A stretch of 64,000 bases of DNA from Corynebacterium jeddahense (GTDB lineage Bacteria > Actinomycetota > Actinomycetes > Mycobacteriales > Mycobacteriaceae), in NCBI RefSeq assembly GCF_028609865.1, contig NZ_CP063194.1, forward strand, positions 2,046,001 through 2,110,000, in the 5' to 3' direction. Each line of letters opens with the position of its first letter. Position 1 is the stretch's first letter. Positions 1 through 64,000 of the stretch are shown here, piece after piece. The notes under the pieces were generated by a model, which was not told where the DNA came from, did not search any database, and saw nothing but the letters and a program-made list of their open reading frames with translations. Position numbers and translations under genes: made by a program.

Positions 1-36
1 CTTCTTGTTCGGGTTCTGCACTTTGCGAGTGGTCAC
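1..36 (-). CDS. Partial CDS, probable DsbA-family thioredoxin-like protein (N-terminus only)
   Basis: Reading leftwards from a GTG at 36, 12 codons (MTTRKVQNPNKK) run off the window edge. A good ribosome binding site (AGGAG) lies just upstream, so this is a real start. The sequence is too short to identify by itself. The MauE/DoxX-type membrane protein immediately upstream on the same strand suggests a DsbA-like thiol-disulfide protein, because such pairs are common in actinobacteria and my recollection is that corynebacterial DsbA-like proteins begin with a similar basic stretch. The function is therefore inferred mainly from context. Confidence 0.45.
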   Translation of the reverse strand, partial: MTTRKVQNPNKK

Positions 37-105
37 TAAAGTCTCCTGGATCGGGCGCTTCACAGCGCGAACTGTTGGACGGGGGTCTTGCGTACCCGCA
101 AGAGT

Positions 106-588
106 TTAGGGGTAGATGGCAAACTTTTTAAACGGACGCCACATCATGAACGCGGTGATGGCGATGTAGAGCACGTCGCGGGCCACGGTGACCAGCAGGT
201 TGGTCTCCCCCTCGCCCGCCGCGGACGGGTCGAAGCAGCCGCAGTCGATGACGAGCCCGCGCTGCCACGCCGAGAGCATGCCGATGATGAACAAGCTGAG
301 CACGATGATGGACACCTTGCCGGACCAGCGCAGCTTGATGCCCAGCAGCAGGAGCAGGCCGCCGGCGATCTCGAGCGGGCCAATGATGTGGGCGAGCAGA
401 TCCGACCAGTCGGGGGTGAAGATCTGGTACGCCTCGATCGTCTTGGTCACGTCGAGGTGCACGCCGATCTTCGACCACCCCGCGGAGATCCAGATGTACG
501 CCATGTAAAACCGCGCCAGCGCGGACAGGACGTCCAGCACCAGCGACTTCGTGTTCCGCGTCGGTTCCGCGGTTGTTGATGTGCTCAC
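106..588 (-). CDS. MauE/DoxX-family redox-associated membrane protein
   Basis: A protein of about 160 residues with four hydrophobic segments. It has the MauE/DoxX features: FYMAYIWISAGWSKIG near the N-terminus, a GPLEIAGGLLLLLGI helix, and a Cys pair in VIDCGCFDP between helices 3 and 4. Such proteins pass electrons or disulfides across the membrane to periplasmic thiol enzymes. The frame is open upstream to 621, but I prefer the GTG at 588 (VSTSTT) because it lies just after an AAGGTG-type binding site. The next gene downstream on the same strand is probably a DsbA-like protein, so the two may form an extracytoplasmic thiol-oxidation pair. Family assignment is firm; the partner is inferred. 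Confidence 0.8.
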   Translation of the reverse strand: MSTSTTAEPTRNTKSLVLDVLSALARFYMAYIWISAGWSKIGVHLDVTKTIEAYQIFTPDWSDLLAHIIGPLEIAGGLLLLLGIKLRWSGKVSIIVLSLFIIGMLSAWQRGLVIDCGCFDPSAAGEGETNLLVTVARDVLYIAITAFMMWRPFKKFAIYP

Positions 589-657
589 CAAAGGCACCTT
601 AGCGCACCGTCCAGCCGGCACACACGCGGTGCCAGTGTGTTTTCAACTACTTCCCGG

Positions 658-2283
658 CTAGTTCCCCAGCACGTCCGCGACGAGCGCCTTCGCCTCCTCC
701 TGCACTTGCTTGAGGTGTTCCTCGCCCTTGAACGACTCGGCGTAGATCTTGTACTTGTCCTCGGTGCCGGACGGCCGCGCCGCGAACCACGCGTGCTCCG
801 TGGTCACCTTCAGTCCGCCGATCGCCGCGCCGTTGCCCGGGGCCTTCGTCAGCTTATCGACGATAGCTTCGCCCGCCAGCGTCTCCGCCGAGACCTGCTC
901 GGCAGACAGCGCCTTGAGCTTCGCTTTTTCCTCGCGCCCGGCCGGGGCGTCGATGCGCGCGTAAACCGGCGAGCCGTACTCCGCTTCCAGCTCCGCGTAG
1001 CGCTGCGAGGGGGTCTTGCCCGTCACAGCGGTGATCTCGGCGGCGAGCAAGTCCATGATGAGGCCGTCCTTGTCCGTGGACCAGACGGTGCCGTCCTTGC
1101 GCAGGAAGGACGCGCCCGCGGATTCCTCGCCGCCGAAGCCGATGGTGCCGTCGATCAGCCCGGGCACGAACCACTTGAACCCGACCGGCACCTCGACGAG
1201 CTCGCGGCCGAGCGAGGCGACGACGCGGTCGATCATCGACGACGACACGAGCGTCTTGCCCACCGCGGTGCCCTCCGCCCAGCCGTCGCGGTGGCTGAAC
1301 AGGTACTCGATGGCCACGGCGAGGTAGTGGTTCGGGTTCATCAGCCCGGCGTCGGGGGTGACAATGCCGTGGCGGTCCGCGTCCGCGTCGTTGCCCGTGG
1401 CCAGGTCGTACTTGTCGCGGTTGTGCACGAGCGAGGCCATGGAGTTCGGGCTCGAGCAGTCCATGCGGATCCTGCCGTCGGTGTCCAGGGTCATAAACCG
1501 CCAGGTGGCGTCCACGTGCGGGTTGACCACGGTGAGGTTGAGCCCGTAGCGCTCCCCGATCGCACCCCAGTAGTCCACGCTCGCCCCGCCCATCGGGTCC
1601 GCCCCGATGCGCAGGCCGGAGCCCTTGATCGCGTCGAGGTCGACGACGTTGCCCAGGTCGGCGACGTATTGGTCGAGGAAGTCGAACCGCTCGGCCCGCT
1701 CGTCGAGCACCCCGCGTACCGACGTCCTCCGGACCCCCTCGAGCCCGGCCTTGATGGTCGCGTTCGCCCGCTCCGCGATCCAGTCCGTGGCCTCTGCAGG
1801 GGCCGGGCCGCCGGTCGGCGGGTTGTACTTGAAGCCGCCGTCGCGCGGCGGATTGTGCGAGGGGGTGACCACGATGCCGTCGGCCGTACCGCCGGCGTGG
1901 GTGAGGATCGCGTGGGAGACGGCGGGGGTCGGAGTGTAGCGGCCGGAGGCGTCGACACGCACCGGCACCTCGTTGGCAATGAGGACCTCGAGCGCGGAGA
2001 GCATCGCCGGCTCCGAGAGCGCGTGCGTGTCGCGGCCGAGGTAGACCGGCCCGTCGATGCCCTCGCCGCGGCGGTAGTCCACGATCGCCTGGGTGGTGGC
2101 CAGGATGTGCGCCTCGTTGAACGCGTTATCCAGCGAGGAGCCGCGGTGGCCCGAAGTGCCGAAGACGACCTGCTGGTCCGGGTCGTCCGGGTCGATGTCA
2201 CGGGTGTAGTAGGCGGCGACGACCTCCGCGATGTCGATGAGGTCCTCGTCTCGGGCGGGCTGTCCTGCGCGTTCGTGTGCCAT
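658..2283 (-). CDS. pgm: Phosphoglucomutase (alpha-D-glucose phosphate-specific)
   Basis: A 541-residue member of the phosphohexomutase superfamily, interconverting glucose-1-phosphate and glucose-6-phosphate for glycogen, trehalose and cell-wall sugar precursors. Visible motifs are the N-terminal FGTSGHRGS, the phosphoserine loop TPSHNPP (residues 140-146, Ser142), the Mg-binding DADADR (299-304) and the C-terminal phosphate-binding [13 protein letters not shown]. Length matches the PgmA-type enzymes. The ATG at 2283 follows an AAGGAGCG binding site. It is divergent from the symporter gene at 2389 with a 105-bp gap. Confidence 0.95.
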
Positions 2284-2388
2284 GGGGCGCTCCTTCGGGG
2301 TGGCTGGTGTGACGCCTCCATCATCGCCCGCGGCGCGCGCCCCCGCTACCTATTTTTCTATAGAAACCAGGCGTGGTTTACTCATCCT

Positions 2389-3804
2389 ATGAATTCGCTG
2401 AACGACGCCTTGAGTGCGGTGTCCACGTTCGTGTGGGGCCCGTTCCTCCTCATCCCCCTCCTGCTGGGCACCGGCCTGTACCTCACCGTGCGGCTGCGCG
2501 GCATCCAGTTCCGCACGCTCGGGCGGGCCACCCGCCACGCGTTCATCGACCACTCCGAGGACGGCGCCGGCGACATGTCGAACTACCAGGCGCTCACCAC
2601 CGCCCTCGCGGCGACGGTGGGCACCGGCAACATCGTCGGCGTCGCCACCGCGATCTCGATCGGCGGGCCCGGCGCGCTGTTCTGGATCTGGCTCACCGGC
2701 ATCGTCGGCATGGCCTCGAAGTACACCGAGGCGTACCTCGGCGTGCGCTTCCGCACCACCGACGCAAAGGGCAAGCAGCAGGGCGGCCCGCAGGAGTACC
2801 TCAAGCGCGGCATCCCGGGCACGTTCGGCAAGGTGCTCGCGGCGGCGTTCACGCTGTTCACCATCTTCGCGTCCTTCGGCATCGGCAACCTCGCGCAGGG
2901 CAACTCCATCGCCGCGGGCATGCAGGACGCGTTCGGGCTCGACTCCACCGTCGCGGGCCTCATCATCTTCTTCGCCGTCGGCGCCGCGGTGCTCGGCGGC
3001 ATCGAGGGCATCGGCAAGATCACCGCGGCGTTCGTGCCGCTCATGATCGTCGTCTACGTCGGCGGCGGCATCACCGCGCTGGCGCTCATGGCGGACCGGG
3101 TACCGGGGGCCTTCGCCACGATCTTCCACGACGCGTTCACCGGCACCGCGGCCACCGGCGGGTTCGTCGGCTCGGGCATCATGCTCGCCATCCAGTTCGG
3201 CGTGGCCCGCGGCATCTTCTCCAACGAGTCCGGCATGGGCTCCGCGGCCATCGCCGCCGCCGCGGCGAAGACGCAGCACCCGGCGCGCCAGGCGCTCGTG
3301 TCCATGACGCAGACCTTCATCGACACCATCGTCGTGGTCACCATCACCGGCCTTGTCATCGTCACCGCCGGCACGTGGGACATGGGCCGCGAGGAGGCCG
3401 CGACGATGACGGCCGCGGCGTTCGAGCAGGCGCTGCCCGGGCAGTGGGGCGGGCTCATCGTCTCCGTCTCGCTCATCTTCTTCGCGTTCTCCACCATCCT
3501 CGGCTGGTCCTACTACGGCGAGCGCGCCATCGTCTCGCTGCTGGGCAACTGGGCGTCGGTGCCCTACCGGATGTTCTTCACCATCCTCTCGCTCGTCGGC
3601 GCCGTCACCTCGCTCGAGCTCGTGTGGACGTTCTCCGACCTCTCCAACGGGCTCATGGCCATCCCGAACCTCATCGGCCTGCTCATGCTGTCCGGGCTCG
3701 TCACGCGGGAGACGCGGGAGTACCTCGCCTTCGACCCGTACCTGAAGAAGTCGCCGGAGGAGGTCGCGGACTTCGTGGAGCGGCAGCACATGGACTGGCA
3801 CTAG
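2389..3804 (+). CDS. AGCS-family alanine or glycine/Na+ symporter
   Basis: A 471-residue polytopic membrane protein. It carries the family signatures: the N-terminal GPFLLIPLLLGTGLYLTVRL, ATVGTGNIVGVA (substrate and Na+ site region), EAYLGVRFR, and NESGMGSAAIAAAAA around residues 275-290. These transporters import small neutral amino acids using a Na+ gradient. I start at the ATG at 2389 because it gives the standard N-terminus; the much longer open frame upstream is antisense to pgm. The gap to pgm contains the palindrome TTTCTATAGAAA (2355-2366), the most AT-rich spot and a likely promoter area. Substrate (Ala versus Gly) cannot be fixed from sequence. Confidence 0.9.
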   Translation: MNSLNDALSAVSTFVWGPFLLIPLLLGTGLYLTVRLRGIQFRTLGRATRHAFIDHSEDGAGDMSNYQALTTALAATVGTGNIVGVATAISIGGPGALFWIWLTGIVGMASKYTEAYLGVRFRTTDAKGKQQGGPQEYLKRGIPGTFGKVLAAAFTLFTIFASFGIGNLAQGNSIAAGMQDAFGLDSTVAGLIIFFAVGAAVLGGIEGIGKITAAFVPLMIVVYVGGGITALALMADRVPGAFATIFHDAFTGTAATGGFVGSGIMLAIQFGVARGIFSNESGMGSAAIAAAAAKTQHPARQALVSMTQTFIDTIVVVTITGLVIVTAGTWDMGREEAATMTAAAFEQALPGQWGGLIVSVSLIFFAFSTILGWSYYGERAIVSLLGNWASVPYRMFFTILSLVGAVTSLELVWTFSDLSNGLMAIPNLIGLLMLSGLVTRETREYLAFDPYLKKSPEEVADFVERQHMDWH

Positions 3805-3812
3805 CGCCGCGA

Positions 3813-3818
3813 TAGACT
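3813..3818 (+). promoter_or_regulatory. Probable -10 element of crcB1 (leaderless)
   Basis: TAGACT ends 7 nt before the GTG at 3826, so transcription should start at or next to the start codon. No Shine-Dalgarno sequence and no room for a fluoride riboswitch. Confidence 0.5.
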
Positions 3819-3825
3819 CGCGCCC

Positions 3826-4170
3826 GTGCACAACGACGCTTTCGCAACCGCCCTCGCCGTCGGCCTGGGCGCGGGCCTCGGCGCGGTCGCGCGCCAGCTC
3901 GTCCTCCTCGCCGCCGAGCCGGGGACCACGGCGGCGCTCGCGCTCACCTTCGCTGTCAACATCGCCGGCTGCTTCGCCATGGGCCTGTGGAAGCCGGGGC
4001 CACTGTGGGGTACCGGCTTTCTCGGCGGGCTGACCACCTACTCCGCGATCTCGCTCGCCGCGATGCAGTCCCAGGCGCTCACCGCGCTCATCATCATCGT
4101 GCTCAGCTACGCCACGTCCGTCGGGGCCTGGTTCGCGGGCGACGCGCTGCGGGAGCGCCGCCATGCTTAG
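3826..4170 (+). CDS. crcB: Fluoride channel subunit FluC/CrcB (first of pair)
   Basis: A 114-residue protein with four predicted membrane helices. It shows the Fluc motifs: the N-terminal GAGLGAVAR, the polar Asn in FAVNIAGCFAMG, and GTGFLGGLTTYSAIS (the conserved Thr/Ser break in helix 3). Fluc proteins are small dual-topology fluoride channels that protect against cytoplasmic fluoride; in Gram-positives two adjacent genes often encode oppositely oriented partners. Starts at a GTG that follows a -10 hexamer by 7 nt. The stop overlaps the start of the second subunit by 8 bp, consistent with translational coupling. Confidence 0.9.
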   Translation: MHNDAFATALAVGLGAGLGAVARQLVLLAAEPGTTAALALTFAVNIAGCFAMGLWKPGPLWGTGFLGGLTTYSAISLAAMQSQALTALIIIVLSYATSVGAWFAGDALRERRHA

Positions 4171-4516
4171 CCTCACCGCGGTTGCCCTCGTCTTCGCCGG
4201 CGGATTCTGCGGCGGCGCGGCGCGCTACGCCCTCACCCGGCTCATCCGCGACGCCCGCGCCGCCACCTTCGCCGCGAACATCGCCGCGTCGATGATCATC
4301 GGCTTCGTGGCCGCCGCCCCCGACGCGTGGCAGACCGGGCTCGGCGTCGGCTTCGCGGGCGCGCTGTCCACGTGGTCCACGTTCGCCCGCGAGCTCGGCG
4401 AGCTCATGAAGGCGCGCCGGCGCGGCGAGGCCGCCCGCCACGCGCTCTACACCGCGCTGCTCGGTATCACGGGCGCCTGGTTCGGGCTGGCGTGGGGCGT
4501 GCGGGCGTTCGGGTAG
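4163..4516 (+). CDS. crcB: Fluoride channel subunit FluC/CrcB (second of pair)
   Basis: A 117-residue CrcB homologue with four hydrophobic segments. Motifs are GGFCGGAARYALTR, the helix-2 Asn in FAANIAASMIIG, and GFAGALSTWSTFARE. It overlaps the first subunit gene by 8 bp, so the two should be made together and probably form an antiparallel heterodimeric channel. Its stop abuts the stop of the convergent ABC permease gene (4517), leaving no room for a terminator between the two transcripts. Confidence 0.9.
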   Translation: MLSLTAVALVFAGGFCGGAARYALTRLIRDARAATFAANIAASMIIGFVAAAPDAWQTGLGVGFAGALSTWSTFARELGELMKARRRGEAARHALYTALLGITGAWFGLAWGVRAFG

Positions 4517-7072
4517 CTACTCCGCGATCGCGTCGAGCGGCGGCGTCCTCGCGGCCCGCGCCGCCGGCCCCACCGCGGCGGCCAGCCCGACCACGAAGGA
4601 CCCGGCGAGCACGATGCCGATCATGTCCCAGGGCACGGCGACCGTCGTCAAGCCTTTCGCTTTCAGCACGTCGAGGAACGCCCACCCGAGCCCGAGCCCG
4701 AGGAGGATGCCCAGCACCGCGCCGTACACCGTCATCTGTACCGACTCGAGCACGATCATCGTGCGCACCTGCCGGCGCTGCGTGCCCACCGCGCGCAGCA
4801 TCCCGATCTCCTGGCGCCGCTCGATGACGGAGAGCGTCAGCGTGTTCACGATGCCCAGCACCGCCACCACCACAGCAAGCGAGAGCAGCGCGTAGAGGAT
4901 GAACAGCATCTGGTCGATGAGCGCGGCGACCTCGCCGCTCATGTCGTCGGTCGAGCGCACCTGCACCACGATGTCGTGGCGCACCTCGCGCTCGAGGTTC
5001 GCGCGCAGCGTCTCGTCGTCGACGCTGCCGTCGCCGTTCACCCCGACCATGAGCAGCCGGGCCGTGCTTGACGACGTCAGCTCCGCCGCCACCTGCCCCG
5101 ACACCACGAACGTCGTGAAGATGTTCGAGCCGTCGAAGATGCCGCCGACCGTGGCCTCGACGGTACTGTCGTTCAGCCCCGGCGCCGCGACCTGCACCGT
5201 CTCCCCGACGTGCCAGCCGCGCTCCTGCGCCACGTCGGCCGGGGCGATGATGGTGTCGCCGTCGAGGGCCGGGCTGCCGTCGACCATGTGCAGCGAGATG
5301 AGGTCCGCCGGGTTGCCGCGCAGCACGTCGGTCGTGCCCACGGAGCCGAATTGGTGGCCGTACTCGCCGTCCACGGTGACGGGTGCTTGGAGGTAGCTGA
5401 CCACCTCGCCGACGCCCTCGACGCCGGCGGCGCGGTCCGGGAGGTCGTCGGGAAGCGGAATCGCCCCGTTGTCCGGCCCGGTGAGCACGTACTGCGCGCT
5501 CACCTCGCTCGTGGCCACGTTGTCGACGGACTGCTTCATGGACGCGCCGAGCATCCCGATCACAGTCACCAGCGCAATGCCGAGCATGAGCGCGAACGCC
5601 GTCGTGGCCGTGCGCCGGGGGTTGCGCCTCGTGTTCGTCGAGGCGAGGCGGCCCACCGCCCCGAACGGCGCGCCGATGAGCCTGCCGAACGGCGGGACGA
5701 CCGGCAGGCTCAGCGCCGGCCCGGCGAGGAAGAGGCCCGTCACCGCCGCGAGCGCCGCCAGCCCAACGAGCCCCGCGCGCCGCCCGGTGGCGGCGCCGTC
5801 CCACGCCATCGCCGCCCCGGCCGCCGCGAGCCCCGCCGCGACGAGGACCGCGCCCGCGATCGTGCGCCCGCGCAACGGCTGCGGCGCGGCGGACTCGCTC
5901 GCCCGCATCGCCTCCACCGGGCGCACGCGACCGGCGCGCATGGCCGGCGCCAGCGCGGAGAGCACCGTGACTGCGGTGCCCACCACGAGCGGCACCGCCA
6001 CGGCGCGCGCCGACAGCCCGGTCCCCGCGTCCGGCAGCGGCATCCCGTACGAGTTCATGGCCACGCGAATCGCCGCGACGAGCCCCACCCCGCCAACGAC
6101 GCCGAGCGCCGAGCCCACCAGCCCGACGAGCGCGGACTCCAGGCACACCGACCGCGTGATCTGGCCCTTCGACGCGCCGAGCGCACGCAGCAGCGCGAAC
6201 TCCTTCGTCCGCTGCGCCACGATCATCGAGAACGTGTTCGCGATGAGGAACGTCCCCACCAGCAGCCCGACCAGCCCGAACGCGACGAGGAAGTAGCTGA
6301 CAAAGCTGAGCGCCTCGCGGATCTGCTTCGACGTCTCTTCGGCCACGTCCGCGCCCGTCCGGATCTCCAGGTCCGGGTGCGCGCCCTTCAGCTTCTCGAC
6401 GACCTCCGGCGCCCCCACGCCATCCCGCGCCCGCACCGTCACGGCGGGCAGCCTTTCCCCGTTCGTGTAGTCCGTTATGTAGGCGTCCTCGCCCACGCGC
6501 AGCATGAGCGACGTCTCCTGCGCGAGCGGGTCGTCGTAGAGCCCCGTCACGGTGAACTCGTGGCGGCCGTCCTTGTCCACGACGATGAGCCTGTCGCCGA
6601 GGCCGATGCCGTAGCGCGCGGCCCCGTTCGCGTTCACGGCGATGTCGTCGGGGGCGTGCGGGGCGGAGCCGTCGATAAGCGAAGGCGCCCTGCCAACAGC
6701 CTCCCCCTCGCCGTAGTACAGGCCGAGGCGCGAGGTGCCGCGCTGGGTCTGGATCGCGACTTCGTCTTGCGTAGCGACGACCACAGGCAGCTCCGCGTAC
6801 AAATTCACCCGCGCGGCGTCCCCGTCCGCCCTGATCGCGTCGACCTCGTCCCGCGCGATCGAGCCATCGCCCTCGCCCGGGCGCACGACCGCGTCCACGT
6901 CGCCGAGCGCGGTGTCCACCGCCGAATCGAACGTCGAGGAAAGCATATTGGTGAACATGAGCGCGCCCGAGAGGAACGCGGTGCCGAGTACGACCGCGAC
7001 GACGGTGAGCGCGAGACGCACCTTGTGCGCCGCGACGTTGCGCAGCGACACCTTGGTCAGGGGCGCGGCCAT
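4517..7072 (-). CDS. ABC transporter permease, FtsX/MacB-like (duplicated FtsX domains)
   Basis: An 851-residue membrane protein. It has an N-terminal helix (about residues 15-45), a large MacB-type extracytoplasmic domain, a first FtsX block (three helices near 270-420), a second anchor after RLASTNTRRNPRRTATTAFALMLG (about 480), a second extracytoplasmic domain and a C-terminal FtsX block (about 700-840, containing IGMLRAVGTQRRQVRTMI). This is the usual layout of actinobacterial LolD/MacB-type exporters, which move lipids, peptides or drugs out of the membrane by mechanotransmission. It starts at an ATG sharing one base with the stop of the ATPase gene (TAATG), so the two are coupled. Substrate unknown. 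Confidence 0.88.
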   Translation of the reverse strand: MAAPLTKVSLRNVAAHKVRLALTVVAVVLGTAFLSGALMFTNMLSSTFDSAVDTALGDVDAVVRPGEGDGSIARDEVDAIRADGDAARVNLYAELPVVVATQDEVAIQTQRGTSRLGLYYGEGEAVGRAPSLIDGSAPHAPDDIAVNANGAARYGIGLGDRLIVVDKDGRHEFTVTGLYDDPLAQETSLMLRVGEDAYITDYTNGERLPAVTVRARDGVGAPEVVEKLKGAHPDLEIRTGADVAEETSKQIREALSFVSYFLVAFGLVGLLVGTFLIANTFSMIVAQRTKEFALLRALGASKGQITRSVCLESALVGLVGSALGVVGGVGLVAAIRVAMNSYGMPLPDAGTGLSARAVAVPLVVGTAVTVLSALAPAMRAGRVRPVEAMRASESAAPQPLRGRTIAGAVLVAAGLAAAGAAMAWDGAATGRRAGLVGLAALAAVTGLFLAGPALSLPVVPPFGRLIGAPFGAVGRLASTNTRRNPRRTATTAFALMLGIALVTVIGMLGASMKQSVDNVATSEVSAQYVLTGPDNGAIPLPDDLPDRAAGVEGVGEVVSYLQAPVTVDGEYGHQFGSVGTTDVLRGNPADLISLHMVDGSPALDGDTIIAPADVAQERGWHVGETVQVAAPGLNDSTVEATVGGIFDGSNIFTTFVVSGQVAAELTSSSTARLLMVGVNGDGSVDDETLRANLEREVRHDIVVQVRSTDDMSGEVAALIDQMLFILYALLSLAVVVAVLGIVNTLTLSVIERRQEIGMLRAVGTQRRQVRTMIVLESVQMTVYGAVLGILLGLGLGWAFLDVLKAKGLTTVAVPWDMIGIVLAGSFVVGLAAAVGPAARAARTPPLDAIAE

Positions 7073-7806
7073 TAGTCCTCCATGCCGGACATGACGCGCA
7101 GGATCGTGTCCATATCGGGGTTGCGCAGCTCGTCGACGATGTTGCCGTCGCGCAGGAAGATGACGCGGTCCGCGTACGACGCCGCCTTCGCGTCGTGTGT
7201 GACGATGACCACCGTCTGCCCGTCCTCGTCCACCGCCGTGCGGAGGATGTCAAGGACCTCGCGCGACGCGTTCGAGTCGAGGTTGCCCGTCGGCTCGTCG
7301 CCGAAAATGATCTCCGGGCGGGAGACGAGGGCGCGGGCGCAGGCGACGCGCTGCTGCTGCCCGCCCGACAGCTCCGCGGGGCGGTGCGTGAGGCGCTTTT
7401 CCAAGCCAAGCCGGCGCGTAACCTCGTCGAACCAGGCTTGGTCCACCTTCCGCCCCGCGATGTCTGTCGGCAGCGCGATGTTCTCCGCCGCGGTGAGCGT
7501 GGGCACGAGGTTGAACGACTGGAAGATGAACCCCAGCCGGTCGCGTCGCAGCGCGGTGAGCTCCTTGTCGTTGAGCTTGGAGAGGTCCGTCTCGCCGATG
7601 TAGGCCGACCCGCTCGTCGCCGTGTCCAGCCCCGCCATCACGTGCATCAGCGTCGACTTGCCGGACCCCGACGGTCCCATAATCGCGGTGAACTCGTTGC
7701 GAGCGAACTCGACATCCACCCCGTCAAGCGCCACGACCTCCGCCTCGCCCCGGCCGTACGTCTTGACCAGGTTCGCCGCGCGCGCAGCAGCTCCTCCGTC
7801 GCCCAT
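7072..7806 (-). CDS. ABC transporter ATP-binding protein, LolD/MacB family
   Basis: A 244-residue ATPase with Walker A GPSGSGKST, a Q-loop in FQSFNLVPTLTAAENIALP, the signature [15 protein letters not shown], Walker B IIFGDEPTGNLDS and the switch His in VTHDAK. These are the marks of the MacB/LolD/FtsE ATPases paired with FtsX-type permeases. I use the ATG at 7806 (preceded by GAGGGGTCG) rather than the in-frame GTG at 7836. It overlaps the permease gene by one base. The 5' side opens onto the repeat arrays, so its promoter must lie close to the first array or within 7807-7970. Confidence 0.9.
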   Translation of the reverse strand: MGDGGAAARAANLVKTYGRGEAEVVALDGVDVEFARNEFTAIMGPSGSGKSTLMHVMAGLDTATSGSAYIGETDLSKLNDKELTALRRDRLGFIFQSFNLVPTLTAAENIALPTDIAGRKVDQAWFDEVTRRLGLEKRLTHRPAELSGGQQQRVACARALVSRPEIIFGDEPTGNLDSNASREVLDILRTAVDEDGQTVVIVTHDAKAASYADRVIFLRDGNIVDELRNPDMDTILRVMSGMED

Positions 7807-7969
7807 CGACCCCTCATTCCTTTCCGCTCCGCGCACCCGGTTCTTGCTCGCCGAGCGCGCTGTGTTCTTGCGTGACTATACCGCCGTGCCCGACGCCGCC
7901 TTCTCCGTGCGTTCTGGGCACTTCGGCGGCCTGGCGCCCGGACGTAGTGGTGCTCCTGCGCGGGCGCAT

Positions 7970-8420
7970 TGCTAGCCCGCAGCGTTGTGGCCCACGCGTT
8001 TCCCCTGGTGGCCTGTTACTCGTGTGACGGTTTTGTCGTTGAGGGCTAGTGAGCTGGTGCCCGTGCTAGCCCTCAGCGTGGTGCGTTGCAGGTTTGCCCT
8101 GGTGGCGTTTGACTGGTGTGGTGGTTTCTGCACTGAGGGCTAGTGGCGTCAGTGTTGCTAGCCCTCAGCGTGGTGCGTTGCACGTTTGCCCTGGTGGTGT
8201 GTGACTGGTGTGGTGGTTTCTGCACTGAGGGCTAGTGGCGTCAGTGTTGCTAGCCCTCAGCGTGGTGCACTGCAGGTTTGCCCAGGTGGCGTGTGACTAG
8301 TGTGGTGGTTTCCGCGCTGAGGGCTAGTGGCGTTCGTATTGCTAGCCCTCAGCGTAGTTCGCCAGATGTTTTGCCAGGAGCCGTGTTGCTCATGTGGCGA
8401 CGCACTCCCTGAGGGCTAGC
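7970..8420. repeat. Tandem array of a 92-bp unit, each with a perfect CTAG-containing hairpin
   Basis: The motif GAGGGCTAG recurs at 8041, 8135, 8227, 8319 and 8411, spacing 94, 92, 92 and 92 bp. Each full unit contains the 10-bp inverted repeat TGAGGGCTAG / CTAGCCCTCA with a 14-16 nt loop, then a G/T-rich stretch (about GCGTGGTGCGTTGCAGGTTT and onward to TGGTGGTTTCTGCAC). A degenerate partial unit precedes the array near 7970. The last unit decays after 8350. No ribosome binding site, codon pattern or T-run is seen. Each stem contains two CTAG tetramers, normally rare in bacteria. Function unknown. Confidence 0.85.
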
Positions 8421-8450
8421 AGCATGGAGACTGCGCAGCCACGACAAACC

Positions 8451-9167
8451 TGCATTGCGGAGTGTGTAGGGACCTGCATTGTCTGCAATGCAGAGACGCG
8501 TCCGCAATGCTGGCGGGCTTTTACGTCCGCGGGGCGTCCGCAATGAGTCCACGCCTCGCCTATCTGCCTACGGGGCTGCATTGTGGAGTGTGTAGGTACC
8601 TTCGTTGTCTGCAATGTGGAGCCGCGGAGTCCGCAATGCGTTACCGGTGTTGTCCGAAAGCCGCCTCCCCGCCGGCAAGTCCGCGTTGTGGAGTGTGTAG
8701 GTACCTTCGTTGTCTGCAATGTGGAGCCGCGGAGTCCGCAACGGGGGCGGGCCACACTCTGTCACTATGGCATGTGGAGTCCGCGTTGTGGAGTGTGCAG
8801 GTACCTGCAGTGTCTGCAATGCGGAGTCGCGGGGTCCGCAACGCGTTACCGCTGTTCTCCGCAACCGGGTTGAGCCGTCTTGCACGCCGGGAAGTCCGCG
8901 TAGCGGAGTGCGTAGGTACCTGCAGTGTCTGCAATGCGGAGCTGCGGTGTCCGCAATGAGGCCGAAGTATCTTCCCCCACTGCGAACCAAGTCTGCCTTG
9001 TGGAGTGTGTAGGTGCCTGCGGTGTCTGCAATGCGGGGTCGCGGTGTCCGCAATGCGTTACCGGTGTTGTCCGCAACGGGGCTGAGCTGCCCTGCCCACC
9101 GGAGAGCCTGCGTTGCGGAGTGTGTAGGTGGCTGCAGTGTCTGCAATGCGGTGTCCGCGATGCGCGT
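8451..9167. repeat. Seven-copy array of a ~62-bp nested inverted repeat, alternate copies carrying a 24-bp tail
   Basis: The core GAGTGYGYAG recurs at 8460, 8586, 8691, 8791, 8906, 9003 and 9118. Around each core a ~62-bp unit runs from YTGCGTTGTGGAG through TGTCTGCAATGCGGAG to GTCCGCAATGC. Its outer arms are complementary (in copy 1 GCATTGCGGA at 8452-8461 against TCCGCAATGC at 8501-8510) and an inner pair TGCATTG / CAATGCA can form a second hairpin. Copies 2, 4 and 6 end with an extra tail, roughly GTTACCGGTGTTGTCCGCAA, so the real period is a ~205-215-bp dimer. Both strands are open over long stretches, producing spurious Cys-rich reading frames. Nothing resembling a gene is supported. Confidence 0.85.
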
Positions 9168-9190
9168 GCGTGGTGTGTGCTGGGGGTTGG

Positions 9191-9239
9191 GTATAAGAAA
9201 CACCCGCCGTACACCATTAGGGTTGGTGTGTGGCGGGTG
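9191..9239 (-). terminator. Intrinsic terminator of the rRNA operon
   Basis: On the minus strand the 8-bp stem CACCCGCC/GGCGGGTG, extended by ACACCA/TGGTGT across an interior bulge, is followed by TTTCTTAT. It lies about 18 nt after the 5S gene. Confidence 0.8.
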
Positions 9240-9256
9240 CTGGTGTGAAGTTGTTG

Positions 9257-9376
9257 GGTCGGCGGTAACCTACTCTCCCACCTCCTCCCGGGGGCAGTAC
9301 CATCGGCGCGGGCGGGCTTAGCTTCCGGGTTCGGAATGGGACCGGGCGTTTCCCCGCCGCTATCAACCACCGACAC
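9257..9376 (-). rRNA. rrf: 5S ribosomal RNA
   Basis: The minus strand carries the 5S core: GATAGCGGCGGGGAAACGCC, CCCGGTCCCATTCCGAACC, GGAAGCTAAGCC, GCGCCGATGGTACTGC and GGGAGAGTAGGTTACCGCC. The ends pair as the 5S terminal stem (GTCGGTGG with CCGCCGAC). It is the last gene of the 16S-23S-5S operon. The exact ends are estimated to within a few nucleotides. Confidence 0.95.
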
Positions 9377-9430
9377 ATCCATGAGGGGTGTACACGATAT
9401 GTCTGTGTGTATTTGGTTGTGTGATTGTGT

Positions 9431-9463
9431 TGGTGTTGTGTCAGTGACTGCACAGTGGACGCG
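9431..9463 (-). repeat. 3' arm of the pre-23S processing stem
   Basis: The plus-strand sequence here (TGGTGTTGTGT...AGTGGACGCG) closely matches the minus-strand sequence at 12700-12668. In the rRNA transcript the two are therefore complementary and can form a stem of roughly 30 bp enclosing 23S, the expected RNase III substrate. Confidence 0.7.
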
Positions 9464-9532
9464 GTGGATTGTTTTCTTGTCTTGTTTCGTGTTTGGTTGT
9501 TTGGTGTTTTGCACACCTGGTTGAGCGTGTTG

Positions 9533-14536
<5,004 letters not shown>

Positions 14537-15038
14537 GTTTCAACAAAACCAGTGAAACAGGCCGTGAAAAGCCCAAAACCCAACCAAAAAACAAACCAAA
14601 CCAACACCACCACCAAAAGCAGCGGCATCAGACCTGGCAAAAAATCCAAAAATTACAAAGGTTCAACAACCAACCCCCACCCGACAGGGAAAAACAGGGG
14701 TCAGCAAAAATACGCGAGAAAATCAACCAACCCGCGCACACCAAACCAAACAGCAGCATGATCCATCAATGGATTCAACCACACCACCACCGGCACACAC
14801 CCAAACAAACACAAAGGATGCAAAACACAGTGCACACAAGGCAGGCAAACAACCCACGCAACAAAAGTACATTGGCACACTATCGAGTTCTCAAACAACA
14901 CCAGCACACCCAAACCAACCCACACAACGCGAGCCAGCCTCAAGTGACTTTGGAATCCGCCAACGATCGTTTTCCTGCCCGCCACACAAACCAGGAGAAT
15001 CTCACTCACCGGCGGGGCGTTGTCGGTCTCGCTGACTT
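14537..15038 (-). other. rRNA operon leader
   Basis: About 500 nt between the promoter and 16S. It contains a minus-strand TGTTTGAGAACTCGATAGTG element (about 14877-14897), similar to the element before 23S, probably an antitermination or processing signal. Otherwise it is rich in CA/AAC repeats with no gene. Confidence 0.6.
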
Positions 15039-15067
15039 GATATAAGTTACACACACCCCAACAACAA
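15039..15067 (-). promoter_or_regulatory. Candidate rRNA operon promoter
   Basis: On the minus strand TTGTTG (15067-15062), a 17-bp spacer and TATATC (15044-15039) form a sigma-70-type promoter just after the murA stop. It would give a leader of about 500 nt. Additional promoters inside murA are possible. Confidence 0.55.
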
Positions 15068-15096
15068 CACAAACCCGCAGGCCAGAACGCGAAAAT

Positions 15097-16353
15097 CTAC
15101 TCACTTACGCGTCGTACATCGGCGCCTAACTCGTTGAGCTGCTCGACGAAAGCGGGGTATCCGCGGTCGATGTGGTGCACCCCGTGGACGGTGGTCACGC
15201 CGTCGGCGACCAGGCCGGCGAGCACGAGGCCGGCGCCGGCGCGGATGTCGGAGCTCCACACGTCCGTGGAGGACAGCGTGTCCACGCCACGTAGCATGAC
15301 GTGGTGGCCGTCGACGTTCGCGTCGGCGCCGAGGCGCAGCATCTCGTCGACGAAGCGGAAGCGGGCCTCGAAGACGTTCTCGGTGATCACGGACACGCCG
15401 TCGGCAATCGCGGAGAGCGCGATGGCCATGGGCTGCAGGTCCGTCGGAAAGCCGGGGTACGGCAGCGTTTGGTAGTCCACGGCCCGCGGGCGCTGGTCCA
15501 TGCGGACACGGAAGCCGTTGTCGTACGTCTCAATCTCCGCCCCGGCGAGTTTGAGCTTCGACAACGCGAGGTGGAGGTGCCCCGGCGCGGCCCCGGTGAC
15601 GGTGATGTCACCCTGCGTCATCGCGGCGGCGTACGCCCAGGTGCCGGCGACGATGCGGTCGCCCACGACGGTGTGCTCCGTCGGGTAAAGCTTGTCCACA
15701 CCGTCGACGGTGATGCACGAGGTGCCGGCGCCCTCGATGCGCGCGCCCATCGAGTTGAGCATCGAGCACAGGTCGACGATTTCCGGCTCGCGCGCGGCGT
15801 TGTCCAACACCGTTCGCCCCTCCGCCAGGACGGCGGCAGTGACGATGTTCTCGGTGGCGCCGACGGACGGGAAGTCGAGCTTGATGTCGGCGCCGGTGAG
15901 CTTGTCCGCGCGGGCGACGACGGCGCCGTGCTGGATGTGCGTAGTCGCGCCGAGCTTCTCGAGGCCGGACTGGTGCATGTCGAGGGGGCGCGAACCGATG
16001 GCGTCGCCGCCGGGCAGCGCCACGTAGGCCTCGGTGCAGCGGGCGACGAGCGGGCCGAGCACGGCGACCGAGGCGCGGAACTGGCGCACCGCGTCGAAGT
16101 CGGCGTGCGGGGACACCTCCGCCGGGGTGTGGATGCGCACGACGTCGCCCTCGATGTCCACCTCGCAGCCGAGGCCGATGAGCACCTCGCGCATGAGCGG
16201 CACGTCGAGGATCTCTGGGCAGTTGCGCAGGGTCGTCGTCCCCTCGGCGAGCAGCGCGGCCGCCATGAGTTTCAGGACACTGTTCTTCGCGCCGCCGACG
16301 CGCACGACGCCCTCAAGGCGCGAGCCGCCGGTGACCAAAAAGCGTTCTTTCAC
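15097..16353 (-). CDS. murA: UDP-N-acetylglucosamine 1-carboxyvinyltransferase (Asp117 type)
   Basis: A 418-residue enzyme of the EPSP-synthase fold that adds enolpyruvate to UDP-GlcNAc, the first committed step of peptidoglycan synthesis. It is recognised from [19 protein letters not shown] (residues 20-38), the catalytic loop [14 protein letters not shown] (114-127) and [15 protein letters not shown]. The catalytic Cys of the loop is replaced by Asp (Asp117), the form found in mycobacteria and chlamydiae that does not react with fosfomycin. The GTG start at 16353 lies 7 nt after TACCCT, so the mRNA is probably leaderless. The rRNA operon follows directly downstream, a linkage also known in mycobacteria. 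Confidence 0.96.
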
Positions 16354-16360
16354 ACCAGCC

Positions 16361-16366
16361 AGGGTA
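16361..16366 (-). promoter_or_regulatory. Probable -10 element of murA (leaderless)
   Basis: TACCCT on the minus strand ends 7 nt before the murA GTG. No Shine-Dalgarno sequence is present between them. Confidence 0.5.
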
Positions 16367-16379
16367 CAGAACCGAAGGA

Positions 16380-16392
16380 GGCGTCGATACGC
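16380..16392 (+). repeat. Dispersed 11-13 bp motif CGTCGATAMGC (representative intergenic copy)
   Basis: GGCGTCGATACGC lies here between murA and ramA. The 11-mer CGTCGATACGC or its complement also occurs at 17389, 20177, 20236, 21067, 33918, 38544, 47034, 50376, 53248, 61229 and 61961. The variant CGTCGATAAGC occurs at 852, 6670, 47743 and 54419. Most copies lie inside genes, in different frames and on both strands. These were found by eye, so the list may be incomplete. Confidence 0.6.
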
Positions 16393-16398
16393 AACCGC

Positions 16399-17244
16399 TT
16401 AGGGCAGCGCGCCGATGCGGCGGGCGGCGTTGACCGCCTCGTAGCGGGTGTGGGCGCCGAGCTTGCGCATCACGCTGCGCAGGTAGGACTTCACGGTCTC
16501 TGCGCCGATGCCCATCTCGGCGGCGGCCTCGACGTTCGTGTGGCCGAGTGCGACGCAGGAGAGCACGTCGAGCTCGCGGGCGGACAGCTTCGTCGTCTGC
16601 TTCACGGCCACGGGCGAAACCATCTGCTCGCAGATCTGCTCGAGCTCCTTGCGCAGCTCCTCGTCCTCCACCTTGTTCGTGAGCATGCGCAGCTTCGAGT
16701 GCGTCGAGCGGACCTGCTCCCACTCGGCGCTGTTCATCGAGTGCCCGCTCTTCGCCCCGGCTCGCTCGCCGTCCGCGGAGCGCATCGCCGCGTTGACCGC
16801 GAGGTCCTGCTCGAGGGTGCGGGCAGTCATGGTGACCTCCTCGATCACCTTGTCGCCGAGGCGCACCGGCGAGTGCACGCCGACGTAGAGCACGCCCCTA
16901 ATCTCGCGACGCACGATGACGGGCACGGCGACGAGCGAGTGCAGGCCCTCGTCCTGGATCTGCTTGTCGTACTCGTGGGAGATGGTGTTCGCGCGGGTGT
17001 AGTCCGAGATGCCGGCGGCCCGGCGGGTGTTCACCACGCGCCCGCCGACGCCCGCCCCGGCGTCGATGGTGAGGTTCTGCAGGGCCGGGGTGCGAAGCCC
17101 GATCCACTGGGTGATCTGCAGCCGGTTGTCCGCGAGCAGCGTGCCGTACATCGCCACAGGGATCCCCGTGGCGGTCTTCAGCGCCGTCAACGCCGCGCGG
17201 ATCGCGTCATCGTCGTATTTGATGCGCTGCGCATCCATCGTCAT
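16399..17244 (-). CDS. ramA: LuxR-family transcriptional regulator RamA
   Basis: A 281-residue regulator with an N-terminal GAF-like domain (about residues 15-165) and a C-terminal LuxR helix-turn-helix (about 222-275: [20 protein letters not shown], then [18 protein letters not shown]). It closely resembles my recollection of C. glutamicum RamA, the master regulator of acetate and central carbon metabolism, and the neighbours cysK-cysE are as in that genome. I start at the ATG at 17244 because GGAAGG lies 8 nt upstream; an ATG two codons later is the alternative. The gene is divergent from cysK. Likely targets in this window include the CoA-transferase gene at 21569. Confidence 0.92.
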
Positions 17245-17468
17245 ACTTGTCGCCTTCCACCGTTCCGGCATCCCCGTGCGGGCACACCCGGAGCTGAACA
17301 GGACTCCAAAACGGTTTCATCATATCGCCCGAACGGGGGTAGCCAAATTTAGCCCCGCTCACCCGCGTGCCACACGCCCGGGCATGTTGCGTATCGACGA
17401 CCCTCCGGCCCGCCCCTGCCGAACCACCCTGTCTGTTTCGCCCAAACCGCACGGTCTACTGGCGGGTG

Positions 17469-17474
17469 TACAAT
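17469..17474 (+). promoter_or_regulatory. Probable -10 element of cysK
   Basis: TACAAT lies 39 bp before the cysK ATG, giving a leader of about 32 nt that includes AAGGAGAAGG as the ribosome binding site. No clear -35 is seen. Confidence 0.45.
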
Positions 17475-17512
17475 GGGCGCCGGACACGTCACCGACAAGG
17501 AGAAGGATCATC

Positions 17513-18454
17513 ATGGCGAATATCGCGAACAACGTACTCGAGCTCATCGGCGGCACCCCGCTCGTCGAGCTGCACGACATCACCGAGGCCCACGAAGCGA
17601 AGGCGCGCGTGCTGGCCAAGCTGGAGTTCTACAACCCGGCGAACTCCGTGAAGGACCGCATCGGCAAGGCCATCGTCGAGGCCGCCGAGGCGTCCGGCGA
17701 ACTCAAGCCGGGCGGCACCATCGTCGAGGCCACCTCGGGCAACACCGGCATCGCCCTGGCGCTCGCGGGTGCGGCGAAGGGCTACAAGGTCATCCTCACC
17801 ATGCCGGAGACCATGTCCACCGAGCGCCGCGTGCTGCTGCGCGCCTACGGCGCCGAGATCGTGCTCACCCCGGGCGCGGCTGGCATGAAGGGCGCGGTGG
17901 AGAAGGCCAACGAGATCGTCGCCGAGAACGAGGGCGCGGTCCTGGCCCGCCAGTTCGAGAACGAGGCCAACCCGAAGATCCACTACACCACCACCGGCCC
18001 GGAGATCTGGAACGACACTGACGGCGAGGTGGACATCCTCGTCGCCGGCGTGGGCACCGGCGGCACCATCTCGGGCGCCGGTAAGTACCTCAAGGAGCAG
18101 AAGCCCGAGGTCAAGGCCGTCGCCGTCGAGCCGGCCGCGTCGCCGCTGCTGTCCAAGGGCGAGGCCGGCCCGCACAAGATCCAGGGCCTCGGCGCGAACT
18201 TCATCCCGGGCACCCTCGACCGCGCCCTTCTCGACGAGATCATCGCCGTCTCCAACGAGGACGCCGTGGCCACCTCGCGTGAGCTCGCGGTCAAGGACGC
18301 GATCCTCGGCGGCATCTCCGCCGGCGCGAACGTGAAGGCCGCGCTCGACCTCGCCGCCCGCGACGAGAACGAGGGCAAGACCATCGTCGTTATCATCCCG
18401 GACTTCGGCGAGCGCTACGTCTCCACCATCCTCTACGAGGACATCCGCGACTAA
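17513..18454 (+). CDS. cysK: Cysteine synthase A (O-acetylserine sulfhydrylase)
   Basis: A 313-residue PLP enzyme making cysteine from O-acetylserine and sulfide. The PLP lysine is Lys47 in [11 protein letters not shown]. The substrate loop TSGNTG spans 74-79, GTGGTISG binds the PLP phosphate, and the C-terminal GGISAGAN is typical. The ATG at 17513 follows AAGGAGAAGG. The longer upstream open frame runs through the ramA promoter region and is not supported. An intrinsic terminator separates it from cysE, so the two are transcribed separately although they supply consecutive steps. Confidence 0.96.
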
Positions 18455-18483
18455 GCGGCTGCTTGGCAGCGAGCTCCGCCACT

Positions 18484-18521
18484 CCCCCGCGCACCCCTCC
18501 GGCTGCGCGGGGGAATTTTTT
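18484..18521 (+). terminator. Intrinsic terminator between cysK and cysE
   Basis: A perfect 10-bp stem CCCCCGCGCA/TGCGCGGGGG with a 10-nt loop, followed by AATTTTTT. Confidence 0.88.
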
Positions 18522-18545
18522 GCCCGCCCAAAACGAACAGATTGG

Positions 18546-18551
18546 TACACT
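18546..18551 (+). promoter_or_regulatory. Probable -10 element of cysE (leaderless)
   Basis: TACACT ends 7 nt before the cysE ATG. The intervening bases (TCGCCCC) contain no ribosome binding site, and the cysK terminator lies just upstream, so cysE has its own promoter here. Confidence 0.55.
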
Positions 18552-18558
18552 TCGCCCC

Positions 18559-19158
18559 ATGCTTTCCCTGGCCACCACCGTCGTGAGCACCATCCGCGAA
18601 GACCTGGCGAACGCCCGCGAGCACGACCCAGCGGCGCGCGGCGACCTCGAGAACGCCGTCGTGTACTCCGGCCTCCACGCAATCTGGGTGCACCGAATCT
18701 GCCACGCCATGTGGGAGCGGGGCTGGAAGGGGCCGGCGCGCATCCTCGCGCAGGCCAACCGGTTCTTCACCGGCATCGAGATCCACCCGGGTGCGACCAT
18801 CGGGCGACGCTTTTTCATCGACCACGGCATGGGCATCGTCATCGGCGAGACCGCCGAGATCGGTGAGGGCGTCATGCTCTACCACGGCGTGACGCTCGGC
18901 GGGCAGGTGCTCACCCAGACGAAGCGCCACCCCACCGTGGGCGACAACGTCACCATCGGCGCGGGCGCGAAAATCCTCGGGCCGATCACCATCGGCTCCG
19001 GCTCCGCCATCGGCGCGAACGCGGTGGTGACCAAGGACGTGCCGGAAAACTCGATCGCGGTGGGCATCCCCGCGAAGTCCCGCCCGCGCAAGACGGACGA
19101 GTGCATCCGGCTCGTCGACCCGGACAACTACGTGGATCCGGGCTCCTACATCATCTAG
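18559..19158 (+). CDS. cysE: Serine O-acetyltransferase
   Basis: A 199-residue left-handed beta-helix (hexapeptide) acetyltransferase that converts serine and acetyl-CoA to O-acetylserine, the CysK substrate. Diagnostic stretches are [20 protein letters not shown] (about 74-93), [22 protein letters not shown] and [19 protein letters not shown]. This is the short bacterial form lacking the long N-terminal helical domain of the E. coli enzyme. It is probably translated from a leaderless mRNA. Its stop overlaps that of the convergent GNAT gene by three bases. Confidence 0.94.
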
Positions 19159-19457
19159 CCGACGAGGCCCTTGTACTCCGGGTGCTGCTCGATGAAGCGC
19201 TCCACCGCCGGGCAGGTGGGGATGACGCGGAGACCGTTCGCCTGCGCGTCGTCGAGCGCGTGCTGGATGAGCGGCTTGGACAGGCCCTGGCCGCGGTACT
19301 TCGGGTCCACCACGGTGTGCGGCAGCTCGCGCGCGCCGTCGCGGTCGGTGTAGGTGGCGAGGCCGGCCACCTCGCCGCCGACGAGGATCTCGTACTGGTG
19401 CTCTGCCTCGTTGGTACGCACTGAGACTTCGGGGGTTGCAGACGGGGATGTAGACAT
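19155..19457 (-). CDS. Small GNAT-family N-acetyltransferase (YidJ-like)
   Basis: A protein of 100 residues of the short GNAT type. It has beta strands [20 protein letters not shown], then [25 protein letters not shown] (the acetyl-CoA pyrophosphate loop, RGQGLS) and [20 protein letters not shown] at the C-terminus, the signature of this small GNAT subfamily. The ATG at 19457 is 7 nt after a consensus-like TATAGT, supporting this start over an upstream in-frame codon at 19493. The acetylation target is unknown. Confidence 0.85.
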
Positions 19458-19464
19458 GGCCACG

Positions 19465-19470
19465 ACTATA
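19465..19470 (-). promoter_or_regulatory. Probable -10 element of the GNAT gene (leaderless)
   Basis: TATAGT on the minus strand, 7 nt before the ATG. Confidence 0.55.
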
Positions 19471-19476
19471 CAATGC

Positions 19477-19524
19477 GAAGCCCCTCTCACCATCCTGTGC
19501 GGACGGAGGGAGGGGCCTCGCGAG
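19477..19524 (-). terminator. Hairpin after tRNA-Phe
   Basis: On the minus strand GCGAGGCCCCTC pairs with GAGGGGCTTCGC (12 bp, one G-U) around a ~23-nt loop, just after the tRNA-Phe 3' end. There is no long T-run. It may end or process the tRNA transcript. Confidence 0.5.
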
Positions 19525-19528
19525 AGTG

Positions 19529-19601
19529 TGGCTAGAGCCAGGATCGAACTGGCGACCCCACACTTTTCAGGCGTGTGCTCTACCGACTGAGCTATCTAGC
19601 C
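19529..19601 (-). tRNA. tRNA-Phe (GAA)
   Basis: A 73-nt cloverleaf on the minus strand: acceptor GGCTAGA/TCTAGCC, D stem GCTC/GAGC, anticodon stem CACGC/GTGTG with loop CTGAAAA, T arm GCCAG TTCGATC CTGGC. The CCA end is not encoded. Confidence 0.96.
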
Positions 19602-19626
19602 AGAACGGCTTGTACAAGCTGTTCGG

Positions 19627-19700
19627 CGACCCTGACGGGACTTGAACCCGCGACCTCCGCCGTGACAGGGCGGCGCGCTAACCAACTGCGCCACAGGGCC
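19627..19700 (-). tRNA. tRNA-Asp (GTC), copy 1
   Basis: A 74-nt cloverleaf: acceptor GGCCCTG/CAGGGTC, anticodon stem CCGCC/GGCGG with loop CTGTCAC, T arm GCGGG TTCAAGT CCCGT. It is identical, including the two bases beyond its 3' end, to the copy at 20281-20354. Confidence 0.96.
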
Positions 19701-19741
19701 ATATTCTGTTGTTTTTCGTGCGCTTTGCACGAGTTGTTACC

Positions 19742-20248
19742 TTACACAGACCCCTCGCGCGCAGCCAAATCGCCTGCGTACGCAAGGTAGCGACCCGTCG
19801 CCGAGCCGGTTTCGCCGGCAGACGCCACAAGCTCGGTGGGCGAGCCCGTGGCCACGACCTGCCCGCCGGCGGACCCGGCGCCCGGGCCGAGGTCGATGAC
19901 GTAGTCCGCGATCGCGATGGTCTGCGGGCGGTGCTCCACGACGAGCACGGTGTTGCCCTTGTCACGCAGCGCGGCAAGCAGCGCGTTGAGCCGGTCGATG
20001 TCGGCGGCGTGCAGGCCCGCGGTCGGCTCGTCGAAGACGTAGGTCACGTCCGTGAGCGCGGAGCCGAGGTGGCGGATCATCTTCACGCGCTGCACCTCGC
20101 CGCCCGAGAGCGTCGAGCTCGGGCGGTCGAGGGTGAGGTAGCCCAGCCCGATGGCGGCGAAGTTCTCGAGCGCCTCGCGTATCGACGCCACCAGGGGCCC
20201 CACCTGCGGCGCCTCCACCCCCGCGAAAGCGTAGCCGTCGATACGCAC
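19742..20248 (-). pseudogene. UvrA-like ATPase remnant (C-terminal part only)
   Basis: An open frame of 168 residues matching only the last part of a UvrA-type protein. It has the signature LSGGEVQRVKMIRHLG (47-62), Walker B VFDEPTAGLH (71-80), the switch VVEHRPQTIAIAD and the tail VIDLGPGAGSAGGQVVATGSP. UvrA-like proteins have about 750-950 residues with two ATPase domains; here the first domain, zinc modules and second Walker A are missing. The fragment sits exactly between two identical tRNA-Asp genes, so it is probably debris of an integrated or rearranged segment. The GTG at 20248 is simply the first available codon. It could still be expressed, but an ATPase without a P-loop should be inactive. 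Confidence 0.8.
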
Positions 20249-20249
20249 A

Positions 20250-20275
20250 ACGCCCCGAGGCGAACCTCGAGGCGT
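20250..20275 (-). terminator. UUCG-capped hairpin after tRNA-Asp copy 2
   Basis: On the minus strand CGCCTCGAGG-TTCG-CCTCGGGGCG (10-bp stem, one mismatch), 5 nt after the tRNA 3' end. No T-run. Confidence 0.5.
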
Positions 20276-20280
20276 GATGG

Positions 20281-20354
20281 CGACCCTGACGGGACTTGAA
20301 CCCGCGACCTCCGCCGTGACAGGGCGGCGCGCTAACCAACTGCGCCACAGGGCC
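20281..20354 (-). tRNA. tRNA-Asp (GTC), copy 2
   Basis: Base-for-base identical to copy 1. It lies one base from tRNA-Glu, the usual Glu-Asp arrangement, so this is probably the original 5' side of the cluster while copy 1 keeps the original 3' side (Asp-Phe). Confidence 0.96.
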
Positions 20355-20355
20355 G

Positions 20356-20428
20356 TACCCCCAACGGGATTCGAACCCGTGCTACCGCCGTGAAAGGGCG
20401 GGGTCCTAGGCCGCTAGACGATGGGGGC
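20356..20428 (-). tRNA. tRNA-Glu (TTC)
   Basis: A 73-nt cloverleaf: acceptor GCCCCCA/TGGGGGT, anticodon stem CCGCC/GGCGG with loop CTTTCAC, T arm ACGGG TTCGAAT CCCGT. First gene of the Glu-Asp-(remnant)-Asp-Phe series on the minus strand. Confidence 0.96.
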
Positions 20429-20485
20429 GCTGAAAGACAGCCGTTCGATCATAAACCGGGCGTTCGCGGCGCGACAAACACGCTG

Positions 20486-21250
20486 CTAATTCGGCAGAAG
20501 CAGCAGGCTCACCGCCATCACCGCCATGCCAGCGACCATGCCGTAGATCGCGGTGTGGTGCCGGCCCGTCTGGATCGCGGTGGGCAGCAGCTTGTCCAGA
20601 CTGACGAACACCATGACGCCCGCGATCGCCGCGTACGCCGCGCCGAGCGTGACGGGCCCAAGGAACGAGCGCAGGAGCAGGTAGCCGATGAGCGCCCCGA
20701 GCGGTTCCGCCAGGCCGGAGAGCGTCGCCCAGCCGGCGGCTTTCCACTTCGAACCGGTCGCCTCGCGCAGCGGCACCGCGACGGCGATGCCCTCCGGGAT
20801 GTTGTGGATGGCGATCGCGATCGCGATGGGCACGCCCATCACCGGGTCCTCCAGCGCGGAAATGAAGGTGGCAAAGCCCTCGGGGAAGTTGTGCACCGCG
20901 ATCGCGAGCCCGGTGACCACCCCGACGCGGCCCATGCTTCCCCCGGAATGGTCCTCGTGCGGGTTGACGCCCTCGGGCACGAACCGGTCGATGAGCGCGA
21001 TCACGGCGATGCCGGCGAAGAACGCGACGGTCCCCCACAGCTCGCCGTCCGCCCCCTCGCCGGCCAGCGTATCGACGCCCTCCGGCAGCAACTCCACCAG
21101 CGAGATGTACACCATCACCCCGGCAGAGAACCCGAGGGACGCGGCGAGGAACCTATCGCCGGGGCTGCGCTTGAGCGCGACGAGCAGGCCGCCGAGGCCG
21201 GTCGAGAGCCCGGCGAGCAGGGTCATCCCGAACGCGATGGCGACATTCAT
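20486..21250 (-). CDS. ZIP-family metal transporter (ZupT-like)
   Basis: A 254-residue membrane protein with eight predicted helices. It contains the two metal-binding helix motifs of the ZIP family, HNFPEG (120-125) and HNIPEG (149-154), and a short His/Asp-bearing loop (NPHEDHSGG, about 96-104). ZIP proteins import zinc, iron or manganese. I use the ATG at 21250, preceded by AGGAG; the open frame upstream overlaps the tRNA-Lys region and is not supported. It sits between tRNA genes on the same strand. Metal specificity cannot be told from the sequence. Confidence 0.9.
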   Translation of the reverse strand: MNVAIAFGMTLLAGLSTGLGGLLVALKRSPGDRFLAASLGFSAGVMVYISLVELLPEGVDTLAGEGADGELWGTVAFFAGIAVIALIDRFVPEGVNPHEDHSGGSMGRVGVVTGLAIAVHNFPEGFATFISALEDPVMGVPIAIAIAIHNIPEGIAVAVPLREATGSKWKAAGWATLSGLAEPLGALIGYLLLRSFLGPVTLGAAYAAIAGVMVFVSLDKLLPTAIQTGRHHTAIYGMVAGMAVMAVSLLLLPN

Positions 21251-21282
21251 GGGTGGTGCTCCTGTGGGTCGTCGAGACGCGA

Positions 21283-21303
21283 AACGCCCCGGCCGAAGCC
21301 GAG
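21283..21303 (-). terminator. UUCG-capped hairpin after tRNA-Lys
   Basis: On the minus strand GCCTCGGC-TTCG-GCCGGGGC followed by GTTTCG, 9 nt after the tRNA-Lys 3' end. It resembles the hairpin after tRNA-Asp copy 2. Confidence 0.55.
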
Positions 21304-21311
21304 GCATGCGG

Positions 21312-21384
21312 TGGGCCCTGTGGGGCTCGAACCCACGACCTGCGGATTAAAAGTCCGTAGCTCTACCAACTGAGCTAAAGGCCC
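21312..21384 (-). tRNA. tRNA-Lys (TTT)
   Basis: A 73-nt cloverleaf: acceptor GGGCCTT/AGGGCCC, D stem GCTC/GAGC, anticodon stem ACGGA/TCCGC with loop CTTTTAA, T arm GTGGG TTCGAGC CCCAC. Confidence 0.95.
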
Positions 21385-21454
21385 GCAGGGAATCATGGTA
21401 GCCCGCGCGGGCTGGGCCGCGGTAATCGGGGCGCGGGACGGGGCCCACACCGCA

Positions 21455-21522
21455 AAAGTCGAGTCCGGGAGGTCGAGTCCGGCCGGAAAACGCGGTGAAC
21501 TCGACCTCCCGAACTCGACTTT
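21455..21522 (-). terminator. Long near-perfect inverted repeat, probable terminator of the CoA-transferase gene
   Basis: Arms of 24 bp (21455-21478 and 21499-21522) match at 23 positions around a 20-nt loop. Read on the minus strand the hairpin ends in ACTTTTGC. It begins 47 bp after the CoA-transferase stop. The arm contains GTCGAGT twice, so smaller hairpins are also possible. It is longer than ordinary terminators. Confidence 0.6.
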
Positions 21523-21568
21523 CAGAGCAGAGCGGCGAGGCGGCGGCAGCGGCCGCGCCCCGAAGGGC

Positions 21569-23077
21569 CTACTCGCCCTTCATCATCGTGCCGGTCTCCT
21601 CCATGCGGATGTGGAAGTCGAAGGCGTGGCGCAGGTCGTGCGGCGTCGCCTGGTACTTGCACTTGGAGGCCAGCTCGACGTACTCCTCGAGCAGCGGGCG
21701 GTAGGACGGGTGCGCGATGGAGATCATCTTCGCCGGACGGTCACGCGGGGCGAGGCCGCGCAGGTCGGCGACGCCGTACTCGGTGATGAAGACCATGGCG
21801 TCGTGCTCGTTGTGGTCGATGTGCGAGGCGAACGGCACGATCGCGGAGATGGCGCCGTCCTTGGCCACGGACGGGGAGATGAACGTGGAGATGTAGGCGT
21901 TGCGGGTGAAGTCGCCGGAGCCGCCCAGGGCGTTCATGAGGCGCGAGCCGTTGATGTGGGTGGAGTTGGCGTTGCCGTAGATGTCCGCCTCGATCATGCC
22001 GTTCGACGCAATAAGGCCCGTGCGGCGGATGACCTCGGGGTGGTTGGAGATGGACTGCGGGCGCAGGATGATGGACTCGCGGTAGCGCGAGGCCTCGGTG
22101 TTCATCTTGTCCGCGTACTCCGGCGACAGCGAGAACGAGGTGGCGGATGCGACGGTCATCTTGCCGGCGTCGATGAGGTCCACCATGCCGTCCTGGATCA
22201 CCTCGGTGTAGGCCTGGATGCTCTCGAACTTCGACTCCATGAGGCCGGACATCACGGCGTTGGGCACGTTGCCCACGCCGGACTGCATGACGTAGCCGTC
22301 GTAGGCGAGACGGCCGGCCTTGACCTCGTGCTCCAGGAAGTCGAGGAAGTTGCCGGCGATCTGCTCGGAGATCTCGTCCGGCGCCTTGAACGGGGCGTTG
22401 CGGTCCGGGGCGTCGGTCTTGACCACGGCAACGACCTTCTCCGGGTCGATCTCGATGTAGGTCTTGCCGATGCGGTCGCCGCACTTGGTGATCGGGATGG
22501 GCACGCGGTTCGGCAGCGGCGGCACGGTCCAGATGTCGTGCATGCCCTCGAGCTCCTCGGACTGCCACTCGTTGACCTCGATGATGATCTTCTTCGCGGC
22601 GTTGAGGAACTCCACGGAGTTACCCACGGACGAGGACGGGACGATGTTGCCCTCCTCGGTGATGCGCACGGCCTCGACGATGGCGAGGTCGACGTCGCCG
22701 AAGAAGCCCTCCTCGACCATCATGCCGGAGTGGGACAGGTGAATGTCCTGGAACTTCATCTCGCCGGCGTTGATCTTGTTACGCATGGTCGGATCGGACT
22801 GGTACGGCATGCGGTAGCGCAGCGCGCCAGCCTCGGCGAGCACACCGTCGCACTCCGGGGCGGTGGAGGCGCCGGTGTACATGTCAATGGAGAAGTCTTG
22901 GCCCTTCTCGTGGGCCGCCTTCGCCTTTTCCGCGATGGCTGCCGGCATGGCCTTCGGGTAGCCGGCGCCGGTGAAGCCGGAGGTGCCGACCTTGTCGCCG
23001 TGGTTGACAAACTGGACTGCTTCCTCGGCCGTCATGACCTTGTCGCGCAGCTGGGGGTTGGCGATGCGATCGCTCAT
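21569..23077 (-). CDS. cat: Succinyl-CoA/propionyl-CoA:acetate CoA-transferase (acetyl-CoA hydrolase family)
   Basis: A 502-residue class I CoA-transferase. Characteristic stretches are GDKVGTSGFTGAGYPKAMP (27-45), GNSVEFLNAAKKIIIEVN, MNALGGSGDFTRNAY and VFITEYGVADLRGLAPRDR. C. glutamicum has a close counterpart (called cat or actA) near ramA and phoU, which moves CoA between succinyl-CoA, propionyl-CoA and acetate during acetate metabolism. The ATG at 23077 follows GGGAGC. The 188 bp to the divergent dus gene contain AT-rich stretches suited to a regulated promoter. Control by RamA is plausible but not shown by the sequence. Confidence 0.92.
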   Translation of the reverse strand: MSDRIANPQLRDKVMTAEEAVQFVNHGDKVGTSGFTGAGYPKAMPAAIAEKAKAAHEKGQDFSIDMYTGASTAPECDGVLAEAGALRYRMPYQSDPTMRNKINAGEMKFQDIHLSHSGMMVEEGFFGDVDLAIVEAVRITEEGNIVPSSSVGNSVEFLNAAKKIIIEVNEWQSEELEGMHDIWTVPPLPNRVPIPITKCGDRIGKTYIEIDPEKVVAVVKTDAPDRNAPFKAPDEISEQIAGNFLDFLEHEVKAGRLAYDGYVMQSGVGNVPNAVMSGLMESKFESIQAYTEVIQDGMVDLIDAGKMTVASATSFSLSPEYADKMNTEASRYRESIILRPQSISNHPEVIRRTGLIASNGMIEADIYGNANSTHINGSRLMNALGGSGDFTRNAYISTFISPSVAKDGAISAIVPFASHIDHNEHDAMVFITEYGVADLRGLAPRDRPAKMISIAHPSYRPLLEEYVELASKCKYQATPHDLRHAFDFHIRMEETGTMMKGE

Positions 23078-23265
23078 GATGCTCCCTATATCTGTTCGTT
23101 CGAGTAGATAACAGACCCCACCCTATTGTGACGTAGGACCCACTGCCACGAAGTGTGCGGGACGCGTCGTAAAGCAACTGCATACCGGGGCTGGGGTACC
23201 CCCGAAAGGGCGTAGCCGCCGCGATTGGACGCGCGGGCGGGACCGCGGGAAGAATGGAGCGCACT

Positions 23266-24438
23266 ATGACGACAGCCGCGTCCGCCCAGCAACCCGCCCT
23301 CACCATCGGCGGCATCGACCTCAACTCCCCCGTCATCCTCGCGCCGATGGCCGGGGTGACCAACATGCCGTTTCGCGTCCTGTGCCGCGAGATCGAGGAG
23401 GAGCTCACCGACACCGCGTCTGGGCTGTACGTCTGCGAGATGATCACGGCGCGCGCGATGGTGGCGCGCAACGAGAAGACCCTGCACATGACCACGTTCG
23501 CTGACGTAGAGACGCCGCGCTCGATGCAGCTCTACACCGTCGACCCGAAGTTCACGTACGAGGCGGTGCGCATGATCGTCGAGGAGAACATCGCGGACCA
23601 CGTGGACATGAACTTCGGCTGCCCGGTGCCCAAGGTCACGCGCAAGGGCGGCGGCTGCGCGATCCCGTACAAGCGACGCCTCTACGGCAACATCGTCGAG
23701 GCCGCCGTGCGCGCCGCCGAGGGCTCTGGCGTGCCAATTACGGTGAAGTTCCGCATCGGTATCGACGGCGAGCACCACACGCACCTCGACGCCGGGCGCA
23801 TCGCCGCCGAGTCCGGCGCGTCCGCCGTCGCCCTCCACGCGCGCACCGGCGCCGAGCGCTACTCGGGCGAGGCGCACTGGGACGAGATCGGCCGCCTCGT
23901 CGAGCACATGGAGGGCACGGGCGTGCCCGTCATCGGCAACGGCGACATCTTCGCCGCCGACGACGCCGCGAAGATGATGGCACAGACCGGCTGCCACGGC
24001 GTTGAGGTCGGCCGCGGCTGCCTCGGTCGCCCGTGGCTGTTCGCCCAGCTCGGGGCGCAGCTGCGTGGCGACGCGATCCCGCCCGAACCGACCCTGGGCC
24101 AGGTCGCGCGCATCATCTACCGCCACGCGGAGCTGCTCGCCGCGCACGACGGCGAGGAGCACGCGTGCCGCGACATCCGCAAGCACACCGGCTGGTACCT
24201 GCGCGGGTTCCCCGTCGGCGGGGAGTTCCGCAAGTCGCTCGCCCAGGTCACCTCGCTCGCCGAGCTGCGCGAACGCCTCGCCCCCATCGCCGACTCGGAC
24301 GAGAGGGCCGAGCACGCCGACGACGCCCGCGGCCGCCAGGGCTCGGCGGGCAAGATCGCCCTGCCCGAGGGCTGGCTCGACGACCCGGAGGACGAGGCCG
24401 TACCGGAAGGAGCAGAGATTGAAAATAACGGAGGATAG
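23266..24438 (+). CDS. dus: tRNA-dihydrouridine synthase
   Basis: A 390-residue FMN-dependent TIM-barrel enzyme that reduces uridine in the tRNA D-loop. Visible motifs are VILAPMAGVTNMPFR (FMN phosphate region), MNFGCPVPKVTRKGGG with the catalytic Cys, ALHARTGAERYSGEAHW, and GNGDIFAADDA with VEVGRGCLGRPW. The C-terminus carries an acidic, Asp/Glu-rich tail. I prefer the ATG at 23266 (GGAG 6 nt upstream) over the ATG four codons earlier. It ends 28 bp before phoU, which has its own probable promoter. Confidence 0.93.
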   Translation: MTTAASAQQPALTIGGIDLNSPVILAPMAGVTNMPFRVLCREIEEELTDTASGLYVCEMITARAMVARNEKTLHMTTFADVETPRSMQLYTVDPKFTYEAVRMIVEENIADHVDMNFGCPVPKVTRKGGGCAIPYKRRLYGNIVEAAVRAAEGSGVPITVKFRIGIDGEHHTHLDAGRIAAESGASAVALHARTGAERYSGEAHWDEIGRLVEHMEGTGVPVIGNGDIFAADDAAKMMAQTGCHGVEVGRGCLGRPWLFAQLGAQLRGDAIPPEPTLGQVARIIYRHAELLAAHDGEEHACRDIRKHTGWYLRGFPVGGEFRKSLAQVTSLAELRERLAPIADSDERAEHADDARGRQGSAGKIALPEGWLDDPEDEAVPEGAEIENNGG

Positions 24439-24453
24439 CCACGAGCCCGCGGG

Positions 24454-24459
24454 TAGCGT
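24454..24459 (+). promoter_or_regulatory. Possible -10 element of phoU (leaderless)
   Basis: TAGCGT ends 7 nt before the phoU ATG. Confidence 0.35.
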
Positions 24460-24466
24460 GAAGCAC

Positions 24467-25198
24467 ATGCTCCGCGTCCAGTACCGCGAACACCTCAAGG
24501 CCTTTAACCGGGACCTTCTCGAGATGTGCGACACCGTGCGCAGCATCGCCTCGCACGCGAACGCGGCGCTGCTCGAGCAGTCGCTCGACGACGCTGAAAC
24601 CGCCCTCACCGAGGCCGACAGCCTGCAGGAGATCAGCGACCGCTGCGAGGAACGCAGCATGCGCCTCCTCGCGCTGCAGAACCCCGTCGCCAGCGACCTG
24701 CGCCAGGTGCTCTCCGCCATCTACATCGTCGAGCACTTCGAGCGCATGGGCTCGCTCGCCCGCAACATCGCCCTGCTCGCGCGCCAGCGCTACCCGGAGC
24801 CGGTCTACCCCGCCCCGCTGCACGGCTACGTCGAGGAGCTCGCGCGGCTTGTCGACGACATGGGCGCCGCCACCCGCAACCTCCTCGTCGAGCCGGACGC
24901 CGACGCCGCGGTGGAGCTGCACACGATCGACGAGGGCGTCGACGACATGCGCGCCTACCTGTGCAGTTTGGTTTCCGACCGGGAGTGGGAGTACTCCACC
25001 CGCGAGGCCGTCGACCTGTCCATGCTCGCCCGCTACTACGAGCGCTACGCGGACCGCTGCGTCGGCGTGGCCGGGCGCATGGTCTTCCTCATCACCGGGC
25101 TGAAACCCGAGGCGTACCTGCTGCGCCGCGACGAACCGGACTACAACCCGGACGAGAAGTTCGCCACCATCGAGCGCAAGTTCCGCGTCGAGGGCTAA
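24467..25198 (+). CDS. phoU: Phosphate uptake regulator PhoU
   Basis: A 243-residue all-helical protein made of two PhoU repeats. The metal-binding helices are visible as LQEISDRCEERSMRLLALQNP followed by DLRQVLSAIYIVEHFERMG in the first repeat and DLSMLARYYERYADRCVGVAGR in the second. PhoU restrains the Pst transporter and phosphate signalling. The gene is convergent with pstB rather than part of the pst operon, an arrangement I also recall in C. glutamicum. A GTG three codons upstream is an alternative start. Confidence 0.9.
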   Translation: MLRVQYREHLKAFNRDLLEMCDTVRSIASHANAALLEQSLDDAETALTEADSLQEISDRCEERSMRLLALQNPVASDLRQVLSAIYIVEHFERMGSLARNIALLARQRYPEPVYPAPLHGYVEELARLVDDMGAATRNLLVEPDADAAVELHTIDEGVDDMRAYLCSLVSDREWEYSTREAVDLSMLARYYERYADRCVGVAGRMVFLITGLKPEAYLLRRDEPDYNPDEKFATIERKFRVEG

Positions 25199-25205
25199 AC
25201 GCGCG

Positions 25206-25245
25206 CGCCCTCCCAGTGCCTGCTGCGGGCGGCACCGGGAGGGCG
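25206..25245. terminator. Bidirectional hairpin between phoU and pstB
   Basis: CGCCCTCCC a GTGCC / GGCAC c GGGAGGGCG, a 14-bp stem with one symmetrical mismatch and a 10-nt loop, lies between the convergent genes. There is no T-run on either side. Confidence 0.7.
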
Positions 25246-25263
25246 TCGAGAAGCGGGAGTGCT

Positions 25264-26040
25264 CTAGCCGAAGCGGCCGGAGATGTAGTCCTCCGTCTCC
25301 TTCTGAGAAGGGTTCTCGAAGATGGTCGTCGTGTCGTTGAACTCCACGAGGTGGCCCGGCTTGCCGGTGGCCTCGAGGGAGAAGAACGCGGTCTTGTCGG
25401 ACACGCGCGCAGCCTGCTGCATGTTGTGCGTCACGATGACGATGGTGTACTCGTCCTTGAGCTCATGGATGAGGTCCTCCACGGCCAGGGTCGAGATCGG
25501 GTCGAGAGCCGAGCAGGGCTCGTCCATGAGGAGCACCTCGGGGCGCACCGCGATCGCGCGGGCGATGCAGAGGCGCTGCTGCTGACCGCCGGAGAGGCCG
25601 CCGCCCGGCTTGTCCAGGCGGTCCTTCACCTCGTCCCAGAGGTTCGCGCCGCGCAGGGACTGCTCGGCGACCTCCTTGAGCTTCTTCTTGTCCTTCTCGC
25701 CGGCGAGCTTGAGGCCGGCGACGACGTTGTCCTCGATGGACATGGTCGGGAACGGGTTCGCCTTCTGGAACACCATGCCGATGGTGTTGCGCACGGCCAC
25801 CGGGTCGACGTTCTTGCCGTAAATGTCGTGGCCGTCGAGGAGGATCTGGCCCTTCACGGACGCGCCGGGGATGACCTCGTGCATACGGTTGATGGTGCGC
25901 AGCACGGTGGACTTGCCGCAGCCGGACGGGCCGATGAACGCGGTGACCGCCTTCGCCGGGATCTGCATGTTGACGTTCTGCACGGCGTGGAAATCGCCGT
26001 AGTAGATGTTGACGTCGTTGAGTTCGAGCTTGGTAGACAT
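25264..26040 (-). CDS. pstB: Phosphate ABC transporter ATP-binding protein
   Basis: A 258-residue ATPase with Walker [10 protein letters not shown] (37-45), PstB-specific [17 protein letters not shown], the signature [15 protein letters not shown], Walker [14 protein letters not shown] and the switch VTHNMQQA. It energises high-affinity phosphate import with PstA and PstC. The ATG at 26040 gives the standard start ([15 protein letters not shown]); upstream codons overlap the end of pstA. It is the last gene of pstSCAB. Confidence 0.96.
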
Positions 26041-26080
26041 CTGGGTTTTCTCCTGGATGGTGTGGGAAACGCGGGGTGGG

Positions 26081-27079
26081 TTACTTCTTGACCGAGTAGC
26101 GCTTCGCCACAAAGCGGGCGAGCAGGTTCAAGGTGACGACGAGGATGACGAGCGTCAGCGCTGCGCCCCAAAGACGGTCGTTCGCCGGACCGACCGCACC
26201 GGACTTCCACATGTCGAGCATGAACAGCGGCAGCGAGGACTGCGGCTTGTCGAACATGTCGAACCAGTTCGTGGCCGGGGTGGAGCCGACGAGGATGAGC
26301 ACCGGGGCGGACTCGCCCATCACGCGGGCGATGGCGAGCATGATGCCGGTGACGATGCCGGACAGCGCCGTAGGCAGCACGATGCGCACAATGGTCTTCC
26401 ACTTCGGCACACCGAGGGCGTAGGAGGCCTCGCGCAGATCCATCGGCACGACGCGGAGCATCTCCTCGGTGTTGCGCACCACGACCGGGATCATGAGCAG
26501 GATGAGAGAGAGCGACACCGCGAAGCCGGAGCGCTGCTGGCCGAGGATGGTGATCCACAGGGCGTAGACGAACAGCGCGGCGACGATCGACGGCACACCG
26601 GAGAGAATGTCCACCATGAAGGTGGTGAGCTTGCCCAGCTTGTTGCCGTTGGAGTACTCCACCAGGTAGATGGCGGTGAAGATGCCGATCGGGATGGAGA
26701 ACAGGGACGCGATGAACGTCTGCATGAGGGTGCCGGCGATCGCGTGCGCGGCGCCGCCGCCCTCCTTCGCGGCGCGGACGCCGACCATGTCCTTCGTCCA
26801 CCAGTCGGGGTCGATCACGGCGCCCCAGCCGCGGGAGATCACGGTGATGAGCAGCCACAGCAGCGGGATGAGCGCGAGGATCATGCACAGCCACATGAGG
26901 CCGCCCATGATGGCGTTCGTGGTCTTGCGGCCCGACGCGATGTCGGTGAACGGGTTGTCGCCGCGGCGCGCGGGGCGCGAGTCGGTGGCGGCGGTGGCCA
27001 CCTGCGAGGTGCCCGTCGCCTGCGTTGCGACGCGCGAAGCGCCGTTGGCGGCGCCGTTGTTCGGAACTGCAGTAGACAT
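26081..27079 (-). CDS. pstA: Phosphate ABC transporter permease PstA
   Basis: A 332-residue inner-membrane protein with about six helices after an Ala/Thr-rich N-terminal extension of about 50 residues. The EAA-type coupling loop reads [21 protein letters not shown], and [14 protein letters not shown] follows in the next helix, both typical of PstA. It follows pstC by 15 bp. The N-terminal extension ([16 protein letters not shown]) is longer than in enterobacterial PstA and is probably a disordered cytoplasmic tail. Confidence 0.95.
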
Positions 27080-27094
27080 ATCTGCTTCGCTCCC

Positions 27095-28198
27095 TTACTT
27101 GTTGACGATCGCGCGGGCGATCGAGTTGACAACGAAGGTCAGTAGGAACAGCACCAGGCCGGCGGCGATGTAGGCGCCCGCGGAGACCGGGTTGTTGAAC
27201 TCTGCGGCGGCGTTCGCGATCGCGGTAGCGAAGGTGGTGCCACCGTCGAACAGGGAGCCGCGGAAGTCGTTCGCCGGGGCCACGGCCATGTAGAGCGCCA
27301 TGGTCTCGCCCAGCGCGCGGCCGAGGCCGAGCATGGCGCCGGCGATGAAGCCGGAGAGGCCGAACGGGATGACCGTCATGCGGATGACTTCCCAGCGCGT
27401 CGCGCCGAGCGCAAGTGCGGACTCGATCTGGCCGGGAGGCGTCTGCACGAAGATCTCGCGGGCGGTCGCGGCGATGATCGGCAGGATCATGATCGCGAGC
27501 ACGATGCCGCCGGTCATCATGTTGCGGGCCGTGGAGAACGGCGGGGAGTTCTGGTAGGTGGCGAACAGGAAGAAGTCGCCGCCCCAGCCGTTGACCCACT
27601 TGTAGAAGTCGCCCAGCAGCGGGCCGAGCACCTGCGCGCCCCACAGGCCGTAGACGATCGACGGCACGGCCGCGAGCATGTCCACGAGGGTGCCCAGCGG
27701 GCGAACGAGCTGCGGCGGGCAGTAGTTCGAGAGGAACAGCGCGACGCCGAGCGCGATCGGCATGGCGATGATCAGCGCGATCAACGAGATGGTCAGCGTG
27801 GAGAAGAAGAGGTTCGGGATACCGAACTTCATCGCGTCGAGGTTGGAGGTCTGCCAGTCGCCGCCGTAGGTGAGGAAGCCGAGGAAGCCGCCGTCGTTAC
27901 GCACGAGCGGGGGCATCGCCTGAATGAGCAGGAAGATGCCGATCGCGGCGACGAGGACGGTGATGAGCACCGCGGAGGCGGTGGAGAAAAACTCGAAGAC
28001 GCGGTCGCCCGGGCGCTTCACGCCCGCGCCGGTCGCGGAGCCGGAGGGCTCGCCGGCGATCGGGGTGCCCTCGGTCGCCGGGTCCTGGCCCTTGCGCACT
28101 GGGCGGCCCGTGGAGGACTGGACCACCGGATCGGTTTTCGTCGCGGGCCCTGCGCCGCGGTCGTCGTGCTCGGTAGCCGGCAGTTCGTTGTCAGCCAT
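27095..28198 (-). CDS. pstC: Phosphate ABC transporter permease PstC
   Basis: A 367-residue permease with six helices preceded by a ~70-residue polar tail (ADNELPATEHDDRGAG onward). The coupling loop ALGATRWEVIRMTVIPFG and the GLGRALGETMALYMA helix identify PstC. The ATG at 28198 is chosen because it gives the usual polar corynebacterial N-terminus; earlier codons lie in the pstS-pstC gap. That gap (about 160 bp) is long for an operon and might hold a processing site or attenuator. Confidence 0.95.
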   Translation of the reverse strand: MADNELPATEHDDRGAGPATKTDPVVQSSTGRPVRKGQDPATEGTPIAGEPSGSATGAGVKRPGDRVFEFFSTASAVLITVLVAAIGIFLLIQAMPPLVRNDGGFLGFLTYGGDWQTSNLDAMKFGIPNLFFSTLTISLIALIIAMPIALGVALFLSNYCPPQLVRPLGTLVDMLAAVPSIVYGLWGAQVLGPLLGDFYKWVNGWGGDFFLFATYQNSPPFSTARNMMTGGIVLAIMILPIIAATAREIFVQTPPGQIESALALGATRWEVIRMTVIPFGLSGFIAGAMLGLGRALGETMALYMAVAPANDFRGSLFDGGTTFATAIANAAAEFNNPVSAGAYIAAGLVLFLLTFVVNSIARAIVNK

Positions 28199-28357
28199 AT
28201 GCTCGAATCCTTTGAGAATAAAACGGTTGGAGGTGGGGGTTAACCGAGGTCGGCGACCTGGTACCCGCATACGTAGACCCCCCGCAGATCGATCGGAATC
28301 AGTGGGGGGTCGGTCCGCCCTCCGGTCTACGGCCGGAGGACCAAACGCGCTGCGGCG

Positions 28358-29518
28358 TTACTGGATGGCGTTGATCGCCTCGCGCAGGCGGTCAGCGTGA
28401 GCGCCGGTGACCGGGATGAAGCCCTCGTCAGCGAGCTCCTGATCCTGGTGATCGAGAGCGACGTTGAGGAAGTCCTTCACCATGTTGGAGGTCTCCTTGT
28501 CGTAGCCAGCGGAGCAGACGATCTCGTAGGTCGTCAGCACCAGCGGGTACGCGCCAGCGGTGTTGGTCTTGAACAGCTTGTCGGAATCGACAACCATGTT
28601 GTGGCCGTCGGTCTTGAAGGCGAGGTCGTCCAGAACCTTGCCAACGGTCTCGTTGGTGAGCTCGACCGGGCCGTTGCCGAAGTCGATGTTCGCCTTCTTG
28701 TCCGCGAAGCCAGCCTCGACGTAGGTGATAGCACCCTCGGTCGCCTTAACCTCCTGGGCAACGCCGGAGGAGCCGTTGGCGCCGGTGCCCACAGCGTTCG
28801 GGAACGCCTTGCCGGTGGACTCCCACTTGCCGTTGGAGGCGGCAGCCAGGAACTTCTGGAAGTTGTCGGAGGTGCCGGACTCGTCGGAGCGGTAGAAGAC
28901 GTTGATCGGCTCGTCCGGGAGGTTCACGCCCGGGTTCGCCTCGGCGATCTTCGGGTCGTTCCAGGTGGTGATGACGCCCTGGAAGATCTCGACGATGTTG
29001 TCGACGGTCAGGTTGAGCTTGTCCACACCCTTGAGGTTGTAGGCGACGGCGACCGGGCCGATGACGAACGGCAGGTGCCAAGCCTCGTTGCCACCGCAAC
29101 GGTCGGCAGCAGCCTGGATCTGGTCGTCCTTCAGCGGGGAGTCAGAGCCAGCGAACACAGCCTGGTTGGCGATGAAGTTCTTCTGGCCGGAGCCGGAGCC
29201 GGACGGGGTGTAAGCGAGCTGAGCACCCGGAACCTCGGAGGAGTAGACGGAAGCGAAGTAGTCCATCGCGTTCTGCTGAGAGGAAGCGCCCTCAGCGACG
29301 AGGGTGCCGGTCTGGCCGGAGAGCTCGTACGCGCCGGACTTCTTGTCGTCCTTGTTGCCGGAGGTGGAGGTCTCGGTCGCGGTGGAGGTCTCCGTGTTGG
29401 ACTCGACGGAGGTCGACGACGCGTTGTCGTCGTCGGAATCGCCACAAGCGACGAGGGAAACGGAAGATGCTGCAACGACGCCGACGATCGCGGCGGTGCG
29501 CTTGAAGTTACGGATCAC
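28358..29518 (-). CDS. pstS: Phosphate-binding lipoprotein PstS
   Basis: A 386-residue lipoprotein: signal peptide with lipobox LVAC (Cys25), then a Ser/Thr/Asp-rich linker to about residue 65, then the periplasmic-binding fold. Phosphate-contacting stretches are EGASSQQNAMDYF, YTPSGSGSGQKNF, FAGSDSPLKDD and YRSDESGTSDNFQKFL. It captures phosphate outside the membrane for PstCAB. Translation starts at a GTG with GGAAAGG upstream. Repeated GTTAACC-like units (29602-29645) lie about 85-130 bp upstream and may be the phosphate-control box. Confidence 0.96.
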   Translation of the reverse strand: MIRNFKRTAAIVGVVAASSVSLVACGDSDDDNASSTSVESNTETSTATETSTSGNKDDKKSGAYELSGQTGTLVAEGASSQQNAMDYFASVYSSEVPGAQLAYTPSGSGSGQKNFIANQAVFAGSDSPLKDDQIQAAADRCGGNEAWHLPFVIGPVAVAYNLKGVDKLNLTVDNIVEIFQGVITTWNDPKIAEANPGVNLPDEPINVFYRSDESGTSDNFQKFLAAASNGKWESTGKAFPNAVGTGANGSSGVAQEVKATEGAITYVEAGFADKKANIDFGNGPVELTNETVGKVLDDLAFKTDGHNMVVDSDKLFKTNTAGAYPLVLTTYEIVCSAGYDKETSNMVKDFLNVALDHQDQELADEGFIPVTGAHADRLREAINAIQ

Positions 29519-29601
29519 GGGATACCTTTCCGGTGCTTAACAGTTCAATGTCGAGCATCGGCACAACTGTCCGATTACTCACGATTGCAAACCTACGGAA
29601 T

Positions 29602-29645
29602 CCTGGTTAATCCTTGGTAACCGGTTAAGTGAATAATGGGTTAAC
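29602..29645 (-). promoter_or_regulatory. Candidate PHO box upstream of pstS
   Basis: On the minus strand GTTAACC (29645-29639), CTTAACC, GGTTACC and GATTAACC form direct repeats. The stretch divides into roughly 11-nt units like GTTAACCCATT and ATTCACTTAAC, the layout of actinobacterial PhoP/PhoR operators. The site is AT-rich against a GC-rich background. Confidence 0.5.
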
Positions 29646-29683
29646 TTCTTGGAAGCGCAGTGTTCGCGCACGTCAGACGCCAT

Positions 29684-30562
29684 TTACTTGTACACGACGT
29701 GCCGCTCCCGCACAGCGAAGCCGAGCTGCCGGTAACGCTTCACGGCGGGCTCGTTGTCGGCCTCCACATAGAGGATGACCTGCGGTGATCCCACCCCAAT
29801 GAGGTACTCCAACCCCACCCGCATCAGCGGTCCCCCCATTCCCTCCCCCCGGTAACGCGACGCGAGCCCCACGACGTACACCTCGCCCGTCCCGTCTGGG
29901 TGGCGCTTCGTCCAGTGGAATCCCGCCAGCGTGGCGCCGTCGTAAAGCAAACGCACCCCGTCCGGGTCGAACCACTCCGCCTCCATCCCGCGGTGCAGGC
30001 GGTCGAGGTCCCACCCGCCCTGCTCCGGGTGCCAGGAGAACGCCTCGTTGTTCACCTCGAGCCACTGCTCCTCCACTCGCTCGCGCCCGAACCGGCGCGC
30101 CGCCTCGGGGTAGCTCAGCGCTTCGAACCCGTCCGGGATCGCGGGCAGCTGGCCCAGCTCGGCGGCGTCGACCCCCATGACCAGCAGCTCCCGCTGCGGC
30201 GTGAGCCCGAGCTCGGCCGCGAGCGCGCGGGCCGCGGGGAGGTCACCGTGCGCCCAGAAGCCGGCGCCGCCGTCGCGCCTGCGCACCGCCTCCGCCAGCG
30301 CCGTCCCCAGCCCCTCGCGCCGGCGCCGCGGGTCCACCACGAGCTCGCACGACCCGTCCGGGGCGAGGGCGGCGCACGCGATCACCGCGCCCTTGCCGCC
30401 GCTGTCCTCGACGGTGAGGTGGGTGTGCCCCGCGCGGGCGTCGTCGAGGCCCAGCTCGAACGCCTCGGAAAACGCGGCGATGCCGTCGTGCTCCGCGGCG
30501 GCGGCGAGGAGGGGTCGCACGCGCTCACCGGGCAGATGTGCGCTTAGGATGTCGGCAGTCAT
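29684..30562 (-). CDS. mshD: Mycothiol synthase (acetyl-CoA:Cys-GlcN-Ins acetyltransferase)
   Basis: A 292-residue double-GNAT protein catalysing the last step of mycothiol biosynthesis, the actinobacterial glutathione replacement. Family stretches are VDPRRRREGLGTALAEAV in the first GNAT domain, WLEVNNEAFSWHPEQGGW (substrate pocket), LAGFHWTK, and YVVGLASRYRGEGMGGPLM with the C-terminal acetyl-CoA loop. The gene is divergent from an LmeA-like gene and the two start codons share the sequence CATG. A TAACGT hexamer 6 nt upstream suggests a leaderless message. Confidence 0.93.
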   Translation of the reverse strand: MTADILSAHLPGERVRPLLAAAAEHDGIAAFSEAFELGLDDARAGHTHLTVEDSGGKGAVIACAALAPDGSCELVVDPRRRREGLGTALAEAVRRRDGGAGFWAHGDLPAARALAAELGLTPQRELLVMGVDAAELGQLPAIPDGFEALSYPEAARRFGRERVEEQWLEVNNEAFSWHPEQGGWDLDRLHRGMEAEWFDPDGVRLLYDGATLAGFHWTKRHPDGTGEVYVVGLASRYRGEGMGGPLMRVGLEYLIGVGSPQVILYVEADNEPAVKRYRQLGFAVRERHVVYK

Positions 30563-31298
30563 GGCACCACGTTACGTTCCCGCCCTCGCGGCCGCCGCCG
30601 CGCTGCTCGGCGCGCTCGCTCTCGGCGACACCGCGCTCGCCTCCCACGTCGAGCGCGGCATCGCCCCGCCCGGCGCGGATGCGACCGTCGCCGGGTTCCC
30701 CTACGCGGCGTCGGCGCTGACCGGGCGGGTGCCTCGCGTGGCGGTGCAGCGCATTGACGAGGACATCCCGGGACCCGGCGTGGGCACGGTGAGCGTCGAG
30801 CTGTTCAACCTCGAGCTCGCCGACCCGCGCGCGGCGCTGCGCGGGGATTTCGTCGGGGCGGACGCGCGCGTGGTGCGCCGCCGCGTGCGCCTCGACGGAG
30901 TCGGCTTCGGCAAGCTGCTCGACATCACCGACCTGGACATGGCCAACCCGTACGACATCTCCCCCTCCGGCGGCGTCGCCAGTGAAGCGCGCCTCACCGG
31001 CACCGTGCCGGGAGCGAGCGAACCGGCCACCGCGGTGGTCACCCTCCGCCTCGAGGACGGCGTGTTCCACATGCGCCCGAGCCAGCTTCTCGACGTCCCT
31101 TCCGGCGAGCAGGACGCCGTCCTCGCCGGCTTCACGCTCGACCTGGACACGCGCGAGCTCCCGCTCGACGGGCCGGCGGATCTCGTGCAACTCAACGGCG
31201 GGTCCATCGAGTTCTCCCGCGACCGGGTGAACACCCGCGTTGAGGCGGCGGACCTCGAGCCGCGCGCCGGAGCGTCTACCCTGGGGCAGCATGACTGA
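30561..31298 (+). CDS. LmeA-family (DUF2993) phospholipid-binding protein, exported
   Basis: A 245-residue protein with an N-terminal signal or anchor (APRYVPALAAAAALLGALAL, to about 22) and a DUF2993-type body: VAVQRIDEDIPGPGVGTVSVELFNLELADP, ARLTGTVPG, and paired FTLDLDTRELPL and FSRDRVNTRVEAADLEP strands. In mycobacteria the family member LmeA binds phosphoinositides and affects lipomannan elongation; the role here is inferred by family only. I choose the ATG at 30561 rather than 30549 because a TAGGAT hexamer at about 30545 would overlap the earlier one. It overlaps the next gene by 8 bp. Confidence 0.75.
   Translation: MAPRYVPALAAAAALLGALALGDTALASHVERGIAPPGADATVAGFPYAASALTGRVPRVAVQRIDEDIPGPGVGTVSVELFNLELADPRAALRGDFVGADARVVRRRVRLDGVGFGKLLDITDLDMANPYDISPSGGVASEARLTGTVPGASEPATAVVTLRLEDGVFHMRPSQLLDVPSGEQDAVLAGFTLDLDTRELPLDGPADLVQLNGGSIEFSRDRVNTRVEAADLEPRAGASTLGQHD
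30569..30574 (-). promoter_or_regulatory. Possible -10 element of mshD (leaderless)
   Basis: TAACGT on the minus strand ends 6 nt before the mshD ATG. It lies inside the first codons of the divergent gene. Confidence 0.4.
31277..31282 (+). promoter_or_regulatory. Possible -10 element of the nitrobindin-like gene
   Basis: TACCCT ends 8 nt before the ATG at 31291, inside the end of the upstream gene. Confidence 0.35.
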
Positions 31299-31935
31299 GA
31301 ACACTGCTGACAACAGCGCACCGCTCAACGGCAACGACGCCGTCAACCTCGCCGCGGAGCAGTCCAAGGAGACCGCGCACCGCAACATCCCGGAGCTCGG
31401 GTTCGAGGACATGCCCCTCGCCGCCGACACCGCGAACCTGCGCTACGGCCCGAGCCTGCACGACGGCCTGCTCGCCCTCCTGCCGCTCGTCGGCGTGTGG
31501 TCCGGCTCGGGCCAGGCGAACGACAACGGCGACGAGTACGCGTTCGGCCAGCAGCTCGTCGTTTCCCACGATGGGGAGAACTACCTGCGCTTCGAGTCCC
31601 GCATCTGGCGCCTCGACGCGGAGGGCAACGCCACCGGGGCCGACCAGCGTGAAGTCGGGTTCTGGCGCATCTCGCTCAAGGACGAGATCGAGGTGACGCT
31701 CACGAATTCCCGCGGCCTCGTGGAAATCATGTACGGCGAGCCGGTGAACGAGCGCGCGTGGCAGCTCACCAGCGCCTCCACCATCGCCACCGAGACCGGC
31801 CCGGCGAGCCACGGCCCGGGCAAGCGCCTCTACGGCCTCATGCCGAACAACAACCTCGGCTGGGTGGACGAGCGCGCCGTGGACGGCGAGATGGTGCCGT
31901 ACATGTCCGCCGAGCTCAAGCGGGTCGCCGGCTAG
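31291..31935 (+). CDS. Nitrobindin-like heme-binding beta-barrel protein (FABP family)
   Basis: A 214-residue protein. After a ~50-residue polar tail comes a 10-stranded barrel with the nitrobindin signature LLPLVGVWSGSGQA (about 70-83), FGQQLVVSHDGENYLRFESRIW, REVGFWRIS, IEVTLTNSRGLVEIMYGEP and the C-terminal MPNNNLGWVDERA. Bacterial nitrobindins and THAP4-type barrels bind ferric heme and react with peroxynitrite. The distal heme ligand is not certain by eye. Overlaps the upstream LmeA-like gene by 8 bp (ATGACTGA). Confidence 0.85.
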   Translation: MTENTADNSAPLNGNDAVNLAAEQSKETAHRNIPELGFEDMPLAADTANLRYGPSLHDGLLALLPLVGVWSGSGQANDNGDEYAFGQQLVVSHDGENYLRFESRIWRLDAEGNATGADQREVGFWRISLKDEIEVTLTNSRGLVEIMYGEPVNERAWQLTSASTIATETGPASHGPGKRLYGLMPNNNLGWVDERAVDGEMVPYMSAELKRVAG

Positions 31936-31982
31936 ACGGTACCGGCGCGGTTACGGACAAGCGCCGTCACGGCCAAACGCCG

Positions 31983-32885
31983 TCACGCGACGGCGTCGGC
32001 GATGAGCTGCCGGATCTCGGCCTCGTTGTCCGGGGCGGCGAGCTTCGTGCCGTCGAGGCGCTTCACGCGCGTGGCGATGCGCGTCGAGCTGACGAGCCAG
32101 ACGGATTCCGCCTTGAACAGCTCCCCGACGTAGATGTTCTTCGCCTTGCACTTCCAGCCGAGCCGCTCCGCGTGCTCGAAGATCGCGGCCTGCGTCGTGC
32201 CGGCGAGCACCCCCGGGCCTGGCGCGGGGGTGCGCAGGCGCCCGCCCTTTTTCACCATGAGCACGGAGCTCGTCGCCCCCTCGAGCACGCGGCCCGTGTC
32301 CGGCTCGACGTAGATGACGTCGTCCGCGCCCTGCTCTTTCGCCCAGCGCAGCGCCGCCATCGTGAGCGCGTAGTTGAGCGTCTTCGCGCCGACGCCCAGC
32401 CAGGGCACGTCCGGGTCGATGCTGTAGCCGCGCGGGGTGGTCACCGCCGCGACGCCGTGCTCGCGCTGGTCGAGCACCTCGTCGGCGATCGGGCGGACGG
32501 TGAGCCAGGCGGTGGGCACGCCGGTGGTTTCGCGGCCGCGGGTAAACGTCCACACGCAGCGCGCCTCGACGTCGCCCGCGTCCCCGCCGCGCTCCCCGCA
32601 GTAGTCCGCCACCGCCTCGCGTGTCGCGCGAGCCCACTGCTCGCGCACCGGCTCCGGCAGCCCCATGAGCCGTGCCGAGCGCGCGAAGCGGTCGAGGTGC
32701 TTGTCCAGGTTCTTCGCCTCCCCGCCGCGCACGAGGACGGTCTCGAAGATCCCGTCTCCGCGCGTGACCGCCGCGTCGTCCCAGAACACGTGCGGCATGT
32801 TCGGGTTCTGCCGCCGCACCGAGCCGCCGAACGGCTCCACCAGGTAGATGACGGGCGCGGGCGGGAGCAGGGAGGATTCCGACAT
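31983..32885 (-). CDS. pabC: Aminodeoxychorismate lyase (class IV aminotransferase fold)
   Basis: A 300-residue fold-type IV PLP enzyme. The core is VTRGDGIFETVLVRGG (N-terminal), the PLP lysine in LGVGAKTLNYALTMAAL, EPDTGRVLEGATSSVLMVKKGG and TPAPGPGVLAGTTQAAIFEHAERLG. PabC makes p-aminobenzoate for folate; D-amino acid or branched-chain aminotransferases share this fold. The ygfZ neighbour, a folate-dependent protein, supports the folate role. The ATG at 32885 is 6 nt after TATCAT; the upstream ATG at 32906 is less likely. Confidence 0.82.
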   Translation of the reverse strand: MSESSLLPPAPVIYLVEPFGGSVRRQNPNMPHVFWDDAAVTRGDGIFETVLVRGGEAKNLDKHLDRFARSARLMGLPEPVREQWARATREAVADYCGERGGDAGDVEARCVWTFTRGRETTGVPTAWLTVRPIADEVLDQREHGVAAVTTPRGYSIDPDVPWLGVGAKTLNYALTMAALRWAKEQGADDVIYVEPDTGRVLEGATSSVLMVKKGGRLRTPAPGPGVLAGTTQAAIFEHAERLGWKCKAKNIYVGELFKAESVWLVSSTRIATRVKRLDGTKLAAPDNEAEIRQLIADAVA

Positions 32886-32890
32886 GCCCC

Positions 32891-32897
32891 TATGATA
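32891..32897. promoter_or_regulatory. Shared bidirectional -10 element, pabC/ygfZ
   Basis: The heptamer TATGATA gives TATGAT on the plus strand (8 nt before the ygfZ ATG) and TATCAT on the minus strand (6 nt before the pabC ATG). Only 19 bp separate the two start codons. Confidence 0.6.
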
Positions 32898-32904
32898 GGC
32901 GCTC

Positions 32905-33945
32905 ATGGGTTACGCATCCGAGCTACTTTCGCAGCCTGGGGCCGCCGCGTTGGAGGGGTCCTCGCTTCTCGACGCCGAAGGGGTGGCCTGGCACTACGGC
33001 GACCCCCTCGGCGAGCAGCGCATCGCCGAGCCGACGCTCATCGACCGCTCGCACCGCGCCGTTCTCGCCGTCGCCGGGCCCGACGCCCCCGCCTTCCTCA
33101 ACAACCTCCTTTCGCAGAAGCTTGACGACGTCACCTCCGGGTTCGCCGCCGCGGCCCTCGACCTCGACGCCCAGGGCCGGATCCTGCACCACGCGGACGT
33201 CGCGTTCGTCGACCGCGTGTTCTACCTCGACGTGCCCTCGTATCAGCGCGACTCCTTGGCCGACTACCTGCGCAGGATGGTGTTCTGGTCCGACGTGACC
33301 GTCGAGGAGACCGGTCTCGCGCTGCTCACCGTCCTCGGGGAGCCGGGCGAGCTCGCGCTCGGGCAGGCGTTCACGCGGCGCCTGCCGGGCTGGGGCGCCA
33401 TCGGCCGGACCGACATCGCGGTGCCGCGCGAGCGCCTCGGCGAAGCCGCGCGCGCGTTCCCGCTCGCCGGCCTCATGGCGTTCACCGCCTTCCGCGTCGC
33501 CGCCGGGGAGCCGGAGCTGCGCGCCGACCTCGACGAGAAGTCGATCCCCCACGAGGCGCCCTCCCTCATCAATCGGGGCGGCGCCGTGCGCGCCGTGCAC
33601 CTGGCCAAGGGCTGCTACCGGGGGCAGGAGACGGTCGCCCGCGTGGAAAACCTCGGGCGCTCCCCCCGCCTGCTGGTGAAGCTCCAGCTCGACGGGTCCG
33701 CCCCCACCGAGCCGACCCCGGGCACCACGCTTACCGCCGGCGGGCGCGCCGTGGGCAGGCTGGGCACCGTCGTGCACGACGCGGACGAGGGGCCTGTCGC
33801 CCTCGCGCTGGTCAAGCGCTCCGCACTCGAGGCCCCGCTCGACGCCGGCGGGGTGGCCGCGTCGGTGGACGCGTCGTCGCTGCCGGCGGACGAGGGCGAG
33901 CACGCGGGCCGGAGGGCCGTCGATACGCTACGCGGAAAACTGTAG
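32905..33945 (+). CDS. ygfZ: Folate-binding YgfZ/GcvT-like protein
   Basis: A 346-residue protein of the YgfZ/IBA57 family, which assists maturation or repair of certain iron-sulfur enzymes using tetrahydrofolate. The diagnostic motif is HLAKGCYRGQETVARVENLG (about 233-252) with the conserved Cys. Upstream lie LIDRSHRAVLAVAGPDAPAFLNNLLSQ and DAQGRILHHADV. It is transcribed divergently from pabC from a shared -10 region and is probably leaderless. A copy of the CGTCGATACGC motif lies within the last codons. Confidence 0.9.
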   Translation: MGYASELLSQPGAAALEGSSLLDAEGVAWHYGDPLGEQRIAEPTLIDRSHRAVLAVAGPDAPAFLNNLLSQKLDDVTSGFAAAALDLDAQGRILHHADVAFVDRVFYLDVPSYQRDSLADYLRRMVFWSDVTVEETGLALLTVLGEPGELALGQAFTRRLPGWGAIGRTDIAVPRERLGEAARAFPLAGLMAFTAFRVAAGEPELRADLDEKSIPHEAPSLINRGGAVRAVHLAKGCYRGQETVARVENLGRSPRLLVKLQLDGSAPTEPTPGTTLTAGGRAVGRLGTVVHDADEGPVALALVKRSALEAPLDAGGVAASVDASSLPADEGEHAGRRAVDTLRGKL

Positions 33946-34009
33946 GCCAACTGTGGGCGCGCATAGGCGCAGCGTAGGGGCCTAAAGCGCATTTTTCGTT
34001 GGCGCAGGC

Positions 34010-34015
34010 TATAGT
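34010..34015 (+). promoter_or_regulatory. Probable -10 element of the DUF3073 gene
   Basis: TATAGT lies 82 bp before the DUF3073 ATG, giving a leader of about 75 nt with the short hairpin GAGGCCGCCTC followed by TTTTT. Confidence 0.5.
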
Positions 34016-34096
34016 GTCCTACAGGAAAATAACGATAAAAAGTATGAGGCCGCCTCTTTTTGCAGGCCGCCCTAACCACCTCAAGGGGGTCACGCC

Positions 34097-34306
34097 ATGG
34101 GCCGCGGACGCGCGAAAGCCAAGCAGACCAAGGTTGCTCGCCAGCTGAAGTACAACACTCCTGAAATGGACCTCGATTCCCTGCAGCGGGAACTGTCCGG
34201 TCAGGCGCCCCAGCGCAACTGGGACGACGACGAGCCCGAGGTGGACGACCAGTACTCGGACTACGCCGACTGGGACGAGGACGAGGAAGACGACGCGCGC
34301 CGCTAG
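34097..34306 (+). CDS. DUF3073 small acidic protein
   Basis: A 69-residue protein with a basic N-terminus (GRGRAKAKQTKVARQLKY), the conserved TPEMDLDSLQREL, and a very acidic C-terminal half (DDDEPEVDD to DEDEEDDARR). This matches the actinobacterial DUF3073 family, whose function is unknown. AGGGGGT upstream may serve as ribosome binding site. It is followed by a strong intrinsic terminator and stands alone as a monocistronic unit, so it is probably well expressed. Confidence 0.85.
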   Translation: MGRGRAKAKQTKVARQLKYNTPEMDLDSLQRELSGQAPQRNWDDDEPEVDDQYSDYADWDEDEEDDARR

Positions 34307-34321
34307 CGAAGTTGCGCGCAC

Positions 34322-34346
34322 GAAGGCACCTTGCGGGGTGCCTTTT
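34322..34346 (+). terminator. Intrinsic terminator after the DUF3073 gene
   Basis: AAGGCACC-TTGCGG-GGTGCCTT followed by TTT. It also faces the end of purM (34364). Confidence 0.85.
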
Positions 34347-34363
34347 TCGCGTCCCGCGCGGCC

Positions 34364-35431
34364 CTAGTACTGCGGATGCGAGCCGGTGAGCACCGCGCGG
34401 GAGGTCTCCCCCGCCGCGGCGGCGCGCACCTCGCCGAGCTCCCACGCCTCGATGTGGCGGGCGGCGAGGATGGCCAGCGCGCGGTCGCGGTCCTGCGGGC
34501 TGACCACGGCCACCATGCCCACACCCATGTTGAACGTCTTCTCCATCTCGGCGTCCGGCACATGGCCGACGGACTTGATGGTGCGGAAGATCGCGCCCGG
34601 GGCCCACGTGCCGCGGCGCATCTCCGCGACGAGGCCCTCGGGGATGATGCGTTCCATATTGTCGGCGAGCCCGCCGCCGGTGACGTGGCAGAACGTGCGC
34701 ACGTCGCACTCCGCGGCCAGTTCGAGGCAGTCGAGGGCGTAGATGCGGGTCGGCTCGAGCAACTCCTCCCCGAGCGTGCGCCCCAGCTCCTCCATCTCGG
34801 CGTTCAGCGGCAGCCCGGCGCGCTCGAGCAGGACGTGGCGGGCCAACGAGTAGCCGTTGGAGTGGAGGCCGGAAGACGCCATCGCGATGATGGCGTCGCC
34901 CTCGCGCACCTTATCCGGGCCGAGCAGGTCCGCCGCCTCGACGACGCCGACTGCGGTGGCGGAGACGTCGTACTCGTCCGGATCCATCACGCCCGGGTGC
35001 TCCGCCGTCTCGCCGCCGAGCAGGGCGCAGCCGGCCTGCACACAGCCCTCGGCGATGCCGGCGACGATCTCCGCGACCTTCTCCGGCACGACCTTGCCGA
35101 TGGCGATGTAGTCCTGCAGGAACAGCGGCTCCGCCCCGCACACGACGAGGTCGTCGACGCACATGGCCACGAGGTCGATGCCGATGGTGTCGTGCTTGTC
35201 CATCGCCTGGGCGACGGCGAGCTTCGTGCCCACGCCGTCGGAGCCGGCCGCGAGCAGCGGCTCCTTGTACTTGCCCAGCGCGAACAAGCCGGCGAACCCG
35301 CCGAGGCCGCCGCGGACTTCGGGGCGGGAGGCGCGCTTCGCGTGCGGGGCGAACAGCTCGACAGCCTTGTCGCCTGCCTCTATGGACACGCCGGCCGCTT
35401 CGTAGGAAACCTGCTGGTCTTCGGTAGTCAT
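34364..35431 (-). CDS. purM: Phosphoribosylformylglycinamidine cyclo-ligase (AIR synthetase)
   Basis: A 355-residue ATP-dependent enzyme closing the imidazole ring (FGAM to AIR), the fifth step of purine synthesis. Typical stretches are SYEAAGVSIEAGDKAVE, LLAAGSDGVGTKLAVAQ, HDTIGIDLVAMCVDDL, GCALLGGETAEHPGVM, ASSGLHSNGYSLAR and HVTGGGLADNMER. It begins immediately after the purF stop (TAAATG), so it is co-transcribed with purF. It is convergent with the DUF3073 gene. Confidence 0.97.
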   Translation of the reverse strand: MTTEDQQVSYEAAGVSIEAGDKAVELFAPHAKRASRPEVRGGLGGFAGLFALGKYKEPLLAAGSDGVGTKLAVAQAMDKHDTIGIDLVAMCVDDLVVCGAEPLFLQDYIAIGKVVPEKVAEIVAGIAEGCVQAGCALLGGETAEHPGVMDPDEYDVSATAVGVVEAADLLGPDKVREGDAIIAMASSGLHSNGYSLARHVLLERAGLPLNAEMEELGRTLGEELLEPTRIYALDCLELAAECDVRTFCHVTGGGLADNMERIIPEGLVAEMRRGTWAPGAIFRTIKSVGHVPDAEMEKTFNMGVGMVAVVSPQDRDRALAILAARHIEAWELGEVRAAAAGETSRAVLTGSHPQY

Positions 35432-36931
35432 TTACGCTTCAGCGCCTTTCTGGATGCGACGGACAAGGTCGGCGTTGTCGTTCCCCTCGGGCAGGCCGAG
35501 CGGGTAGTGGCCGGTGAAACAGGCCGCGCAGAGGTTTTCTTCCGGCTGGTTCGAGGCTGCGATCATGTCATCGATGGGCACGAACGCGAGCGAGTCCGCG
35601 CCGATGACGGTGCGGATGGACTCGGCGATCGCCTCGTCGCTGTCGGTGCGGCCGTGGTTGGCGATGAGTTCGCCGGGGCTGGCGAAGTCGATGCCGTAGA
35701 AGCACGGCCACTTCACCGGTGGCGCGGCGATGCGCACGTGCACCTCGGCTGCGCCGGCCTCGCGCAGCATGCGGATGAGCTTGCGCTGGGTATTGCCGCG
35801 CACGATCGAATCGTCCACGACGACGAGCTTCTTGCCCTCGATCACCTCGCGCACCGGGTTGAGCTTGAGCCGCAGGCCGAGCTGGCGCAGCGTGTCCGAG
35901 GGTTGGATGAACGTGCGGCCCACGTACGCGTTTTTCATCATGCCCTGCTTGAACGGGATACCGGACTCCTCCGCGTACCCGATCGCGGCGGGCGTGCCGG
36001 ATTCCGGCACGGGCATGACCAGGTCCGCCTCGACCGGGTTCACGCGGGCGAGGCGCCGCCCGATTTCCATGCGCGAGGAGTTCACGGACCGGCCCTCGAT
36101 GACGGAGTCGGGCCGCGCGACGTAGACGTACTCGAACACGCAGTGTGCCTTCGGGGTCTCGGCGAAGCGCTCGGAGTGGATGCCCGAGTCATCGATGGCC
36201 ACAAGCTCGCCGGGCTCGATGTCGCGCACGAAGGACGCGCCGACGATGTCGAGGGCGCACGTCTCCGAGGCGACGACCCAGCCGCCGTCGAGCCGGCCGA
36301 GGGAAAGCGGGCGCACGCCGTGCGGGTCGCGGGCGGCGTAGAGGGTGTGGCCGTCCGTGATCATGAAGCAGAACGCGCCCTTGACGCGGGGCAGGAGCTC
36401 CCGGCAGGCGTCGAGAAGCGACTTGTCCTCCGTGACCCGGTCCGCGAGCAGTGCGGAGACCACCGCGGTGTCGGAGGAGGAGCCCTGCCCATTCACGCCG
36501 GAGGCGGGGATGAGCTTGCGCTCGATCGCCTCGGCCTGCAGCTCCATGTAGTTGATGAGGTTGCCGTTGTGGGCGAGCGCGATGTCCGTGCCGTTCGGCG
36601 AGGTGCGGAACATCGGCTGGACGTTCTCCCACGAGTTGCCTCCCGCGGTGGAGTAGCGGGTGTGGCCGATGGCGACGTCGCCCTGCAGCGCCTCGAGCAC
36701 CGGCTCGTCGAAGACCTGGCTGACCAGCCCGGTGTCCTTGAACACGACGACCTTGTCGCGCTCGCCCACCGCGATGCCGGCGCCCTCCTGGCCGCGGTGC
36801 TGCAGCGCGAACAGGCCGAAGTAGCTCAGCTTCGCCACGTCCTCACCCGGCGCCCACACGCCGAAGACGCCGCACTCCTCGCGCGGTGCGGGGTCGAGAT
36901 CCTGACTTTCCATAGGGCTCTCCGTAAGCAC
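35432..36931 (-). CDS. purF: Amidophosphoribosyltransferase
   Basis: About 499 residues (493 if the ATG at 36913 is used). PurF commits PRPP to purine synthesis. The N-terminal nucleophile Cys is in REECGVFGVWAPG after a short propeptide. The PRPP loop is VVVDDSIVRGNTQRKLI. Four Cys consistent with the B. subtilis-type 4Fe-4S cluster are visible: HCVFEYVY, WPCFYGID and CAAC near the C-terminus. TACAGT lies 7 nt before the GTG at 36931, favouring a leaderless start there; the ATG at 36913 has GGAGA upstream and is the alternative. It forms an operon with purM. Confidence 0.96.
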   Translation of the reverse strand: MLTESPMESQDLDPAPREECGVFGVWAPGEDVAKLSYFGLFALQHRGQEGAGIAVGERDKVVVFKDTGLVSQVFDEPVLEALQGDVAIGHTRYSTAGGNSWENVQPMFRTSPNGTDIALAHNGNLINYMELQAEAIERKLIPASGVNGQGSSSDTAVVSALLADRVTEDKSLLDACRELLPRVKGAFCFMITDGHTLYAARDPHGVRPLSLGRLDGGWVVASETCALDIVGASFVRDIEPGELVAIDDSGIHSERFAETPKAHCVFEYVYVARPDSVIEGRSVNSSRMEIGRRLARVNPVEADLVMPVPESGTPAAIGYAEESGIPFKQGMMKNAYVGRTFIQPSDTLRQLGLRLKLNPVREVIEGKKLVVVDDSIVRGNTQRKLIRMLREAGAAEVHVRIAAPPVKWPCFYGIDFASPGELIANHGRTDSDEAIAESIRTVIGADSLAFVPIDDMIAASNQPEENLCAACFTGHYPLGLPEGNDNADLVRRIQKGAEA

Positions 36932-36938
36932 GCCCCTC

Positions 36939-36944
36939 ACTGTA
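36939..36944 (-). promoter_or_regulatory. Probable -10 element of purF
   Basis: TACAGT on the minus strand, 7 nt before the GTG at 36931. It lies just after the stop of the preceding gene. Confidence 0.45.
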
Positions 36945-36955
36945 TCCGAGTCACG

Positions 36956-37336
36956 TCAGTGCAGCGCAATCACGGGAAGGCCGGCGGCGATCTCGGCTGC
37001 GCGGGAACCGGAGGCGTCGACGGTACCCAGCTTCAGCTCGTCGTCGAGCGTGGTCAGCCCGGTGGCCAGGCGCAGCCACGTGCGCGCGTCCATCTCCACG
37101 ACGTTCGGCGGGGTGCCGCGCGTGTGCCTGGGTCCTTCGACGCACTGCACCGCCACGAACGGCGGCACGCGCAGCTCCACGGAGTGCCCGGGCAGCTCCT
37201 CGGCCAGCGTGCGGGCGGTGCGGCGGCAGGCGTTCGCAAGCTCGCTTCTCGACGGCTCCGCTTCCCCACCGTCCAACCACCCCGCCACGGCCTGGACGGC
37301 CTCGCGCGTGAGCACCGGGTCCTGTTTCTGCACCAT
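36956..37336 (-). CDS. Sterol carrier (SCP-like) family protein, actinobacterial type
   Basis: A 126-residue soluble protein. Recognisable stretches are ELANACRRTARTLAEELPGHSVELRVPPFVAVQCVEGPRHTRG-type sequence in the middle and DARTWLRLATGLTTLDDELKLG, which resembles the SCP-2 fold ligand region. Actinobacteria often carry such a gene beside purF; its ligand is not established. The start is the ATG at 37336, 8 nt after TAATAT; the open frame continues upstream antisense to the thioesterase gene and is not used. The stop is only 12 bp from the purF -10. Confidence 0.7.
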   Translation of the reverse strand: MVQKQDPVLTREAVQAVAGWLDGGEAEPSRSELANACRRTARTLAEELPGHSVELRVPPFVAVQCVEGPRHTRGTPPNVVEMDARTWLRLATGLTTLDDELKLGTVDASGSRAAEIAAGLPVIALH

Positions 37337-37344
37337 GGTGGCCC

Positions 37345-37351
37345 ATATTAA
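37345..37351. promoter_or_regulatory. Shared AT-rich -10 region, SCP-like/thioesterase pair
   Basis: The island ATATTAA gives TAATAT on the minus strand (8 nt before the ATG at 37336) and, starting one base further left (37346), TATTAA on the plus strand (9 nt before the ATG at 37361). Only 24 bp separate the start codons. Confidence 0.5.
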
Positions 37352-37360
37352 GGTGTCGGC

Positions 37361-38368
37361 ATGCCCAATACCCCCGTCGCCACAGAGCGCTCCCCGCGCG
37401 TCACCCTCCGTTTCATGGCATCGCCCACCGACGTCCTGCACCACGGCGCGCAGGGTGTCTCCGGCGGGCGCGTGCTGGAGTGGATCGACAAAGCCGCCTA
37501 CGCCTGCGCGGCGCAGTGGTCCGCCACCTACTGCGTTACCGCCTACGTGGGCCACATCCACTTCACCCGCCCGATCCCGTCCGGCCACATCGTCGAGGTC
37601 CGCTCCCGCATCGCCATGACGGGCCGATCCTCGATGCATATCGTCAACGAGGTGCTCTCCGCCGACCCGCGCGAGGGTGTGTTCACCCGCGCCTGCGACT
37701 GCCTCGTCGTGTTCGTGGCCAAGGACCCGGACACCGGCAAGTCCATGCCGGTGCCCACGTTCGTGCCCACGAACGACGAGGAGCGCCGCGTGGCCAAGGC
37801 CGCCGAGTCCCGCATCGACCTGCGCAAGGCCATCGAGGCGGAGATGGAGGCCCAGACCTACACCGACAACTCCACCGCGCCGCGCATCGTGCACCGTTTC
37901 ATGGCCAAGCCCACCGACGTGAACTGGGGCGGCAACGTCCACGGCGGCACCGCGATGGAGTGGATCGACGAGGCCGGCCTTGCCTGCACGATGGAGTGGT
38001 CCGGGGAGCGCACCGTCGCGGTCTACGCCGGTGGCATTCGCTTCTACCACCCAGTGCACATCGGCGACCTCATCGAGGTGGACGCGCGCATCACGCGCAC
38101 CGACTCGCGCTCGATCCACACTTCCGTGCACCTACGCGCGGGCGACCCGCGGGGCGGGCGGGACTCGCTTGTCGACGCGATCCACGCCACGTTCACCTAC
38201 ATCGGCATCGACATCGACGGCAACCCGCTGCCGGCGCGCAAGTTCGTCCCCGTCACCGACGAGGACAAGCGCCTCTGGGAACACACCCAGACGCTCAAAG
38301 ACCTGCGCGGGCAGTACGAGCCGGAGCCGCTCGTCGAGCCGGCCCCGGCCGTGCAGCGCACGTTTTAG
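37361..38368 (+). CDS. Acyl-CoA thioesterase with two hotdog domains
   Basis: A 335-residue protein with tandem hotdog folds (about 14-135 and 170-295). Each has the acyl-CoA hydrolase signature: VSGGRVLEWIDKAAYACA with HIHFTRPIPSGHIVEV in the first, and VHGGTAMEWIDEAGLAC with IRFYHPVHIGDLIEVDARI in the second. Such proteins hydrolyse acyl-CoAs to the free acid and CoA. The domains are joined by a basic/acidic helical linker (RRVAKAAESRIDLRKAIEAE). It is divergent from the SCP-like gene with 24 bp between start codons. Substrate chain length unknown. Confidence 0.88.
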   Translation: MPNTPVATERSPRVTLRFMASPTDVLHHGAQGVSGGRVLEWIDKAAYACAAQWSATYCVTAYVGHIHFTRPIPSGHIVEVRSRIAMTGRSSMHIVNEVLSADPREGVFTRACDCLVVFVAKDPDTGKSMPVPTFVPTNDEERRVAKAAESRIDLRKAIEAEMEAQTYTDNSTAPRIVHRFMAKPTDVNWGGNVHGGTAMEWIDEAGLACTMEWSGERTVAVYAGGIRFYHPVHIGDLIEVDARITRTDSRSIHTSVHLRAGDPRGGRDSLVDAIHATFTYIGIDIDGNPLPARKFVPVTDEDKRLWEHTQTLKDLRGQYEPEPLVEPAPAVQRTF

Positions 38369-38386
38369 CGCTTTTTGGGGGTCGGG

Positions 38387-38446
38387 GGTGGTGCGAGAGG
38401 GAATGAGGACAGTTTTGTCCTCAATCCCTTCGGGCCCTACACCACC
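38387..38446. terminator. Long hairpin between the convergent thioesterase and purL genes
   Basis: The inner stem of 13 bp (38399-38411 with 38416-38428, one mismatch, GTTT loop) is flanked by GGTGGTG (38387) and CACCACC (38440). It reaches the first base of the purL stop. No T-run. Confidence 0.6.
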
Positions 38447-40725
38447 TAGACCGCCGCGTTCGGGGCGGTCGCAGCGGCGAAGTGCGACGGCATGGTCGCG
38501 GCCCACGCGCCGGCGAGTTCGGTCATGGTGAGCTCGGCGGAGCCGTCGATACGCACGATGCCATCGTTGGTGGTGGTGCCGAGCACCGCGACCGGGATGC
38601 CGGCGGCGGTGGCCTGCTCGACGGCGGACGCGGCGCGGTCGCGCGTCACGGCGGCGAGCACGCGCGAGGCGGACTCGGAGAACAGCGCGGTGAACGCGTC
38701 CTCGTGGACCGCCTCGAGGCTCAGCTCGGCGCCCTTGTCGGAGCCGAGGAGCAGCTCGAAGAGCGCCTGGGACAGGCCGCCCTCGGATAGGTCGTGCGCG
38801 GCCGCGAACCCGGCGGCGTTGCCGGCGAAGAACTCGGCGAGGCGCGCCTCGTTGGCCAGGTCCACCTGCGGCGGCAGACCGGACAGGCCCGCACCGGAGA
38901 TGTCCTGCCACACCGAGCCGCCGAACTCGTCCTTCGTCTCGCCGAGAAGGAGCAGCGTGTAGTCCTCCTCCGTCGAGGTCAGCGCGTGCGGGACGGTCTG
39001 CTCGACGTCCTCGATCACGCCGAGCACGCCGACGACCGGGGTGGGCAGGATGGGCGTCTCGCCCGTCTGGTTGTAGAACGACACGTTGCCGCCGGAGACC
39101 GGGATGCCCAGCTCCGCGGCGCCGTCCGCGAGCCCGTGCACGGCCTCGCGGAACTGCCACATCACGCCCGGGTCCTCGGGGGAGCCGAAGTTCAGGCAGT
39201 TGGTCACCGCGACCGGCGTCGCGCCGGTGACGGCGACGTTGCGGTACGCCTCCGCGAGCGCCAGGCGCGCGCCCATGTTCGGGTCGAGGTAGGTGTAGCG
39301 TCCCGACGCATCGGCGGAGACGGCCACGCCGCGGCGCGTCTCCTCATTGATGCGCAGCACGCCCGAGTCCGCGTACTTCGCCTGCACGGTGTTGCCACGC
39401 ACGTAGCGGTCGTACTGCTCGGTGATGAAGTCGCGCGAGCACAGCGCCGGCGAGGCGACCATCTTGAGCCATGCGTCCTTGATGTCGCTTTGCTTCTCGA
39501 CGTCACCTCCGGCCCGCACCTCGTCCATCCAGCCCGGGCGCTCGTAGGGACGCTCGTAGACCGGGCCCTCGTCGATAGTTGAGGGCGGGGCGTCCACGAC
39601 GAGCTCGCCGTTGTGGAACACCTGCAGACGGTCCTTGTCGGAGGTCACCTCGCCGATCACCGCCGCGCCGACCTCCCACTTCGCGCAGATGTCCATGAAC
39701 TTGTCCACGTCCTCTGGGGCGACGACGGCGCACATGCGCTCCTGGGACTCGGAGGCGAGGATCTCGGCCGCGGACATGTTTTCCGCGCGCAGCGGCACGT
39801 TGTCGAGGTTGACGGTCATGCCGCCGTCGCCGGACGCCGCGAGCTCCGAGGTGGCGCAGGACAGCCCGCCGCCGCCGAGGTCCTGGATGCCTTCGACCAC
39901 GCCGGCGGCGTAGAGCTCGAGGCAGCACTCGATGAGCACCTTCTCGGCGAACGGGTCGCCGACCTGGACGGCGGGCAGCTTGCGCTCCTCGCCCTCCTCG
40001 AACGTGGCGGAGCCGAGCACGGACACGCCGCCGATGCCGTCGAGGCCCGTGCGGGAGCCAAAGAGGATGACCTTGTTGCCCGTGCCGGACGCGAACGCGA
40101 GGTGGAGGTCTTCCACCTTGAGCGTGCCGACACACAGGGCGTTGACCAACGGGTTGCCGGCGTAAGCGGCGTCGAAGACGGTCTCGCCGCCGATGTTAGG
40201 CAAGCCCAGGCAGTTGCCGTAACCGCCGACGCCGTGGACCACGCCCGGTAGCACGCGCTTCGTGTCGTCCGCGTCGAGCGGGCCGAAACGCAGCTGGTCC
40301 ATCACCGCGATCGGGCGCGCGCCCATGGCCATGATGTCGCGGACGATGCCTCCGACGCCGGTGGCGGCGCCCTGGTAGGGCTCCACGAAGGAGGGGTGGT
40401 TGTGGCTTTCCACGCGGAACGTCACGGCGTCGCCGCCGCCGATGTCCACCACGCCGGCGTTTTCGCCGATGCCGGCGAGGATCTTCGAGGCCATCTCCTC
40501 CGTCATGGTCTGGCCGAAGTAGCGCAGGTGGGTCTTGGAGGACTTGTAGGAGCAGTGCTCCGACCACATCACGGAGTAGAGGGTGAGCTCCGCGTCCGTC
40601 GGACGTCGGCCGAGGATGGCCTTGATCTTGGCGTACTCGTCGTCCTTCAGGCCCAGCTCGGCGTACGGCTGCTCGAGGTCCGGGGTGTCGAAGGCGTTCT
40701 GAACGGTGTCGTTGTGCACGGTCAT
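38446..40725 (-). CDS. purL: Phosphoribosylformylglycinamidine synthase, large subunit
   Basis: A 759-residue small-type PurL, the synthetase subunit of the PurS-PurQ-PurL complex that converts FGAR to FGAM using ATP and ammonia from PurQ. Readable motifs are [54 protein letters not shown] and the second-half [14 protein letters not shown]. It begins 6 bp after purQ and ends in the hairpin shared with the thioesterase gene. A copy of the CGTCGATACGC motif lies at 38544 near its end (VRIDGS). Confidence 0.97.
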
Positions 40726-40731
40726 GTCGGG

Positions 40732-41406
40732 TTACGCTCCGATCTTCGAGATGGCGTCGATGGCGGACGTGAACAGGCCGAGCCCGTCGGTGGACGGGCC
40801 GGTGAGCGCCTCGATGGCGTGCTCCGGGTGGGGCATGAGGCCGACGACGCGGCCGGTCTCATTGGTCACGCCGGCGATGGCGTTGATGGAGCCGTTGAAG
40901 TTGTCCGTGTAGCGGAAAACCACGCGGCCCTCCTTCTCCAGCGCCTCGATGGTTTCCGGCGCCGCCTGGAAGCGGCCTTCGCCGTGCTTTGCAGGAACGT
41001 AAATGCGCTCGCCGAGCTGGCTCGTCCACGCGGTGTTCGTGTTCACCACCTCGAGGTAGGTGTCCACGCAGTGGAAGTTCAGGTTCTGGTTCCGCGTCAG
41101 CGCGCCCGGCAGCAGTCCGGCCTCGGTGAGGATCTGGAACCCGTTGCAGATGCCCAGAACCGGCATGCCCTTCTTCGCGGCCTCTACAACCGCGCCCATC
41201 ATGGGTGCCTGCGCAGCGATCGCCCCGGAGCGCAGGTAGTCCCCGTAGGAGAACCCGCCCGGCACGACGACCGCGTCCACGCCGGCAAGGTCGTCGTCCG
41301 CGTGCCAGAGCTGGCGTGGCTCGGCGCCGGCGACGCGGACGGCGCGGAGCGCGTCAACGTCGTCAAGCGTGCCCGGAAAAGTAATGACTCCGATGGTCGC
41401 GCTCAT
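40732..41406 (-). CDS. purQ: Phosphoribosylformylglycinamidine synthase, glutaminase subunit
   Basis: A 224-residue class I glutamine amidotransferase supplying ammonia to PurL. The nucleophile is Cys87 in VLGICNGFQ, and the His/Glu pair is in MPHPEHAIE near the C-terminus; [15 protein letters not shown] is PurQ-specific. It overlaps purS by 4 bp (ATGA) and is followed by purL after 6 bp, so all three are coupled in one mRNA. Confidence 0.97.
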
Positions 41407-41633
41407 CGCACAACCTCGAAGTCCTCGATCACGGTGTTGGTCAGCAGCGTCTCAGCCATGCGCCGCAGCTCGGCGTCCGAGACGGAATCGTCCACCTCGA
41501 TCTCGAACCGCTTGCCCTGGCGGACGTCGGTCACCCCCTCGACCCCGATCCGGCCCAGTGCACGCAGCACCGCCTGACCCTGCGGATCAAGAATTTCGGC
41601 CTTGGGCATGACATTGACAACGACTCGCGCCAT
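41403..41633 (-). CDS. purS: Phosphoribosylformylglycinamidine synthase subunit PurS
   Basis: A 76-residue protein matching Pur[21 protein letters not shown], then [17 protein letters not shown] and a C-terminal helix. PurS bridges PurQ and PurL. First gene of the purSQL operon; GAAGGA lies 6 nt before the ATG. Confidence 0.95.
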
Positions 41634-41684
41634 GAGAATCCTTCACGTTTCGGGAGGTTGAACGACCTTTGTCGTACGGCCGTC

Positions 41685-41690
41685 AGTATA
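41685..41690 (-). promoter_or_regulatory. Probable -10 element of purSQL
   Basis: TATACT on the minus strand, giving a leader of about 45 nt before purS. No purine riboswitch-like fold is apparent. Confidence 0.5.
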
Positions 41691-41727
41691 TCGGACGCCC
41701 CGACACCGCCAGAAAACCTCGCCGACC

Positions 41728-41752
41728 GGCGAAAAGTAAACGGCAGGTGAAT
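41728..41752 (-). promoter_or_regulatory. Possible PHO-box-like repeat upstream of the nuclease gene
   Basis: On the minus strand ATTCACCTGCC is followed directly by GTTTACTTTTC, two 11-nt units resembling actinobacterial phosphate-control repeats. It lies about 110-130 bp before the nuclease start. The match is weak and its orientation is opposite to the gene. Confidence 0.25.
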
Positions 41753-41859
41753 TCTTAGAAAACCCTGTTTTCTGGCCGAGCGCATTCTCAGTTTTGGCGC
41801 TACCTTATCGGCACTCCGTTCTCCGGATTCTCCGATTCTTTCCTCCGAAAGGACTTTTC

Positions 41860-44800
41860 ATGCGCGCATCCAACCGCCGAGCGCTGAGCTCGGCGTTTAT
41901 CGTTGCCCTCGCTGCCGGCACGGTCACTGTCGCAGCACCCTCCGCGTCCGCTACCCCGGCAGGCGACAACGTCGTCATCAACGAGGTCTACGGCGGCGGC
42001 GGTAACTCGGGCTCGGCCTACTCCAACGACTTCGTCGAGCTGTACAACCCGACCGACCACGACATCGACGTCACCGGGTGGGTTCTCGACCAGCAGTCCA
42101 CTACGGGTAAATCGGGGTCGACGACGTCGTTGAATGGTGCCGTACCAGCTGGCGGGTACTACCTGATTAAGGGAAAAGCCGGTGCAAACAGCACAGGCGA
42201 TCTGCCCGATGCGGAAGCCGAAAATGCGAGAATGGATTTCGGGGCGAAGGGAGCCATCGCTGTCCTGACTAGCCCAGCGGGCGAGGTTGACCGCGTCGCC
42301 TGGGGTGGCGCAACCGATGCGAATTCCGAGACTAAACCAGCAGGAGCGACGGACAACACAACCTCCGTTCAGCGTAAGGAAGACGGCAAGGACACCGACG
42401 ACAACAGTGCGGATTTTGAGGTCGCTGCCCCGACCCCGAAGGAGCGTCGCAAGTCTGGCGACCCGACCCCCACCGATCCGACCACGGACCCGCAGCCGGC
42501 TGACCCGAAGCCGCAGTCCGAGATCACCCCGATCGCCGAGATCCAGGGCACCGGTGCCGAGTCGCCGCTGCAGGGTAAGACGGTGACCACCGAAGGCGTC
42601 GTCACGGCGGTGTACGACGAGGGTGGCAAGAACGGCTACTTCCTCCAGACCGGCGGCACCGGCACGGCGAAGAACCCGGGGGATGCCTCGGACGGCATCT
42701 TCGTCTATTTGGGCAAGGATCCTGCCCCTGGGGATTATCCGAAACGCGGCGAGTCCCTGCAGGTGACGGGCAAGGTGAGCGAGTTTTTCTCGCAGACGCA
42801 GATCACGCAGGCCTCGAAGACCGTGCTTGCGCAGCCCTTCGCGGCGCCGAAGGCCGTCGAGATCGACACCCTGCCCGCCGGGGACGAGGCACGCGAGCCG
42901 TACGAGGGCATGCTTGTCCGCGTCAAGGGCCCGTACACGGTCACCGACAACTACCAGCTCAACACCACCGGCGACCTCGGGCTGGCCCCCGGGACGCAAG
43001 CGCACCGCAACCCCACCGACGTGATCAATCCCGACGTCGACAACGTCGCCGCCATGAACGCGAAGCAGCAGGCCGAGGTTGTGTACCTCGACGACGGGCG
43101 CACGCGCAACTACTTCCGAACGGACAAGAACACTCCGCTGCCGTACCTCGTCACCTCCGACGGTGGCGTGAAGTCCATCCGCACCGGCGACCAAGTCGAC
43201 TTCCAGACGGACGTCGTCGTGGACTACTCCTTCGACCACTGGCGCTTCCAGCCGCTCCAGCCGATCACTGGCAAGAACACCGCGGGTGAGCTGCCGATCA
43301 CGTGGGAAGATTCGCGCGCTGCGTCGTACGACGTACCGGACCAGGTGAAGGGCGATTACAGCATCGGCTTCTTCAACGTCCTCAACTTCTTCACCTCGCT
43401 GGGCAAGGACGAATCCGGCTGCAAATCCTACACGGACAAGAACGGCACCCCAGTCGGCACGAATAACTGCACGGTTCGCGGTGCGTATTCCCAAGAGGCG
43501 TTCAACGACCAAAAGGCAAAGATCGTCACCGCCATCAACAAGCTCGACGCCAAAGTGCTTGGCCTGTCCGAGATTGAAAACGACGCGTCCGTCACGGGCG
43601 ACGTCTCCAAGCGCGACGATTCGCTGAAGAAGCTTGTCGACGCCCTGAATGCAGCTGCGGGCACTAATAAGTGGGACTACGTCAAGTCCCCGACGCAGCT
43701 CGGCACCGATGAGGACGTTATCCGCGTCGCGTTTATCTATCAGCCGGCGAAGGTGAAGCCGGTTGGCGAATCCCGTATTTTTGACGACTCCGCTTTTACG
43801 GGTGTCGCGCGCCAGCCGCTGGCCCAGGAATTCGACACCGTCGACCGAGACGACGATGACAACTTCGTCGCCGTGGTCAACCACTTCAAGTCCAAGCGCG
43901 CGATCGACAGCGACCCAGACGGAGGCGATGGTCAGGGCGGCGGAGCAAACCTTCGCGCCGCACAGGCCCAGGCACTGCTGGACCACTTGGAAAAGCAGGA
44001 CGATTGGACCGGTAAGCCGACGTTCCTCATCGGCGACTTCAACAGCTACACCATGGAGAACTCGCTGAGCACGATCGAGGGCGGCGGCTTCACCTCGGTG
44101 CGCAGCGAGAAGGACTTCCCGCAGGAGTCCTACCAGTACGGGGGCCAGCTGGGCACCCTCGACCACGTTTTTGCAAACGAGGCAGCCAGGGGGTTGGTGC
44201 AAGATTCCGCCGTGTGGAACATCAACGGCGACGAGTCGGCCGCCTTCGAGTACTCCCGTCGCAACTACAATGCCCAGGACTTCATCGACCCGCTGAACAT
44301 TTCGGATTCGAAGCTTTACGGCTACGGCAACCCGTTCCGTTCCTCCGACCACGACCCGGTGAAGGTCGGCTTCAGCGCGAAGCTCGATCAAACGGATGCG
44401 CAGAAGTACGATCCGCAGGCCGGCGACGAAGTCACAGTTGATCAGGGTGACGCACTGCCCGATGCCAAGTCTGCTGTCAAGGACGCGGACAAACTACCGG
44501 CAGGCACCACGTTTGAGTGGGCTGCTCCGGAGAACACCGATACGATTGGTGATGGCCAGAAGGGCAAGGTGACCGTCACATACCCGGACAAGAGCACCGA
44601 CACCGTCGATGTCGTCGTGAATGTGAAGCCGAAGGCGCGCTTCATTGTGAAGGCAGCGATCAACGACGAGGGCGAGCTCGTTGTCACCTACGACAACGGA
44701 CGCGAGGAAAACCTCGGCAAGGTCACTGGCGCGGACGGCGCCCAGGGCCCGAAGGGCGACAAGGGTGCCGACGGCAACGACGGCAAGGACGGCGCCCAAG

Positions 44801-46422
44801 GCCCGAAGGGCGACAAGGGCGACAAGGGCGACGACGGCAAGGACGGCGCCCAAGGCCCCAAGGGCGACAAGGGCGCCGACGGCAAGGACGGTGCCCAAGG
44901 CCCCAAGGGCGACAAGGGCGACAAGGGCGCCGACGGCAAGGACGGTGCCCAAGGCCCGAAGGGCGACAAGGGCGACAAGGGCGACGCCGGCAAGGACGGC
45001 AAGGACGGCGCCCAAGGCCCGAAGGGCGACAAGGGCGACGCCGGCAAGGACGGCAAGGACGGCGCCCAAGGCCCGAAGGGCGACAAGGGCGACAAGGGCG
45101 ACGACGGCAAGGACGGCAAGGACGGTGCCCAAGGCCCGAAGGGCGACAAGGGCGACAAGGGCGACAAGGGCGACAAGGGCGACGCCCAAGGCCCGAAGGG
45201 CGACAAGGGCGACAAGGGCGACGCCGGCAAGGACGGCAAGGACGGCGCCCAAGGCCCGAAGGGCGACAAGGGCGACAAGGGCGACGCCGGCAAGGACGGC
45301 AAGGACGGTGCCCAAGGCCCGAAGGGCGACAAGGGCGACAAGGGCGACGCCGGCAAGGACGGCAAGGACGGTGCCCAAGGCCCGAAGGGCGACAAGGGCG
45401 ACAAGGGCGACGCCGGCAAGGACGGCAAGGACGGTGCCCAAGGCCCGAAGGGCGACAAGGGCGACAAGGGCGACGCCGGCAAGGACGGCGCCCAAGGCCC
45501 GAAGGGCGACAAGGGCGACAAGGGCGACGACGGCAAGGACGGCAAGGACGGCGCCCAAGGCCCGAAGGGCGACAAGGGCGACAAGGGTGCCGACGGCAAG
45601 GACGGCAAGGACGGCGCCCAAGGCCCGAAGGGCGACAAGGGCGACAAGGGCGACGACGGCAAGGACGGCAAGGACGGCGCCCAAGGCCCGAAGGGCGACA
45701 AGGGCGACAAGGGTGCCGACGGCAAGGACGGCCGCGGTGTGAAGGCGTTCGAGGTCAACGACGAGGGTCACCTGGTCGTCACCTACACCGACGACACGAC
45801 CGCTGACCTGGGTAAGGTCACCGGCGACGCAGTTAATGGCACCGACGGCAAGGACGGCCAGCGCGGTGAGAAGGGCCAGCAGGGCAAGCCTGGCACCGAC
45901 GGCAAGGACGGCAAGGACGGCAAGGACGGTCGCGGCATCGCTGAAGCTGCTGTCAACGAGAACGGCGAGCTCGTCCTCACTTTCACCGACGGCGAGACCC
46001 AGAACCTCGGCCGCGTCGCAGGTGCGGACGGCCGCAATGGCAAGGACGGCGAGAAGGGTGCCGACGGCAAGAACGGCCAAAACGGCAAGGACGGAAAGAA
46101 CGGTGCCGATGGCAAGGACGGCGCTAACGCCCCGGCCGCAGACGGCTCCAGCGTGAGCGACCGTTGTCTCCCGGCAGTCGGCCTCATGGCCCTGCCGCTG
46201 CTGGCGCTCATCCCGCTCGGCCTCGCCACCACGATGGACATCCCGGAGCTCGCCCCGGTGAAGGAGCAGCTCGACCGCGCCGGTGCCTCGGTGCGCGAGC
46301 AGCTGAACATCTCCGAGGAGACGCAGCAGATGGCTGGCGGCGTTGCAGGTACGGCGCTCGCCATTGCGGCGATCGCGGCCCTCGCGGCGATCTGCAACCC
46401 GAACAGCGGCTCCTCTAAGTAG
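41860..46422 (+). CDS. Secreted ExeM/NucH-type nuclease with collagen-like stalk and C-terminal membrane-associating tail
   Basis: A 1520-residue exported protein. Order: signal peptide (1-33, ending SASA); lamin-tail-like domain (about 35-170, VVINEVYGGGGNSGSAYSND); Pro/Thr linker; OB-fold-like region (about 220-340); endonuclease/exonuclease/phosphatase domain (about 497-832) with FFNVLNFF, LGLSEIEND, VVNHFKSK, LIGDFNSY and SSDHDPV; Rib/YPDG-like domain (845-925); then about 330 residues of Gly-X-Y collagen-like repeats (957-1293) and two short beta-module/Gly-X-Y segments. The C-terminus has two hydrophobic stretches (1437-1462 and 1492-1513) and two Cys but no LPXTG. C. glutamicum has a phosphate-starvation-induced secreted nuclease, I believe in the same neighbourhood. 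The start gives a standard signal peptide. Likely role: degrading extracellular DNA for phosphate while held off the surface by the stalk. Confidence 0.88.
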   Translation: MRASNRRALSSAFIVALAAGTVTVAAPSASATPAGDNVVINEVYGGGGNSGSAYSNDFVELYNPTDHDIDVTGWVLDQQSTTGKSGSTTSLNGAVPAGGYYLIKGKAGANSTGDLPDAEAENARMDFGAKGAIAVLTSPAGEVDRVAWGGATDANSETKPAGATDNTTSVQRKEDGKDTDDNSADFEVAAPTPKERRKSGDPTPTDPTTDPQPADPKPQSEITPIAEIQGTGAESPLQGKTVTTEGVVTAVYDEGGKNGYFLQTGGTGTAKNPGDASDGIFVYLGKDPAPGDYPKRGESLQVTGKVSEFFSQTQITQASKTVLAQPFAAPKAVEIDTLPAGDEAREPYEGMLVRVKGPYTVTDNYQLNTTGDLGLAPGTQAHRNPTDVINPDVDNVAAMNAKQQAEVVYLDDGRTRNYFRTDKNTPLPYLVTSDGGVKSIRTGDQVDFQTDVVVDYSFDHWRFQPLQPITGKNTAGELPITWEDSRAASYDVPDQVKGDYSIGFFNVLNFFTSLGKDESGCKSYTDKNGTPVGTNNCTVRGAYSQEAFNDQKAKIVTAINKLDAKVLGLSEIENDASVTGDVSKRDDSLKKLVDALNAAAGTNKWDYVKSPTQLGTDEDVIRVAFIYQPAKVKPVGESRIFDDSAFTGVARQPLAQEFDTVDRDDDDNFVAVVNHFKSKRAIDSDPDGGDGQGGGANLRAAQAQALLDHLEKQDDWTGKPTFLIGDFNSYTMENSLSTIEGGGFTSVRSEKDFPQESYQYGGQLGTLDHVFANEAARGLVQDSAVWNINGDESAAFEYSRRNYNAQDFIDPLNISDSKLYGYGNPFRSSDHDPVKVGFSAKLDQTDAQKYDPQAGDEVTVDQGDALPDAKSAVKDADKLPAGTTFEWAAPENTDTIGDGQKGKVTVTYPDKSTDTVDVVVNVKPKARFIVKAAINDEGELVVTYDNGREENLGKVTGADGAQGPKGDKGADGNDGKDGAQGPKGDKGDKGDDGKDGAQGPKGDKGADGKDGAQGPKGDKGDKGADGKDGAQGPKGDKGDKGDAGKDGKDGAQGPKGDKGDAGKDGKDGAQGPKGDKGDKGDDGKDGKDGAQGPKGDKGDKGDKGDKGDAQGPKGDKGDKGDAGKDGKDGAQGPKGDKGDKGDAGKDGKDGAQGPKGDKGDKGDAGKDGKDGAQGPKGDKGDKGDAGKDGKDGAQGPKGDKGDKGDAGKDGAQGPKGDKGDKGDDGKDGKDGAQGPKGDKGDKGADGKDGKDGAQGPKGDKGDKGDDGKDGKDGAQGPKGDKGDKGADGKDGRGVKAFEVNDEGHLVVTYTDDTTADLGKVTGDAVNGTDGKDGQRGEKGQQGKPGTDGKDGKDGKDGRGIAEAAVNENGELVLTFTDGETQNLGRVAGADGRNGKDGEKGADGKNGQNGKDGKNGADGKDGANAPAADGSSVSDRCLPAVGLMALPLLALIPLGLATTMDIPELAPVKEQLDRAGASVREQLNISEETQQMAGGVAGTALAIAAIAALAAICNPNSGSSK
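44731..45738 (+). repeat. Collagen-like coding repeat, about 17 blocks of up to 63 bp
   Basis: Blocks encode variants of GAQGPKGDKGDKGDAGKDGKD minus one or more triplets (5-7 Gly-X-Y units, 45-63 bp). Copies are nearly identical at DNA level, which invites slippage, copy-number variation and misassembly. One block near 45175-45195 breaks the triplet register (GDAQGPK). Confidence 0.93.
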
Positions 46423-46435
46423 CCCCACCTAACGC

Positions 46436-46467
46436 AACCCCACCCCGGGCTTCCGGGGCGGGGTTTT
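46436..46467 (+). terminator. Intrinsic terminator of the nuclease gene
   Basis: AACCCCACCCCGG-GCTT-CCGGGGCGGGGTTTT, a 13-bp stem with one mismatch, continued by GCTTT. Confidence 0.88.
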
Positions 46468-46483
46468 GCTTTACCCGCGCGCG

Positions 46484-46540
46484 AATTGAAAACTATTTCC
46501 ATTAATGCTTAACTCTTCCTTATGCGAAATCGTTTTCATT
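46484..46540 (+). promoter_or_regulatory. Candidate Zur operators and promoter of the zinc importer
   Basis: Two imperfect palindromes with TGAAAA...TTTTCA character: TTGAAAACTATTTCCATTA (46486-46504) and ATGCGAAATCGTTTTCATT (46522-46540, over the start codon). Between them TTAACT ends 7 nt before the ATG. Zinc-repressed control by Zur is expected for this operon. Confidence 0.5.
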
Positions 46541-47451
46541 TCCGTCCCATTACCCTCACAGCCGCCCTTGCGCTGGCTGGTGCTTCGGTTGCCGCGTGCT
46601 CGTCGACAAGCGATGGCAACGACCCCTCCGGCGCCGCGGACATCGTCGCCACCACGAACGTCTGGGCCGACGTCGCCTCGGCGGTGACGGGCAAGGACGT
46701 GGAAGCGATCATCACCGGGGACGCGGTGGACCCGCACCACTTCGAGCCGTCCGCCAAGGACCTCGCCCGCATCCGCGACGCGGGCACCGTCGTGGCCAAC
46801 GGCGGCGCCTACGACGCCTCCCTGTACACCGTCGCGGAGCAGGACCGCATCGTCCACGCCATTCCGCTTCTCGACGCTGAAGAGGCCCACGACCACGAGC
46901 ACGACCACGAGCACGACCACGGCGACCACCTCCCCGACTCGCTCGACGAGCTGGAGCACGCCTGGTTCTCGCCGGAGAAGGTGCGCGAGGTCGCTGACGG
47001 CGTGGCGGAGAAGGCGGGTGGGGATGCCGGAGGCGTCGATACGCGAATGCGCGATGCGGAGGCCAAGCTGAAGAGCTTGCCGCACGTGCACGTCGCGATG
47101 ACGGAACCGATCGCTGGCGGCCTGATCTGGGGCACCGAGCTGCACGACATCACGCCCGAGGACTACCTCAAGGCGAGCCTGAACCACCAGGAGCCATCCG
47201 CCGCGGCCGTCGCCGCCTTCCTCGAGCAGCTGGAAAACGGTGAGGTGGACATGCTCTTTGTCAACCCCCAGAGCACGAACAGCGCGACCCAGCGGCTCGC
47301 CGACGCCGCGCGGGAGCATAATGTTCCCGTTGTTGAAATCCGGGAGACGCCCCCGGCCGGCCAAAACTTCCTCGACTACTTCGAGCAGATCGTGGACCAG
47401 ATCGCGGACATCGCCGCGCACGCCGAGCCGAGCGGCCACCACGACCACTAG
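46522..47451 (+). CDS. znuA: Zinc ABC transporter substrate-binding lipoprotein (ZnuA-like)
   Basis: A 309-residue lipoprotein (lipobox VAAC, Cys26) of the cluster A-I metal-binding family. Metal ligands likely come from DPHHFEPSAKD (70-80) and LEHAWFSP; the charged loop HDHEHDHEHDHGDH (123-136) is the flexible His-rich loop of zinc-specific members. The second-lobe ligand region reads MTEPIAGG, as in the subfamily where Glu replaces the usual His. The C-terminus ends in HHDH. Followed by the ATPase and permease genes of the same importer. I recall a similar zinc-repressed operon in C. glutamicum close to otsB. Confidence 0.9.
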   Translation: MRNRFHFRPITLTAALALAGASVAACSSTSDGNDPSGAADIVATTNVWADVASAVTGKDVEAIITGDAVDPHHFEPSAKDLARIRDAGTVVANGGAYDASLYTVAEQDRIVHAIPLLDAEEAHDHEHDHEHDHGDHLPDSLDELEHAWFSPEKVREVADGVAEKAGGDAGGVDTRMRDAEAKLKSLPHVHVAMTEPIAGGLIWGTELHDITPEDYLKASLNHQEPSAAAVAAFLEQLENGEVDMLFVNPQSTNSATQRLADAAREHNVPVVEIRETPPAGQNFLDYFEQIVDQIADIAAHAEPSGHHDH

Positions 47452-47461
47452 GCAGGCCCCC

Positions 47462-48133
47462 TTGATCGCTGAGCTTCGCAGCGCCTCCGTCGACCCGCTC
47501 TGGCACGGCATTGACCTCGCCGTGGAGCCGGGCGAATTCCTCGCGGTCCTCGGCCCGAACGGCGTGGGCAAATCAACGCTGCTGGGCACGATGATGGGCA
47601 CGCGCAAGCTCACCGGCGGGTCCGTGAGCGTCCGCGGCCGCGTCGGTTTCATCCCGCAGCAGCACATGTTCCCGAAAGACTTACCGGTGCGCGGGCGCGA
47701 CCTCGTCTCACTGGCGATGGGGCGGCGGGCGCGGCCGGAGGACGTCGATAAGCAACTCGCCTCCGTGGGCGCTAAGGCCTTCGCCGACCGCCGCGCGGGG
47801 CTGCTCTCGGGCGGCCAACAGCAGCTCATCCGCCAGGCGCAGGCGTTTTCGCAGGATCCGGAGCTGTTGCTTTGCGACGAGCCCCTGCTCTCCCTCGACC
47901 CCGCCCGCGCGCGCGAGACCGTAGCCCGGCTGAGCGAGCACCCCGCAGCGGTCGTGTGCGTCACCCACTCGATCAACCCGGTGCTCGGCGTGGTCGACCG
48001 CGTCCTCTACATCGGCCCGGAGGGGCACGTGGTGGGCAGCGTGGGCGAGGTGATGCGCTCCGAGGTGCTCAGCGAGCTCTACGGCACACGCGTGGACGTG
48101 CTCGAGGTCGACGGAAGGATGGTGGTCCTGTGA
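47462..48133 (+). CDS. znuC: Zinc ABC transporter ATP-binding protein (ZnuC-like)
   Basis: A 223-residue ATPase with Walker A GPNGVGKST, a Q-loop in FIPQQHMFPKD, the signature LSGGQQQLIRQAQAF, Walker B LLCDEPLLSLDP and the switch VTHSINPVLG. The start is uncertain: the best candidate is the TTG at 47462, 10 bp after znuA, because upstream codons overlap znuA in another frame. Overlaps the permease gene by 4 bp (GTGA). Confidence 0.87.
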   Translation: MIAELRSASVDPLWHGIDLAVEPGEFLAVLGPNGVGKSTLLGTMMGTRKLTGGSVSVRGRVGFIPQQHMFPKDLPVRGRDLVSLAMGRRARPEDVDKQLASVGAKAFADRRAGLLSGGQQQLIRQAQAFSQDPELLLCDEPLLSLDPARARETVARLSEHPAAVVCVTHSINPVLGVVDRVLYIGPEGHVVGSVGEVMRSEVLSELYGTRVDVLEVDGRMVVL

Positions 48134-48951
48134 GCGCATTCTGGGCGGATACGTCCTACCTACTCAGTCAGGGGTTCGTGCAGACGACGCTCCTCGCGTG
48201 CGCGCTGCTGGGGATCCTCTCCGGCGTGATGGCGCCGCTGATCGTGCTCCGGCAGATGTCGTTCTCGGTGCACGCGACGAGCGAGCTGGCACTGATGGGC
48301 GCCTCCGCGGCGCTGTTGTTCGGGCTCAACGTCGGCTTCGGGGCGGTGGCGGGCGCAGTGGTCGCGGCGCTCATGCTGGCGGCCCTCGGGCTGAAGGGGC
48401 AGCAGGACTCCGCGGTGGGCGTGGCCATGAGCTTCGGCATGGCGCTGTCCGTGCTGTTCATCCACCTCTACCCGGGCAACTCGAACCGCGCGCTGGCGCT
48501 GCTCACCGGCCAGGTCGTGGGCGTGTCCGGGCAGAACGTCGTGCTGCTCGGGGTGACCACGGCGCTCGTGGTGGGCGTCGTCCTGGCGTTGTGGCGGCCG
48601 CTGCTGTTCTCGTCCGCGGACCCGGTCATGGCCGCCGCGTGCGGGGTTCCGGTGCGCGCGATGGCGCTACTGTTCGCCATGCTCGTGGGCATCGCCTCGG
48701 CGCAGTCGGTGCAGATCGTCGGCGCGCTGCTGGTGATGTCGCTGCTGATCACGCCCGGAGCGGCCGCCGCCCAGGTGACGGCGAACCCGGTGCGCGCGGT
48801 GTGGCTGTCGGTGCTTTTCGCCGAGGTGGCCGCGGTCGGCGGCGTGGTCCTCTCCCTCGCCCCTGGCGTGCCGGTGAGCGTGTTCGTCGCGTTTCTCTCG
48901 TTCGGGATCTACCTCGTCTCCCGGGTGATCGGCTACCTGAAGTCGCGGTAG
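48130..48951 (+). CDS. znuB: Zinc ABC transporter permease (ZnuB-like)
   Basis: A 273-residue membrane protein with about eight helices, of the ABC-3 metal permease family: GVMAPLIVLRQMSFSVHATSELALMGASAA near the N-terminus, LALLTGQVVGVS, and VQIVGALLVMSLLITPGAAA with the coupling region. The GTG at 48130 overlaps the ATPase stop. Completes the znuACB operon. Its 3' end overlaps the convergent DUF2334-like gene by 19 bp. Confidence 0.9.
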   Translation: MSAFWADTSYLLSQGFVQTTLLACALLGILSGVMAPLIVLRQMSFSVHATSELALMGASAALLFGLNVGFGAVAGAVVAALMLAALGLKGQQDSAVGVAMSFGMALSVLFIHLYPGNSNRALALLTGQVVGVSGQNVVLLGVTTALVVGVVLALWRPLLFSSADPVMAAACGVPVRAMALLFAMLVGIASAQSVQIVGALLVMSLLITPGAAAAQVTANPVRAVWLSVLFAEVAAVGGVVLSLAPGVPVSVFVAFLSFGIYLVSRVIGYLKSR

Positions 48952-49607
48952 TCCGCAGGCTGCGCGCCCGCCCCCACGGCGGCGACGGCCGCGGCGAGGA
49001 AGTCGCGGCGCACCTTCTTCTCCCCCAGCTCGCGGCCGGAGACGGACAAGCGGATCGTGTTGCCCTTCGCGGCGCCGCGCTCGGCGGCCTTGATCACGTT
49101 GCGGCGCCACCACTTCGCGGCGCCGTAGCCCTCGCCCACCGACAGGTTGCGGGCTCGCGCGAACCCGCCGGTGTCCAGGCTGTAGATGCCGCGTGTGGAC
49201 GCCGCCACGGAGAAGTCAAATTCCGGCAGCACCTCGAGCGTGCCGTCGGACATGCGCCAGCGCGGCGGCGCGAACATGTCGAGGTCGAAGCCGAGGGCCG
49301 ACATCTGACGGGTCGCGCCCTTGAGCCGCAGCCGCGCCTCGTGGGCACCGAGGTTCGCGAACTCGGAGCGGCGCCCCTGCACGGGCTGGTCGAAGCCGTT
49401 GAGCAGCAAAGCGCGCCCGGCGCGTTGCTCGGTGAGCCACCCGCGGGTGGTCGTGTCCTTGGCCAGGTGCCACTTCTTGTCGATATGCGGCGCCACCAGC
49501 AGCGACACCGGCACCTCCTCGCGGTCGAGGTCGCGGACCAAACCCGCCACGTCCTTCAGCGTCGCGTCGAAGATGGAGGAAATGGAGACAAGCAGGCGGC
49601 CGGGCAT
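48933..49607 (-). CDS. DUF2334-like protein, possible polysaccharide-deacetylase fold
   Basis: A 224-residue protein starting GRLLVSISSIFDATLKDVAG, with PVSLLVAPHIDKKWHL, ALLLNGFDQPV and LGFDLDMFAPPRWRMSDGTLEVLPEFDF. This order of strands resembles DUF2334/NodB-type carbohydrate esterases, but the usual metal-binding His pair (HGY or HxxxH) is not obvious: the expected HG position reads NGFD. It may be a non-catalytic or divergent member. No signal peptide. The neighbours (oligopeptidase B, purC) are, as I recall, a common actinobacterial context. Confidence 0.55.
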   Translation of the reverse strand: MPGRLLVSISSIFDATLKDVAGLVRDLDREEVPVSLLVAPHIDKKWHLAKDTTTRGWLTEQRAGRALLLNGFDQPVQGRRSEFANLGAHEARLRLKGATRQMSALGFDLDMFAPPRWRMSDGTLEVLPEFDFSVAASTRGIYSLDTGGFARARNLSVGEGYGAAKWWRRNVIKAAERGAAKGNTIRLSVSGRELGEKKVRRDFLAAAVAAVGAGAQPADYRDFR

Positions 49608-49659
49608 AAGGGAAATTATCGCACAGAGCGGGGTCGCGCGCGCGGTTGTCGGCGAGCGG

Positions 49660-51747
49660 CTACGCCTCCACCGCCCCGGATTTCACCAGCGTCCACGCGT
49701 ACTCAAACGCGGTCTGCTTCCACTTCGCGTAGCGGCCGGACACGCCGCCGTGCCCTGCGGACATCTCCGTTTTCAGCAGCACCTCGCCGCCGGTGGCCAC
49801 CTCGCGGAGCTTCGCCACCCACTTCGCCGGCTCCACGAACAGCACGCGCGTGTCGTTCAGGCTGGTCACGGCGAGGATGTCCGGGTAGTCCTGCGCCACG
49901 ACGTTCTCGTACGGGGCATACGCCGCCATGTAGTCGTACACCTCGGGATCGTGGTACGGGTCGCCCCACTCCTCCCACTCGCCGACGGTGAGCGGGAGCT
50001 CCGGCTTCAAGATGGAGGTCAGTGGGTCGACGAACGGCACGATCGCCTGGATCCCGGCGAACTTCTCCGGCGCCATGTTCGCCACCGCGCCCATGAGCAG
50101 CCCACCCGCGGACCCGCCCTCGGCCACCATGTGGTCGTAGGTGGTGTATCCCTGCTCCACGAGCGCGTCGGCGCAGGCGATGAAGTCGGTGAACGTGTTC
50201 GCCTTGTGCAGCATCTTGCCGTTGTCGTACCACGCGCGGCCCATCTCGCCGCCGCCGCGCACGTGGGCGCAGGCCCAAATCATGCCGCGGTCCAGCAGCG
50301 ACAGCCGCGACACGGAGAACCCCGGGTCGGTCGAAGACTCGTACGAGCCGTAGCCGTAGAGCAGGGTCGGCGCTGGCGTATCGACGCCCTTTCGGCGCAC
50401 CACGCTCACCGGAATCTCCGCGCCGTCCTCGGCCCGCGCCCACACCCGGAACGCCTCGTAGTCGTCCGCGTTGTAGCCGCCCTCGACCTCCTTCTCCTTG
50501 AGCAGCGTCATCTCCCCGGAGGCCACCGTGTAGTCCAGCACCTGCGACGGTTGGGTGAAGGAGGAGTAGCCGATGCGCACGACGGGCGCGTCCCACTCCG
50601 GGTTTCCGCCCAGGCCCACGGTGTAGAGCTCCTCGGAAAACTCGAGCTCGGTGAAGTCCCCGAAGGCGTCGCCAAGCATCGCGACGGCGAGCCGCGGGAT
50701 GCCGCCGCGGCGGTACCCCATGAACATGAAGTCGCGGTAGGTGTCCACGCCCTCGATGCGCACGCTGTCGGAGTGCTCCACCAGCACGTCGAGCTCGCGC
50801 AGCGGCGGGTACGCGCCGACGGGCACGGTAGCCACGCAGAAGTTCGCCCCGTGCGCGTTGTGGGTGACCACCCAGTGCTCGCGGCCCGCGACGACGGCGA
50901 GGTCCGGGTGGTACTCGACGCCCTCCTCGCGCGGCCACATCACCTTGAACTCCCCGGCCGGGTCGGACATCGGCAGCACGCGGTATTCCGAGGTCAGCGA
51001 GGAGGACGCGGCGATGCACAGGTAGCGCTCCGCGCGGTCGGCGCCGACGCCGACGCCGAACTTCTCGTCCGCCTCCTCGTAGACCAGCACGTCCTCGGCG
51101 GCGTCCGTGCCCACCTGGTGGCGCCACACCTGGTACGGCCGCCAGGCGTCGTCGACGCGCACGTAGAACAGGTAGTCCTCCCCCGCCCAGGTCGCGCCGT
51201 AGAACACGCCCTCGAGCCGGTCCTCGAGCAGCTCGCCGGTCTCGAGGTCCTTGATCCGCAGCGTGAAGCGCTCGTCGCCCGCGGTGTCGTAGGAGTAGGC
51301 GAGCAGCCGGCCCGACGTGGACACCGAGGACGCGCCGAGGGAGAAGAACTCGTGGCCCGCGGCGAGCGTGTTGACGTCGAGAAGCACCTGCTCACCCGGC
51401 ATCTCCTCGCCGACTTCGGGCGGGGTCCACGGGTCGCCCGCGACCGGCACGCGGCACGAGATGCCGTAGTCCTTGCCCTCGAGGGTGCGGCCGTAGTACC
51501 ACCAGTCACCCTGGCGCTGCGGCACGGACATGTCCGTTTCCTTGATGCGGGACTTGATCTCGCCGTAGACGTCGTCCACGAGCCCGGACCAGGCTGCGGT
51601 CCGGGACTCGGTGTACGCGTTTTCCGCCTCGAGGTACTCGATGACCTCGGGGTTGTCCTTATCCCTCAGCCACTCGTAGTCGTCCACGAACTCGCGGCCG
51701 TGGAACGTCCTGGTGATGGGGTGCTTCGCTGCCTGTGGTTCCCTCAC
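49660..51747 (-). CDS. ptrB: Oligopeptidase B-like prolyl oligopeptidase family peptidase
   Basis: A 695-residue cytosolic S9 serine peptidase: N-terminal [31 protein letters not shown], a seven-bladed propeller to about residue 410, then an alpha/beta-hydrolase domain with the nucleophile in [14 protein letters not shown], Asp in [15 protein letters not shown] and His in [36 protein letters not shown] is typical of oligopeptidase B (cleavage after basic residues). The GTG at 51747 overlaps the purC stop by 4 bp, so I choose it over upstream codons within purC. Contains one CGTCGATACGC motif (KGVDTP). Confidence 0.92.
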
Positions 51748-52640
51748 GCGGCCTGCCCCGGCCACTCGGAGAAGCGGCGGCCGCTGAGACGCTCGTACGC
51801 CTCGATGTAGCGGTCGCGGGTCGCCTCCACCACGGATCCGGGCAGCTCCGGCGGCATGCTGCCGTCCGAGCGGTCCCACCCGGACTTCGGCCCGGTGAGC
51901 CAGTTGCGCACGTACTGCTTGTCAAAGCTGGGCTGGTCCTTGCCCTCCTCGTAGCCGTCTGCCGGCCAGTAGCGGGAGGAATCCGGGGTGAGCACCTCGT
52001 CGGCGAGCACGAGCTGGCCGTCCCCGTCGAGGCCGAACTCGAACTTCGTGTCCGCGAGGATGATGCCCTTCGACTCCGCGTACTCGGCGGCGCGGGTGTA
52101 GATGTCCAGCGTCGCGTCGCGCAGGCGGCCGGCGAGGTCCGCGCCGAGCTTGCTGGCGACGTGCTCGAACGTCACGTTGACATCGTGCTCGCCCTGCTCC
52201 GCCTTCGTCGCCGGGGTGAAGATCGGCTCGTCCAGCTTGGATGCTTCTTTCAGCCCCTCGGGCAGCTTCACGCCGCAGATGCGGCCGGTGGCGTCGTACT
52301 CCTTCTTCCCGGAGCCGGTGAGGTAGCCGCGGGCGACGCACTCGAACGGCACCATGTCCAGCTTCTTCACCACCATCGCGCGGCCGAGCACGTCCTCCGG
52401 GATGCGCTCGTCGTCGATGGGGCCGGCCAGGTGGTTCGGCACGTCCGACAGCAGGTCGAAGAAGAACATCGAGGTGGCGGTGAGGATCCGGCCCTTGTCC
52501 GGGATCGCTGGCTCGAGGGAGAAGTCGAACGCCGAAATGCGGTCGGTGGCCACCATGAGCAGGGTCTGGTCATCCACCTCGTAGATTTCGCGGACCTTGC
52601 CGCCGGAGATGTGTGCGTAATCGGAAAGCTCTGGACGCAT
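51744..52640 (-). CDS. purC: SAICAR synthetase
   Basis: A 298-residue enzyme ligating aspartate to CAIR (step eight of purine synthesis). Motifs are [26 protein letters not shown] near the N-terminus, [32 protein letters not shown] and [17 protein letters not shown]. The ATG at 52640 is 7 nt after TATACT, indicating a leaderless mRNA; the longer open frame is antisense to the lipoprotein gene. Coupled to ptrB by a 4-bp overlap. Confidence 0.96.
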
Positions 52641-52646
52641 GCGCGT

Positions 52647-52653
52647 TAGTATA
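52647..52653. promoter_or_regulatory. Shared bidirectional -10 element, purC/lipoprotein
   Basis: TAGTATA reads TAGTAT on the plus strand (7 nt before the GTG at 52660) and TATACT on the minus strand (7 nt before the purC ATG). The start codons are 19 bp apart. Confidence 0.6.
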
Positions 52654-52659
52654 TTCGGC

Positions 52660-53187
52660 GTGATAAAACGCGCGACCGCAGTCCTGCTCCCCCTCGCGCT
52701 GGTCGCGTGCGCTGCGCCTTCGGCGTTCGACGGCGAGATGCCGGACTTCACCGCCTCGCGCGACGGGGCGACCTTCCGCTTCGGGCAGACCGCGAAGGTG
52801 GTCACGGAAGACGTCCGCTACCACGTCCCCGTCCAGTGGGAAATTACGGTCGACTCGCCCGACTCCGAGCGCGCACCCCGCAGCGCGAAGGAAGCAATGG
52901 ACATCGTCTGCTTCCCCGTCACGTTCACCCCGGTCGCGGTCGGGGACTTCCCCGTCGACGTCACCGTCGCCCTGCCGAAGCTTTCGCCTATCGACGGCGA
53001 CCTCGCCGCGAACGAGGCCGACCCGGCCTACTGCGGCGAGTCCGACATCTCCGGCTACACGCCCGACCTCAAGGCCGGGGAGCACTACACGGGCTACGTC
53101 GCGTCGTGGTCGGGCACCGCCGACCGCGGGATCGTGGGCTCCGGCGTCGAGCTGTCCACGCCGGAGACCACGCTCACCTGGAAGTAG
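52660..53187 (+). CDS. Putative lipoprotein of unknown function
   Basis: A 175-residue protein with a short lipoprotein signal peptide ([16 protein letters not shown], Cys17). The mature part is beta-rich and acidic: [71 protein letters not shown]. Two Cys (in IVCFP and YCGES) may form a disulfide. I do not recognise a family. I take the GTG at 52660, giving a compact signal peptide and a leaderless promoter; the ATG at 52639 is the alternative and would overlap the purC start. Confidence 0.75.
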
Positions 53188-53203
53188 GCGCCGGAACCAG
53201 GCG

Positions 53204-54640
53204 CTACAGGATGTCGCCGGGGGTGTAGGCGGCGGCCTCCGGATGGGCGTCGATACGCGACTGCACCCGCGCGAGCACCCGGTCCACCTGGGACTCCGCC
53301 GCCCCGATGAACGCGTGGCGGTCGGCGAGCGCCGCCTCGAGCTGGGCCTGATCGAGCGGGAGGCGCTCGTCGGCGGCGAGGCGCTCGACGAGGTTCTGCT
53401 CCGCGCCGTGCTCGCGCATGTCGAGCGCCATCGCGACGGCGTTCTCCTTGATCACCTCGTGCGCCGTTTCGCGCCCGACGCCCGCGCGCACCGACGCCAT
53501 GAGGATGCGCGTGGTGGCCAAAAACGGCAGGTAGCGGTCGAGCTCGCGGTTGATCATCGCGGGGAACGCGCCGAACTCGTCGAGGACGGTGAGCATGGTC
53601 TCCAGCTGGCCGTCGATGGCGAAGAACGCGTCCGGCAGCGCCACGCGGCGCACGACGGAGCAGAACACGTCGCCCTCGTTCCACTGCTGGCCGGCGAGAT
53701 CCGCGACCATGGTGAGGTAGCCGCGCAGGATCACCTGGAAGCCGCAGACGCGCTCGCAGGAGCGCGCGTTCATCTTGTGCGGCATGGCGGAGGAGCCGAC
53801 CTGGCCCTCCTTGAAACCCTCGGTGACCGTCTCGTTGCCGGCCATGAGCCGGATCGTGGTGGCCAGCGACGACGGGCCCGCGCCGAGCTGCACGAGCGCG
53901 GACACGACGTCGAAGTCGAGCGAGCGCGGGTAGACCTGCCCGACGGAGTCGAAGATCCGGTCAAACCCGAGGCCGTCCGCGATGCCGTGCTCCAGCTCCG
54001 CAAGCTTTGCCTCGTCCCCACCCATGAGGTCGAGCATGTCCTGCGCGGTACCCATCGGACCCTTGATGCCGCGCAGCGGGTAGCGCTCCAGGAGCTCCTC
54101 GATGCGCTCGACCGCGACGAGGATCTCGTCCGCGGCGGAGGCGAAGCGCTTGCCCAGCGTCGTCGCCTGCGCCGCCACGTTGTGGGAGCGCCCCGCCATG
54201 ACCAGGCTCTTGTACTCCCCTGCGCGGTTGCCCACGGCCTTGAGCAGCGCGACCGCCTTGTCGCGCGTGAGCTCGAGCGACTGCCGGATTTGCAGCTGCT
54301 CCACGTTCTCGGTGAGGTCGCGCGAGGTCATTCCCTTGTGGATCTCCTCGTGCCCCGCGAGCGAGTTGAACTCCTCGATGCGCGCCTTCACGTCGTGGCG
54401 GGTCACCTTTTCGCGCTCGCTTATCGACGCCACATCCACGTGGTCAATGACCCGCTCGTAGTCCTCGATGGCGCCCTCGGCCACCTCGACCCCGAGCTCC
54501 TTTTGTGCCTTGAGCACCGCGATCCACAGCTGGCGCTCGAGCACGATCTTGTGCTCCGGCGCCCAGATCGTCGCCATCTCCGGCGAGGCGTAGCGGTTGC
54601 TCAGGACGTTTGCGTTGTTCGGTTTCACGGGCTTCATCAT
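53204..54640 (-). CDS. purB: Adenylosuccinate lyase
   Basis: A 478-residue fumarase/aspartase-superfamily enzyme acting twice in purine synthesis (SAICAR to AICAR, adenylosuccinate to AMP). Readable: [17 protein letters not shown], the catalytic His region [12 protein letters not shown] and [17 protein letters not shown], and the signature loop [19 protein letters not shown]. The start ATGATG at 54640 overlaps the purD stop (ATGA), so purD-purB are coupled. Contains CGTCGATACGC-type motifs at 53248 and 54419. Confidence 0.96.
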
Positions 54641-55896
54641 AGGGAGATGGCCCCCTCGATCGCGGGGCGGGCGATGTCCTTGCGGTAGAACGAGCCCGGC
54701 AGCTCGATGCCGCCGATGACCTCGTACGCGTCCGCTACCGCCTCCTCGAGGGTCGCGCCGTGGCCGACCGCGCCGAGCACCCGGCCGCCGGACGCGAGGT
54801 AGTTCCCGCCCTCGAGCCCGCCCTCGAGTGCCGTGCCCGCGTGGAGCACCTTCGAGGCGTCGTCGAGCGCGTCGCCGGTGATCACGCCGCCGGTCTTCGC
54901 CGCCTGCGGGTAGCCCTCCGCGGCGAGCACGACGAGGGCGGCGTAGCCGTCCTTCCACTCCAGCGGGCCAACCTCGCCCAGACGCCCCTCGGCGACGGCG
55001 AGCAGCACGTCCGCGAGCGGGGTTTCCAGCAGCGAGAGCACCGCTTGGGTCTCCGGGTCCCCGAAGCGGGCGTTGAACTCCACCACCGCCGGGCCCTCCG
55101 GCCCCCACGCGGCGCCGATGTAGAGCAGCCCCTGGTACGGGGTGCCGCGGCGCACCATCTCGGCGGCGACGGGGTGGGCGATCTCGTCCACGATCGTCTG
55201 CACCCCGTCCTCCGGCAGCCACGGCAGCGGGGCGTAGGCGCCCATGCCACCGGTGTTCGGGCCCTCGTCGTTGTCATAGGCGCGCTTGTGGTCCTGCGCG
55301 GGCTTGAGCGGTACGACCGTCTCCCCGTCCACCAGGCAGAACAGGGAGACCTCCGGGCCCTCGAGGAAGCTCTCGAACAGCACCGGGTTGCCGGCGTTCA
55401 GCACGGCCTCGGCGTGGGCGCGCGCCTCTGCGCGGTCCTCGGTGACCACGACACCCTTGCCGCCGGCGAGCCCGTCGTCCTTGACCACGTAGCGCGGGCC
55501 GTACTCGTCCAGCGCCGCCGCGAGGTCGTCGGCGGACTCGACGCGCGTCGCCGCCGCGGTGCGCACGCCGGCGGCGGCCATGACGTCTTTCGCAAACGCC
55601 TTGGAACCCTCGAGCTGCGCGGCCGCCTTGGTGGGGCCAAACACGGGAATCCCAGCCTCGGCGAGCGCGTCCGCGGCGCCCGCCACGAGCGGTACCTCGG
55701 GGCCGATAACGACGAGCTCCGCGGCGACGTCGCGGGCCAGCTCCACGATGGCTTCCGGGGAGGCGACGTCCACCGGACGGACCGTCGCCAAGCGAGCCAT
55801 GCCCGCGTTGCCCGGCGCGACCGTGAGCTCGTGTCCGTGCATTGCGTGCAACAGGGCGTGTTCGCGGCCGCCCGAGCCGATGACAAGGATGCGCAT
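54637..55896 (-). CDS. purD: Phosphoribosylamine-glycine ligase (GAR synthetase)
   Basis: A 419-residue ATP-grasp enzyme for the second purine step. Typical stretches: [83 protein letters not shown] and [14 protein letters not shown]. The ATG at 55896 follows GGGGGAC and is also 7 nt after TAAATT. Divergent from the HIT gene with 31 bp between starts. Translationally coupled to purB. Confidence 0.96.
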
Positions 55897-55903
55897 GTCC
55901 CCC

Positions 55904-55919
55904 AATTTACCGGTACCGT
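55904..55919. promoter_or_regulatory. Compact divergent promoter region, purD/HIT
   Basis: Minus strand TAAATT (55909-55904) ends 7 nt before purD; plus strand TACCGT (55914-55919) ends 8 nt before the HIT gene. The two elements are 4 bp apart. Confidence 0.45.
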
Positions 55920-55927
55920 CAGAACAC

Positions 55928-56347
55928 ATGAGCACCGTATTCAGCAAGATCATCGCAGGCGACATCCCGGGGCGCATCGTGTACAAGGACGACACGGTCG
56001 CCGCGTTCCTCACCATCGAGCCGGTGGCGTACGGCCACACGCTCATCGCCCCGGTCGAGGAGATCGACAAGTGGACCGACATCCCGGCCGGCCTCTGGGC
56101 GCATATGAACGAGGTCGCGCAGAACGTCGGCAAGGTGATCGTGGAGAAGTTCGACGCCGAGCGCGCCGGCTACCTCATCGCCGGCTTCGAGGTGCCGCAC
56201 GCGCACATCCACGTCTTCCCCGCCGACGACATGTCGGGCTACAACCTTTCGAGCGCGATGCGTCACGACGAAACGGACGACGCGAAAATGGACGCCGCCG
56301 CCGAAGCCATCCGCGAGGGGCTTACGCAGCAGACGGCAGCGAAATAG
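55928..56347 (+). CDS. HIT-family nucleotide hydrolase
   Basis: A 139-residue histidine-triad protein. The signature HAHIHVFP (91-98) holds the triad His91, 93 and 95; [18 protein letters not shown] and [19 protein letters not shown] at the N-terminus match the Hint/HIT group acting on purine nucleoside phosphoramidates and adenylylated compounds. Probably leaderless. Its 3' end overlaps that of the convergent kinase gene by 26 bp. Confidence 0.92.
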
Positions 56348-57698
56348 TAAACGTCGAGCCCTGGCCCGGCGCGGTTTCCACCCTGATCGTGCCGCCGTGA
56401 GCCTCCACGAGGGACTTGGTGATGGCCAGTCCCAGCCCCGAGCCGCCCGTGGAGCGGGTGCGCGAGGTGTCGGCGCGGTAGAAGCGCTCGAAGATGTGCT
56501 CCGCGTCCTTCGCCTCCATGCCGCGGCCGTTGTCGGCGACGTCGATGACCACGCGGTCGAGGTTGTGGCGCACCGTGACGGTCACCTCCGCCTCCGGCCC
56601 GCCGTGCTTGAACGCGTTGGTAACCAGGTTGAGCAGCACCTGGTAGAGCCGGTCCGGGTCGCCGTTGACCATGGCGACCTCCGGCGTGTCCGCCACGACC
56701 TCGAGCTTCCGGTCCGGGAACGCGCCGCGCGCGGTGTCTTTCACCGACATGACCAGCTCGAGCACGTCGACAGGTTTCTTGTTCAGGCGCGCGCCCTCTG
56801 CGCGGGTGAGGGCGAGCAGGTCCTCGACGAGCAGCTGCATGCGGGCGGACTCCTCGTCGATCTTTGACAGCACCATCTCTGGGTCGCCGCCCATGCGGTA
56901 GAGCTCCGCGTAGCCGCGGATGCTCGTCAGCGGGGTGCGCAGCTCGTGGGAGGCGTCGCCGACGAACCGACGCATCTGCTCCTCCTGCGTCTGCGCGTTC
57001 TCCAGGGACTCCTGCAGCCTGCTCACCATCGTGTTCATGGCGTAGGAGAGCTTGCCCACCTCCGTGTCCTTCGGCCAGGCGGGCACGCGGCGGTCGTGGT
57101 CGCCGTTGGCGATAGCCAGCGCGGTGTCCTCCACCGTCTTCAGCGGCGCGAGCGCCCGGGCGACGAGGAGGTACGACCCCACGCCGATGCCGCACAGCGC
57201 GAGCACACCGACGCTGCCCTCGACCCACGCGAGCGCGCGTAGCATGCGCGACTCCGGCTCGAGGGACTTGGCCACGTACTGGATGGTGCCGTTGGTTTCC
57301 ATGTGCGCGACGGCGCGCCACCGCTTCTGCGGCTGCTCAGAACCCGGCAGCGAGGTCACGGTCTGCGGCGTGTCCAGGGCCGTGAGCTGGTCGTAGTCGG
57401 GCGGACTCGACTCGCCGCGGCGCGGGATCCGGTCGCTCATGCCGGGGTACTGCGTCGCCTGGTTGAATTCGCTCGGCAGCGAGCCGAAGTTGAACTGCCA
57501 CCCCGCGCTCTGCAGGGCCCACGTGCTCAACCCCTCCTCGAGCTGGTCGTCGGCGCGGCCAATGAGCAGGTGGCGCATGACGTAGAACGTGAGCAGGGAG
57601 CTCAGGGCGGTGCCGATGACGGAGACCGCCATCACCGCCGTGACCAGCTGGCGCTTGAGCGGCTTCTTGGACGTCGCCGTCAGTACGGAGTACCCCAT
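56322..57698 (-). CDS. phoS: Sensor histidine kinase, PhoS-like
   Basis: A 458-residue sensor: helix 1 (about 18-42), an extracytoplasmic domain to about 155, helix 2 (about 160-182), HAMP (LAPLKTVEDTALAIANGD), a HisKA domain with His251 in RRFVGDASHELRTPLTSIRG, and an ATPase domain with NLVTNAFKHG (N box), DNGRGM (G1), FERFYRAD (F box) and GSGLGLAI (G2). Gene order near purB-purD-HIT matches my recollection of C. glutamicum phoSR, the phosphate-starvation system, so I propose PhoS. The signal sensed is not visible in sequence. It follows the regulator gene by 6 bp. Confidence 0.83.
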   Translation of the reverse strand: MGYSVLTATSKKPLKRQLVTAVMAVSVIGTALSSLLTFYVMRHLLIGRADDQLEEGLSTWALQSAGWQFNFGSLPSEFNQATQYPGMSDRIPRRGESSPPDYDQLTALDTPQTVTSLPGSEQPQKRWRAVAHMETNGTIQYVAKSLEPESRMLRALAWVEGSVGVLALCGIGVGSYLLVARALAPLKTVEDTALAIANGDHDRRVPAWPKDTEVGKLSYAMNTMVSRLQESLENAQTQEEQMRRFVGDASHELRTPLTSIRGYAELYRMGGDPEMVLSKIDEESARMQLLVEDLLALTRAEGARLNKKPVDVLELVMSVKDTARGAFPDRKLEVVADTPEVAMVNGDPDRLYQVLLNLVTNAFKHGGPEAEVTVTVRHNLDRVVIDVADNGRGMEAKDAEHIFERFYRADTSRTRSTGGSGLGLAITKSLVEAHGGTIRVETAPGQGSTFTISLPSAA

Positions 57699-57704
57699 GG
57701 GCGG

Positions 57705-58412
57705 CTACTGGCGCGGGGTGCGCAGCACGTAGCCGACACCGCGGACGGTGTGGATGAGCTGCACGTCGCCGGTGTCCACCTTGCGGCGCAGGTAGGAGAT
57801 GTATGACTCCACGACGTTGCCGTCGCCGCCGAAGTCGTAGTGCCAGACGTTGTCCAGGATCTTCGCCTTGGACACGACCACCTCCGCGTTGAGCATGAGG
57901 TAGCGCAGCAGGTTGAACTCGGTGGGCGAGAGTTCCACGATCTCGCCGGCCTTGGTCACCTCGTGCGTGTCGTCGTTGAGCGTGAGGTCGGCGTAGCGCA
58001 GCGTCGAATCGCCCTCGCCCTCGTCCGTAACGTTGCCGCGGCGCAGGATCACGCGCAGGCGGGTGACCACCTCCTCGAGGGAGAACGGCTTGGTCACGTA
58101 GTCGTCCGCGCCGATGGTCAGGCCGTGGATGCGGTCCTCCACCGCGTCCTTCGCGGTGAGGAACAGCACCGGCGCGTCGAGGCCCTCCGCGCGCAGCTTG
58201 CTCAGCAGCTCGAACCCGTCCATCTCCGGCATCATCACGTCGAGGATGTAGGCGTCCGGCTTCCACGTCCGCGCAAGCTCGAGGGCGGCCGAACCCGAGT
58301 TGGCGCTTTCCACCTCGAAGCCTTGGAACTTCAGGGAGACGGTCAGCAGCTCCACAATGTTCGGTTCGTCGTCGACGACGAGCACCTTGAGGTTCTGGGC
58401 GGTCTCAGTCAT
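57705..58412 (-). CDS. phoR: OmpR-family response regulator, PhoR-like
   Basis: A 235-residue regulator with a receiver domain (VVDDEPNIVELL, phosphorylation site Asp58 in YILDVMMPEMDG, TAKDAVEDRIHGLTIGADDY, and KPFSLEEV) and a winged-helix domain (about 135-232: LTLNDDTHEVTKAGEIVELSPTEFNLL-type start and ESYISYLRRKVD recognition helix). In corynebacteria PhoR is the response regulator of the phosphate-starvation system (the letter usage is reversed relative to E. coli). The ATG at 58412 is chosen because GGAG lies 8 nt upstream. Likely target in this window: the repeats upstream of pstS. Confidence 0.83.
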   Translation of the reverse strand: MTETAQNLKVLVVDDEPNIVELLTVSLKFQGFEVESANSGSAALELARTWKPDAYILDVMMPEMDGFELLSKLRAEGLDAPVLFLTAKDAVEDRIHGLTIGADDYVTKPFSLEEVVTRLRVILRRGNVTDEGEGDSTLRYADLTLNDDTHEVTKAGEIVELSPTEFNLLRYLMLNAEVVVSKAKILDNVWHYDFGGDGNVVESYISYLRRKVDTGDVQLIHTVRGVGYVLRTPRQ

Positions 58413-58568
58413 GGTCTGCACTCCGTTTCAACAGGTTTTCTGGCCCGAGCATCAGTCGCGCCCAAGCATTACTCAAGCGATCTAACCTCACCTTACTGAG
58501 CGTTTGCTGTACGTGCGCTGTATTCCCCCGACGGCGTTGCCCCGAAAACGGTGCGAGCAAAAAAGTGG

Positions 58569-58641
58569 AGCTGGAGACGGGACTTGAACCCGCAACCTAC
58601 GGTTTACAAGACCGTTGCGCTACCAATTGCGCCACTCCAGC
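58569..58641 (-). tRNA. tRNA-Thr (TGT)
   Basis: A 73-nt cloverleaf: acceptor GCTGGAG/CTCCAGC, anticodon stem ACGGT/ACCGT with loop CTTGTAA, T arm GCGGG TTCAAGT CCCGT. Divergent from thrE. Confidence 0.95.
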
Positions 58642-58694
58642 AATGCGCAGAATCTTACACACGGCCCGCGACTGCGCGACAACTCCCTAACCGT

Positions 58695-58700
58695 TACTGT
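58695..58700 (+). promoter_or_regulatory. Probable -10 element of thrE (leaderless)
   Basis: TACTGT ends 7 nt before the GTG at 58708. Confidence 0.45.
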
Positions 58701-58707
58701 GAGCGGT

Positions 58708-60162
58708 GTGGCAAACGGGAACACACTGTGGGAGAGGATCTCCGGCTCGCGGCAGCGCGTGGCAACGATCGACGAGGCGCGCACCTCGCCGCCGCCATCC
58801 GTCCTCGCCCCGGTAAACCTGGCTGATCCGGCGGAGGTCGCCGCGGTGATGAACATCGCGGCGCGCATCGGTGAGATCCTCATCGCCAACGCGACGACGT
58901 GCTCCGACGCGATCAAGCAGATCCAGACCGTGTGTTCCTCCTATGGCCTGCACTACGTGCACGTCTCCATCACGGTGAACACCATCACGCTCAACACCAT
59001 CATCGGCGTGGAAAAGCGCACCCCGGTGAACGTGTTCCGCGTGGTCACCATGATCAGCGAGAACTACCACAAGCTGCAGGAGGTCGACCGCCTCATCCGC
59101 TCCATCCGCTCGGGCGCCACCCCGCCGGAGCTCGCGGAGAAGATCCTCAACGACATCGACACCTCCCCCATCCCCCACCGCAACTCCCGCAACCTGCTGG
59201 GCTGGACGGTCATGGGCTTCTTCGTCGCCATGCTCCTCGGCGGCGACCTGCTCATGATGGTCATCGGCGGCCTCACCGCCTTCCTCATCATGGGCTTCAA
59301 CAAGCTCCTCTCCCGCGGCGGCCTGCCCGCGTTCTTCCACAACGTCATCGGCGGATTCCTGGCCACGGTGCCGGCGGCGATCTTCTACGACTTCTCCGCC
59401 ACCGCCGGCCGCACGATCGTGCCCAGCCAGCTCATCGCGACGGGCATCATCGTGCTGCTCGCGGGCCTCACGCTCGTGCAGTCGCTTCTCGACGGCGTGA
59501 CCGGGTCCCCCCTCAACGCCTCGGCCCGCTTCTTCTCGGCCATGCTCAACACCGGCGGCATCGTCGCAGGAGTCGCCACCGGCCTCGTCGCCTCCGAGGT
59601 GGTGGGCATGCCGCTGCCGCCGGTCGAGCTGCTCCCCGGCGCCGCCGCCTACTCGAGCAGCCTGCTCACCGTCCTCGGCGGCGGCATGGCGGCGGCGTCG
59701 TTCGCCGTAACCTGCTTCGCCGAGCGCCCGGCGATCTTCCTCTCGTTCGTCACCGCCGCCATCGGTTCGGCGATGTATTACATCGTGCTCACGCCGCTCG
59801 GCGCGGGCCGGCTCATGGCCACGGCGGCCTGCGCCATCGCCGTCGGCCTCGCCGGCGGCCTCATCGCCCGCCGCTTCCTCATCAACCCGGTGATCACCGC
59901 GGTCGCGGGCGTGACCCCGTTCTTGCCGGGCTCGTGGATCTACCGCGGCATGTACGCGCTGATGAACGAGCAGATCCTGCTCGGCATGATGAACCTCTTC
60001 ACCGCCATCGGCACCTGCCTGGCGCTGGCCGGCGGCGTGGTGTTCGGCGAGTGGATCGCCCGCCGCATCCGCGCCCCGCAGCTCTACGTCCCCTACCAAG
60101 CCTTCAAGCGCGCGGGCCGTTCCACCTTCGAGCAGCTGCGGAGGGTGCGCGGACGCCGGTAG
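58708..60162 (+). CDS. thrE: Threonine/serine exporter
   Basis: A 484-residue ThrE-family protein: a cytoplasmic N-terminal half (APVNLADPAEVAAVMNIAARIGEIL, VEKRTPVNVFRVV, LQEVDRLIRSIRSGATPPELAEKIL) followed by about ten helices in two blocks, with NVIGGFLATVPAAIFYDF and GLTLVQSLLDGVTGSPLNASARFF and the C-terminal FLPGSWIYRGMYALMNEQ and GVVFGEWIARRIRAP. It exports threonine and serine. It resembles C. glutamicum ThrE along its length. I take the GTG at 58708 (7 nt after TACTGT); the open frame upstream crosses tRNA-Thr and is not real. Confidence 0.93.
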   Translation: MANGNTLWERISGSRQRVATIDEARTSPPPSVLAPVNLADPAEVAAVMNIAARIGEILIANATTCSDAIKQIQTVCSSYGLHYVHVSITVNTITLNTIIGVEKRTPVNVFRVVTMISENYHKLQEVDRLIRSIRSGATPPELAEKILNDIDTSPIPHRNSRNLLGWTVMGFFVAMLLGGDLLMMVIGGLTAFLIMGFNKLLSRGGLPAFFHNVIGGFLATVPAAIFYDFSATAGRTIVPSQLIATGIIVLLAGLTLVQSLLDGVTGSPLNASARFFSAMLNTGGIVAGVATGLVASEVVGMPLPPVELLPGAAAYSSSLLTVLGGGMAAASFAVTCFAERPAIFLSFVTAAIGSAMYYIVLTPLGAGRLMATAACAIAVGLAGGLIARRFLINPVITAVAGVTPFLPGSWIYRGMYALMNEQILLGMMNLFTAIGTCLALAGGVVFGEWIARRIRAPQLYVPYQAFKRAGRSTFEQLRRVRGRR

Positions 60163-60172
60163 CGCGATCGCG

Positions 60173-60178
60173 TAAACT
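60173..60178 (+). promoter_or_regulatory. Probable -10 element of the Lys-rich protein/otsA operon
   Basis: TAAACT, about 50 bp before the GTG at 60227. The leader would include AGGGAGGAA. Confidence 0.4.
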
Positions 60179-60226
60179 CGGAGGCCTTGGAATAACAGGA
60201 CGCTTCACCCCAGGGAGGAACCCGTA

Positions 60227-60562
60227 GTGCCACCGAAGATCACCGATTCGCGCCCCAACGCCGAAGCGACGCACGCCGTCGAGGAGCAGACGGCCTCGGG
60301 CGCCCGTCGGATCGTGGCCACCTACGCCGAGGACTTCCTCGACGGCGTGACGCTGATGTCCATGCTCGGGGTTGCCCCGAAGGGCTTCGTCTATAAGCGC
60401 TACGTCGAAGACCTGGAGAAGGAAGAGGAAGCGCCGAAGAAGGCCACCAAGAAGGCCACGAAGAAGAAGGCGACCAAGAAGAAGGCGACGAAGAAGGCCG
60501 CCAAGAAGGCCACGAAGAAAGCGACCAAGAAGTCCACGAAGAAGACCGCCAAGAAGGCCTGA
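60227..60562 (+). CDS. Small protein with Lys-rich KATKK tail, unknown function
   Basis: A 111-residue protein. Residues 1-66 form a compact domain ([39 protein letters not shown]). The last 45 residues are a low-complexity tail of [16 protein letters not shown] units, like the C-terminal tails of actinobacterial histone-like proteins and H1-like proteins. It could bind DNA, RNA or polyphosphate, but this is only inference from charge. Starts at a GTG with GGAGG 8 nt upstream and shares one base with otsA (TGATG), so it is translated with trehalose-phosphate synthase. I recall a gene in this position in C. glutamicum as well. Confidence 0.8.
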
Positions 60563-61839
60563 TGGGGGACAACGCGTTCGTCGTCGTGGCCAACCGCCTG
60601 CCGGTGGACCGCGTGGGCGGGCGCTATGAGGTCTCACCCGGTGGCCTCGTGGCCGCGCTCGCGCCGGTACTGCGCTCCCGGGAGGGGTGCTGGGTGGGCT
60701 GGCCCGGCGACGTCGGGGTGGAGCTCGAGCCGTTCATGTTCAACGGGATTTCGCTCGTGCCCGTTGCCCTGGACCAAGAGGACTTCGAGGGCTTCTACGA
60801 GGGCTTTTCCAACTCCACGCTGTGGCCGCTCTACCACGACCTCATTGTCACCCCCGAGTACAAGCAGGAGTGGTGGGAGCGCTACGTCGCGGTGAACGAG
60901 AAGTTCGCCCGGGCCGCGGCCGGCGCCGCCGCCCACGGCGCGACCGTCTGGGTGCAGGATTACCAGCTCCAGCTCGTGCCGGGGATGCTCAAGGCGCTGC
61001 GGCCCGACCTCACCATCGGGTTCTTCCTCCACATCCCCTTCCCCGCGCCCGCGCTGTTCCAGCAGCTGCCGTGGCGCAACGAGGTGCTCGAGGGGCTGAA
61101 GGGCTGCGACCTCATCGGGTTCCAGCGCCACGCGGACGAGGACAACTTCCGGCTGCTCACCACGGAGATCCGCACGGGCACCTTCCCCATTTCGATTGAT
61201 CTTGGGGAGATCGAGGCGGCGCCGGAGGCGTCGATACGCAACCTGCGCGAACGCGTCGGCGACCCGGAACACCTCCTGCTGGGCGTGGACCGGCTCGACT
61301 ACACGAAGGGGATCCTCCAGCGGCTGCTCGCGATCGAGTCGCTGCTCGAGGAGGGCAAGCTCGACGACATCGCGTTCATCCAGCTGGCCACCCCGTCGCG
61401 CGAGCGCATCGAGCACTACCGCACCACGCGCCGCGAGGTCGAGGAGGCGATCGGGCGGATCAACGGCCGCTTCGGCGACGTGGGCCGGCCGGTGGTGCAC
61501 TACGTCCACCGCAGCATCCCGAGGGAGCAGCTGGGCACGTACTACGCCGCCGCCGATATCATGCTGGTCACCCCGTTCAAGGACGGGATGAACCTCGTGG
61601 CCAAGGAGTACGTCGCCGCCCACCCGGGCGGGGACGGGGCGCTCGTGCTCTCCGAGTTCGCCGGCGCCGCCGTCGAGCTCCACCAGGCGTACCTGTGCAA
61701 CCCGTTCGACCTCGAATCCGTCAAGGACGCCATCATGGCTGCCACCGAGCCCGACCCGGCGCGCATGCGCCAGATGCACGACTGGGTGGTCGAGCACGAC
61801 GTCGCCGCCTGGGCGCGCGCGTTCCTGGAGGCGCTGTGA
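60562..61839 (+). CDS. otsA: Trehalose-6-phosphate synthase
   Basis: A 425-residue GT20 glycosyltransferase joining UDP-glucose to glucose-6-phosphate. Motifs: [24 protein letters not shown] (N-terminal), [75 protein letters not shown] and [19 protein letters not shown]. Shorter than many OtsA proteins (about 460-490) because the N-terminal region is compact; all catalytic stretches are present. The segment EASIRNL carries the CGTCGATACGC motif with a rare ATA codon. First of the overlapping otsA-lipoprotein-otsB chain. Confidence 0.95.
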
Positions 61840-62243
61840 AGCGCGTCCTCATCATCCTGCCCGCCCTCGCCCTCGCCGCCTGCTCGCCCGCGCCAGTGTG
61901 GCAGGTGGTCTCGGTGCGCACCTCCGCAGACCCCGCCACGGAGACGGGCCTGTCGCGCCTGCGTATCGACGACCACAGGTTCTCCGGCACCACCGGCTGC
62001 GCCGACGTCGCGGGCGAGTTCGACGGCGGTTCCGACGGCGGTTCCGACGGGGGTGACACGATCACGCTGCGCGACGTCGCACTCGGCGACCCGGGCGACT
62101 GCACCGGCTGGGCGCGCCACACCCACGACCAGCTCGCGCCGCTCATCGTCGACGGGGCGACGTTTCGCATGCGGCACCCCTCCGATTTCGAGATCGTGCT
62201 TGTCGGGGATCTCGGCGAGACCGTGAGGCTGATGCAGGAATGA
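61836..62243 (+). CDS. Putative lipoprotein between otsA and otsB
   Basis: A 135-residue protein with a lipoprotein signal ([15 protein letters not shown], Cys16). The mature part, [21 protein letters not shown] followed by a [10 protein letters not shown] stretch and [23 protein letters not shown], looks like a small META/HslJ-like beta fold (FSGTTGCAD resembles the START-NxG loop of that group) but the match is loose. It overlaps otsA and otsB by 4 bp on each side (GTGA, ATGA), so production is tied to trehalose synthesis. The Gly/Ser/Asp stretch comes from a 12-bp tandem repeat. Confidence 0.8.
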
Positions 62244-62944
62244 TCGCCCGCGCCGCCACGCTCCTCGTCTGCCTCGACTTCGACGGCACCCTCGCCGAGC
62301 TCGACCCGGACCCGTACGCCGTGCGCCTGCACCCGGGCGCGGAGGACGCCATCCGCCGCCTCGCCGCGCTGCCGGGCACGGAGGTGGCCGTGCTCACCGG
62401 GCGCCACCTCGCCGGCATTCGGCGCGTCCTGCCCCCGGACCTGCCCGCCACCCTCGTCGGCTCGCACGGGGCGGAGCCGGGTCCGGAGCTCTCCCCCGCG
62501 GATCAGCGCTACCTCGAGAGGATCGAGCGCGAGCTGCACGCCATCGCGGCGCCGCCCGCCTACGTGGAGGTTAAGCCCTACCAGCGGGTGCTCCACGTCG
62601 CACCGGTCGAGGACGCGGAGCAGGCGCGGGCGATCCTCGACGGGGCGCGGCGCCTCGACGCGCGCACGGTCACCGAGGGCAAGAACGTCCTCGAGTTCTC
62701 CGCCGTGGACATCACGAAGGGGACGTGGCTGGCCGAGCACAAACGCGCCTTCGACGCCACCGTCTTCGCGGGCGACGACGACACGGACGAGACCGCGCTC
62801 GCCGTCCTCGGCCCGGGCGACCTGGGCATCAAGGTGGGCGACAAGCCGTCCGCCGCCGCGCTGCGCCTCGCGGATGTCGACGCGATGGCGGACTTCCTCA
62901 CCCAACTCGCAGACGAAAGGCAGGCATGGAGCGCCACACGCTAG
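62240..62944 (+). CDS. otsB: Trehalose-6-phosphate phosphatase
   Basis: A 234-residue HAD-type phosphatase. The catalytic aspartates are in CLDFDGTLAE (Asp13, Asp15), the second motif is VLTGR, and the third is FAGDDDTDETAL; VGSHGAEPG and VTEGKNVLEFS are OtsB-specific. It removes phosphate from trehalose-6-phosphate made by OtsA. Overlaps the lipoprotein gene by 4 bp and the next gene by 19 bp. Confidence 0.95.
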   Translation: MIARAATLLVCLDFDGTLAELDPDPYAVRLHPGAEDAIRRLAALPGTEVAVLTGRHLAGIRRVLPPDLPATLVGSHGAEPGPELSPADQRYLERIERELHAIAAPPAYVEVKPYQRVLHVAPVEDAEQARAILDGARRLDARTVTEGKNVLEFSAVDITKGTWLAEHKRAFDATVFAGDDDTDETALAVLGPGDLGIKVGDKPSAAALRLADVDAMADFLTQLADERQAWSATR

Positions 62945-63693
62945 TCCACCAGGGGCGGGAGCGCCGCTGGATTGAGGTCCCGGGGGATTCCGGCACCCTC
63001 CTGCTCGTCCTCCACGGCTCGCTGCAGTCCGGCAGCGTCATGCGCAACTTCACCGACCGCACCTTTGAGGGCCTCGGGCCCACCGTCGTCTACCCGGACG
63101 GCGTGAAGCACCACTTCAACGACCTGCGCACCGGCTTCAACGAGGACGCGCGCCGCCTCAAGGTGGACGACGTCGGGTTCCTCACCGCAATCGTCGAGCG
63201 CTACGCCATGCCCACCATCGGCTGCGGTTTCTCCAACGGCGGGCAGATGGTGCTGCGCCTGCTGTTCGACGCCCCGGGCCTGCTTGCCGGCGCCGCCACG
63301 TTCGGCGCGTCGATGCCCACGCCGGACAACACCATGGTTCCGACTGGCAACTACCGCCCGACGAAGCTCCTCTCCGTGCAGGGCACCGCTGACCCGCTCG
63401 TGCCCTACGAGGGCGGCGAGGCCGGCATCGGGGGCGCCAACCGGGGAGAAACTCGCAGCGCCGTGGACTCCGCCGCGTTCTTCGCCGGGTTGAACGGGTG
63501 CGCGGGCCGCGAGACGCAGCAGCGAGGCGGCGTCCGCGTCGACGACTGGGCCGGCGAGCACTCCGTCCGCCTGGTCACCCTCGAGGGCGCCGGGCACCTT
63601 GTGCCGGTGCGCAAGGAGCTCGACGCGCGACTCGGCCCCAACCCGCAGGCCCCGACGGGCGGGGAGCTCCTCAGCGAATTCTTCTTTGCCTAG
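62926..63693 (+). CDS. LpqC/PHB-depolymerase-like alpha/beta hydrolase
   Basis: A 255-residue hydrolase: [21 protein letters not shown] (oxyanion region), [21 protein letters not shown], the nucleophile elbow [29 protein letters not shown] with the catalytic Asp, and LEGAGHLVP with the His. This is the esterase family that includes poly(3-hydroxybutyrate) depolymerases, feruloyl esterases and mycobacterial LpqC. No signal peptide, so it is probably cytosolic. Overlaps otsB by 19 bp. Substrate unknown. Confidence 0.82.
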
Positions 63694-64000
63694 CGAACTC
63701 GCTTAAGACCACGCCCGCCGCCACGGAGGCGTTGAGGGACTCCACCCAGTCCTCCATCGGCACCGACATGATGACGTCGCAGTTCTCGCGTACCAGCCGG
63801 GAGATGCCCTTGCCCTCGCTGCCGACGACGATGACCACCGGGCCCGTCGCCTGGTCGAACGTGTCCAGGGTGTGCTCCCCGCCCGCGTCGAGTCCGACGA
63901 CGGTGTAGCCGTTGTCCTGGAACTGCTTCACGGTGCGCGTCACGTTGGTCACCCGCGCCACCGGCAGCCGCGCCGCCGTGCCCGCCGAGGTGCGCCACGC
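63671..64000 (-). CDS. rlmB: Partial CDS, SpoU-family 23S rRNA 2'-O-methyltransferase (RlmB-like, C-terminal part)
   Basis: The frame continues beyond the window edge. The visible 109 residues include [15 protein letters not shown], the SAM-binding knot [21 protein letters not shown], and [29 protein letters not shown], the conserved end of the SpoU methyltransferases (motifs 2 and 3). RlmB methylates G2251 of 23S rRNA; related proteins act on tRNA, so the target is tentative. It overlaps the convergent hydrolase gene by 23 bp at the 3' ends. Confidence 0.88.

Follow-up and report, generated by a model that had tools for sequence, protein, structure and literature searches.

The window analysed here, a 64 kb stretch of a Corynebacterium jeddahense genome, carries a short word whose copies are dispersed and lie in many genes. 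A sequence-only reading of this DNA had listed 16 copies of CGTCGATAMGC, and every one is present where it was placed: 12 end in ACGC and 4 in AAGC, with 9 on the forward and 7 on the reverse strand, against a mean of 0.09 and a maximum of 2 in 100 dinucleotide shuffles. The ten extended copies that it described were also found, as G[GC] stands upstream of 10 of the 12 ACGC copies. Though its copies are real, the 11-mer is too narrow as a definition of the motif. The true motif is the wider CGTCGNNAAGC, which in the genome of the window ends in AAGC or ACGC; positions 1–5 and 10–11 of the word are strict, and positions 6–9 are tolerant. In the form CGTCGNNA[AC]GC, it occupies 50 sites in the window, 24 on the forward and 26 on the reverse strand (table 1). 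The word is not palindromic: CGTCGNNAAGC differs from its own complement, and its strict positions are unlike at the two ends.

Table 1. Tag copies in the window, with their form, position, strand and, where given, location.
Tag copy	Position	Strand	Location
CGTCGATAAGC	852..862	-	
CGTCGNNA[AC]GC	1714..1724	-	
CGTCGNNA[AC]GC	1950..1960	+	
CGTCGNNA[AC]GC	4643..4653	+	
CGTCGNNA[AC]GC	5066..5076	-	
CGTCGNNA[AC]GC	5446..5456	+	
CGTCGNNA[AC]GC	6391..6401	-	
CGTCGATAAGC	6670..6680	+	
CGTCGNNA[AC]GC	6769..6779	-	
CGTCGNNA[AC]GC	15442..15452	+	
CGTCGATACGC	16382..16392	+	
CGTCGATACGC	17389..17399	-	intergenic
CGTCGATACGC	20177..20187	-	uvrA remnant
CGTCGATACGC	20236..20246	+	uvrA remnant
CGTCGATACGC	21067..21077	-	
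CGTCGNNA[AC]GC	21270..21280	+	
CGTCGNNA[AC]GC	23165..23175	+	
CGTCGNNA[AC]GC	24063..24073	-	
CGTCGNNA[AC]GC	24847..24857	-	
CGTCGNNA[AC]GC	25244..25254	+	
CGTCGNNA[AC]GC	27022..27032	-	
CGTCGNNA[AC]GC	27892..27902	+	
CGTCGNNA[AC]GC	29938..29948	+	
CGTCGNNA[AC]GC	31085..31095	-	
CGTCGNNA[AC]GC	32964..32974	-	
CGTCGNNA[AC]GC	33120..33130	-	
CGTCGATACGC	33918..33928	+	
CGTCGNNA[AC]GC	36409..36419	+	
CGTCGNNA[AC]GC	37244..37254	-	
CGTCGNNA[AC]GC	38167..38177	-	
CGTCGATACGC	38544..38554	+	
CGTCGNNA[AC]GC	39298..39308	-	
CGTCGNNA[AC]GC	39492..39502	-	
CGTCGNNA[AC]GC	41358..41368	+	
CGTCGNNA[AC]GC	43632..43642	-	
CGTCGNNA[AC]GC	46601..46611	+	
CGTCGNNA[AC]GC	46866..46876	-	
CGTCGATACGC	47034..47044	+	
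CGTCGATAAGC	47743..47753	+	
CGTCGNNA[AC]GC	47869..47879	-	
CGTCGATACGC	50376..50386	-	
CGTCGNNA[AC]GC	50667..50677	+	
CGTCGNNA[AC]GC	51375..51385	+	
CGTCGATACGC	53248..53258	+	
CGTCGATAAGC	54419..54429	-	
CGTCGNNA[AC]GC	55783..55793	+	
CGTCGNNA[AC]GC	56260..56270	-	
CGTCGNNA[AC]GC	59484..59494	-	
CGTCGATACGC	61229..61239	+	
CGTCGATACGC	61961..61971	-	

The whole-genome count proposed with the earlier reading shows that the enrichment reaches beyond the window. Across 2.57 Mb, CGTCGNNAAGC occurs 1,070 times and its reversed control 78 times, while CGTCGATACGC occurs 342 times, with 173 copies forward and 169 reverse, and its reversed word 5 times. Of the 11-mers that recur in at least 6 of 21 loci of a 464 kb sample, window included, the most over-represented are words that overlap the core. 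Dispersal across many genes would also suit remnants of some short mobile element, or a mere bias in codon or oligonucleotide use. However, in the same sample order-3 Markov composition predicts 0.55 copies of the core and 61 are seen, and permuted words of equal make-up are about 30 times rarer (e.g. a mean of 26 against 943 aligned occurrences). Moreover, the copies show no homology past the core, where only preferences for certain bases, within about 14 positions of the word, are seen; this disfavours mobile-element relics, one of the origins first suggested for it. Since the switching in place at orthologous sites described below is neither transposition nor codon bias, we find relics or bias barely credible as an explanation.

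The word is one dialect of a tag present through most of the genus Corynebacterium. At least 250 copies are found in 169 of 242 Corynebacterium genomes (maximum 1,964), tag density reaches about 0.4–0.9 per kilobase, and 199 non-Corynebacterium genomes of the same order hold no comparable excess of the word. More than 400 copies of a second dialect, CATCGNNAAGC, were counted in each of 14 genomes, and CGTCG is low (<150) in 13 of them; one genome (G024) has both dialects (352 and 1,337). Neither dialect’s threshold is reached in 58 of the 242 genomes, 4 of which hold 159–223 CAT copies. CGTCANNAAGC is possibly a further dialect, and the CGTCA form is seen in C. ulceribovis as 8 copies at one 21 kb locus. 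Among genomes without the first two dialects, weak enrichment was observed for a GGCGTCAATA-like word in G080 and a GGGGCGTCG-like word in G018, and the search for a third dialect in G043, G029 and G131 gave nothing clear.

Copies use all three codon frames, as the sequence-only reading had noticed: the 78 intragenic sites among 98 sites of the narrow word fall into phases 0, 1 and 2 as 4, 21 and 53 (first gene caller). Dispersal, abundance and presence in all frames would also suit a recombination signal like Chi, or a polar signal for segregation such as KOPS. Signals of this type are oriented with replication, yet the tag shows no replichore bias (+85/-91 in the left half, +99/-104 in the right half), and its strands are balanced over the 169 genomes with at least 250 copies (91,882 forward to 91,812 reverse when summed). 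Because strand bias is absent, we consider such signals, including the segregation role raised earlier, very improbable. Relative to genes, orientation is skewed (202 antisense, 126 sense); these counts come from our own simple codon-score script, whose first version called some antisense shadow frames, and later gene calls are therefore preferred for them. Tag pairs within 60 bp are more often in opposite than in the same orientation (22 versus 8; binomial 0.016). When 18 close opposite pairs were inspected, 15 lay inside predicted genes and only 3 outside (L034, L158 and L160 at 5100); inverted tag pairs thus do not seem to serve generally as terminators.

Tags are kept at orthologous positions above control words, a check that the earlier reading had called for. 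By identity class, retention of tag and control words is 0.79/0.48, 0.58/0.25, 0.31/0.16 and 0.20/0.14, with single control words kept as well as the core in 5/23, 9/37, 18/181 and 21/195 cases. In addition, the dialect can change in place. Between G219 and G001, which are about 80% identical, G>A at position 2 is the sole change in 17 of 25 aligned CGT sites, in a comparison where one of five locus pairs was unaligned and another aligned over 1.3 kb only. At these 17 CGT->CAT sites the other eight fixed bases are all kept, and none of the 25 CGT sites is unchanged. Permuted controls (400 words) show the same type of change in 6/198 cases and no change in 34/198 (Fisher, 7e-15 for in-place change and 0.018 for unchanged sites); unaligned sites number 28/53 in G219, 18/42 in G001 and 230/428 among controls. 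The pair is a natural experiment on the change of a thousand-site code. Selection on DNA and not on protein, as first argued for this word, is supported by the use of all frames and both strands, by orthologous retention and by in-place dialect change.

Retention and dialects could also be expected if the word, at about a thousand sites per genome, were bound by a chromosome-organising or repair protein (a nucleoid protein, a condensin loader or other). The strict bipartite word agrees with this, as does near-random spacing (CV 0.87–1.02 in five genomes, where even spacing was not seen). On the other hand, a strand or replichore pattern is absent in the sample, and tags are scarce in DNA that a chromosome-coating protein need not avoid: a prophage-like stretch of 28.1 kb has 5 tags where 20.4 are expected, and an island has 1 where 14.5 are expected. 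Furthermore, a coordinated change at about a thousand sites would need a drive, which uptake bias with recombination would give and ordinary binding would not; we judge a binding site of this kind unlikely. Two of 24 matched Corynebacterium phage records, BFK20 and phi673, hold 1 and 0 copies of CGTCGNNAAGC, respectively; their hosts are of the C. glutamicum group and their GC is lower (0.56 and 0.51).

The word might be a self-mark for a methylase, or for a defence system of the restriction-modification or BREX-like kind, with unmarked DNA being attacked. Type I enzymes use asymmetric bipartite words, and the tag is both asymmetric and bipartite and has two dialects. Restriction, however, normally selects against sites and would not favour a thousand of them, and genus-wide retention with in-place switching is atypical of restriction or defence systems, which makes a self-mark quite improbable.

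A competence machinery is encoded almost throughout the genus. ComEC is present in 241 of 242 genomes, TadA family members score above cut-off in 235 and Flp/DUF4244 is found in 238, while all seven tad genes were matched, some partially, in 18 of 18 loci examined, a non-random set of which 17 come from genomes with a TadA place among the best matches listed. ComEA scores above the cut-offs of TIGR00426 and HHH_3 and below that of TIGR01259. Since the machinery is near-universal in the 242 genomes, no correlation between its presence and the tag can be drawn, and ComEC, TadA and Flp were dropped as predictors of tag abundance. Alignment columns that are disjoint between dialects number 8 in ComEA and 6 in ComEC (16–17 genomes) and 0–2 in the Tad proteins (22 genomes). 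In particular, ComEA residue 183 (A/S) separates the dialects perfectly in 16 genomes. In a larger set, which omits G128, G022 and G070 (no usable alignment) and G185 (L278, remote match), it is Ser in 11 of 13 CAT and 4 of 49 CGT genomes, counting G013 once and leaving aside weak CAT genomes (G028, G032, G156), weak CGT genomes (G107, G231) and tag-poor genomes. Asp or Lys stands at this residue in three weak CAT genomes. Residue 183 was rejected as a switch that cleanly separates the dialects, being broken by G024, G096, G003, G013, G148 and G217.

Taken together, the word stands far above expectation at hundreds to thousands of copies, in both orientations without replication polarity, with dialects that share a core among related Corynebacterium species, scarce in recently acquired DNA (one prophage-like stretch, one island and two phages) and alongside ComEA, ComEC and a Tad/Flp locus; known uptake sequences (DUS and USS) are recognized by the same features. 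Judged from sequence, the word has the make-up of a DNA uptake sequence that comes in dialects, and an uptake-like signal fits best among the roles first listed. We thus regard the word as probably the DNA uptake sequence, or self-recognition tag, of the genus Corynebacterium. We infer DNA uptake by the machine in these species, a preference for tagged DNA and the identity of the receptor. The competence machine (Tad/Flp pilus, ComEA, ComEC) would have a DNA receptor, at the surface or in the membrane, with a preference for DNA bearing CGTCGNNAAGC. Tagged fragments from kin would then be taken up and recombined more often than untagged ones, and tags would consequently spread into tolerant places, both coding and intergenic. 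If receptor specificity shifted, tags would follow in place and a dialect would arise (CATCGNNAAGC and possibly CGTCANNAAGC). A bolder and somewhat doubtful proposal is that this is the first self-DNA uptake code outside Proteobacteria, that it is read, within a machine of the Tad type, by the ComEA helix-hairpin-helix domain (or by a Tad minor pilin) and not by a type IV minor pilin, and that whole genomes switched dialect in place, site by site, upon a change of reader.

To our knowledge, uptake sequences have been described from Neisseriaceae and Pasteurellaceae only, and an uptake tag in Corynebacterium, if true, would be new for the phylum. Corynebacteria would be predicted to be naturally transformable, now or recently, and a tag in Gram-positive, mycolic-acid bacteria would be a practical key for transforming them. 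Sexual isolation by dialect would become testable in a second phylum, and the origin of uptake codes could be compared between unrelated machines. In the literature searched, we found no report of competence in Corynebacterium and nothing to the point on the words themselves or on Corynebacterium and uptake sequences; papers naming Corynebacterium together with natural competence concern, in the portions of text available, the competence of Streptococcus or Bacillus only.

HIP1 of cyanobacteria is a dispersed, abundant palindromic octamer, found in all frames and of unknown purpose. The tag is likewise dispersed, abundant and in all frames but, unlike HIP1, it lacks symmetry, and its dialects switch in place. 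Closer parallels exist with the DUS of Neisseriaceae, for which the accessible part of PMC3630211 describes eight dialects, with five genomes of the family having no obvious one. Like the tag, the DUS is a short word with thousands of copies, both intragenic and intergenic, and has a core common to all dialects and variable other positions (PMC3630211, same part). The Corynebacterium word differs in being an unrelated gapped word of Actinobacteria that goes with a Tad/Flp locus, and inverted pairs of the terminator type, described for DUS, are few. Copies per genome are similar to those of the Pasteurellaceae USS, about 1,300 in H. influenzae according to excerpts of PMC5217627 and PMC12616744, although the word and the phylum are other ones; inverted USS pairs act as terminators in Pasteurellaceae, in the same excerpts, and those of the tag would hardly do so. 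Finally, Micrococcus luteus belongs to the same phylum and has the same machinery set as Corynebacterium: the sections available of PMC4322843 describe tad genes with comEA/comEC and a transformation that relies on Flp pili and ComEC. PMC4322843 uses neither ‘uptake sequence’ nor ‘uptake signal’ as a term.

Sixteen copies of CGTCGATAMGC on both strands had been claimed for the window, and all 16 are there (nine on the forward strand, seven on the reverse), against 0.09 expected from dinucleotide shuffles; the claimed 5' extension G[GC] precedes 10 of the 12 ACGC copies. The enrichment holds far beyond this stretch. The one-contig genome of 2,567,696 bases, in which the window spans C1:2046001-2110000, carries 342 copies of CGTCGATACGC (173 forward, 169 reverse) compared with five of the reversed word, and in a 464 kb sample of it (the window together with twenty 20 kb stretches) the core occurs 61 times against 0.55 expected under an order-3 Markov model. 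Positions 1-5 (CGTCG) and 10-11 (GC) are strict, while the intervening ATAM tolerates change. The genus-wide form is CGTCGNNAAGC, seen 45-68 times against 1.5-2.8 expected in 80 kb sampled from each of five further genomes. The edges of the word vary among species. Among the surveyed genomes (G handles), T precedes the core in G036, G022, G099 and partly G056, a preference lacking in the window's genome. At position 9, G000, G036 and G099 readily take C, G022 does so weakly, and G071 and G056 do not. Several genomes also show milder preferences, for G at -1, -4, -10 and -13 and for a purine following the core. A purB tree, which may omit records very close to the window, places the genome in Corynebacterium, with Corynebacterium sp. 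HMSC05H05, sp. MSK008 and C. mucifaciens as its closest named relatives.

Features observed in the window, its genome and loci extracted from surveyed genomes (L handles)
Feature	Location	Strand	Observation
Stretch including the rRNA operon	window 7.8-15.3 kb		zero tag sites
Two short repeat arrays	window 8066-9138		CTGAGGGCTAG in both orientations, TGTCTGCAATG direct; just past the 5S end of the rRNA operon
rRNA operon	window 9257-14534		
Putative uvrA C-terminal remnant	window 19745-20248	-	~168 codons; two opposed tag copies 59 bp apart
Probable surface nuclease with collagen-like stalk	window 41860-46419	+	1,520 aa; lamin-tail, endonuclease/exonuclease/phosphatase and Rib domains, long collagen-like GPKGDKGDKG repeats
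tad genes	window's genome, ~207-211 kb		
comEA-comEC	window's genome, ~1.944-1.946 Mb		
Prophage-like stretch near tad locus	L170:11900-20000 and L171		terminase 49% identical to that of phage BFK20; remaining phage genes assigned by eye
CRISPR array	L034:9136-17704 (G000, ~399-408 kb)		139 copies of CGGGGATGAGC

How the copies lie on the chromosome was assessed with 379 CGTCGNNA[AC]GC sites in 542 kb sampled from the window's genome. With base 1 taken as the origin, neither replichore favours a strand (+85/-91 in the left half, +99/-104 in the right), and the spacing of the sites is approximately random. They are scarce in DNA of foreign appearance: a prophage-like stretch of 28.1 kb holds five against 20.4 expected, and a 20 kb island, whose genes resemble metal-resistance and transposase genes by eye, holds one against 14.5. 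Phage BFK20 has one CGTCGNNAAGC in 42,972 bases and phage phi673 none in 44,530. Gene calling marks 86% of this sample as coding. Relative to these genes, 202 sites run antisense and 126 sense, 45 lie between genes and six cross a gene end; the antisense excess (binomial 3e-5) would reflect which codons tolerate the word. Copies are also kept at orthologous positions, as the sequence-only reading had proposed to check. When 23 syntenic loci are compared in 506 ordered pairs, retention of CGTCGNNAAGC is 0.79 versus 0.48 for 300 pooled permuted words at identities of at least 85%, and 0.58 versus 0.25, 0.31 versus 0.16 and 0.20 versus 0.14 in the lower classes; single control words with at least 10 sites equal it in 5/23, 9/37, 18/181 and 21/195 cases by identity class.

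Of 242 Corynebacterium genomes, 169 carry at least 250 copies of CGTCGNNAAGC (up to 1,964), two carry 150-249 and 71 fewer than 150, the reversed control word occurring some 20 to 120 times per genome. Summed over the 169 rich genomes the strands split 91,882:91,812. No comparable excess over control appears in 199 genomes from 60 other genera of the order, some of which exceed control; the largest excess noticed was 1.7-fold (G401, 418 v 246).

Some genomes low in this word carry another. De novo search in two of them (G001, G106) ranked CATCGNNAAGC first among gapped words (84 copies where 5.4 are expected, and 76 where 3.0 are), which defines a CAT dialect beside the CGT dialect. More than 400 copies of it occur in 14 of the 242 genomes. 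Thirteen of these are low for CGTCG, and the exception, G024, carries both dialects (352 and 1,337). A third form, CGTCANNAAGC, shows in a single 21 kb C. ulceribovis locus, with eight copies alongside five of CGTCG. Neither dialect threshold is reached in 58 genomes, including four (G032, G156, G185, G028) with 159-223 CAT copies. In two genomes without either dialect (G080, loci L209-L213; G018, L214-L218), weak dispersed words that resemble GGCGTCAATA or GGGGCGTCG and are flanked downstream by A-rich DNA are possible further or decaying dialects. On a named-locus tree, whose dialect labels rest on 11-21 kb per species, a low clade takes in C. jeikeium, C. falsenii, C. variabile, C. glyciniphilum and C. 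suicordis; the three rows labelled CAT imply at least two changes of label.

Dialects can be compared site by site between G219 (CGT, 921 copies) and G001 (CAT, 1,021 copies), which are ~80% identical. Over 41.7 kb aligned, 17 of 25 CGT sites of G219 differ in G001 by a lone G>A at position 2, eight are more changed and none is unchanged. For another 28 and 18 sites the alignment offers no partner; most of this loss comes from two of the five locus pairs, one that fails to align and one that barely does. Read in reverse, G219 has CGT at 17/24 aligned CAT sites of G001. Among the aligned sites of 400 permuted words, the lone change is found at 6/198 and no change at 34/198 (Fisher, 7e-15 and 0.018, respectively). 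In the DNA compared, the code has been rewritten in place. Base composition, codon use or transposition can hardly explain such rewriting, which calls instead for some reader of the word.

A possible reader is DNA-uptake machinery, and in Micrococcus luteus transformation is carried by the same set, according to passages of PMC4322843. Of the 242 genus genomes, 241 have ComEC, 235 the TadA ATPase family above cut-off and 238 the Flp pilin (DUF4244). All 18 tad loci examined, eight from CGT genomes and 10 from others, give matches to seven tad genes, in some cases partial ones. ComEA of the window's genome scores above the NCBIfam ComEA helix-hairpin-helix and Pfam HHH_3 cut-offs and below the whole-protein TIGR01259 cut-off. 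The machinery is near-universal, so its presence does not separate tag-rich from tag-poor genomes, which is a gap in the uptake argument. When 12 CAT and 10 CGT Tad loci, and ComEA and ComEC from seven CAT and 9-10 CGT genomes, were compared, only ComEA had, among the best five columns per protein, one in which each dialect keeps to its own residue: Ser (CAT) or Ala (CGT) at residue 183, in the first helix-hairpin-helix. In a larger set Ser183 occurs in 11/13 CAT and 4/49 CGT genomes; in three weak CAT genomes the residue is Asp or Lys. Although strong, this association is non-exclusive and confounded by kinship, so ComEA is only a candidate receptor. Divergent ComEA (E weaker than 1e-50) occurs in 10/15 tag-poor genomes and also in 4/30 of a further set, three of them tag-rich (1,539-1,893 copies). 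G007 (L270), with neither dialect, has an in-frame TGA inside the ComEA helix-hairpin-helix domain. Separately, L290 (G025) and L292 (G055) show a second ComEA-like helix-hairpin-helix match adjoining comEA.

In the spaced-motif survey PMC5217627, three Corynebacterium species appear in the CRISPR table, where the detected patterns are all CRISPR repeats; CGGGGATGAGC is part of the C. aurimucosum repeat given there. In the open PMC literature, judged from listings and from passages of three papers on the words themselves or on uptake sequences, natural transformation or competence in Corynebacterium, we found no report of such a motif.

The DNA uptake sequences of Neisseriaceae (DUS) and Pasteurellaceae (USS) build up through the uptake and recombination of tagged DNA. 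Abundance, presence on both strands, random spacing, tolerance within genes, scarcity in foreign DNA, fixed-core dialects and in-place change jointly match DUS and USS; the Corynebacterium tag is a candidate member of this functional class. Unlike DUS and USS, the word is gapped, occurs in a different phylum with a Tad-type machine, and seldom forms terminator-type inverted pairs. Neisseriaceae too combine several dialects, eight according to passages of PMC3630211, with genomes in which none is obvious.
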